Assembly: GCA_022560555.1 (NCBI GenBank)
Contig: JADFSZ010000001.1
Coordinates: 1 to 36,005 of the forward strand
Length of the DNA: 36,005 bases
Reading direction: 5' to 3'
Origin: JADFSZ01 sp022560555 [NCBI: PVC group bacterium]
GTDB taxonomy: Bacteria > GCA-001730085 > JADFSZ01
Part shown: positions 1-36,005 of the stretch, piece after piece
Layout of the letters: each line of letters starts with the position of its first letter
Numbering within the stretch: position 1 is the first letter of the stretch
Notes under the pieces: model-generated
What the model was told of the DNA's origin: nothing
Seen by the model: the letters and a program-made list of their open reading frames with translations, nothing else
Database searches by the model: none
Program-made: the position numbers and the translations under genes

Positions 1-9
1 ATACCGTAT

Positions 10-57
10 AACCGGAAGCTCATCTGTTAAGCATATATTGCTTTTTTTCCGGTTTTT
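10..57 (+). terminator. Probable intrinsic terminator of an upstream gene
   Basis: A perfect 8-bp inverted repeat (AACCGGAA at 10-17 with TTCCGGTT at 47-54) encloses a small inner hairpin (AAGCA/TGCTT around TATAT) and runs into TTT. The layout fits a Rho-independent terminator for a gene left of the window. The loop is long and the U-tract short, so this is only moderately sure. Confidence 0.45.
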
Positions 58-100
58 GAGTATTATAACCCCTCTATTATCAACAAGGTATTGATTTTGT

Positions 101-173
101 GGGGCTGTGGTGCAGTTGGGAGCACATCTGCATGGCATGCAGGAGGTCAGGGGTTCGACTCCCCTCAGCTCCA
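101..173 (+). tRNA. tRNA-Ala (anticodon GGC)
   Basis: The full cloverleaf is visible. The acceptor stem is GGGGCTG (101-107) with CAGCTCC (166-172), and it includes the G3:U70 wobble pair that identifies alanine tRNAs. The D-arm is GTGC/GCAC. The anticodon stem TCTGC/GCAGG has loop ATGGCAT, which places GGC at 134-136. The T-arm is AGGGG-TTCGACT-CCCCT. The discriminator base is A173. The 3' CCA is not encoded, so it must be added by the CCA-adding enzyme. The tRNA reads alanine codons ending in C or U. Confidence 0.97.
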
Positions 174-258
174 TTTATTCTAACCATTGTGGACACACGT
201 GTTAACGTAAGCGCCTCATTATAGACGCTTATCGGCCTTAATCAAGAGAAATCAAACC

Positions 259-1671
259 ATGAATGTCACTCGCCCAAACTCGTTAGGCTTTATCTTTATA
301 CTTGTCATCTTTCTGATAGCTATAATGGCGCCTTATTCGCAGACTGAGGAAGAGAATATTGTTGTGATTTGCCCTATCAATGGAGAAATCAATAAAGGAA
401 TGGCCTACTTCATTCATCGGGCCCTTGAGGAAGCCAAATCTAAAAATGCTAAACTGATCATCTTTGAAATTGATACGAACGGAGGCCGGCTTGATGCAAC
501 GGAAGAGATCATGCAGATGCTTCTCTCCTCCTCCATCCCAACGGCAAGTTTTATTAACAATAAGGCCTTTTCGGCCGGAGCTTTTATCGCGGTTGCAACC
601 GACAAAATTTATATGTCTCCGGCAAGCGTTATCGGCGCGGCAACACCTGTTTCGGTCTCATCGACCGGAAGTCCTCAAGAAACATCCAGTTCTTTTGAAG
701 AAAAAATCACATCCGGAACAAAAGCCCTCATAAAAACGGCAGCTCAACACAATGGACATCCGGATGACATCGTATCTGCCATGGTTGACAGGGATATCAA
801 AATCAGGGGAGTCATCGAGCAAGGGAAACTTCTCACTCTCACAAATATCGAAGCGGAATCAAAGAAAATTCAATTGTCATTGGGAACCGTCAAAAACATC
901 GATGAATTACTCGAAAGAGAAAATATGTCGGATTACACAGTCGAAGAAATTATTCCGTCATGGTCCGAGGGTCTCGCCCTTCTCATAACGAACTCAGGCG
1001 TTTCGGGTGTTCTTATGATGATTGGCATGATGAGCATTTACCTCGAATTTAAAACCCCCGGTTGGGGGCTCGGAGGCACGTTGGCTCTGATATGTTTTGC
1101 GCTGTTTTTCTGGGGACACCGTATCGCGGGATTAGCCGGCATGGAGGATCTTCTTCTTTTTGGCATTGGCGCGATCCTCTTAGCTATTGAAATATTTTTT
1201 ATCCCCGGATTTGGATACGCGGGCATCCTTGGTCTAATCTGCGTCTTTATCTCCCTCGTCTTGGCCATGATTCGAAGACCCATTTTTATCCCCCAAGGTG
1301 AATCTTTTTGGCCGACTCAAATGCCGAATTTAGCCGGCCCGTCACTCTCGCTTTCTATCGCTGTTATCGGCTCCGCGGCGGGAATCGTTATGCTCTCAAA
1401 GTATCTTCCCCGAACAAAATTATGGTCCAGCTTTGCCCTGCTTAAGGAACAAAGAAAAGATCTGGGCTATTCAACAGCGATCAAGGATTTTAAAAACCTG
1501 CATATCGGCCAAGCGGGGCAAACATTGACAATTTTACGGCCCTCTGGTAAGGTCCAGATTAATGATAAGCAGTACGATGTTCTTACAGAAGATGTGTTCA
1601 TCGAAAAAGACACCCGTGTCAAAATCATCCGCATCGATGGAAACACAATTTTCGTAGAAAAGCTCAGTTAA
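259..1671 (+). CDS. nfeD: Long NfeD: membrane-bound ClpP-class serine protease
   Basis: This 470-residue protein has the long-form NfeD layout: a signal/anchor helix at about residues 10-25, a ClpP/crotonase-fold protease domain at about 30-230, four or five membrane helices at about 235-390, and a C-terminal OB-fold (NfeD domain) at about 410-470. The protease part contains DTNGGRLDA and KAFSAGAFIA. S105 is the likely nucleophile, and K149 is a plausible partner by analogy with the stomatin-operon protease of Pyrococcus. The family pairs with stomatin/flotillin proteins in membrane quality control. The next two genes are a short NfeD and FloA, which is the canonical arrangement. There is 1 bp between this stop and the next start. 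The ribosome site is weak (AAGAGA about 12 bases upstream), but this ATG begins just before the signal helix. Confidence 0.93.
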   Translation: MNVTRPNSLGFIFILVIFLIAIMAPYSQTEEENIVVICPINGEINKGMAYFIHRALEEAKSKNAKLIIFEIDTNGGRLDATEEIMQMLLSSSIPTASFINNKAFSAGAFIAVATDKIYMSPASVIGAATPVSVSSTGSPQETSSSFEEKITSGTKALIKTAAQHNGHPDDIVSAMVDRDIKIRGVIEQGKLLTLTNIEAESKKIQLSLGTVKNIDELLERENMSDYTVEEIIPSWSEGLALLITNSGVSGVLMMIGMMSIYLEFKTPGWGLGGTLALICFALFFWGHRIAGLAGMEDLLLFGIGAILLAIEIFFIPGFGYAGILGLICVFISLVLAMIRRPIFIPQGESFWPTQMPNLAGPSLSLSIAVIGSAAGIVMLSKYLPRTKLWSSFALLKEQRKDLGYSTAIKDFKNLHIGQAGQTLTILRPSGKVQINDKQYDVLTEDVFIEKDTRVKIIRIDGNTIFVEKLS

Positions 1672-1672
1672 A

Positions 1673-2158
1673 ATGGCACTTTCCACGCTTCATATCATTT
1701 TGTTTTACGTGATCGGGCTTGTCTTGATTTACCTCGAGATTTATCTGCCCGGAGGCATACTGGGAATTTTGGGGACCATTTCTATACTGGCCAGTATGGG
1801 AGGCACGTTTCAAAATTTTGGACCTGAGAAAGGCTTGCTTTTCACTATTATCGAACTCATTGGATGTATTTTCTTTCTCATCATCGGGATCAAATTTCTT
1901 CCTCGGACAAAAGCCGGAAAAAGGCTGATTTTAAGTGCATCTATGTCCACGGATGAAGGCTACACGTCGGTCAACACGGCGCTCGAAAATTTGACCGGCA
2001 AAATCGGGGTAACGGTGACGCATTTAAGACCGGCCGGCGTCGTTAAAATCGACAAACACCGTTACGACGTTGTCACTCAGGGTGAATACATTGAAAATGA
2101 GGCCCCCATCAAAGTGATTCAAGTTGAAGGCAATCGTGTGGTCGTTAAGGCCATCTAA
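1673..2158 (+). CDS. Short NfeD membrane protein (OB-fold)
   Basis: At 161 residues this protein has the short NfeD layout without a protease domain. Hydrophobic helices lie at about residues 5-25, 27-47 and 58-78, followed by a soluble OB-fold at about 95-161. Its C-terminal half resembles that of the preceding long NfeD: a G-x-x-G-x-x-x-T-x-L-R-P-x-G pattern and a YDVVTxGEYIE stretch recur in both. Short NfeD proteins are thought to bind flotillin-like partners in the membrane. The gene is wedged between long nfeD (1-bp gap) and floA, and is almost certainly cotranscribed with both. Confidence 0.9.
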   Translation: MALSTLHIILFYVIGLVLIYLEIYLPGGILGILGTISILASMGGTFQNFGPEKGLLFTIIELIGCIFFLIIGIKFLPRTKAGKRLILSASMSTDEGYTSVNTALENLTGKIGVTVTHLRPAGVVKIDKHRYDVVTQGEYIENEAPIKVIQVEGNRVVVKAI

Positions 2159-2167
2159 AGATGGCCT
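2148..2167 (+). other. Hairpin enclosing the stop codon of short nfeD
   Basis: A perfect 8-bp stem, AGGCCATC (2148-2155) with GATGGCCT (2160-2167), has a four-base loop TAAA that contains the TAA stop (2156-2158). No U-tract follows, so it is not a standard terminator. It could stabilise the nfeD message or uncouple floA translation. Confidence 0.6.
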
Positions 2168-2226
2168 AGTTCGTAGTTGGGAGTAAAAATCTCCGAACCC
2201 CGAACTCTTAACTCTAAACTCTTAAA
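2167..2226 (+). repeat. Degenerate 7-bp tandem repeat before floA
   Basis: The second half (2192-2226) is five consecutive 7-bp units of type TCCGAAC or TCTTAAC, with neighbours matching at 4 to 6 of 7 positions. The first part (2167-2187) holds about three more units of type TAGTTCG. The array fills nearly the whole gap between short nfeD and floA and ends just before the floA ribosome site. Similar arrays with other unit sequences recur elsewhere in the window. Confidence 0.7.
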
Positions 2227-2237
2227 AGGAGCTCATC

Positions 2238-3254
2238 ATGCCCGTGTTATTTATTTTACTCGCCATCCTGATCGTTATGGGAATCATCTTTTTAAAATTC
2301 TTCAAGCTCTGGCTGCAAGCCTTACTCTCCAACGCACCCGTGGCTTTATTCAGCCTTATCGGAATGAGTCTAAGGAAAGTAAACCCAACGATCATCGTAA
2401 ACGCACGTATCACAGCCCTCAAGGCCGGCATACCCGTTGAGACGAATGATCTTGAAGCTCACTACTTGGCGGGCGGAAATGTTATCCGGGTTGTTCAAGC
2501 CCTGATCGTGGCCAACAAAGCCAATATGGAATTGTCCTGGAAACAAGCAACCGCCATCGATCTTGCCGGGCGTGACATTCTCCAAGCCGTTCAAGCCAGC
2601 GTCAAACCAATCGTCATTGACTGCCCCGCTTCCGACAGTCCTAACTCGACGATAGCCGCTGTAGCTATGGATGGCATCCAGATAAAAGCGAAAGCTCGTG
2701 TAACAGTCCGGACGAATTTACAGCGCCTGGTGGGAGGCGCAACAGAAGAAACCATCATCGCCCGTGTCGGTGAAGGGATTGTTTCAACCATTGGAAGTTC
2801 AGAATCATATAAAAAGGTTCTTGAAAATCCGGACCTCATTTCCAAAAATGTCTTATCCAAGGGATTAGACGCCGGAACCGCGTTTGAGATAGTGTCTATC
2901 GACATCGCCGATGTCGATGTCGGAGCCAATATTGGGGCCGACCTGCAAACACAACAGGCAGAAGCCGATAAACGAATCGCACAAGCACGTGCTGAGAGCC
3001 GGCGAGCCATGGCAGTTGCTGAAGAACAGGAAATGATAGCCAGGGCTCAGGAAATGCGCGCGAAGGTCATCGAGGCCGAAGCTCAGATTCCTAAAGCCAT
3101 ATCTCAAGCTTTTATAGACGGAAATCTCGGTGTTATGGACTACTACAATCTCAAGAACATCCAATCTGATACCGGCATGAGAGACTCAATTTCAAAAGGC
3201 ACAAAAAGCGATAAGAAGAAGTCGGATCTTGAAGACGAAGGCAAAACTAAATAG
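2238..3254 (+). CDS. floA: FloA flotillin-like scaffold protein
   Basis: This 338-residue protein matches the FloA (former UPF0365/YqfA) family: an N-terminal membrane hairpin at about residues 1-45, an SPFH-like domain at about 50-230, and a charged Ala/Glu-rich helical region at about 235-290. The family forms oligomeric scaffolds in functional membrane microdomains. The length fits the usual 330 or so residues. The last 25 residues are Lys/Asp/Glu-rich and look family-variable. A good ribosome site, AAAGGAG, lies about 7 bases before the ATG. The preceding nfeD genes support the assignment. Confidence 0.94.
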
Positions 3255-3445
3255 GAACGGAAATATTATTTGTGACAAGTGAAGCACAAAACAGGCTTCA
3301 TCCTAAGTCTGGAACCCTATAAGGCCAATTTTCCCATGAGCAAAGCTCCTGAAAAAATTGACACAAGCTTTCAGGGTTGCCAATCCAGGATGAACCCGTG
3401 CATGGTTTCAACGTGGGTCTGGAACCTGACAAGCCCGTGCATAAT
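3255..3445. other. Intergenic stretch with a 10-bp direct repeat
   Basis: This gap between convergent floA and the lipoprotein gene holds no convincing gene. GTCTGGAACC occurs at 3307-3316 and again at 3417-3426, each followed shortly by an AAG-GCC-like element. CCCGTGCAT also occurs twice (about 3394 and 3433), and TTCATCCT near 3297 has an inverted copy near 3387. It may be a decayed repeat element, but I do not recognise it. Confidence 0.35.
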
Positions 3446-3470
3446 TTTAGAAGAGCTTCGCTCTTCTAAA
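3446..3470. terminator. Bidirectional terminator hairpin
   Basis: A perfect 11-bp inverted repeat, TTTAGAAGAGC (3446-3456) with GCTCTTCTAAA (3460-3470), has a TTC triloop. It sits between convergent genes, immediately after the lipoprotein stop (3473-3475). The A/T-rich ends provide short U-tracts in both directions, so it probably serves both floA (+) and the lipoprotein gene (-). Confidence 0.65.
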
Positions 3471-3472
3471 CA

Positions 3473-3940
3473 TTAGGCGTTCGAGAAGCGAAGATTATCG
3501 GAAGGCCAGGCCTGTCGATCGGGGCCGAGAAATCCAACAGCCGCTATGGTCCCTTTCTGATCGTTCCCATAGATTACAAGTTGTTTGCCAGAGAAATCAT
3601 TCGTGGTTTTTTTAGAAAGGCCAATGTCATCTGGTAATTTTGGGCCCCGGTAGGCATGATACACATCTTCACCTTCCGATTTTGACGGAGGCCAAAGAGC
3701 CGCGGCATACGCAGTAAATAAGAATTCAATGAAATCCGACGGTCTTTTTTCAGGATAAAGAGATACAAATACTGTCGCCTTAATATTCTTCGGCTCCAAC
3801 ATAGTTTCTACAACTCTGGCCGCCTGTTCAAATTCTGCCTCCCCTCTCCCCTTCTTTTCGCACCCCGAACTTAAGAGAACAAGCACGATCAAGAAAATCA
3901 TGCGAGCAGATCTTAACATCACATTATGAGTCCGATTCAT
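3473..3940 (-). CDS. Putative lipoprotein of unknown function
   Basis: I do not recognise a family for this 155-residue protein. It starts with a basic n-region, a hydrophobic run (IFLIVLVLL) and a lipobox ending in SSGC, so Cys27 would be lipidated after signal peptidase II cleavage. The mature part is short, soluble and mixed in charge, and begins EKKGRGEAEF. A start at the internal Met8 would still give a normal lipoprotein signal, and neither start has a clear ribosome site. The gene stands alone on the minus strand with its own likely promoter near 4093-4120 and a hairpin terminator after the stop. Confidence 0.65.
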   Translation of the reverse strand: MNRTHNVMLRSARMIFLIVLVLLSSGCEKKGRGEAEFEQAARVVETMLEPKNIKATVFVSLYPEKRPSDFIEFLFTAYAAALWPPSKSEGEDVYHAYRGPKLPDDIGLSKKTTNDFSGKQLVIYGNDQKGTIAAVGFLGPDRQAWPSDNLRFSNA

Positions 3941-4092
3941 GGATAATATTTTTTGCTTTCCGAAACGCTGGATTCAGCCCGGTTTCTCTCTATGAGTCAA
4001 AGTCCTTATGATATGCGGGGGCCTTCATCGCTTGAACACCCTATTTTGGGTTGCTTGCGACATTATAAAATTTGATTTCATCTATGTCAATT

Positions 4093-4120
4093 ATTATCAC
4101 GTTTGGCCAATTTTTGTCAA
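4093..4120 (-). promoter_or_regulatory. Putative sigma70 promoter for the lipoprotein gene
   Basis: On the minus strand TTGACA (complement of 4115-4120) and GATAAT (complement of 4093-4098) are separated by 16 bp. The spacer contains the palindrome TTGGCCAA. The predicted transcript would have a leader of about 145 bases before the start codon at 3940. Confidence 0.45.
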
Positions 4121-4218
4121 TATACACAAGATTAAACACTCAAACATATCGATTTACACAAAAAATAGGTCGATTTCATCTCTCGCCTGTTTTAATATTT
4201 CATGAAATTGGAATTTTC

Positions 4219-4247
4219 TTGCTAAATGCGAATTTTTCGAGTATATT
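4219..4247 (+). promoter_or_regulatory. Putative sigma70 promoter for the DUF423 operon
   Basis: TTGCTA (4219-4224) and TATATT (4242-4247) are spaced by 17 bp. The predicted start near 4254 gives a leader of about 25 bases before the ATG at 4280. Confidence 0.6.
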
Positions 4248-4279
4248 CTTGAAAAAATGAACAAAAATGATTACAGACA

Positions 4280-4672
4280 ATGTATCTTTCTAAAATTATG
4301 CAAATTTTCGGCGCTTTCGGAGCCTTTGGAGCTGGCTTAGGTGTAGTCCTGGGAGCTTTTGCCGCGCATGGGCTCAAGGCAAAAATTTCACCTGAACAGC
4401 TCGCTATTTTTGACACCGGTGTCCGCTATCAAATGATTCATTCTTTAGCCCTTATCCTTGTGGTATGTCTTCAGGGGCGTCTAGACGAATTCTGGCTCAA
4501 GGGAGCGGGATTTGGTTTCATCCTGGGAATCCTCATCTTTTCGGGAAGCCTCTACCTTCTCGTATTCACGCATACAAAAACATGGGGGGCTGTCACACCC
4601 ATTGGCGGTATCTTTTTTATTTTAGCCTGGGCCGCGCTTTTTATGGGTTTTGTAAGGACCTCATCGCTATGA
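4280..4672 (+). CDS. DUF423 small membrane protein
   Basis: This 130-residue protein has four hydrophobic segments at about residues 8-28, 50-65, 75-95 and 104-124. It carries the family hallmarks GAFAAHGL near the first helix and YQMIHSLALI, which identify DUF423 (YgdD/YwdK-type) inner-membrane proteins of unknown function. The length is normal for the family. Its TGA overlaps the next ATG as ATGA at 4669-4672, so translation is probably coupled to the DUF4202 gene. Confidence 0.9.
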   Translation: MYLSKIMQIFGAFGAFGAGLGVVLGAFAAHGLKAKISPEQLAIFDTGVRYQMIHSLALILVVCLQGRLDEFWLKGAGFGFILGILIFSGSLYLLVFTHTKTWGAVTPIGGIFFILAWAALFMGFVRTSSL

Positions 4673-5271
4673 ACAAACCCCAAGAATCTGTTTGTTTTCA
4701 AAAAGCAATAGCCCTCATTGATGAGGAAAATCAGCTAGATCCCAGACAAGAAATTTTAGAGCAGGGGTCTTTTGGATTTGAGTATCTTTACTCTGATCAT
4801 GTCACTCGTTGGATGTATCGGATCACAGATAATCCCGGAGAAAGTCTTTTACTCGCAGCACGAGCCATCCACATTCGCCGCTGGGAAAAACCTCGAAACA
4901 CATTTCCGATGGATCGAAAGGGTTATCGCCAGTGGCGCAGAACTTTAGCTCTATTTCATGCGGACATAACAAAAGACATCCTCCGGCAAACCGGATACGG
5001 TGAACAAACAATCACAGAGGTCACGGATCTCATCACAAAGAAACACTTCCCCAAACATCCGGACAGCCAAATACTAGAAGATGCTCTAACCCTCGTATTT
5101 TTGGAGACCCAGCTTTCGGACTTTATTCAAAAGACCGATCATGATAAAGTCATTGGTGTCATACAGAAAACGTGGAAAAAAATGTCCGATCAGGCCCACA
5201 CGCTTGCCATGGACATTGCCTATGATCCAAACACAAAAACGATCCTGACAGAAGCGCTCAACAAGGAATAG
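4669..5271 (+). CDS. DUF4202 protein
   Basis: This 200-residue soluble protein has the DUF4202 pattern: [21 protein letters not shown] and a later [13 protein letters not shown] segment. The conserved His, Arg, Asp and Glu residues suggest a metal- or phosphate-binding helical fold, but no function is established. The frame stays open upstream into the DUF423 gene. ATG 4669 is preferred because the homologous part starts there and it forms an ATGA overlap with the previous stop. Malate dehydrogenase follows after 8 bp. Confidence 0.85.
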
Positions 5272-5279
5272 TCAAGAAA

Positions 5280-6272
5280 ATGGAAAATGGACTTATACGT
5301 ATTCGTGTTGCCGTTACGGGAGCCGCGGGGCACATCGGGTATGCGCTTCTTTTTCGTATCGCGTCCGGCGCCATGTTCGGTCCTAAAACCGAGATTGATT
5401 TAAACCTACTGGAATTGCCGAATGTTCTATCGGCTTTAGAGGGCGTTCAAATGGAGCTGGATGACTGCGCTCTGCCCCTGCTTCGTTCCGTGACAGTCAC
5501 GGCTGATGAAAATATTGCTTTTAAGGATTGCGATTGGGCCTTACTCATCGGATCTGTTCCCAGAAAAGCCGGTATGGAAAGAAAAGATCTTCTCTCTATC
5601 AACGGAAAAATTTTTATCGGCCAAGGCAAGGCTCTGGATCGATTTGCCAAGCCGACATGCAAAGTACTCGTTGTCGGAAATCCTTGTAACACTAACGCCT
5701 GGATCCTAAAAAGCGTTATGAAAACAATTCCCGCAACCAATGTTTTTGCGATGACGATGCTGGATCAAAACCGGGCTAAATTTCAATTGGCTCTCAAAGC
5801 CGGCGTTCATCCCCATGATGTCACGCACATGGCCATTTGGGGCAATCATTCGAGCACACAGTTTCCGGATTTTTATCATGCTCGTATTTCCTTAAACCCC
5901 GTAACGGACGTGATTGGAGATCTAACATGGCTCCAAAATGATTTTATTAAGACCGTACAGCAGCGCGGGACGGCCATTATAAAAGCGCGAGGAACCTCTT
6001 CAGCCGCATCCGCGGCCAATGCTGTTGTTGATACCGTCAAAAATCTGATCACCCCCACACCGGAAGGGCACTTTTTTTCTGTAGCCGTTTCTTCCGACGG
6101 CAGTTACTCTACACCTGTTGGCCTGATGGTTGGTTTTCCTGTACGTATGTCGGGATCTAACTGGGAAATCGTTCAAAATATCGAGCATAATGAATTTGCA
6201 AAGAAAAAGATCAGTTTGACCATTACGGAGCTTGAAGAAGAAAGAGATGCCGTTAAGGATCTCATTAGCTAA
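5280..6272 (+). CDS. mdh: Malate dehydrogenase
   Basis: This 330-residue cytosolic enzyme interconverts malate and oxaloacetate with NAD(H). It belongs to the LDH/MDH superfamily, MDH type 2 (cytosolic-type) branch. The Rossmann loop GAAGHIG is at residues 14-20. The substrate-binding MERKDLL has R101, followed by GNPCNTNA. The catalytic pair is D162 (LDQNRA, with R165) and H190 (IWGNHSS). All key residues are present and the length is typical. It lies 8 bp after the DUF4202 gene and is probably in the same operon. Confidence 0.96.
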
Positions 6273-6338
6273 ATCTTAATTGTTATTTGAATGTTGGATT
6301 TTTCATATGCGTTTTATTATCAGTTTTTTTGGTTTTAC

Positions 6339-6373
6339 CATTTGTCACTTGTCATTCGGATTTTGTCATTTTT
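6339..6373 (+). repeat. Degenerate 7-bp tandem repeat before ygfZ
   Basis: Five 7-bp units begin with CATTTGT and CACTTGT and fill the space just before the ygfZ start. The block at 6351-6371 matches 34942-34962, near the other end of the window, at 19 of 21 positions. Reading through it in frame with ygfZ gives a hydrophobic signal-like peptide, but that is more likely a by-product of T-rich repeats. Confidence 0.65.
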
Positions 6374-6379
6374 AATATC

Positions 6380-7054
6380 ATGCCTTTATATCAGCTCAAT
6401 AAATCCGTATACCTCCTCTCCCCCCATACAGAGGAATTTATCCAGGGGCTTTCTTCAAACACGATCCACACCCCTCACAATGCTTTTCTTGATATTCACG
6501 GAAAAATCGTTGTGACCTTTGGGCAAATTCTAAGGGACGCCGATCATCTACTGTTTGCGATCGAGAAATCCTTTGAAGAGAAACTTCAAAATCATTTAAA
6601 ACCTTTTCTTGATTTGTCAGATACAGAACTCACGGCAGAGCCTTGGTTCACTTATTTTGATCTTGAAGGAAAATCCCCTTTAGAAGACGGAGATTTAAGC
6701 ATCCCCGAGAAAGAAGGACGCATGATACTGTCCAAAAACAAAAAAGATGCGGGAATATCTCAAGATGAGTTCACGCTTTGGCGCGTTAAAAACAACATCC
6801 CCATGCAAGGGATAGATTACCACCATGAGATGCTTCTCAATGTGGATGATGTTACTTATGTATCATTCACGAAGGGATGTTTTCTAGGCCAAGAAATCAT
6901 CTCCCGCGTTCACAACAAATCCCGTCCACCGAGTAAGCTCGTCGTGAAATACCTAGAAGAATGCACACCCGAAGAGGCTGTAAAGTTAACATCCCGCGTC
7001 AAAGACCCTGATACAAGTAAAGAGATGGGGTTTGTGTTTGTGAAAAATAAATAA
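6380..7054 (+). CDS. ygfZ: YgfZ/GcvT-like folate-binding protein
   Basis: YgfZ proteins use a tetrahydrofolate-binding GcvT-like fold to help maintain or repair Fe-S enzymes. The family signature K-G-C-[YF]-x-G-Q-E appears here as TKGCFLGQEIISR. With start ATG 6380 the protein has 224 residues. That is shorter than the roughly 300 of E. coli YgfZ, and the C-terminal barrel looks reduced. The frame is open upstream to a TTG at 6287, but the extra residues are encoded by a T-rich heptad repeat and are unlikely to be a real signal peptide. Several Fe-S enzymes lie nearby (ThiC, BioB, QueG), which fits the role. Confidence 0.85.
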   Translation: MPLYQLNKSVYLLSPHTEEFIQGLSSNTIHTPHNAFLDIHGKIVVTFGQILRDADHLLFAIEKSFEEKLQNHLKPFLDLSDTELTAEPWFTYFDLEGKSPLEDGDLSIPEKEGRMILSKNKKDAGISQDEFTLWRVKNNIPMQGIDYHHEMLLNVDDVTYVSFTKGCFLGQEIISRVHNKSRPPSKLVVKYLEECTPEEAVKLTSRVKDPDTSKEMGFVFVKNK

Positions 7055-7061
7055 CCCGGAT

Positions 7062-7673
7062 CTACCGAAGGAATGGATTAGTCTTTTTCTGATGTGCCAA
7101 TGTGTCGTACGGCAAGGAATGGTAGTTATGACCCGGATAAATTATCGTTTCGTCGGGTAAGGGAAAGATTTTACTCCGAATGGATTTCAAAAGTGTATCC
7201 TGATCTCCCCCGGGTAAATCCACACGGCCGCAGGAATCAATGAACAAGGTGTCACCGGCTAAAAGATGTCCGGGTGTGTAAAAACAGATACCGCCCGGTG
7301 TATGTCCCGGTGTATGAAGACATGTCACTGAAATAGCCCCAATAGTAATCGTGTCTTGGTCTCGCAGGTTTTTAAGTTCCTTAATGTTGGGTCGGTAATA
7401 CGGGGCCTCTTCTTGAGAAAGATAAACCGGAACAGGAAAGTATTCTAAAATCTGCTCCAACGCATCGATATGATCCGGATGTCCATGTGTGAGTAAAATC
7501 TTTGTAATATTGAGTCCCAAACGTTCGGCTTCAAGCCGAATCGCGGGGGCCTCCCAACCCGCATCGACCAAAGCCGCTTCTTTAGAGGAATCATCTCCAA
7601 GAAAATAGAGAAAATTCTGCATGGGACCCAGTTCCATTTGGTGAATCAACACCCCGTTTGTTTTTTCTGTCAC
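7062..7673 (-). CDS. Metallo-beta-lactamase-fold hydrolase (GloB/YcbL-like)
   Basis: This 203-residue single-domain MBL hydrolase has the complete zinc set: THGHPDH (H63, H65, D67, H68), HTPGHT (H124), GDTLF (D141) and the final YPGH (H182). The size and motif spacing match the YcbL/glyoxalase II-like group, which hydrolyses thioesters such as S-lactoylglutathione-type substrates. The actual substrate cannot be told from sequence. The start is GTG at 7673, supported by GGGAG about 5 bases upstream. The gene converges on ygfZ with a 7-bp gap and has a divergent promoter shared with the thioredoxin-like gene. Confidence 0.9.
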   Translation of the reverse strand: MTEKTNGVLIHQMELGPMQNFLYFLGDDSSKEAALVDAGWEAPAIRLEAERLGLNITKILLTHGHPDHIDALEQILEYFPVPVYLSQEEAPYYRPNIKELKNLRDQDTITIGAISVTCLHTPGHTPGGICFYTPGHLLAGDTLFIDSCGRVDLPGGDQDTLLKSIRSKIFPLPDETIIYPGHNYHSLPYDTLAHQKKTNPFLR

Positions 7674-7703
7674 GATCTCCCTTTTAATGTATGATTCAGT
7701 ATC

Positions 7704-7731
7704 ATTATAAATTAAAATCGGAGTAAATCAA
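7704..7731 (-). promoter_or_regulatory. Putative sigma70 promoter for the MBL hydrolase
   Basis: On the minus strand TTGATT (complement of 7726-7731) and a perfect TATAAT (complement of 7704-7709) are spaced by 16 bp, about 30 bases before the GTG start. It lies back-to-back with the plus-strand promoter at 7737-7764. Confidence 0.65.
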
Positions 7732-7736
7732 TCGGC

Positions 7737-7764
7737 TTGACAGGCCCATTCTCCAATCTATAAT
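7737..7764 (+). promoter_or_regulatory. Consensus sigma70 promoter for thioredoxin-like/FIST pair
   Basis: Perfect TTGACA (7737-7742) and TATAAT (7759-7764) hexamers are separated by 16 bp. This is the strongest promoter match I found in the window. Predicted transcription starts near 7771. Confidence 0.8.
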
Positions 7765-7800
7765 GACCCTTTAACCCATGATTTGCATTGGACGGATTTG

Positions 7801-8352
7801 ATGTCTCTCTTAGAATCACTCCAGATTCCCTTAGGAACGCATATTACCCCATTTATCCTCAAAGATCCGGAGGGAACGGTACATACAAGTGATCGGCTCT
7901 TTGGAAGCAAAGGGCTTCTTGTCGCGTTTACCTGTAATCATTGCCCTTATGCTGTTGCCGTATGGCCCCGATTTATCAGGCTGTCCCACGGGGCCAAAGA
8001 ACTTTGTATCAACACAGTCGCGATCAATCCTAATATTCATCCAAATTACCCCGAGGACGCTCCCGAAAAAATGACGCAAAAAATTAAAGAATGGCGGATC
8101 CCTTTTCCTTATTTAGTCGATGAATCCCAAGAAGTGGCACGAACCTTTAAGGCCCAATGCACGCCGGATATCTATCTTTTTAATTCACACAAAAAACTTG
8201 TATATCACGGCCGTATCGATGACAGCTGGAAAGATGAATCCCTGGTCAAGCAAGAAGAATTAAAAACCGCTATCACCCAATTAGCGAACGAAGAGAAAAT
8301 TTCCTCCAAACAATTCCCTTCTATGGGCTGCTCGATCAAATGGAGGAATTAA
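7801..8352 (+). CDS. Thioredoxin-family peroxiredoxin-like protein
   Basis: This protein of about 183 residues has a thioredoxin/AhpC-TSA fold. It contains FTCNHCPYA with C45 and C48 (C-x-x-C-P) and the C-terminal PSMGCSIKWR, both hallmarks of the CNHCPY thioredoxin-like family. It probably acts as a cytosolic thiol oxidoreductase or peroxidase. The frame is open to a TTG at 7783, which would add six residues. ATG 7801 is preferred because GGACGG lies at ribosome-site distance. The FIST gene begins 4 bp after the stop, so the pair is likely cotranscribed. Confidence 0.85.
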   Translation: MSLLESLQIPLGTHITPFILKDPEGTVHTSDRLFGSKGLLVAFTCNHCPYAVAVWPRFIRLSHGAKELCINTVAINPNIHPNYPEDAPEKMTQKIKEWRIPFPYLVDESQEVARTFKAQCTPDIYLFNSHKKLVYHGRIDDSWKDESLVKQEELKTAITQLANEEKISSKQFPSMGCSIKWRN

Positions 8353-8355
8353 AAC

Positions 8356-9543
8356 ATGGAATTTGTAAGTCGAACTTCGACAAACACGGATACCACGAAA
8401 GCCGTTGAGGAACTAACTCATGATCTCGATGGCACTTATCAATTCGGGATCCTTTTTATTTCCGGTGATTATCGAGATCATTTATCTGAACTTCTTTCAA
8501 AACTTCTCGCCTCCATTTCTGTGCAAACATTAATGGGATGCACTTGCTTGAGTGTCATCGGTTCACATGAAGAGCTCGAAGATCATCCGGGCATGGTTCT
8601 TTTTTTAGCAAAACTCCCGGGGGCTAAAATCGTTCCGTTCTCAATCAGTCAAAATCAAATGGGTCAATTTGAATCAATGAGCGAATGGCACAGTTTTTTT
8701 GATGTTTACCCGAATGAAAATCCCACTTTTTTTCTCTTGTCTGATCCTTTCATGTTTGACACACAAATGTTTATCGATGGCATCAACATGTCCTATCCGG
8801 GTCAAACCCTTGTCGGCGGCATTGCGTCCGGAGCGACACATCCCGGAGAGAACATGCTCTTTATTAACCAAGAGTTTTTTGATTCGGGAGCCGTAGGCCT
8901 CATCCTCACGGGAGAAGTGACGGTCAAAACAGTTGTTTCTCAAGGCTGTCGTCCTATTGGGAACACATATACCGTGACCAAGGCCGAGAGAAATATGATT
9001 TTCAGCATTGCTAATCATCCTGTTTTGGAAATTTTGCAGGACATTCTGGACAAATGCACTCCAACTGAAAAAGAACTTGCCACACAAGCGCTCTTTGTCG
9101 GGATTGTGATGGATGAATACCTTCACACGTTCAAACGAGGTGATTTTCTCATTCGCGGAGTTATCGGCGCGGATGAACAAGCAGGTGCCATCGCGATCGC
9201 AGATACCATTCAAACGGGACAGACCATTCAATTTCATGTCCGTGACGGCAAGACGGCCAAGGAAGATCTTGTCTCCTTACTCACATCATTGAAAACATCC
9301 CAAAAAAAAGATTTACCACAAGCCGCTTTGGTTTTTAATTGTAATGGGCGTGGTCAACATATGTATCAAGAACGCCATCATGACATCCAAGCGATCCAAA
9401 ATCATGTTGGTCCCATACCCGTGGCGGGTTTCTTTTGCGCCGGTGAAATCGGCCCTGTCGGAAAACGAAACTATCTTCATGGGTTTACAAACAGCATGGC
9501 CTTATTTTATCCGGCAGGGGATTCAGAACTGAAAAAATCATAA
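8356..9543 (+). CDS. FIST N/C domain sensory protein
   Basis: This 395-residue protein is built from a FIST_N domain at about residues 20-215 and a FIST_C domain at about 220-375. FIST domains are small-molecule-sensing modules, proposed to bind amino acids or similar ligands, and are usually attached to signalling domains. Here no kinase, cyclase or methyl-accepting domain is attached, so output must come through a partner. Recognisable stretches include VGGIASGA in the N-domain and VFNCNGRG and VAGFFCAGEIGPVG in the C-domain. A strong GGAGG lies 9 bases before the ATG, inside the end of the thioredoxin-like gene. Confidence 0.88.
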   Translation: MEFVSRTSTNTDTTKAVEELTHDLDGTYQFGILFISGDYRDHLSELLSKLLASISVQTLMGCTCLSVIGSHEELEDHPGMVLFLAKLPGAKIVPFSISQNQMGQFESMSEWHSFFDVYPNENPTFFLLSDPFMFDTQMFIDGINMSYPGQTLVGGIASGATHPGENMLFINQEFFDSGAVGLILTGEVTVKTVVSQGCRPIGNTYTVTKAERNMIFSIANHPVLEILQDILDKCTPTEKELATQALFVGIVMDEYLHTFKRGDFLIRGVIGADEQAGAIAIADTIQTGQTIQFHVRDGKTAKEDLVSLLTSLKTSQKKDLPQAALVFNCNGRGQHMYQERHHDIQAIQNHVGPIPVAGFFCAGEIGPVGKRNYLHGFTNSMALFYPAGDSELKKS

Positions 9544-9589
9544 AGCTAATCTTATCTATGCATTACAAAATTATCACTGTTCGTTTTCC

Positions 9590-9618
9590 TTGACGATTAA
9601 GCTAAAATGTGCTATATT
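9590..9618 (+). promoter_or_regulatory. Putative sigma70 promoter for the A-type carrier gene
   Basis: TTGACG (9590-9595) and TATATT (9613-9618) are spaced by 17 bp, giving a start near 9625 and a leader of about 30 bases. No IscR-type palindrome was recognised. Confidence 0.65.
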
Positions 9619-9655
9619 GCCTTTATAATAGGTAGTTTGTGAAGAAACTAAAGCC

Positions 9656-10018
9656 ATGACTGATAAATTGAAAACCGAATCAAAGCCCACAGAGTATCCC
9701 ATCAGCCTCACGGATGGGGCCATCACAAAAGCGCTTCTGTCTATGAAAGCTGAAGGCAAGACCGGTTGGGGCCTAAAAATCTCAGTTAAAATCGGAGGAT
9801 GTGCAGGATACACCTATCTTTTATCATTTGTGGAGCATCCTCTGGACACGGATGAAATTCTTCAAATGCGGGAGCTGAAAGTCTTTGTCGACAAAAACGC
9901 GCTTCGTCTCATCAAGGGCATCACGATTGATTATCTTGACAGCCTCAACGAGAGCGGATTTAAGTTCATTAATCCAAATGCTAAAACCACTTGCGGCTGC
10001 GGCACATCTTTCAGCTAA
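9656..10018 (+). CDS. A-type iron-sulfur carrier (IscA/ErpA/HesB family)
   Basis: This 120-residue protein carries the three family cysteines: C49 in VKIGGCAGYTY, and C113 and C115 in the C-terminal TCGCGTSF. A-type carriers receive and deliver Fe-S clusters to client enzymes. The length is slightly above the usual 105-115 because of a polar N-terminal extension of about 14 residues. It has its own promoter and lies directly before three Fe-S enzymes (ThiC, BioB, QueG), which are obvious candidate clients. Sequence alone does not separate IscA, ErpA and SufA subtypes. Confidence 0.93.
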   Translation: MTDKLKTESKPTEYPISLTDGAITKALLSMKAEGKTGWGLKISVKIGGCAGYTYLLSFVEHPLDTDEILQMRELKVFVDKNALRLIKGITIDYLDSLNESGFKFINPNAKTTCGCGTSFS

Positions 10019-10055
10019 TCCTCTCCTGGCCCACACCATTAAATCTCGTTAATGT

Positions 10056-10084
10056 TTGCTTTTGTTTCCTTCCTATAATATAAT
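10056..10084 (+). promoter_or_regulatory. Putative sigma70 promoter for thiC
   Basis: TTGCTT (10056-10061) and TATAAT (10079-10084) are spaced by 17 bp. Transcription from about 10091 leaves a leader of about 66 bases with no visible thi-box (TPP riboswitch) elements. Confidence 0.55.
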
Positions 10085-10123
10085 TTCCAACAGCTTAAAC
10101 CTTAATGGTCGCTTCTCCTCTAA

Positions 10124-11968
<1,845 letters not shown>

Positions 11969-11974
11969 AAAAAG

Positions 11975-12044
11975 TTTCTAGCTTCTGGTTTTTTGTAGTT
12001 GTTTGTGTGTTGTCACACTATTTACTATTTTACAAATTACGGTA
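11975..12044 (+). repeat. Degenerate 7-bp tandem repeat before bioB
   Basis: About ten 7-bp steps can be laid out between thiC and the bioB start. The clearest are two identical ACTATTT units (12017-12030) and TTTCTAG/CTTCTGG (11975-11988). Other units match only 3 or 4 of 7. The array occupies the whole gap apart from a few bases at each end. Confidence 0.5.
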
Positions 12045-12047
12045 AAC

Positions 12048-13139
12048 ATGGATCGTTCCTTTTATACCCAACTGGCCTCTAACAGCATCCAAGAGATCTC
12101 TCCCGATACGGACATCTCTCTTAGAATCCTTCGTGATCCGTCCCTAGAACTCTTACCCCTTCTTGACGCGGCTTTTGAAGTCCGTAAAAAATTTACAGGT
12201 AAAGAAGTTGCCATTCACATCATCAACAATGCGCAAAACGGCTTTTGTCCCGAAGATTGTCATTACTGCGCTCAGGCAAAAACATCCCGGGCAGATATTG
12301 ATGAGTATCCCACAAAGTCGGATGATGAGATTCTCGAAGAAGCTCGGATCGCGTATGAGTCCGGGGCGTTTCGATATTGCCTTGTTTATGCCGGACGAGG
12401 CCCCAGTCATAAAAGGGCATTGCATATCGCCGGCTTGATTCGATCAATCAAAGAGAAGTATCCCCTCCAGGTCTGTGTATCCGCAGGTCTCATGGACAAA
12501 TACAATATTAAAGTTCTCAAAGAGGCCGGCCTAGACCGACTTAATCATAATTTAAATTCTTCGGAAAGTTTTTACCCTAAAATTTGCTCCACACACACGT
12601 ATCAGGACCGTCTCAACACTTTGAAAGCCGCCCGTGACGCTCAATTGGAAATTTGTTCCGGCATGATCGCCGGAATGGGAGAAACACCCAAAGATATTGT
12701 CGAAGTGGCCCAAACGCTTCTTGAGCTGAAAGCTCCTTCGATCCCAATCAATTTTCTTATACCGATCGAAGGGAATGTTCTTGGGGCCCCTCAGGGTCTC
12801 ACTCCCGAATATTGTTTACGCATATTGTGTCTGTTTCGGTTTATAAATCCCAAATCCGAAATCCGGGCGGCCGCGGGTCGCGAAGGGCATTTGCGTTCGA
12901 TGGAAGTCATGGCGCTTTACCCGGCCAACTCGATTTTTATGGAAGGATATCTGAATACATTGGGGCTTGATCGATCGCGTGTCCTCCGGATGATACAAGA
13001 TGCCGGATTCACGATTAAAGGCGCCCTTTCTCTCGATGATCTGATAGACAAAGAAAATCAAAACTCCGGCTTTCATATCGATGGAACTCAGTCGTTTATG
13101 AAATCATTAAACGATCTTCGCCCCGTAAAACAACCCTGA
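12048..13139 (+). CDS. bioB: Biotin synthase
   Basis: BioB is a radical-SAM enzyme that inserts sulfur into dethiobiotin. With start ATG 12048 the protein has 363 residues. It has the 4Fe-4S motif C-x3-C-x2-C at C67, C71 and C74, and the auxiliary 2Fe-2S ligands C111, C143, C203 and R273. The NHNLN motif matches Bacillus-type BioB rather than E. coli NHNLD. The frame is open to a TTG at 12003, but those residues are encoded by a heptad repeat and are not expected in BioB. bioA, bioD and bioF are absent from the window. The gene follows thiC after 79 bp. Confidence 0.93.
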   Translation: MDRSFYTQLASNSIQEISPDTDISLRILRDPSLELLPLLDAAFEVRKKFTGKEVAIHIINNAQNGFCPEDCHYCAQAKTSRADIDEYPTKSDDEILEEARIAYESGAFRYCLVYAGRGPSHKRALHIAGLIRSIKEKYPLQVCVSAGLMDKYNIKVLKEAGLDRLNHNLNSSESFYPKICSTHTYQDRLNTLKAARDAQLEICSGMIAGMGETPKDIVEVAQTLLELKAPSIPINFLIPIEGNVLGAPQGLTPEYCLRILCLFRFINPKSEIRAAAGREGHLRSMEVMALYPANSIFMEGYLNTLGLDRSRVLRMIQDAGFTIKGALSLDDLIDKENQNSGFHIDGTQSFMKSLNDLRPVKQP

Positions 13140-13158
13140 ATCTTCAAGAGCTCATTTC

Positions 13159-14097
13159 ATGATAAATTCTATCCGGAAAGATGTGAAGAATCATGCTCTT
13201 TCTCAATTAGGCTTTGATGATTGTCGTTTTACGAAAGTTGATAGCCCAAACAATATCACACGTTACAAAGAGTGGCTTTCGAAAAATTTTCATGGAGAAA
13301 TGAGCTATCTAGAAAGACACACCGCATTTAAAGAAGATCTAAATCTCTTGCTTCCGGACGTTAAATCCGCAATCGTTCTCGCCAAAAACTACAAAAACAC
13401 AAACAAAAAACATCTCAATCAAAAACACAAAATTGCCCGATACGCTGTGGGCCAAGATTACCACGAAGTGATTTCTAAAAAATTAAGCCATTTTGAGCGT
13501 TATTTAAATACTGTCTTACCCGAACATAATTTTTACGCCGGGGTGGACAGCCGCCCTATTCCGGAACGGGATCTGGCTTTAAAGGCCGGGATTGGATTTC
13601 GAGGAAAGAACAGCATGGTGATTAAGCCCGGCTTAGGCAGCTATTTCTTCCTCGCGGTTATTCTTTCGACCTATGAGTTTATGCCTGATCAACCCTCAAC
13701 CGTTAATTGCGGTCAATGCCGCTTGTGTCTGGATGCATGCCCAACGGGTGCGATTACGGATGATTATGAAGTGGACTCGAGAAAGTGTATCAGCTATTTA
13801 ACGATCGAAAAAAAGACTCCCTTGAATGACGGTGAGCTCCAAAGCCTCAACAACTGGATGTTTGGATGTGATATCTGCCAAGAAGTCTGTCCTTACAACC
13901 ACAAACAAGGCAATCTTACGAATTGGAAAGAGTTTGATTCATCCGGCGGTGTTGGTTTTTCTTTTTTTGATAAGCAAAACCCACAAACTGATTTAGCGCT
14001 AGAAATCCCCAAACATTCCGCAATGTATCGATCCCGAAAAAACATCGGCACAATATGGAAAAACATCCATGCCTCGAGACCCGGCATCCGGGGCTAA
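13159..14097 (+). CDS. queG: Epoxyqueuosine reductase, short form
   Basis: QueG reduces epoxyqueuosine to queuosine in the tRNA wobble position, using cobalamin and two 4Fe-4S clusters. The 312-residue protein contains VDSRPIPERDLA with the catalytic-type D130, GIGFRGKNSM, and two ferredoxin-like sets (C184, C187, C190, C194 and C210, C237, C240, C244). E. coli QueG is near 380 residues. The missing part is the C-terminal HEAT-like region, so this is a short variant with a complete catalytic core. It follows bioB after 19 bp. Confidence 0.93.
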   Translation: MINSIRKDVKNHALSQLGFDDCRFTKVDSPNNITRYKEWLSKNFHGEMSYLERHTAFKEDLNLLLPDVKSAIVLAKNYKNTNKKHLNQKHKIARYAVGQDYHEVISKKLSHFERYLNTVLPEHNFYAGVDSRPIPERDLALKAGIGFRGKNSMVIKPGLGSYFFLAVILSTYEFMPDQPSTVNCGQCRLCLDACPTGAITDDYEVDSRKCISYLTIEKKTPLNDGELQSLNNWMFGCDICQEVCPYNHKQGNLTNWKEFDSSGGVGFSFFDKQNPQTDLALEIPKHSAMYRSRKNIGTIWKNIHASRPGIRG

Positions 14098-14127
14098 TCG
14101 GTCCCTTGTTGCTCACTAGAATACTAT

Positions 14128-14156
14128 TTGACACTTGTTCATAGGTTCTATAAAAT
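14128..14156 (+). promoter_or_regulatory. Putative sigma70 promoter for trxB-men operon
   Basis: Perfect TTGACA (14128-14133) and TAAAAT (14151-14156) are spaced by 17 bp (alternatively TATAAA at 14149 with 15 bp). Transcription would start near 14163, giving a leader of about 85 bases with two hairpins. Confidence 0.65.
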
Positions 14157-14162
14157 CCTTTG

Positions 14163-14247
14163 CTCATGGGGCCCAAACCCCGACGAAAGCAAGACGGCTC
14201 TTAACCGTCTATGCTATGTACACTTACCTAAATCAAGGACAAAAAGA
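14163..14247 (+). other. Structured trxB leader with two hairpins
   Basis: The predicted 5' leader contains a GGGG/CCCC hairpin (14168-14171 with 14178-14181) and a 6-bp AGACGG/CCGTCT hairpin (14192-14197 with 14205-14210). The second can be extended by GCA/TGC across a one-base bulge. It ends with the ribosome site AAGGA at 14235. I do not recognise a known riboswitch class. It may be a regulatory leader or simple message structure. Confidence 0.35.
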
Positions 14248-15216
14248 ATGAGTGAAAATGTGATCATTATCGGCTCAGGTCCTGCCGGACACGCAGCCGC
14301 CATTTACACTGCCCGCGCCAAACTCAATCCCCTCATGTTTGAAGGATTCATGGCGGGCGGCGTCGCCGCGGGAGGACAACTAACAACCACGACAGATGTC
14401 GAAAATTATCCTGGATTTGAGGCCATCAGCGGGCCTGAACTCATGGAAAAAATGCGCAAGCAATCTCTCCGTTGCGGCACGCGCATTGAGACACTTACGG
14501 TGGATAGTGTAAATTTATCTCAACAGCCCTTTAGTGTCACTGTGGGTGATAAAACATATGAAACAAAAATAATCATTATCGCAACCGGAGCGACAGCCAA
14601 GCGTCTCCAGGCTCCCGGCGAAGATCTTTTTTGGCAAAAGGGAATTTCCGCATGCGCTGTATGTGACGGAGCTCTTCCGCTTTTTCGAGATAAACATCTT
14701 GTTGTCATTGGCGGTGGAGATACCGCCTGTGAAGAAGCCACATTTTTGACACACTTTGCGTCTAAAATCAGTATTCTAGTTCGCAGGGATAAAATGCGCG
14801 CGTCAAAAACGATGCAGGAGCGTGTGTTGACAAATAAAAAGATTGAAATGGTTTGGGATACTGTCCTTGTGGAAGCCATGGGTAACAAAATGCTGACACA
14901 TCTTAAAATTAAAAATGTTAAAACAAATAAAGAAAGCACCCTTGAAGCCGGCGGATTATTTTATGCTATAGGGCACACGCCGAACACCGAATTTTTGTCG
15001 GGGCAACTTGAACTCGATGAAACCGGATACGTCAAAACACGCCCCGGAGCCACCCTAACAAATATACCGGGTGTATTTGCCTGCGGCGATGTGCAAGACA
15101 AAACGTATCGCCAAGCCGTGACGGCGGCCGGTTCAGGATGCATGGCCGCTCTGGAGGCCGAACGCTATTTATCGGAAAAACCTCACTCAAATGACAAATC
15201 AAACTCTGGAATCTAA
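14248..15216 (+). CDS. trxB: Thioredoxin reductase
   Basis: This 322-residue flavoenzyme transfers electrons from NADPH to thioredoxin. It has FAD-binding GSGPAG near the N-terminus, the redox-active CAVC (C136, C139), the NADPH-binding GGGDTACEEA, and the terminal FACGDVQD FAD motif. ATG 14248 is chosen because AAGGA lies 8 bases upstream and the family begins just before GSGPAG. The frame is open further upstream through the promoter and leader, which cannot be coding. The last 26 bp overlap menG, so trxB heads the menaquinone operon. The thioredoxin-like gene at 7801 is a possible but unproven partner. Confidence 0.96.
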   Translation: MSENVIIIGSGPAGHAAAIYTARAKLNPLMFEGFMAGGVAAGGQLTTTTDVENYPGFEAISGPELMEKMRKQSLRCGTRIETLTVDSVNLSQQPFSVTVGDKTYETKIIIIATGATAKRLQAPGEDLFWQKGISACAVCDGALPLFRDKHLVVIGGGDTACEEATFLTHFASKISILVRRDKMRASKTMQERVLTNKKIEMVWDTVLVEAMGNKMLTHLKIKNVKTNKESTLEAGGLFYAIGHTPNTEFLSGQLELDETGYVKTRPGATLTNIPGVFACGDVQDKTYRQAVTAAGSGCMAALEAERYLSEKPHSNDKSNSGI

Positions 15217-15928
15217 AAGAGAAACCCAGGAAGAAATTTGGGCGATGTTTGATCAAATCGCCCCCCGGTACGATCTAGCCAACCGTCTTTTATCCTTTGG
15301 CCAAGACGTCTTATGGCGAAAGAATATAACGCAAGCCATCCCCAATGAGTCATCTTATGATGTTCTGGATGTCGCAACGGGAACCGCGGATGTTCCTTTA
15401 TCGTTAGTCAAAAACAAGAAAAGTATTCGCAAAGTTTACGGCATCGATATGTCATCGGAAATGCTCAAAGTCGGAACTAGAAAGATAGCTGAGCATTCTT
15501 TAGAGAATAAAATCAGCTTGTCCCTCGGTGATGCTACAGATATTCCCTTCCCTGATAATCGTTTTGATGTTGTAACAATCGCATTCGGCATTCGCAACAT
15601 TAAAGACACAAAAAAAGCTCTTCAAGAAATGAAACGTGTCTGCAAACCTGGCGGCTCTGTCATTATTCTAGAATTTTCACTTCCTGAAAACCCCCTCATG
15701 CGAAAATTTTATCTTTTCTACTTTCAAAAGGTTCTTCCGGTTGTCGCGGGATGGATCACGGGAAAAAAGGATGCATATCGCTATCTCAACAGCACGGTCA
15801 TGGCCTTTCCTTATGGCCGTGAGTTCAGCTCACTTCTTCAACAGGCAGGATTTATCGATATCAAAACCTCCACCCTTTCATGGGGCATTGCCTCTTTATA
15901 TCAAGCGCATATTGGGCATTCCGTATGA
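15191..15928 (+). CDS. menG: Demethylmenaquinone methyltransferase
   Basis: MenG (UbiE family) makes the final C-methylation of demethylmenaquinone using S-adenosylmethionine. The 245-residue protein has the family N-terminus (MFDQIAPRYDLANRLLSFG), SAM motif DVATGTADV, FDVVTIAFGIRN, and KPGGSVIILEFS. The length is typical. It starts inside trxB (26-bp overlap) and ends in an ATGA overlap with menF at 15925-15928. Because the neighbours are menF, menD and menH, a menaquinone rather than ubiquinone role is favoured. Confidence 0.95.
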   Translation: MTNQTLESKRETQEEIWAMFDQIAPRYDLANRLLSFGQDVLWRKNITQAIPNESSYDVLDVATGTADVPLSLVKNKKSIRKVYGIDMSSEMLKVGTRKIAEHSLENKISLSLGDATDIPFPDNRFDVVTIAFGIRNIKDTKKALQEMKRVCKPGGSVIILEFSLPENPLMRKFYLFYFQKVLPVVAGWITGKKDAYRYLNSTVMAFPYGREFSSLLQQAGFIDIKTSTLSWGIASLYQAHIGHSV

Positions 15929-17286
15929 GTCCTGTTAAAAACATTATTGAGCTCTGTGACATCACTTTAATGCTCAGAGAGAAAATCCACAATCTTGACA
16001 CAAACTCAGACAAGAACCTATTTCGAATTGAAATTGATATCCAGGAATACTCGCCGTTAGATTGGCTTCTGGGACAGCACCATCCACTTCAATTTTACTG
16101 GGAAAGTCGTGACGGCAAATTCGAAGTCGCGTGGATCGGCTCAACAAAGAAATTTTTCTATCCTCAATCATTCGATTTAAAAACGCTCCATAATGAGATT
16201 CAAGACCTCATAACACAGGACAGCTCTCTGTTTTTACGTGTTTATGGGGGCCTGGCTTTTAGTAACAGAACCTCTCATGGATCTTTATGGAACCCGTTTG
16301 GTCAGGGAAGTTTTGTTTTGCCGCGTTTGGAGCTCATTCGTAACGATGATCAATATCTATGCGCGATCAACATCCTGAATAGCTCTCAAGACATTTCCTT
16401 AGCTCTGGAGGAACTCTCTCGAGTCCATTTTAAGCCCGGGTCTTCCGATAAAATTTATCCCGAGATCATTTCCCGGACGGATCTTCCCGATAAACCGACA
16501 TGGAAGGAACAAATTGAAGAAGCTCTTTTAGCTTTTCAAGAAAAGAGAATTGAAAAAATTGTCCTTGCTCGAAAATCCACTTTTAAATTCGCGAACAAGA
16601 TCCCCCCGCTTCTTCTTTTAAAAAGGCTTAAACAGATTTCAGCTCAATGCTATTATTTTTATTTTCAGCCATGTCCTCACACGGCATTTTTAGGGGCTTC
16701 GCCTGAACAGCTTTACAAAAGAGACCATCAAACGATGTGGACCGAAGCCCTGGCCGGAACGCGTCCCCGGGGGAAATCGGCCAAAACAGATCAGATGTGG
16801 AGTGATGAGCTTCTGACGTGCGACAAGGATATTCGCGAGCATGGTTTTGTCATCCACGGTATCCGTGAAATCTTGAGTACAATATCGAGCAAGATCGAGG
16901 AAGACCCTCAACTTAATATTTTAAAACTCACCGGTGGTCAACACCTCCTTTATAGATTCAAAAGCCTATGCCATCCAAATGTAAGCGATGCTGAAATCTT
17001 AATGGCTCTATCCCCTACGCCGGCTGTTGCGGGTTATCCAACCCAAAACGCTCTATCTATGATTGAAGAAATAGAGAATTTTGATCGGGGCTGGTACGCG
17101 GGGCCCATCGGGTGGTTGGGACATAATCAAGCCGAATTCGCGGTGGCCATTCGTTCAGGTTTAATGTGCGACAATCAACTGGATCTCTTTTCAGGCGCCG
17201 GGATCGTTAAAGGCTCGGTTCCGGATGCCGAGTGGGACGAAATCGAGGCAAAAATCGGCAGTTTCACAAAAGCCTTTTTGATCTAA
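15925..17286 (+). CDS. menF: Isochorismate synthase
   Basis: MenF converts chorismate to isochorismate, the first committed step of classical menaquinone synthesis. The 453-residue protein has a divergent N-terminal half and a conserved chorismate-binding C-terminal half with EKIVLARKSTF, EALAGTRPRGK, LSPTPAVAGYP and the terminal GAGIVKGSVPDAEWDE. The ATG at 15925 overlaps the menG stop as ATGA. It is preferred over an upstream in-frame start inside menG. The similar anthranilate or salicylate synthases are less likely because menD and menH follow. Confidence 0.94.
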   Translation: MSPVKNIIELCDITLMLREKIHNLDTNSDKNLFRIEIDIQEYSPLDWLLGQHHPLQFYWESRDGKFEVAWIGSTKKFFYPQSFDLKTLHNEIQDLITQDSSLFLRVYGGLAFSNRTSHGSLWNPFGQGSFVLPRLELIRNDDQYLCAINILNSSQDISLALEELSRVHFKPGSSDKIYPEIISRTDLPDKPTWKEQIEEALLAFQEKRIEKIVLARKSTFKFANKIPPLLLLKRLKQISAQCYYFYFQPCPHTAFLGASPEQLYKRDHQTMWTEALAGTRPRGKSAKTDQMWSDELLTCDKDIREHGFVIHGIREILSTISSKIEEDPQLNILKLTGGQHLLYRFKSLCHPNVSDAEILMALSPTPAVAGYPTQNALSMIEEIENFDRGWYAGPIGWLGHNQAEFAVAIRSGLMCDNQLDLFSGAGIVKGSVPDAEWDEIEAKIGSFTKAFLI

Positions 17287-17336
17287 CTCTTTTTAAGAGG
17301 AAAATTTTTAAAGAAACATATCTTAAAGAAAAAATT

Positions 17337-19094
17337 ATGCTTACACAAAATCTTAATATGCTTTGGGCGTCTTTAATGGTTGAGGAGCTTATTCGGAACG
17401 GGGTTGACACATTTGTTATCTCCACCGGTTCTCGTTCTACGCCTCTGGTTGTCGCCGCCGCCGAAAATCCCAAAGCAAAAACAATTGTTCATTTTGATGA
17501 ACGAGGGGCGGCCTATTTTGCCTTAGGATACGCGAAAACGAATCAAAAACCCGCGTGTGTGATATCAACATCCGGCTCGGCTGTGGCCAACCTTTTACCA
17601 GCCGTTGTTGAAGCCGCGCATGATCATACTCCTCTCATTATCCTTTCGGCAGACCGACCGCCTGAATTAAGGGATACATCTGCCAATCAGACAATTGATC
17701 AAACGAAAATTTTTGGATCATTCGTCCGATGGTTTTTTGATATGCCTTGTCCGGATCAACATATTGAGCCCCATGTGGTTTTATCTACTATCGATTATGC
17801 TCTTTGGAGAGCCACCGCTTTGTCACCGGGGCCTGTTCATATTAACACCATGTACCGTGAACCACTTGATCTTCTCCCAAATAAAGATTTTGATGAGGCC
17901 TATCTCTCCAAGATAGCCTCCTGGCATCTTTTGGACACGCCTTGGACAACATATCATCATCCGGTCATCCAAAGCACCGCTCAAGACACACAAGAACTCC
18001 TTCAACATATTCAAAGCGCCAAAAATGGAATTGTTGTTCTTGGTCGAATGACATCCTCTGAAGCAAAATCAGCAGCGGAGCTGACAAAACGGTTAGGCTG
18101 GCCCGTTTATGTTGATACGGTGTCCCAGGCAGGTGACATCCTGCCTAATAACCTCGTCATTCATCACCTTGAGCACATTATCAATAATTCAGAAAATCTA
18201 GAAAATCTCCACGCCGATCTTATTCTTCATATTGGAGGCAGCCTCATTTCAAAATCTGTCTCAAAATTTTTTCAAAATCAGAATGCTGAAAAATATATTC
18301 ATATTACGGACACCCCGGAGCGCTCAGATCCGTCTCATTGCGTCACGCATCGCATCATGTCAAAAATCCATCCCATTTTAGACGCACTAAAAATCCTTTC
18401 TTCATTTTCTCCTTCGCCGTCTCATCTTTTATTCCCATTAAAAAGTTTATCCGACAGCATTCATGCATCCATAGAACACACGATGATCAATGAGCAAGAA
18501 CTTCATGAGCCTTTGATTTCCTATCTTGTTTCTAAAAACATCCAAAAAAACACCGGCCTTTTTATATCCAATAGCATGCCAATTAGAGATTTTAATATGT
18601 TTGGAAAGTATTCGTCCGCATCCATATCCATTACAACAAATCGCGGAGCAAGCGGCATTGATGGAAATCTTGCTACCGCGATTGGATTTGCTTATCGAAC
18701 ACAACTGCCCACCATTGCCATTTTGGGAGATTTGGCATTTCTCCATGATCTCAATTCTTTGATGCTCCTCGAGAGCATCAAAAGCCCTTTTCTTATGATA
18801 ATTGTCAACAATAATGGCAGCGATATCTTCTCCTATTTGCCCATGGCATCCTGGGACAAAGAAAAATTTGAATCTTTTTTTGCGACACCTCACAACCGAA
18901 CGATGGAGGACGTCAGTCAACTTGGACGTGTATCTTATCAAAAGCCCGCTTCGCCCGAAGACCTTGAGAATATTCTGAAAACCTTTATGGATTCAGCTAA
19001 ACCTGTATTGGCAGAGATTATTCTTGATCGCTCAAAGACACCTTCTATTCGACAGCGCCTCAATTCAACAATTTTCTCTCAATTATCAACATGA
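17337..19094 (+). CDS. menD: SEPHCHC synthase MenD
   Basis: MenD is a thiamine-diphosphate enzyme that joins isochorismate and 2-oxoglutarate. The 585-residue protein has the family N-terminus (NLNMLWASLMVEEL, STGSRSTPL, HFDERGAAYFALG), ADRPPELRD, and the C-terminal cofactor region with GDLAFLHDLNSL and the NNNG metal site. The length is normal. ATG 17337 is chosen by homology, since the frame stays open upstream into menF. Its stop overlaps the menH start as ATGA. Together with thiC at 10157 the window supplies part of its cofactor pathway, though no direct link is implied. Confidence 0.96.
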   Translation: MLTQNLNMLWASLMVEELIRNGVDTFVISTGSRSTPLVVAAAENPKAKTIVHFDERGAAYFALGYAKTNQKPACVISTSGSAVANLLPAVVEAAHDHTPLIILSADRPPELRDTSANQTIDQTKIFGSFVRWFFDMPCPDQHIEPHVVLSTIDYALWRATALSPGPVHINTMYREPLDLLPNKDFDEAYLSKIASWHLLDTPWTTYHHPVIQSTAQDTQELLQHIQSAKNGIVVLGRMTSSEAKSAAELTKRLGWPVYVDTVSQAGDILPNNLVIHHLEHIINNSENLENLHADLILHIGGSLISKSVSKFFQNQNAEKYIHITDTPERSDPSHCVTHRIMSKIHPILDALKILSSFSPSPSHLLFPLKSLSDSIHASIEHTMINEQELHEPLISYLVSKNIQKNTGLFISNSMPIRDFNMFGKYSSASISITTNRGASGIDGNLATAIGFAYRTQLPTIAILGDLAFLHDLNSLMLLESIKSPFLMIIVNNNGSDIFSYLPMASWDKEKFESFFATPHNRTMEDVSQLGRVSYQKPASPEDLENILKTFMDSAKPVLAEIILDRSKTPSIRQRLNSTIFSQLST

Positions 19095-19900
19095 CTGCCC
19101 CCTTTAAGCTCTTCTATCAAACATACGGAAACCCTTCACATCCACCCATCCTATTTCTTCATGGATTTCTCGGATCTCATCGTGATTGGGAATCTATCAT
19201 TTCACAATGCCTTCCTAATTACTTTTCCATAGCGGTTGATCTTCCCGGTCACGGAAAAAGCCCGATATCCGGATCTATTATGACTTTTTCACTGTGTACG
19301 GATGCACTTGAAGCGGTTTTAAAAGATCTGGGAAGTCTAAAGCCGTTAGCGGTAGGTTACTCCATGGGGGGCCGTCTTCTTTTATGGACGGCCATCCATC
19401 GACCTCATCTGTTTTCTCGGATTCTTCTTGAAAGCGTCCATCCCGGCATTGAGGAAGAAAAGGAACAAGATCAGCGCATCCAATCAGACGCATTATTGTC
19501 CCAAAAACTGAAAGTGATGCCCTTCAATGATTTTCTAAGATATTGGTATCGCTCAAGCATGTTCGCCTCTCTTGTACAAACACCGGACGCACTCGAGAGC
19601 ATCATCCGGCTACGATTAGACAACAATCCCGAAGAATTATCTCAAGCCTTAAAATATCTAGGAACGGGCCGGCAACAACCTCTGTGGGGAGAGCTTAAAA
19701 ATCTAAATATTCCTGTGCATTTGCTTGCAGGAGTTTTGGATGAGCACTACGTCCGTATTGCAAGAAGAATCAAAAATATATTGCCTGAGAGTTCTCTTCA
19801 TTTGATCCCAAAAACGGGTCACAATATTCACCTGGAAAATCCTAAAGAATTTTGCCTGCATCTGCATAACTTCTTGACCCTAGAGTTCAACACCCATTAA
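19091..19900 (+). CDS. menH: MenH, SHCHC synthase (alpha/beta hydrolase)
   Basis: MenH eliminates pyruvate from SEPHCHC to form SHCHC. The 269-residue alpha/beta hydrolase has an oxyanion-side HGFLGSHRDW, the nucleophile elbow GYSMGGR (S91), an acidic residue near D217, and H244 in KTGHNIHLENP. These are the features of MenH, and the position directly after menD (ATGA overlap) makes this assignment firm. Its last 21 bp overlap the convergent membrane-protein gene on the minus strand. menA, menB, menC and menE must lie elsewhere. Confidence 0.92.
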   Translation: MTAPFKLFYQTYGNPSHPPILFLHGFLGSHRDWESIISQCLPNYFSIAVDLPGHGKSPISGSIMTFSLCTDALEAVLKDLGSLKPLAVGYSMGGRLLLWTAIHRPHLFSRILLESVHPGIEEEKEQDQRIQSDALLSQKLKVMPFNDFLRYWYRSSMFASLVQTPDALESIIRLRLDNNPEELSQALKYLGTGRQQPLWGELKNLNIPVHLLAGVLDEHYVRIARRIKNILPESSLHLIPKTGHNIHLENPKEFCLHLHNFLTLEFNTH

Positions 19901-21337
19901 ATACAATTTTTGGTATCCGTAATCTCCTTCTAATAGCGCGTTCGTAAAATTAAATTTACGCTGATATTCTAGAATTTCTTTCTTGTCTCTTACAACGAAA
20001 AACGCTTTCGATTTATTCGGGGGCAACTCTTCGATTGCTTTTTTGGGTTTATCAAATAACCAAACCGTATCCGGCAATCCTTTCATGCGCCCTGCTAAGA
20101 TCAGAGAGTAAGGATCCGCTGCAGAAGAGATGTACACAAAGACATTCGAATCAGTTTGATACACATCTCTGATTTTTTTGGCCAATTCCAGAGGATGAAA
20201 CTCGTCCAGATAATAAGGCGCAACAAGATCATCCTGCTCCTGTTGAGGCGAAAGAATTGAAGAGAAAATATGGATATTTTGTTTAACGAATTGGCTCCAT
20301 ACAACCGTAAGGATGAGAATAATAACAGCGATTATTTTACCATAATACGGATACCGCAATCGTACCCACGATAAGGCCGTCTTCAGCCATACAGAAGATC
20401 CAAAATACCATAAAGGAAGGAAAATTAGAAACACGCGTGGGTAGGGAGACGGATTTAGGATCAATATTATAATCAACGGAAGCATAAATGAAAAAAGGAT
20501 CATGGTATGACACGAATGGTTTTTTAAAAGGCTTGCAAGCCGACGAACTCTTAAAAATATTCCCAGAAGTATCACGAGCACCATCGGCAGACACGCCATA
20601 AACACCGCTCCATATAAGTGTTCCATAGTTTGCCACGGACTACTCCAACCTGCCTGCCGTCCGGCAAATGTCACCATACTGGACATCTTGGGAAGATACA
20701 TAATACCCGAAGACAATGCGAGACTGCTGATCACCAACCTAGTTTTAAGACAACCTCTCGATTGGGTAAGAAAGAGTGGCATTAGGGCGATAAAATAAAA
20801 AATATTGAAGGGAACAACCCACACAGCTAAAAAGGTCAAGCCCACAAAAAGAAACCCGCCGCGTCTCACTTCCCCGCGCCGAATAAGCTGCGCACTCCAG
20901 AGACCGAGAACGCCCAGCCACATGGACAACATATATCCGCGAACCGCGCATCCATAGATACTAAATGGTACAGATGTGATAAAAGCCGTTATTCCGAGGA
21001 GGGTAGGCCAAAAACCGAGCGGACGATACCACACACGCCATATTGTGATAACAACACATCCGGATAAGACAAAAGACAACAAACGAAACAAAAAAATGGG
21101 ATCTTGAAACCATGATTCTAAAGCTAAAGTCCAGAACCGCAATAGTACATTAAATCCGATATGATTATTGGGAATAGGATAATAGGAAAATATCTCTAAA
21201 AAAGAAGGGAGTGTAACAAATTCAATAATCGTTAATGCCTCATCATACCATAAAGGGCGGCTTAAATGAGGCACCAACAGAGTCCATGACACACACAGTG
21301 TAAGCAGGCCCACCAATTGTACTTTTCGTTCCCTCAT
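19880..21337 (-). CDS. GT-C-type membrane glycosyltransferase (GT39/ArnT-like)
   Basis: This 485-residue polytopic protein has about ten hydrophobic helices and a C-terminal soluble region of about 120 residues. After the first helix it has LSRPLWYDEALT, the acidic loop typical of GT-C glycosyltransferases (ArnT, PMT and family 39-like) that use lipid-linked sugars and act at the outer face of the inner membrane. Donor and acceptor are unknown, and it could also be a member without proven activity. No clear ribosome site precedes the ATG. It overlaps menH by 21 bp at its 3' end and follows the PilZ gene after 36 bp. Confidence 0.75.
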   Translation of the reverse strand: MRERKVQLVGLLTLCVSWTLLVPHLSRPLWYDEALTIIEFVTLPSFLEIFSYYPIPNNHIGFNVLLRFWTLALESWFQDPIFLFRLLSFVLSGCVVITIWRVWYRPLGFWPTLLGITAFITSVPFSIYGCAVRGYMLSMWLGVLGLWSAQLIRRGEVRRGGFLFVGLTFLAVWVVPFNIFYFIALMPLFLTQSRGCLKTRLVISSLALSSGIMYLPKMSSMVTFAGRQAGWSSPWQTMEHLYGAVFMACLPMVLVILLGIFLRVRRLASLLKNHSCHTMILFSFMLPLIIILILNPSPYPRVFLIFLPLWYFGSSVWLKTALSWVRLRYPYYGKIIAVIILILTVVWSQFVKQNIHIFSSILSPQQEQDDLVAPYYLDEFHPLELAKKIRDVYQTDSNVFVYISSAADPYSLILAGRMKGLPDTVWLFDKPKKAIEELPPNKSKAFFVVRDKKEILEYQRKFNFTNALLEGDYGYQKLYLMGVEL

Positions 21338-21373
21338 AAATGCCGATAGTGAAAACGCACTGAGTTCTTCGCT

Positions 21374-21814
21374 TTACCTTGATGTGTCTTCATAAATAAT
21401 ATAATTGGGAAATTTATCGGCATATTTTCCAATCCACTCTAATGCGGCCTCTTCTCCCGTAAGCACACGACCCTCTTTTTGGAAGATTTCTTTTTTATAT
21501 TGTTCAATATAACAGATCTGTTCTACCATACGGATTCGATTTTCGTCTTGAGGATTTACAAATTTCACACCAACATGATATTCACCTTTGGTCTTCCGGC
21601 ACCAAACAACAGTGGCTTTAACCTGAAATACCGGATCAACCAAAGGGATTTTTATATGAATGATGGCCCCTTCCTTTAGGGTGACCTTTGATCGAAATGA
21701 TAATCCGCCTACACTGATATCATCTAAATAATCTTTTGTATCCACGGCAACATCGGCAAGCTGAATATCAATGGGAATATTTGACGGATGTCTGATGAAT
21801 TCGCGAAATTTCAT
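21374..21814 (-). CDS. PilZ domain protein
   Basis: PilZ domains bind cyclic di-GMP. This 146-residue protein has both binding signatures: R-x3-R at R3-R7 (FREFIRHP) and D-x-S-x2-G in LDDISVGGL. A beta-barrel pattern follows to about residue 100. The C-terminal 45 residues are a helical tail of unknown role. AGAGGG lies about 6 bases before the ATG. It sits between msrB and the GT-C-like gene on the same strand, and a second PilZ domain is fused to GspE in the secretion operon about 11 kb away. Confidence 0.88.
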   Translation of the reverse strand: MKFREFIRHPSNIPIDIQLADVAVDTKDYLDDISVGGLSFRSKVTLKEGAIIHIKIPLVDPVFQVKATVVWCRKTKGEYHVGVKFVNPQDENRIRMVEQICYIEQYKKEIFQKEGRVLTGEEAALEWIGKYADKFPNYIIYEDTSR

Positions 21815-21833
21815 TTTGCCCTCTTTCTTTGTA

Positions 21834-22238
21834 TCATGATTTGTTTTTTTTAAGTTTGAGCGATACAGAATTGATACAATATCTTAAATTTGTCGGCGGA
21901 GGCCCGTCTTCAAACACATGCCCCAAATGCGCGTCACACAATGGGCACAATACTTCTTGCCGTACTCCGGATAAGCTTCGGTCCTTTTTGGTGCAAACAG
22001 AATCTTTCTGGATCGGCACCCAAAAGCTGGGCCAACCGGTACCCGAATCAAATTTTTCATCTGATCGAAAAAGATCATTCCCGCAACAGACGCATTGATA
22101 TATCCCGGGGGCTTTTTCATCAAAATATCGATTTTGAAAAGGCGCCTCAGTGCCTTTTTCACGGCATATGGCATATTGCTCAGGTGTGAGGGCTGCTTGC
22201 CATTCTTTATCTGTTTTCTTTATTTTTTCTTTTTTCAT
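21834..22238 (-). CDS. msrB: Peptide methionine-R-sulfoxide reductase MsrB
   Basis: MsrB reduces methionine-R-sulfoxide in proteins. The 134-residue single domain has the zinc-binding pairs C49/C52 (QCVCCGN) and C98/C101 (LCPLCDAHLGHVF), the substrate stretch SGTGWPSFW, and the catalytic C121 in RYCINS. C82 is at the position expected for a resolving cysteine. No signal peptide is seen, so it is probably cytosolic. No MsrA is fused or adjacent. It lies between the GGCT-like and PilZ genes, with 19 bp to the latter. Confidence 0.96.
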   Translation of the reverse strand: MKKEKIKKTDKEWQAALTPEQYAICREKGTEAPFQNRYFDEKAPGIYQCVCCGNDLFRSDEKFDSGTGWPSFWVPIQKDSVCTKKDRSLSGVRQEVLCPLCDAHLGHVFEDGPPPTNLRYCINSVSLKLKKNKS

Positions 22239-22267
22239 CTTTCACGATTTGCGTCTTTGATTTAAAA

Positions 22268-22693
22268 TTATACCATACTTTCCCTAATTTGATTTAGGCA
22301 GCGCTGAAGCTCTTTTTTTCGAAACTCATCGGGGTTCCACAACTGAGTTAATCGCAGTTTTTGCGCCAAACCAGGAACATATGTGAGTGCCTTTACGTTT
22401 TCGGCATTGTTCAGCTCGACAGTGACCTCCCGCTTAAGGTAAACACACTTTTCGGTTTCCTCAAAAACATCAATCTTGTTCATGGAGGCCGGATGGACAT
22501 TGCGAACTAAACACCCTTCAACACTTCCGGAAGTCTCAGGAACAATCACAGGATAAGCAATGGGATCATCCGTTTGGACTTTAATCCGTTGATACCCTTG
22601 AAGCACCGCCCCTTTAAGGGCGTATTTTTTACCGATAAGGGCTTCGAGTATTTCAGGAAACATCAAACAGCCGTAAACGAAGAGATGTGGCAT
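22268..22693 (-). CDS. Gamma-glutamylcyclotransferase-like (AIG2/GGCT) protein
   Basis: This 141-residue protein has the GGCT fold hallmarks: the N-terminal VYGCLM (usual form VYGTL), the IDVFEE acidic site with E78 or E79 as catalytic candidate, and a later LTYVPG. Family members act as gamma-glutamylcyclotransferases or gamma-glutamylamine cyclotransferases, but many are uncharacterised. The next gene upstream is a class-I amidotransferase of the gamma-glutamyl-GABA hydrolase family. Both could therefore act on gamma-glutamyl bonds, though one is predicted exported and the other cytosolic. Confidence 0.85.
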   Translation of the reverse strand: MPHLFVYGCLMFPEILEALIGKKYALKGAVLQGYQRIKVQTDDPIAYPVIVPETSGSVEGCLVRNVHPASMNKIDVFEETEKCVYLKREVTVELNNAENVKALTYVPGLAQKLRLTQLWNPDEFRKKELQRCLNQIRESMV

Positions 22694-22705
22694 AGATTAA
22701 ATGAA

Positions 22706-22747
22706 AATTTAAATGTTAAGTTTCAAGATTCTAAAAACAATAAATGC
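22706..22747 (-). repeat. Degenerate 7-bp tandem repeat before GGCT-like gene
   Basis: About six AT-rich 7-bp units lie in the gap just upstream of the GGCT-like start, for example GTTTCAA and GATTCTA (5 of 7 identical). Low complexity makes this less certain than the arrays at 30016, 31026 and 2192. Confidence 0.4.
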
Positions 22748-22770
22748 GAATTTTTTAATTATAGCTGTGT

Positions 22771-23631
22771 TTATTCAAAATTCAGGTTTCCCGAATCGTT
22801 GCGAATTTCGGAAATCGGTTCTCGATCTTCGATTACACATGCTTCAACTAAAGCCCCGTAAATGGCATGTCGATGCTGTTCATCCGGCATACGCTCCGGG
22901 TGCCATTGCACCAACAAGCCAAAAGGATAGTCTTCAAGCTCCATAGCCTCAACAACACCATCGGGGCTCGTGGCAACCACTTTGAGCCCTTTCCCGGGTT
23001 TTTTAACGGCCTGATGGTGAGACGAATTGACCTCAAGAGCCCCATCTCCCAGAATGTCCGCCAAATAAGATTTTTCACTAATGATAATAGGATGAGTGGC
23101 ATCCTGGCTTGAGCGATGTGTCTCGGCATGATCAATTTCCGAGGGAATATCCTGAATCAAGGTTCCCTCCCGCACAACATTCACAAATTGGATTCCGAGA
23201 CACACCCCTAAAACAGGCTTTTTTGTTTGAAGCCATTCAGTGATAAATTGTTTCTCAAAGGCAAACCGCCTCTCACTCATCACGTTGACAGTTTCATCAT
23301 TATGATCATCATAAAATTCCGGGGGTATATCCATTCCACCGGTCAAAACAACACCGTCCAAAAGATCAAGGTAATAACGAATAATAGTTTCATCCGTAAC
23401 AGGGGGTAAAACAACCGGGATGCCACCCGCCGCGATAACAGCTTGAACATAACTGTCGGATACAGTGATTTTTCCAAAGCCCTCCGTCTCATTGTCGTAA
23501 AACATACAAGTGATACCGATCAATGGTCTTTGTTCGGCTCCGGTAAGTACGGGCAAGAAACATAAACCAACAAAAAGGAGGACCCCTAAAATGAAAATCC
23601 TTTTGGAATAATTTTTTCGGATTTTTAACAT
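22771..23631 (-). CDS. Exported class-I amidotransferase-like hydrolase (peptidase C26)
   Basis: With start ATG 23631 this 286-residue protein begins with a basic stretch and a strong hydrophobic segment (RIFILGVLLFVGLCFLPVL) ending in TGAEQ, a signal peptide or anchor. The rest is a gamma-glutamyl-GABA hydrolase (PuuD)-like domain: LTGGMDIPP, the nucleophile elbow GVCLGIQF (C144), and H244/E246 in WHPER. Cytosolic PuuD cleaves gamma-glutamyl-GABA. An exported version may act on another gamma-glutamyl compound, perhaps in the cell wall, but this is inference. The frame stays open to 23880, but that part overlaps the cold-shock gene and its terminator. No ribosome site is evident. Confidence 0.82.
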   Translation of the reverse strand: MLKIRKNYSKRIFILGVLLFVGLCFLPVLTGAEQRPLIGITCMFYDNETEGFGKITVSDSYVQAVIAAGGIPVVLPPVTDETIIRYYLDLLDGVVLTGGMDIPPEFYDDHNDETVNVMSERRFAFEKQFITEWLQTKKPVLGVCLGIQFVNVVREGTLIQDIPSEIDHAETHRSSQDATHPIIISEKSYLADILGDGALEVNSSHHQAVKKPGKGLKVVATSPDGVVEAMELEDYPFGLLVQWHPERMPDEQHRHAIYGALVEACVIEDREPISEIRNDSGNLNFE

Positions 23632-23659
23632 ATCATAAAACTTTGTGTGGAAGTGTCCC

Positions 23660-23697
23660 AAAAAAGTAAATGCGGCATCCCAAAGACTGCCGCACTT
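23660..23697 (-). terminator. Rho-independent terminator after the cold-shock gene
   Basis: On the minus strand a 10-bp stem (complement of 23688-23697 with 23668-23677, one G-U pair, GC-rich core GCGGCA) is followed by a run of six T. It lies 23 bp after the cold-shock stop and is a textbook intrinsic terminator. Confidence 0.9.
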
Positions 23698-23719
23698 CCT
23701 TAATTTTGCGATATGTTCT

Positions 23720-23932
23720 CTACTGCTGAAGAGTAACGTCTTGGGCTTGCAGCCCCTTTTCTCCTTCTGCAACGGTAAATTCGACTTTTTGTCCTTCTTC
23801 GAGAGACTTGTAACCATCCCCGCTAATGGCCTTAAAATGCACGAAGACATCGCTGCCTTGTTCTCGTGTGATAAAACCATAACCCTTAGAAGAATTGAAC
23901 CATTTTACAGTACCTTGCTCACGCTCTGCCAT
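23720..23932 (-). CDS. Cold-shock protein (CspA family)
   Basis: This 70-residue single cold-shock domain binds single-stranded RNA and DNA and acts as an RNA chaperone. RNP1 (KGYGFI) and RNP2 (DVFVHF) are intact, preceded by GTVKWFN. The length is standard. The ribosome site is strong (GGGGGTG about 8 bases before the ATG). The gene has its own promoter, a long structured leader and a strong terminator, so it is a monocistronic unit, as usual for csp genes. Confidence 0.97.
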
Positions 23933-24091
23933 AGATATTCACCCCCTTACCTTCGCTTGGTTCTGACCTGGACAGAGCGTTCGCGACCAGTTGCATAGGG
24001 AATGCGTGATACTGCAACTCTTTGGGTCCTGCTGCACACTGCAATTTCTGTACTGCGCCATAAAACCTCTGCCGTTACTAAAATAAACAAC
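23933..24091 (-). promoter_or_regulatory. Long structured leader of the cold-shock gene
   Basis: The predicted transcript carries about 159 untranslated bases. A 7-bp perfect stem, AGTTGCA (23989-23995) with TGCAACT (24013-24019), is visible, with further GC-rich pairing possible. Long structured leaders are typical of csp genes, where they can act as RNA thermometers. That role is inferred here. Confidence 0.5.
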
Positions 24092-24097
24092 ATGGGT

Positions 24098-24126
24098 ATT
24101 ATACAAAAATTTATTTAAGGATTCAA
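24098..24126 (-). promoter_or_regulatory. Sigma70 promoter of the cold-shock gene
   Basis: On the minus strand TTGAAT (complement of 24121-24126) and a perfect TATAAT (complement of 24098-24103) are spaced by 17 bp. The -35 box overlaps the end of the upstream methyltransferase gene. Confidence 0.7.
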
Positions 24127-25010
24127 TCAAGATTTTCCCGTATACTCTCCTTCTTTTGGAGCACCGTTAGAGTCATCAGGGAGATGCTCATAAAGGAGCT
24201 AAACCGTAAAAAAAGACAATCGAGAAACTTGAACGGAAAAAGCATCAAACAGAACACAAGATACAGATAGCCCCGCAGCCGAGTCGACCCAAAAGAAAAC
24301 ACAATAGAAAGAAATTCAATAAAAAAAGCTAAAAATGCGGAAATGGGGCCGGCCACACTGCGTTGCTCTTCTGTTTTCCACCCTCCGAAAAGCTCCCGCA
24401 CCCCATGATGCGTAAATCGATGAAAATCATCGGGAGAGGCATGAAACGGGTATAAAAACGGGATCACATGCAGTCCCCATCCGCCTTTCTTTGTACATTC
24501 AGCTATTTTGTCCGCGATTTCCCATGGTTTTTTGACATGTTCCAAGACGCTTCGTGATACAAATGCATCCACGCTTTCTTTTTTAAAAGGCAGTTTTTGA
24601 AGATCACTGACGATATCTACTTCGTCATAGTCAGTAAAATCCAAGCAGATGATATCATCATGTATGCGCCTGTTGCCGCACCCGATATCCACGACGATTT
24701 GCTCATGCGGGTTCACGTAACGCAATAAAGTTTTTTTGAAATTAAAAGGATAGTCAGGCGCGATGATGTCCACACCAATCGAATAATAATATTTCCCCAG
24801 TGTTTTTTTTAAGCGCCCTTTAAAACTGTTCAAATCATCATGGGGTCCAACGTGATCACAAAAATATATTTTCCCATTTCGTATTTTATACGTGTTTGAA
24901 CAAGCCAAGCAGCAAAGCCCCGATGGCTCATATTTCAAATCACCTTGGCAGTGAGGACAGGCCAAAAAAGGAAGTATTTTTTGAAGACGAGTCTGTTGGG
25001 ACATAATCAT
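24123..25010 (-). CDS. SAM-dependent methyltransferase with Trm112-like zinc finger
   Basis: This 295-residue protein starts with a Trm112/UPF0434-like zinc-binding region (C18, C21, and C33 or C34 with C37), followed by a class-I methyltransferase domain: VVDIGCGNRR motif I, LPFKKESVDAFVSRSVLEHV and KKGGWGLHVIPF. One or two hydrophobic segments at about residues 215-275 probably tether it to the membrane. Such proteins are common in surface polysaccharide loci, but the substrate is unknown. It is the last gene of the minus-strand run that includes the secretion operon, 32 bp after the small secreted protein. Confidence 0.78.
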   Translation of the reverse strand: MIMSQQTRLQKILPFLACPHCQGDLKYEPSGLCCLACSNTYKIRNGKIYFCDHVGPHDDLNSFKGRLKKTLGKYYYSIGVDIIAPDYPFNFKKTLLRYVNPHEQIVVDIGCGNRRIHDDIICLDFTDYDEVDIVSDLQKLPFKKESVDAFVSRSVLEHVKKPWEIADKIAECTKKGGWGLHVIPFLYPFHASPDDFHRFTHHGVRELFGGWKTEEQRSVAGPISAFLAFFIEFLSIVFSFGSTRLRGYLYLVFCLMLFPFKFLDCLFLRFSSFMSISLMTLTVLQKKESIRENLD

Positions 25011-25042
25011 TAAGCGGATGTTTAGGTGTTCTTGAGATCTCC

Positions 25043-25513
25043 TTATTTAGCGATTTTCAGAATTTTTAATTTAGTAATTTCCCCTCTAATCAAACTGTTA
25101 ATATTCTGAAAGAAGCTTTTCATAGTCTGAACGTACTTGTCGAGTCGTGGATCAGTTAGATTTGTCATACTTTCCAAGCTTTTAATATTCACATCGTTTG
25201 TATTTTCAACAGATGTCAGCCAGTAAATTATGTATTGCGCGGCCTGCTCGAGACGGCTCTCTCTGGGGATAGTTTCATAAATACCCACCATGATGAAATA
25301 CGCGTCCAGTTGCGTCACAGTCATAACAGACGCGTCCCACAATGTGTTAGCCAGTATGACTTCCTTCGTCTTTGTGAGAACGGTTTTTAATTCTACAGAA
25401 ACTTGAAACATCTTATCGCGCATACTCTTAAGCTCCGAAATCGTGCTTTCGGCATAAGCCGCCGATGAGGCGAAGAAAATACCTATCGTGAATAAACAAA
25501 TTATTTTTTTCAT
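25043..25513 (-). CDS. Small secreted protein of unknown function
   Basis: I do not recognise a family for this 156-residue protein. It has a clear signal peptide (MKKIICLFTIGIFFASSAAYA, cleavage after AYA). The mature part is predicted all-helical with many Leu, Met and Lys residues and no cysteine. AAAGGAG precedes the ATG. It lies 24 bp after the GspM-like gene at the end of the secretion operon. It could be a periplasmic accessory factor of the machine or an unrelated passenger. Confidence 0.72.
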   Translation of the reverse strand: MKKIICLFTIGIFFASSAAYAESTISELKSMRDKMFQVSVELKTVLTKTKEVILANTLWDASVMTVTQLDAYFIMVGIYETIPRESRLEQAAQYIIYWLTSVENTNDVNIKSLESMTNLTDPRLDKYVQTMKSFFQNINSLIRGEITKLKILKIAK

Positions 25514-25537
25514 AATTTCTCCTTTGTGTGGTTATTT

Positions 25538-26104
25538 TTAGAATTCCTTTTGCGGAATAATCAGTTTTGAGATAACCATATTGCATCTGGCGATACTTGA
25601 ATCCTTTGACTTAGGGCCAATTTGAAAACTTTCAACCGTTAAAAATTTAGTTGAGCTTTCAATGCCATGCATAAATTCCACAACTTGTTCCATTTGGGCT
25701 TCATAATTTATGTTAACTTGAAACTTTTTGGCAATCCCAAGCTCTTTGATTCCCGACGGCTTAATGTCGATTAAATATACCGAAGAACGATTGGCCATCC
25801 CTTCAACTTCTTTTAAGAGTGATGTCATACCCTGCTCCTCTGTGGCCATGCCTACCAGTAATTTCTCATATTTTTTCATTTCTTTTTCGATACGATCTTT
25901 TTGAGCGAGAATCTTTAAGCTTCTCTTAATCTCGGCCTCCTTGGCCGCAATATCCTGATTGTACATACGAAATTTATCGATGAGCGGCTTGACGAGCATA
26001 TTATCAAGAAGCGCGAGCGAGCAAAACAACACAGCTCCGTAGAATACAAGCCTTTCTCTTTTTGAAAGTTTTTTAACGAAATCAACAATAAAATTCAAAT
26101 TCAC
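25538..26104 (-). CDS. gspM: GspM/PilO-like inner-membrane assembly protein
   Basis: This 188-residue bitopic protein has a short cytoplasmic start, one membrane helix at about residues 22-42, a coiled coil at about 45-90, and a ferredoxin-like periplasmic domain. This is the layout of PilO and GspM, which with PilM/PilN or GspL form the inner-membrane platform. The sequence is too divergent to choose firmly between the names. Position decides: it lies 12 bp after the PilM-PilN-like gene. The pair probably links GspE to the periplasmic side. Confidence 0.75.
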   Translation of the reverse strand: MNLNFIVDFVKKLSKRERLVFYGAVLFCSLALLDNMLVKPLIDKFRMYNQDIAAKEAEIKRSLKILAQKDRIEKEMKKYEKLLVGMATEEQGMTSLLKEVEGMANRSSVYLIDIKPSGIKELGIAKKFQVNINYEAQMEQVVEFMHGIESSTKFLTVESFQIGPKSKDSSIARCNMVISKLIIPQKEF

Positions 26105-26116
26105 CGTACGGCTCCT

Positions 26117-27571
26117 TTAATCTGAAACACTCGCCAATAAACAGGATATTTCAAAATCCGTCACATCACGAAGCCCGTCTTTTCTTTTGGCTGTGTATTT
26201 AGTTTTGACATTTTTTAGGAATTCAGATTTTTCCATATGATCAACAAAATAAAACACGGTTGACATCGATCGAGCCGTGCCGCGAATCGAAAATCGCCCC
26301 CGGCTATCATAACGGATAAAATTCAGCTCCAAGTCCGAAGGGATTAATTGATAAATCTCCGTTAAAACTAAAAGAGAATACCCGCGCTTCGATTGATAGT
26401 TCCGTATGAGCGTAATTTTACTAAAGCTGTCTTCAAGTTTTTCTGCCGCTTCATTTATGGGTTTGTATTTGGTTTCCAAATTAGAGATATAAACACTCTT
26501 AAATGCCATATTCGAAAGCAGAACAGAAAAACCCAGGATAAAAATTATAAGAATAAGAATACCTGTTTTGATCATGTCACGGCTGCGCTCTTCAAGTTGA
26601 CGCTGTATTTTTACCTCCTGGGGGATCAAGTTGACTTTAAGATCCTTCCCTGCCGACATGACTCCCATCAGGGCAAGCAAAGAAATCCCTTTCTCTTTTT
26701 CCAGATTTTGAGCCGCGCTTTTTGAAATGTGGAAATACTTTTCATAGGGTAGTATCTTGACGGGAAGAAGAAGGTTGTCCGATATCGTTTCTTCTGCTCC
26801 CACAAACATTTCTACCGCTCCCGTAATGAAAGCCTCCCCGGGACGCTTTCCTATATCTTCAGACAAATACGCCTCCAAAGATTTTTTCAACTCATCCGTA
26901 AAACGCTGCAAAGATTGTTCGCGATTACCGGCCATTTCCACGCATCCCAAAGGGATGTTTCGAATAAAAATTACCTTTGCTTGAGAGACAATCGTAAAAT
27001 CTGTGTGGGTTTCGTCAATATGGATCATATTGATTGGGGTATTGCTTGAGCTTTTGATTTTAAATATTTTTGAGGCACTCCAGGCTAATGATTCCGGAGC
27101 CAAATATACGTTTTCCAATGCTAAGCCCGCATTTTTAAAAATATCGATATATCTTCGAATAATATTTTTCGAGACAATCACCAAAAGCGCTTTTGTATAG
27201 TTTTGTTTGTATACTTCGATGTTGATATAGTCCACAATAATGTCTTCGCGGGAATGAGGGGTATAGCGGCTCGCTTGCAGATTGATAATCTCTTTGATTT
27301 CATCAGGATCAACAGAGGGCAGCTCAATATTTCTTGTAATCACTTGATGACTTGGTACGATCGTCAAGACACCGGCATTACGGGCTTTAGATTCTTCACA
27401 ATACGCTTGTATTTGATGCGCGATATCCTCGTCACTCATGGAGCTGATGTTACACGTGTAAATATCCTGGATGTCATGACGAGAGCTCCCCATATGAATA
27501 AACCGCAATGTATCTCCCGAAAGATCAATTCCGACAAGGGCCGTACTTTTCGTCGCGCTTAGATTAAACAT
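26117..27571 (-). CDS. gspL: GspL-like PilM-PilN fusion protein
   Basis: This 484-residue protein fuses a cytoplasmic actin-like PilM domain (about residues 10-310, starting ALVGIDLSGD), a PilN-like junction (KVNLIPQEV at about 312-320), one membrane helix at about 335-353, and a PilN-type periplasmic domain to the end. The fused arrangement is that of GspL in type II secretion. It should recruit the GspE ATPase to the membrane. The gene lies 3 bp after gspK and 12 bp before the GspM/PilO-like gene, so these are tightly coupled. Confidence 0.85.
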   Translation of the reverse strand: MFNLSATKSTALVGIDLSGDTLRFIHMGSSRHDIQDIYTCNISSMSDEDIAHQIQAYCEESKARNAGVLTIVPSHQVITRNIELPSVDPDEIKEIINLQASRYTPHSREDIIVDYINIEVYKQNYTKALLVIVSKNIIRRYIDIFKNAGLALENVYLAPESLAWSASKIFKIKSSSNTPINMIHIDETHTDFTIVSQAKVIFIRNIPLGCVEMAGNREQSLQRFTDELKKSLEAYLSEDIGKRPGEAFITGAVEMFVGAEETISDNLLLPVKILPYEKYFHISKSAAQNLEKEKGISLLALMGVMSAGKDLKVNLIPQEVKIQRQLEERSRDMIKTGILILIIFILGFSVLLSNMAFKSVYISNLETKYKPINEAAEKLEDSFSKITLIRNYQSKRGYSLLVLTEIYQLIPSDLELNFIRYDSRGRFSIRGTARSMSTVFYFVDHMEKSEFLKNVKTKYTAKRKDGLRDVTDFEISCLLASVSD

Positions 27572-27574
27572 CCC

Positions 27575-28612
27575 TTAGTTCTCCCGCCAAAAAAGTATTT
27601 TTCCTTTGCGATCCGCAACGCATGTAACATCCATTTTTATTTTCTGATTCGCCAAAAAAGCCCGGCATTGAATTTTAAATATTTGAGAATGTGTTTTCAA
27701 TTTCTGATCAGCCACAATACTGATCTTCGCGAGCTCTGAAGGGCTTAAATGCGTTCGCTGACTCAACTGAGGCACAATGCTTGATGGATTTGTAAAAATG
27801 CCGTCATCCGCCGTACCGGGCACCCCATCCTCACCAAAACGAAATGTCATAATTTTGTCGATAATACTCTTATCTAAGCCCAATCCATAAAAAACTTCCC
27901 TCGAGGCCGTGTTCGCGTTAATCTTTCCGTTGCCGTAAATCGTGACATAATTCTTAATAATGTCAACCACATCTTTGTTGACCCCTTTCACTAAATACAA
28001 TTCATCAAAAACTTGAAAAGGAGCGTCTTTCGCTTCGTACGCGAATGCCCCGCTCCGATATTCCCGATCTTCCGCGCTTCCCAGAGGGATGGAGAGCTGG
28101 CTGTCTTCGTCCCGCCAATCTACAATCGCGGCGGCGATTTCTTGAGCTTCTATTTTATCAAAACCAAGGCCGTCTCTCAAAAGTTGGCGCAGAATAATAT
28201 CATCTTCTATATTAATATTGATCTTTCTTTCTTCATCAACAAACCCAAATCGAGTTATCAGTTCATTTGACACAATATCACGGTCCACATAGGATATCTC
28301 ACAAAAGCCATCTCCAATAGGCATCTTTTTAAAAACAGCTTCTGTGTCAAACCAATACTCGCCTAAAGATGTGTACTCAATAAACTCATCCTCTCCGGGA
28401 ATAATCATTGTGATTGCTTTTTTAACACCGGCTTCCGCGATAGAACGGAGCTTTCCTCTCTCATTTATTCGGGTGGCCAATGTAAGCTTTTGACGAACGG
28501 TAACACTGGTTATAATCGCAAAAGTGGACAACATCAACAGTGTCCATAAGGTCAAAATAAGGATACTTCCCTGAACTCTACCCTCCCGAAAGGATGCTAA
28601 CTGTTTTCGCAT
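27575..28612 (-). CDS. gspK: Minor pseudopilin GspK
   Basis: GspK caps the tip of the type II pseudopilus. The protein has a prepilin leader ending VQG before SILILTLWTLLML. As usual for GspK, the fifth mature residue is not Glu. The large globular part contains NIN and VDWRDED stretches and a helix-hairpin-helix region ending KINANTASREV, all GspK features, plus the acidic GEDGVPGTADDG loop. The start is uncertain: ATG 28612 gives a 15-residue leader, ATG 28636 adds eight residues, and neither has a clear ribosome site. It overlaps gspJ by 35 bp. Confidence 0.88.
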   Translation of the reverse strand: MRKQLASFREGRVQGSILILTLWTLLMLSTFAIITSVTVRQKLTLATRINERGKLRSIAEAGVKKAITMIIPGEDEFIEYTSLGEYWFDTEAVFKKMPIGDGFCEISYVDRDIVSNELITRFGFVDEERKININIEDDIILRQLLRDGLGFDKIEAQEIAAAIVDWRDEDSQLSIPLGSAEDREYRSGAFAYEAKDAPFQVFDELYLVKGVNKDVVDIIKNYVTIYGNGKINANTASREVFYGLGLDKSIIDKIMTFRFGEDGVPGTADDGIFTNPSSIVPQLSQRTHLSPSELAKISIVADQKLKTHSQIFKIQCRAFLANQKIKMDVTCVADRKGKILFWREN

Positions 28613-29168
28613 AACGTATCTTTTTTGTTCCGTCATTAATGATGAGCTTCAAGCGCACGGCTAAAGGCATTTTCTCTTCACTCCAGCGTTCCAGCCACAC
28701 ATAATTATTTGTCTCAGTATCGTATTTATAGTATTCAAAAGAGGCGGCTTCAATGTTTTCTAATTCGGATGATATTTCCCCGTCTTTGCCGCGGTATAAC
28801 ATGGAAATATCCTTAAATGCCCTTGTTAAGGTTTTATTCCGCGCGTCATACGTGTAACTGACTTGGCCGATGGTTTTTACCTCAAACTCTTTTGTGTAAA
28901 CAATTGTTGGACATTCAAATAACGTTTTTTGGCCGACAAATTGAATACTTGAATATGCATAGCTGTTTCGAATGTCTTCGGAATATCTTTCTAAAAAAAT
29001 GTTGGCATTTTCTAGAGAGACCTCGTTTTGAACTCGGCCCCAGATCATAATCCCCTTAGAAAGCGTTGTGTAAATGACAACACTCACAACCCCCAACAGG
29101 GATACGACTAAAAGAAGCTCGATGAGCGTCAGGCCTTTAGAATTCCGGACTTTCTTGATAATACGCAT
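28578..29168 (-). CDS. gspJ: Minor pseudopilin GspJ
   Basis: This 196-residue protein has a type IV prepilin leader of 12 residues (cleavage after KG) and the mature start LTLIE with Glu5, followed by a hydrophobic helix of about 20 residues and a globular domain. Size and position between the gspI-like and gspK genes point to GspJ, a tip pseudopilin that binds GspI and GspK. The 5' end overlaps gspI by 32 bp and the 3' end overlaps gspK. Confidence 0.82.
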   Translation of the reverse strand: MRIIKKVRNSKGLTLIELLLVVSLLGVVSVVIYTTLSKGIMIWGRVQNEVSLENANIFLERYSEDIRNSYAYSSIQFVGQKTLFECPTIVYTKEFEVKTIGQVSYTYDARNKTLTRAFKDISMLYRGKDGEISSELENIEAASFEYYKYDTETNNYVWLERWSEEKMPLAVRLKLIINDGTKKIRYAKTVSILSGG

Positions 29169-29571
29169 AAGCTGTTCTTTCTATGTGAAATTCTCTTGTC
29201 TGGTTTTGACGCTCCCGATTTATATAAAATGAAACTTGAAATAGTAATTTTTTTCTGTCTTTGAGCTTATAATTAAGATTCCACGGATACTTGTCAACAC
29301 CAACAATAAGCGTACCGCTTGTGCGCATCTGAGGCCCCAGACTGCCATATCTCATAAGCTGGTTTTGGGCTTCCCAAATTTTCTCATCCACCCAGGGCAT
29401 AACGTTCAGGTAGTCTTTATAGTGACTTAAAAGATCTATATTCACAAAAAATGTTTGAAAGATGGAAACAATCCCCATAGACAATATGGAAACGGCAACC
29501 AGTATTTCGACTAAAGTAAAACCGCTTTTTCGCCCATCTTTTTTTCTAGTCCTTCCAATTCCGCACATCAT
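29137..29571 (-). CDS. gspI: Minor pseudopilin GspI (PilV-like)
   Basis: This protein of about 144 residues has a prepilin leader ending KSG before FTLVEILVAVSIL, with Glu5 present, and a small globular domain. GspI nucleates the pseudopilus tip. ATG 29571 is preferred over the frame's first ATG (29592) because GAGGAAAG lies about 6 bases upstream. This start overlaps the gspG end by 26 bp. PilV is an alternative family name, but the G-I-J-K order supports GspI. Confidence 0.82.
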   Translation of the reverse strand: MMCGIGRTRKKDGRKSGFTLVEILVAVSILSMGIVSIFQTFFVNIDLLSHYKDYLNVMPWVDEKIWEAQNQLMRYGSLGPQMRTSGTLIVGVDKYPWNLNYKLKDRKKLLFQVSFYINRERQNQTREFHIERTAYAYYQESPEF

Positions 29572-30061
29572 CGTCACTTTCCTCAATACCATCTTTGCCT
29601 ATGGAATAGAGATCATAATCCTTGCGATGATCTCCCGGGCTTTTATACTGATACGGACGCCCCCAGGGGTCGGTAATGTCTGTTTCTAAATAGGGACCGT
29701 GCCAGTTGGAGGCAGAGGCGGTTTTGCTAAGGAGGGCGCTTAAGCCTTCTGATGTAGACGGAAACGCTCCGTTATCCAGTTCATAGAGTTTGAGCGCTGT
29801 CGCAATATTAGCCTTAATGTCGGCTTCAGCAATAGTCACACGGGCCTGCTCGCTGCGCCCGGTGAGACGGGGCATCACCATCGCGGCTAAAGCACCGATG
29901 ATAATTACAACGAGCAAAAGCTCAACAAGGGTAAAACCCTGTTGATGGCGAAAGCCATTAACAGATCGGAGTTTTGATTTTTGCTTCACAGTATGCTTTC
30001 GATTTTGTCTTACATCTGTCGACTGTTGACTGTCGACTATTGACCCAAAAATATTTGTCAT
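29546..30061 (-). CDS. gspG: Major pseudopilin GspG with extended leader
   Basis: GspG polymerises into the pseudopilus that pushes substrates through the outer membrane. After the cleavage site (QQG) the mature start FTLVELLLVV has Glu5. The C-terminal part shows the GspG hallmarks DPWGRPYQY and YDLYSIGKDG. The ATG at 30061 has an excellent site (AAGGAG about 9 bases upstream), giving a 171-residue protein whose leader is 42 residues. That is much longer than the usual 5-10. Residues about 7-16 of the leader are encoded by a 7-bp tandem repeat. No later Met precedes the cleavage site. Confidence 0.93.
   Translation of the reverse strand: MTNIFGSIVDSQQSTDVRQNRKHTVKQKSKLRSVNGFRHQQGFTLVELLLVVIIIGALAAMVMPRLTGRSEQARVTIAEADIKANIATALKLYELDNGAFPSTSEGLSALLSKTASASNWHGPYLETDITDPWGRPYQYKSPGDHRKDYDLYSIGKDGIEESDDDVRNWKD
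30016..30043 (-). repeat. 7-bp tandem repeat translated in the gspG leader
   Basis: Four 7-bp units on the plus strand (CTGTCGA type, neighbours 5-6 of 7 identical) lie inside the start of gspG. Four units add 28 bp, which is not a multiple of three, so gain or loss of one unit would shift the frame. Confidence 0.75.
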
Positions 30062-30075
30062 TTCGTTTTCTCCTT

Positions 30076-30990
30076 TTACGAGCTTAATTTTTCTTCTAAA
30101 TACTCCCGCCATCGTTCTTCAAATTCATCCAAATTTTTCATTTTATTCGGGTACGCACTTTGAAGAGCCTCCTCGAGTTTTTTGCCGTCCCGCAGCTCAC
30201 GGCAAAACTGGGTAAATCTTTTTGCGCCGAACCGATCGATCATAAAGTTAATCATAGCCACGGATTCCAAATAATATGTTTTGACGAGACTCTCAACATC
30301 CAGGAAAAGGGCCGCCATTTTACCTTCCCGCGTTTTCGTGGCTCGAATATATATCCGATCCATATCCTTCAAAAGGCGAATATCGAGTTTCATCATGTCT
30401 TCAATACTGAGAAGTTTGTCCTCTTTATAATATTCCATGGCTGTTTGGCTCATGTATTCTCTCTTGGATTCTTCCGCCCATTGCGCCACTCCTTCATCCA
30501 GCCAGAGAGGAATCTCCCCTTTAAATCCCACAAAATCACGGAAAATCAAATGCGCCATTTCATGAGGCAGCAAGGATTCCACAAACCCTTCTCCCCAGGC
30601 ATAGCTGACGATTTGTTTGTGCGTATAATCAGCCATGCCATGCGACCATTCAGGCTGATCGGTCGCTTGAATAAAGGCCTTATGATCGGCAAAGATATAA
30701 ATCGGAACACGGTTATCCCATGTCCAAAAACCCGAATATCTCGGATAACCGAGTCCTTGAGCGATCCGCACATAATATTTTTCGGCTTTATCAAGTACGT
30801 TCTTGGCAAACTTGTCGTCATCCGTATAATATACAAAAAAATGTTCCCCGCTCACTTTCTTCCAGTCATAATTATCCAGGCTGACACGAATAGCTCCTTT
30901 CTGCCCGGCAAAGAGATCGCTCGTGTGGCCCAGGGCTAACAACAAAGCGCCCGCAATCCATATACTTTTCAATTGATGCATATGTTTCAT
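30076..30990 (-). CDS. Secreted peptidase MA-like metalloprotease
   Basis: This 304-residue protein has an N-terminal signal peptide (hydrophobic WIAGALLLALG, likely cleavage near FAGQ) and a gluzincin-type core: HEMAH at residues 143-147, with H143 and H147 as zinc ligands and E144 as catalytic base, and the third ligand E166 in LWLDEGVAQW. This matches the peptidase MA-like group. It sits inside the secretion operon between gspF and gspG, with 14 bp to the gspG start. It could be a substrate, a pseudopilin or secretin quality-control protease, or an assembly factor. Confidence 0.85.
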   Translation of the reverse strand: MKHMHQLKSIWIAGALLLALGHTSDLFAGQKGAIRVSLDNYDWKKVSGEHFFVYYTDDDKFAKNVLDKAEKYYVRIAQGLGYPRYSGFWTWDNRVPIYIFADHKAFIQATDQPEWSHGMADYTHKQIVSYAWGEGFVESLLPHEMAHLIFRDFVGFKGEIPLWLDEGVAQWAEESKREYMSQTAMEYYKEDKLLSIEDMMKLDIRLLKDMDRIYIRATKTREGKMAALFLDVESLVKTYYLESVAMINFMIDRFGAKRFTQFCRELRDGKKLEEALQSAYPNKMKNLDEFEERWREYLEEKLSS

Positions 30991-31025
30991 TCACGTTCAC
31001 TAAATTGCATGTAAACGGTTCACAG

Positions 31026-31067
31026 TTTTCGATTTTCAGTTTTTGGTTTTCGGTTATCGGTCAACGA
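31026..31067 (-). repeat. 7-bp tandem repeat between gspF and the peptidase gene
   Basis: Five clear plus-strand units (31026-31060, TTTTCGA to TTATCGG, neighbours 5-6 of 7 identical) and a weaker sixth lie directly after the gspF stop. The array makes up about half of the gap before the peptidase gene. Confidence 0.75.
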
Positions 31068-31068
31068 A

Positions 31069-32280
31069 CTACATATTGATTTCAAATATTGGCAAAAGCA
31101 TCGCCATGACTATAAAACCCACTATGAGGCCCATGAAAAGGATAATGAGAGGCTCCATGAGATTGGCTAATATGCGTGACACCTCATCCGTATCGCGCTC
31201 ATAACTTGAGGCCACCTCACTTAAGGCTTCATCCAAAGATCCGGTCTCTTCACCTACAATAAGGAGATTGGTCATAAAAAGAGGAAAAACTTTGACGTCT
31301 TTGAGGCTTTCACCAAGAGGACTGCCGCGTTCCAATTGTTCATAACTCGTTTTTAGCGCGTTTTTCAGAACCTCATTTTTGAGAACCGGTATTGACACAT
31401 CGAGCGCCTTGAGAATCGTGATTCCGTTTCGAATCAAAATCTCAAGTGTCCGCGCAAAACGTGATATCTCGGATTTGAGAATAAATTCTCCGTAAATCGG
31501 AAGTTTTAGTTGGAATCGGCCGAAAGAAAGTTTTCCTGATTCTGTTTTAAGGCTCCGGCTAATGACCATACCGAGAAACACACAAGCAATAAGTATCCAA
31601 AGCCACCAGTCTTGGAGAAAAGTGCTGATGTCAATCAAAATTCTTGTCGGCATCGGGAGCTCTTGTCCCGTCCGGATAAACATCTCGGCCAATTTCGGCA
31701 CAACATAGCTCAACATAAAAATGACGGTTCCGAGTCCAACAAACGCCATCAGCGAGGGATAAACCATCGCCATCCGTAAACGAGCCATCAAAGCATGCTG
31801 TTTTTCCCGGTAATCTGAGATACGCATTAAGGCTTCAGGAAGAGATCCGCTGTTTTCTCCGGCATGAACAATCGAGATATACAAGGATGGGAAAACCTTC
31901 GGATACTTTTCTAAGGCCGAAGAAAAGGTTCCTCCGTCTTCAACAATGTCATGAATATCATTCAGCATAAAATTGAGACTTGCCTTGTCCGCCTGCTCGG
32001 CAATAATGGATAAGGCCCTGAGAATGGGGACCCCGGACTTAAGAAGGCTGGCCATCTGACGGCTAAAAAGCGTAATCTGCCTGTGTTTAATCCTTCCCGG
32101 CTTGATTTTGCTGATTTCTTTCGGAGGCTGAGTTTTGTTCTCTTCTTTTTTTTCCAGCTTAATGGGAAGCAAGCCAAGAGCGTTAATTTTTTCTACGGCA
32201 TCCTGCTCGTTATCGGCCTCGATTTGTCCGTCAATAACGTTTTGGGTATCTTTTTTCGCGCGGTAATGAAAAGTAACCAT
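31069..32280 (-). CDS. gspF: Type II secretion inner-membrane protein GspF
   Basis: GspF is the polytopic platform protein of the machine. The 403-residue protein has an N-terminal cytoplasmic domain (FHYRAKK, with a typical G-x-I-E-A-D-x-x-x-A stretch) and two T2SF repeats at about residues 70-195 and 275-395, each with GENSGSLPEAL- or GEETGSLDEAL-type motifs. Three membrane helices lie near 170-195, 225-245 and 375-397. The length is standard. The start is 1 bp after the gspE stop, so the two are translationally linked. Confidence 0.96.
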   Translation of the reverse strand: MVTFHYRAKKDTQNVIDGQIEADNEQDAVEKINALGLLPIKLEKKEENKTQPPKEISKIKPGRIKHRQITLFSRQMASLLKSGVPILRALSIIAEQADKASLNFMLNDIHDIVEDGGTFSSALEKYPKVFPSLYISIVHAGENSGSLPEALMRISDYREKQHALMARLRMAMVYPSLMAFVGLGTVIFMLSYVVPKLAEMFIRTGQELPMPTRILIDISTFLQDWWLWILIACVFLGMVISRSLKTESGKLSFGRFQLKLPIYGEFILKSEISRFARTLEILIRNGITILKALDVSIPVLKNEVLKNALKTSYEQLERGSPLGESLKDVKVFPLFMTNLLIVGEETGSLDEALSEVASSYERDTDEVSRILANLMEPLIILFMGLIVGFIVMAMLLPIFEINM

Positions 32281-32281
32281 A

Positions 32282-34465
32282 TCACTCGTTCAGATCGGAA
32301 TCAATATACCGATTCAATTTTGCTCTGTCAGCACTTGCAATATCTAAATAACAAACGGCAATATCATACGTTTTGTTCGAAACATCTTCATCAACACGAA
32401 CAGCTTTCGCGAGACAGACAATAGGATTTTCGTCACCTTCCAATTCAACCTTAAGATCCAGTAAAGAACCGATCGCAACGGGTTTATGTGCCACAAACAA
32501 AATCCCTCCAGCAGATACATTTTTTGTGACCGCTAACTGCTCAGGCTTAAACACCCCTTTAATCAATTCGTCATGAGATTTGTAAACTTTGTAAGAAATA
32601 TTCAGGTTCCGGGCCAATCTAGAATAATTACGCCGCCCCTGAACATTTTCGCTTGATTCATCGCTAAGGGTACTAGGCGGTGGAGATCCCTTGGTCGGCC
32701 TCGTTCCTGTTGCAATGGCTGTTCTCACAGGCACCCCGGGATCCACTATGGGTGTAACCTGCATGATTTCTTCCGCAGTTGTGACACCTTGGACAACTTT
32801 CTGCCAACCGTCTTGTCTTAAAACACGCATACCTTTTTGGATGGCAACACGTTTGATATGGCTGGACGATGTTTTTTTAATAATCAAATCTTTGATTTCA
32901 TCATCCACAAGCAATATCTCGTAGATCGCTACACGGCCAAAAAAACCAGTAAAATTGCAATTGGGGCACCCTTTCCCTCGATAAATTTTCATATTCGCGT
33001 CTTTCAGCCCTAAATCCCGGGCCAGGGTTTCTTTGAGTTCTTTCGGTGTGATTTTGTCTTCATATTTACAATCGGAACAGATCATACGTATCAGTCTTTG
33101 AGCGATAAAGGCTTCCACGCTTGAGGCTACGAGATAGGGCTCCACGCCGATGTCCACAAGACGCGTAATACCGCTCGACGCGTCATTCGTATGAAGAGTG
33201 GAAAATATCAGATGTCCCGTCAAAGCCACGCGAATAGCGATGGAAGCCGTCTCAAGGTCTCTCACTTCGCCCACCATGATCACATCGGGGTCATGCCGCA
33301 AGATACTTCTCAGCCCCCGCGCGAAATCAAGTCCGATTTCAGACATAACCTGCATCTGTGTAATCCCCTTCATTTCATATTCCACGGGATCCTCGATGGT
33401 GATAATTTTACGTTCTCTTGTGTTAATGCGATTCAAACAGGAATAAAGAGTGGTTGTTTTTCCGCTTCCCGTGGGGCCCGTGAGAAATACAATGCCGTGG
33501 GGTTTTTGTATCAGGCTTTCAAAGACTCTTAATTCCGCCATGGCTAGACCCAGCTTTTCCAAACTGAACAGACGACTGCTCGGCAACATTCTCACGACGA
33601 CACTCTCTCCGAAAGGCGTGGGAACAGTGGAGATACGCAAGTCCAAAACATCGTCCTGAACTTTCACCATGGCGCGTCCATCTTGCGGCAATCGCCTCTC
33701 AACAATGTTCAAGCTGGACATAATTTTAATGCGTGAAATAATCGCGTTAATATTTTTTTTGACGCCGGGTGAAATATTTGTCTCATAAAGAAGCCCGTCG
33801 ATACGGTACCTTAAAGATACACCGCCGCGAAACGGCTCAATATGAATATCCGTCGCGCGTTTACGCCATCCTTCTAAAATGATTTGATTCACGAGCTTGA
33901 TAACAGACTCATCATCAGCTAGATCCTCTAAATCCGTAAGCTCGTCTTTCTCTTGTGCCTTTGAGTCCTTTTTCGAGGCAGTCTCCGCAACGACTGACAT
34001 TCTGTCCAAGGTTTCAGCCCCTAAACCATAACTTCTTTTCAATGCTTCCATCATATCTTTTGTCGATGTTAAAACAAACGCGACTTCATAACCGAGCTGC
34101 GTGCGTATCTCATCCTGGGTCTTCAGATCCATGGGGGCATTCACAGCAACAGTCAACGTTCGTCCTTTAATACGCATCGGTAAAAAACGATAGTATGTTG
34201 CGATTTTGACGGGAACAATATCCAGGACTTTCTGGTCTACCTCGGCATTGCGGACATCAACAATTTCAAGCCCAAGCGTATCGGAAAGAACCTGTAAAAT
34301 ATCCGTTTCTTTAATCACTGATTTACTGATAAGGACCTGCTGCAGCGTTGCACCTGATTGACCAATTTCTTTAAGTAAAGGCTCGAGCTTCTCTTTGGAC
34401 AACATGCCTTTTTGCATCAAAGCTTCTAAGAGGACTGTGTCATGTTTTTTCGTGCTTGGCATCAT
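32282..34465 (-). CDS. gspE: GspE ATPase with C-terminal PilZ domain
   Basis: This 727-residue protein is the cytoplasmic secretion motor. The N-terminal GspE_N/MshEN-like domain spans about residues 10-145. The ATPase core has Walker A GPTGSGKTT (330-338), Asp box IEDPVEYE (357-364), Walker B DPDVIMVGEVRD (392-403), His box STLHTND (422-428) and the zinc cysteines C463, C466, C500 and C503. After a Pro/Ser/Thr-rich linker (about 575-608) there is a PilZ-like domain with R612-x3-R616 and N649-V-S-A-G-G654, the c-di-GMP-binding signatures. Normal GspE ends near residue 570, so this is a fusion. The N-terminal MshEN arginine position is changed, so that domain may not bind nucleotide. Confidence 0.95.
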   Translation of the reverse strand: MMPSTKKHDTVLLEALMQKGMLSKEKLEPLLKEIGQSGATLQQVLISKSVIKETDILQVLSDTLGLEIVDVRNAEVDQKVLDIVPVKIATYYRFLPMRIKGRTLTVAVNAPMDLKTQDEIRTQLGYEVAFVLTSTKDMMEALKRSYGLGAETLDRMSVVAETASKKDSKAQEKDELTDLEDLADDESVIKLVNQIILEGWRKRATDIHIEPFRGGVSLRYRIDGLLYETNISPGVKKNINAIISRIKIMSSLNIVERRLPQDGRAMVKVQDDVLDLRISTVPTPFGESVVVRMLPSSRLFSLEKLGLAMAELRVFESLIQKPHGIVFLTGPTGSGKTTTLYSCLNRINTRERKIITIEDPVEYEMKGITQMQVMSEIGLDFARGLRSILRHDPDVIMVGEVRDLETASIAIRVALTGHLIFSTLHTNDASSGITRLVDIGVEPYLVASSVEAFIAQRLIRMICSDCKYEDKITPKELKETLARDLGLKDANMKIYRGKGCPNCNFTGFFGRVAIYEILLVDDEIKDLIIKKTSSSHIKRVAIQKGMRVLRQDGWQKVVQGVTTAEEIMQVTPIVDPGVPVRTAIATGTRPTKGSPPPSTLSDESSENVQGRRNYSRLARNLNISYKVYKSHDELIKGVFKPEQLAVTKNVSAGGILFVAHKPVAIGSLLDLKVELEGDENPIVCLAKAVRVDEDVSNKTYDIAVCYLDIASADRAKLNRYIDSDLNE

Positions 34466-34480
34466 TAAGCTCTTTACTGT

Positions 34481-34936
34481 TTATTTGTATTTTGATTTAA
34501 CATGATCACGGTATCTTTCAATGACATAATCGATATCACTTTTCGTGGTCAATACCAGCTTTACTTTTAGGCCCCGGGCTTCGGCCTCGGCCTTTTGAAG
34601 CACGTCAAGATCCAAGGGATTTGTGAGAGCCATGGTCACAGACACATCGTCTTCAGACACCGGGACACAATGAAAATCCATCACCAACGAAGGACTGTAT
34701 TTCCCCAAAAGCTTCCAGTCCACATATTTATATTTTAACTCAACTATGGGAATAGTAAACTGCTCAGATAAAACGGCTAAAAGCTCACTCTCCTTGATCC
34801 ACCGCTTCTTGAGCAGGATCTCCCCCAGGAACTGATCCGAAATTTTCTGTTCTTTGAGTGCCAAATTTAACTGTTCCGGTTTCAGCATCCCTTTTTCAAC
34901 AAGAATTTCACCGATTTTTTTCTTTTTTCGCTCCAT
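34481..34936 (-). CDS. Standalone MshEN (GspE N-terminal-like) domain protein
   Basis: This 151-residue protein consists only of an MshEN/GspE_N domain. Both repeated motifs are visible: KIGEILVEKGMLKPEQL at about 7-23 and LGEILLKKRWIKESEL at about 37-52. The second half resembles the GspE N-terminal alpha/beta part. MshEN domains of the MshE type bind c-di-GMP. The motif here is closer to consensus than in the neighbouring GspE. It lies 15 bp before gspE and could act as a separate nucleotide sensor or decoy subunit. It is 20 bp after atpD. Confidence 0.85.
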   Translation of the reverse strand: MERKKKKIGEILVEKGMLKPEQLNLALKEQKISDQFLGEILLKKRWIKESELLAVLSEQFTIPIVELKYKYVDWKLLGKYSPSLVMDFHCVPVSEDDVSVTMALTNPLDLDVLQKAEAEARGLKVKLVLTTKSDIDYVIERYRDHVKSKYK

Positions 34937-34943
34937 CTTTAGT

Positions 34944-34971
34944 CATTTGGATTTCGTCATTTGTTATTGAT
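34944..34971 (-). repeat. 7-bp tandem repeat at the atpD end
   Basis: Units of type CATTTGG and CATTTGT lie at 7- and 14-bp steps, between and partly inside the atpD 3' end and the MshEN gene. The last few AtpD codons and stop fall in the array. The block 34942-34962 matches 6351-6371 at 19 of 21 positions. Confidence 0.6.
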
Positions 34972-36003
34972 TTGGTCCAATGCTCCGATCAGGTAAAACT
35001 TGTTTTCAGGTACCTGATCCACTCGACCGGACATAATTTTCTCGCATCCGGCCAATGTCTTATCCAAAGGCACATATTCTCCTTTTTTTCCTGTATAAGC
35101 CTCGGCAACCGAGAAAGGCTGTGTCAGGAAAAACTGAAGTTTCCGCGCGCGTTCATATGTCACGCGATCGGCCATAGACAATTCATCGACGCCTATCACA
35201 AGCACAATGCGCCTCAATTCTTCATATTTCTGAAACATACGGATCACTTCATGCGCAATATCCACATGCCGTTTTCCAATAATATCGATATCTAAATTAG
35301 CACTGGAAGACAGTAAAGGATCCACCGCAGGATAAATTCCTTGCTGCACTTTTTCACGGGATAAGACCATTACGTTATCAAGAAAACTAAAAAGAGCCAC
35401 CACCGCCGGATCCGTCAAATCATCCGCCGGCACATAAACGGCTTCAATAGACGTTATCGAGCCTCCTCCCTGGCTTGTTCGAATCCGTTCATGAAATTCA
35501 CTGGCTTCGGCCATCATCGTCGGCTGGTACCCCGTCTCGGAGGGAACGCGCCCCATGAGGGTGGATATCTCCGCTCCGGCTTGGATATAACGAAAAATAT
35601 TATCCACAAAAAGGAGGACATCTTTGTTTTTTCTTTGGATGGATTCGGCCAACGTGATCCCCGTCATCGCGACGCCGAATCGAGCTCCCGGAGGTTCGTT
35701 CATTTGCCCGAACACCATCATAGTTTTTGAAAGAACACCATGATGCTTAAGCTCAAGGTAGAGTTCGTTTCCCTCTCGAATCCGTTCTCCGATTCCGGTA
35801 AAAACACAGGACCCTTCGTGTTCTTTGACAATATGCTGAATAATTTCCAACGTTAAAACACTCTTTCCCATGCCCGCTCCCCCCAAAATCCCTGTTTTGG
35901 ATCCCTTCACAAGAGGAAAAAGCAAATCAATGACTTTCAATCCGGTTTCCAAAACCTCAAACGATTTCTCCTTTTTCTCACTTGTGTTAATGAGGCTGCC
36001 CAT
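34957..36003 (-). CDS. atpD: F1-type ATPase beta subunit, N-ATPase-like (5' truncated)
   Basis: The C-terminal 348 residues of an F1 beta subunit are present, and the true start lies beyond the window. The catalytic parts are intact: P-loop GGAGMGKS (usual GGAGVGKT), GERIREGNELY with the catalytic Glu, MNEPPGARFGV, DNIFRYIQAG, and VPADDLTDPAVV. GERIREG and DPLLSSS resemble the alternate (N-ATPase) group more than the housekeeping F1 enzyme, but this was not tested by a tree. DELSEED is replaced by DELSMAD. No epsilon subunit follows. The next gene, 20 bp away, is the MshEN protein. A flagellar or type III ATPase is unlikely given the beta-specific motifs. Confidence 0.9.
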   Translation of the reverse strand: MGSLINTSEKKEKSFEVLETGLKVIDLLFPLVKGSKTGILGGAGMGKSVLTLEIIQHIVKEHEGSCVFTGIGERIREGNELYLELKHHGVLSKTMMVFGQMNEPPGARFGVAMTGITLAESIQRKNKDVLLFVDNIFRYIQAGAEISTLMGRVPSETGYQPTMMAEASEFHERIRTSQGGGSITSIEAVYVPADDLTDPAVVALFSFLDNVMVLSREKVQQGIYPAVDPLLSSSANLDIDIIGKRHVDIAHEVIRMFQKYEELRRIVLVIGVDELSMADRVTYERARKLQFFLTQPFSVAEAYTGKKGEYVPLDKTLAGCEKIMSGRVDQVPENKFYLIGALDQINNK

Positions 36004-36005
36004 AT

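Follow-up and report, generated by a model that had tools for sequence, protein, structure and literature searches.

The window, that is, the whole 36,005-nt stretch of DNA analysed here, contains short tandem arrays with a period of 7 bp, which are located between or within protein genes and not in 23S rRNA; a tRNA was the sole match in an Rfam search of the window. The earlier note had named seven such stretches, one of them as possible. Each stretch was scored singly against its own first-order Markov shuffles. Three of the seven stood out from chance (2192-2226, 30016-30043 and 31026-31067), while 6339-6373, 11975-12044, 34944-34971 and 22706-22747 did not. The features are as follows (TRF, Tandem Repeats Finder).

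2168..2184, + strand: short G-rich half-array AGTTCGT AGTTGGG AGT, possibly the left (5') counterpart of the floA array, read from the sequence
2193..2225, + strand: C-rich period-7 array of the CGAACTC family, right-end type, 13 bp upstream of floA; segment score 13.5, P 0.0025
6339..6373, + strand: weak heptad-like stretch GTCACTT GTCATTC ... GTCATTT; P 0.07 alone
11975..12044, + strand: weak heptad-like stretch upstream of bioB, ACTATTT ACTATTT TACAAATTACGGTAAAC; P 0.05 alone
12845..12865, + strand: period-7 array AAATCCC AAATCCG AAATCCG within the bioB reading frame; TRF score 35, segment score 11.5
22706..22747, no strand assigned: A+T-rich stretch named as possible earlier, indistinguishable from chance; P 0.13
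30016..30044, - strand: period-7 array CTGTCGA CTGTTGA CTGTCGA CTATTGA in the leader of a gspG-like prepilin frame; TRF period 7 and 14, equalled by 0 of 2000 shuffles
31026..31067, - strand: period-7 array between the gspF-like and peptidase genes; P 0.002, TRF and segment core 31025-31061
34944..34971, - strand: stretch named earlier, indistinguishable from chance; P 0.37

Tandem Repeats Finder placed period-7 repeats of the window at 2203-2225, 5276-5291, 12845-12865, 30016-30038 and 31025-31061. The clean array at 12845-12865 in the bioB frame was absent from the earlier list, and a unit resembling that of the weak stretch at 6339-6373 was seen again at another locus (L102, 2074-2090). It had been claimed that the arrays lie at or just before start codons. 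This is true of many of them, and some are found within genes, namely in the gspG leader (30016-30044) and in bioB (12845-12865). By-eye translation placed the array at 30016-30044 and two arrays of locus L085 (9330-9351 and 9864-9894) in prepilin-like leader peptides, where they are translated in frame; such leaders are a tolerant coding site for arrays. A role of the arrays as all-frame stop cassettes was dropped, since several of them are read through in prepilin leaders, as judged by eye.

The G-rich half-array at 2168-2184 pairs with 2190-2207 in a predicted RNA hairpin (z -2.18, with 6 of 200 shuffles equally good). Lying opposite the floA array, it is the one possible inverted partner in the window, and the automatic partner search did not select it. 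The array at 31026-31067 is C-rich on the transcribed (-) strand and of right-end type; the partner search found no inverted partner for it within 500 bp, and RNA folding of the gap at 31 kb is ordinary (z -0.25 against shuffles). The suggested role in message spacing gained no supporting evidence, the hairpin of the floA gap being the one that folds somewhat better than shuffles (z -2.2).

The genome of the window (G000) comprises 1.66 Mb in 222 contigs and is 91.5% complete, and a relative of the same phylum (G001) was used for comparison. Counting arrays with a segment score of at least 10 in 509 kb (61 contigs, 31% of G000), we obtained 33 arrays of period 7, against 0, 3, 6, 4, 2, 1 and 1 for periods 5, 6, 8, 9, 10, 11 and 13, respectively; periods 12 and 14 gave 11 and 16 arrays, 14 being a harmonic. 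When at least 17 of 21 lag matches were required, 342 kb (41 contigs) contained 17 period-7 arrays; each other period from 4 to 13 gave 0-2, and second-order Markov sequence predicts about 0.3. The genome-wide claim of the earlier note, which was to be given up if period 7 proved no more frequent than periods 6, 8 or 9, survives both counts (33 vs 3, 6 and 4, and 17 vs 2, 0 and 0). In fact, period-7 arrays are real and genome-wide in G000, which belongs with the bacteria carrying heptanucleotide repeats in that period 7 exceeds the neighbouring periods. In 466 kb of the relative G001, no period-7 array was found by segment score, and a looser count gave 3 against 1.5 expected. Moreover, 8 of the 33 arrays of G000 are no more than 300 bp away from the end of a contig, against an expectation of 7% (P 0.0017), as would be the case for repeats that break assembly.

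Families of similar arrays are dispersed over this genome. The floA array (CCGAACyCCGAACTCTTAACTC) recurs with an identical order of unit variants at five genome places if no more than one mismatch is allowed; allowing up to three raises this to 14 places, spread over 11 contigs, with 0 for a reversed control pattern; its match to the places on contigs C114 and C74 is 89-90%. Another family, GTAAATN, gave 85 pattern matches vs 28 for a control, or 40 sites after grouping. Nine neighbouring pairs of GTAAATN sites are within 300 bp of each other, 8 of them pointing inward, 1 the same way and 0 outward, and the inward pairs enclose loops of 29-143 bp. A stricter test covered the 33 sampled arrays: a significant inverted partner was found within 250 bp for 6 of them, located at 4 places, and a direct partner for 3. 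MITE-like, ORF-less dispersed copies with inverted ends are therefore present in G000 (GTAAATN with 40 sites and 8 inward pairs, CGAACTC with 14 sites). The earlier proposal that one mechanism underlies arrays of equal period but differing units is supported. The accompanying statement that they are not copies of one element is not borne out, given the dispersal of the floA array with the same variant order (14 places) and of GTAAATN (40 sites). The arrays resemble the ends of elements and not products of local expansion.

FloA relatives supplied 47 Fibrobacter-type loci, and at 10 of them floA is followed by an insert composed of an array, an ORF and an inverted array. The ORF is 23S_rRNA_IVP (PF05635, E 2e-39 and 3e-36; TIGR02436, "four helix bundle protein"), here referred to as IVP. 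In the comparison of 41 loci, the insert is present in 10, IVP is absent from this place in 30, and in 1 the next gene was not found; the 30 loci comprise 27 gaps of 3-34 bp and 3 cases (L030, L039 and L043) in which an unrelated insert measures about 270-280 bp. At this one site the units differ between species, and array lengths differ at orthologous sites. No target-site duplication was resolved in Fibrobacter, and the insertion point is not fixable to the base because the closest unfilled flanks are just 71-92% identical to the filled ones. At the Fibrobacter loci, 18 of 52 period-7 arrays are within 350 bp of an IVP gene and the others are solitary. By eye, the 34-bp gap after floA at L027 holds scraps of both array types and resembles an excision scar. 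A left array at L056 (10910-10969) mixes the GAGCTAT and GAGGTTC types of two element lineages and is recombinant-like.

We further surveyed IVP genes across bacteria. Of 192 genomes from across the domain, 70 had PF05635 matches (at most 19 per genome); 14 control genomes had none. The sample examined consisted of 70 IVP loci from 41 genomes, 30 from the PF05635 survey and 40 lower-ranked ones taken by rank with several skipped; 16 of these 70 loci were reversed so that IVP reads forward. An array was assigned to an IVP gene if it had a score of at least 8 within 250 bp, and control windows were placed 635-900 bp away. As a result, period-7 arrays were present on the left at 49 loci, on the right at 40 and on both sides at 37, compared with 3 of 65 and 4 of 64 control windows. 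Period 8 was found on the left at 12, on the right at 12 and on both sides at 8 (L181, L185, L198, L201, L219, L223, L230 and L232), and period 9 at 4, 8 and 3, respectively (both sides including L182 and L206), other periods being rare. Taking the best of periods 7, 8 and 9, we counted arrays on the left at 60 loci, on the right at 54, on both sides at 48 and on either side at 66, and the two sides have the same period in 47 of the 48. The corresponding numbers for 297 other ORFs, taken from 20 stretches of genomes that bear IVP, are 29, 31 and 5 (left, right and both), and 1 of 52 small ORFs of such genomes has arrays on both sides. Array period is not closely tied to the kinship of IVP proteins. 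Away from IVP genes, the density of arrays in IVP-bearing genomes is uneven: 2 of 20 stretches account for 18 of the 28 period-7 arrays counted in 400 kb.

The two arrays of an element also correspond to each other. At two-sided period-7 loci the units match inverted at 5 or more of 7 positions in 31 of 37, compared with 14% between different loci, and 0 of 10,000 permutations reached the observed mean. L172, L188, L196, L200, L207 and L215 do not match inverted; units match in direct orientation at L188 and, with period 8, at L223. Flank complementarity has a median of 45 within the same element vs 21 for different elements, and 58 of 79 values exceed the 95th percentile. These data bear on the idea of neutral simple-sequence repeats, in which slippage favours a 7-bp step, gaps tolerate the result and IVP genes are merely located where repeats grow. 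Units that vary by locus, the variable array lengths at orthologous Fibrobacter sites and a within-array identity constant with distance (0.82, 0.79, 0.80 and 0.80 at 1-4 units) are in keeping with it, and slippage probably makes the tandem units. However, it predicts neither inverted arrays matched in unit and period around one gene family, nor the near absence of array pairs at other genes, nor dispersed copies with the same unit order. The IVP association refutes neutral repeats as the whole story, with slippage surviving as a way of unit multiplication, and we regard this explanation as unlikely. Chain copying, in which each unit is made from the previous one, was ruled out by the constant within-array identity.

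On the coding strand of IVP loci, left arrays are G-rich (G 655, C 199) and right arrays are C-rich (C 639, G 265). Most arrays have 4-5 units, with medians of 4.4 on the left and 4.7 on the right, and the length of period-7 arrays centres on 31-33 nt. Unit similarity declines with protein divergence, from 0.91 at 80-100% identity (the high-identity pairs being Fibrobacter) to 0.51 below 40%; the arrays therefore travel with the gene. On inspection the unit gave the impression of a fixed triplet plus a tetramer; positional variation was just slightly more concentrated (0.40, 0.22 and 0.09) than in a uniform null (0.33, 0.23 and 0.12). The gene upstream of IVP is codirectional in 58 of 66 loci vs 212 of 305 ordinary genes, a modest bias (P 0.005 for the 61 loci at which the two neighbouring genes are known, P 0.02 vs 52 small genes) which suits an element read through by the host operon, or selection against antisense insertion.

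The arrays might alternatively be mRNA or DNA sites for a regulator, as in MacGregor's proposal for TAACTGA, IVP being an embedded, self-regulated binder that is not mobile. Many arrays indeed end just upstream of start codons, and the IVP relatives with solved structures, 2gsc and 2rld, each comprise five chains, which together with the usual 4-5 units would suit a ring binding one repeat per subunit, though this is a guess. The adjoining genes, however, have no evident common function, close relatives carry differing IVP lineages or no IVP at all in one and the same site, and units change faster than a fixed regulator would permit. We consider such a regulatory origin quite improbable. In addition, the Fibrobacter insert protein has weak Pfam matches to Avd models, with E values of 4.6e-8 and 3.2e-5 that fall short of the cut-off, and with this distant homology of a four-helix-bundle protein IVP could work with a reverse transcriptase, as Avd does in diversity-generating retroelements. 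Unlike Avd, IVP appears not to need a reverse transcriptase, as judged by co-occurrence: PF00078 was found in 24 of 70 IVP-bearing vs 29 of 122 other genomes (P 0.13), and genome G009, with 19 IVP matches, has no reverse transcriptase. G000 likewise has no PF00078 match. Variation within arrays is also without adenine bias (variant rates in left arrays of IVP loci of 0.14 for A, 0.18 for C, 0.10 for G and 0.12 for T). A retroelement is thus the least credible of the explanations, and very improbable.

IVP genes with arrays are also present on named plasmids. A tblastn search found IVP genes on 29 plasmids, chiefly of Nostocales, and 12 of the 14 copies examined of these 29 records have arrays on both sides. 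As for the two exceptions, the left array of L288 is just below the threshold, and L289 has none passing, with a mixed purine array of 6/7 steps visible. The arrays of L281 are direct and not inverted. The earlier note had compared the window arrays with the heptameter repeats of cyanobacteria, and this kinship is borne out by the same kind of array at IVP genes on cyanobacterial plasmids. The host operons include cas6/cas4, cas10/cmr3 and ribonucleotide reductase, the IVP genes of L281, L283, L285 and L286 being within cas and ribonucleotide reductase operons of cyanobacterial plasmids. PF05635 is scored as CRISPR- or immunity-associated in passages of PMC10910872 and PMC10053308, and this association may be explained by insertion into such operons.

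A search with PF05635 or alignment A1 gave 0 IVP matches in the 91.5% complete assembly of G000, and PF05635 had 0 matches in G001. One weak match in G000 (L114, E 0.009) was rejected; it is a 55-residue frame with 31 residues aligned and overlaps another gene, which from by-eye reading we take to be serine acetyltransferase. Since no IVP/S23 ORF (PF05635, TIGR02436) was found in G000, the window arrays are not classed as full IVP/S23 elements, and the MITE-like arrays likewise had no matching autonomous IVP partner in that genome in the PF05635 and A1 searches. Some other element with the same kind of ends could have made the arrays of G000, their likeness to IVP ends being convergence, and the lack of an IVP gene in G000 and G001 agrees with this. 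On the other hand, period, length, degeneracy, polarity and inward pairing are all as in IVP ends, and an IVP-bearing genome (at L273) contains, by eye, ORF-less array pairs of the same kind. We think a different element rather improbable.

The window arrays match IVP ends in period, length, degeneracy, polarity and, partly, inward pairing, and are dispersed in families. Given these features and an assembly in which IVP was undetected, we read them, as the probable if far from certain explanation, as ends, shortened copies or remnants of widespread small mobile IVP elements that are IVP-less here. For other genomes, the link between IVP and arrays is far better founded than for the window. Several observations count against this reading. 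No IVP is found in G000, though PF05635 matches 70 of 192 other genomes. Just 6 of 33 arrays of G000 have an inverted partner, and 18 of 52 Fibrobacter arrays are near an IVP gene. Moreover, 6 of 37 IVP loci are not inverted, no target-site duplication was resolved, the sense bias is modest, and period 7 is not in excess at 33 named floA loci of other groups (10 arrays, with 10 and 26 for periods 8 and 9).

The arrays and their dispersal, the array-IVP-array layout, the inverted matching and the loci with and without insert are direct observations, and from them we infer the descent of the window arrays from IVP elements as well as the following course of events. A full element consists of an array of a 7-, 8- or 9-bp unit that is G-rich on the coding strand, an IVP/S23 ORF of about 120 aa and a matching inverted array. 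It is placed between genes, mostly sense to the upstream gene, with the right array ending just before the next start codon; arrays would have been noticed at start codons because the right array of the element ends there. ORF-less derivatives would retain both arrays, pointing inward and separated by a loop of about 30-140 bp, single arrays would be further remnants, and the window's genome as assembled would have ORF-less derivatives only. The IVP protein may recognise the array or its hairpin, slippage may multiply the tandem units, and fold-back copying or conversion between the arms may keep the arrays matched while the unit drifts. A broader proposal is more tentative, and we lean somewhat against it as yet. 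According to this proposal, IVP elements would be a selfish class without transposase or reverse transcriptase, whose drifting array ends are kept complementary by fold-back copying. With their ORF-less offspring, they would be a main source of bacterial heptanucleotide repeats, from cyanobacteria to this rare phylum, and of 23S rRNA intervening sequences.

Several known systems can be compared. First, the 23S rRNA intervening sequence (IVS) also has a single small S23/IVP ORF between inverted repeats. In Coxiella, as described in PMC4990558, tandem heptameric repeats are located just before the S23 start in two or three copies by strain, and the IVS has a 28-bp terminal stem cut by RNase III. 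However, the IVS lies within 23S rRNA, whereas the IVP elements here lie between protein genes with tandem arrays at both ends, and the window's genome has ORF-less forms only. Second, the heptanucleotide repeats (cyanobacterial STRR, GGGAATC and TAACTGA) share with the present arrays the period of 7, the intergenic and often pre-start position and the typical 4 units. According to passages of PMC4692102, heptameric repeats are over-represented in many bacteria, and Mrazek 2007, as quoted there, proposed polymerase slippage, with the 7-bp step corresponding to the stretch of DNA that the polymerase holds. The same source gives 70 and 75 convergent close pairs of GGGAATC arrays in two Xanthomonas genomes (70 in X. 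campestris) and describes these arrays as generally not linked to mobile elements, while TAACTGA of Beggiatoaceae has 169 sets before start codons (PMC4679880). The GGGAATC and TAACTGA reports deal with one unit per genome, whereas the arrays described here have differing units in a single genome and are associated with IVP elements; S23/IVP terms have 0 occurrences within PMC4692102 and PMC4679880. Third, MITEs and REP/BIME are likewise small non-coding inverted repeats, dispersed and presumably mobilised in trans, but the ends here are short tandem arrays with a drifting unit. We found no paper on a general link between IVP and heptad arrays in searches of one open-access library, which lacks most subscription journals and preprints.

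Heptameric repeats without an accepted cause and S23/IVP proteins without a known function are thereby joined, and both gain a testable explanation. If it is true, the repeat is the end of an element and the IVP protein is the first candidate for handling it. It would also account for the repeats before start codons, for the inverted pairs and for the "association" of IVP with CRISPR and other operons, in which it would simply be inserted.

Two minor observations were made by eye. At L119 (7206-7336), heptads are part of a higher-order repeat of about 45 bp. On the minus strand of the window, a cold-shock-protein-like frame at about 23660-23935 overlaps a longer predicted ORF.
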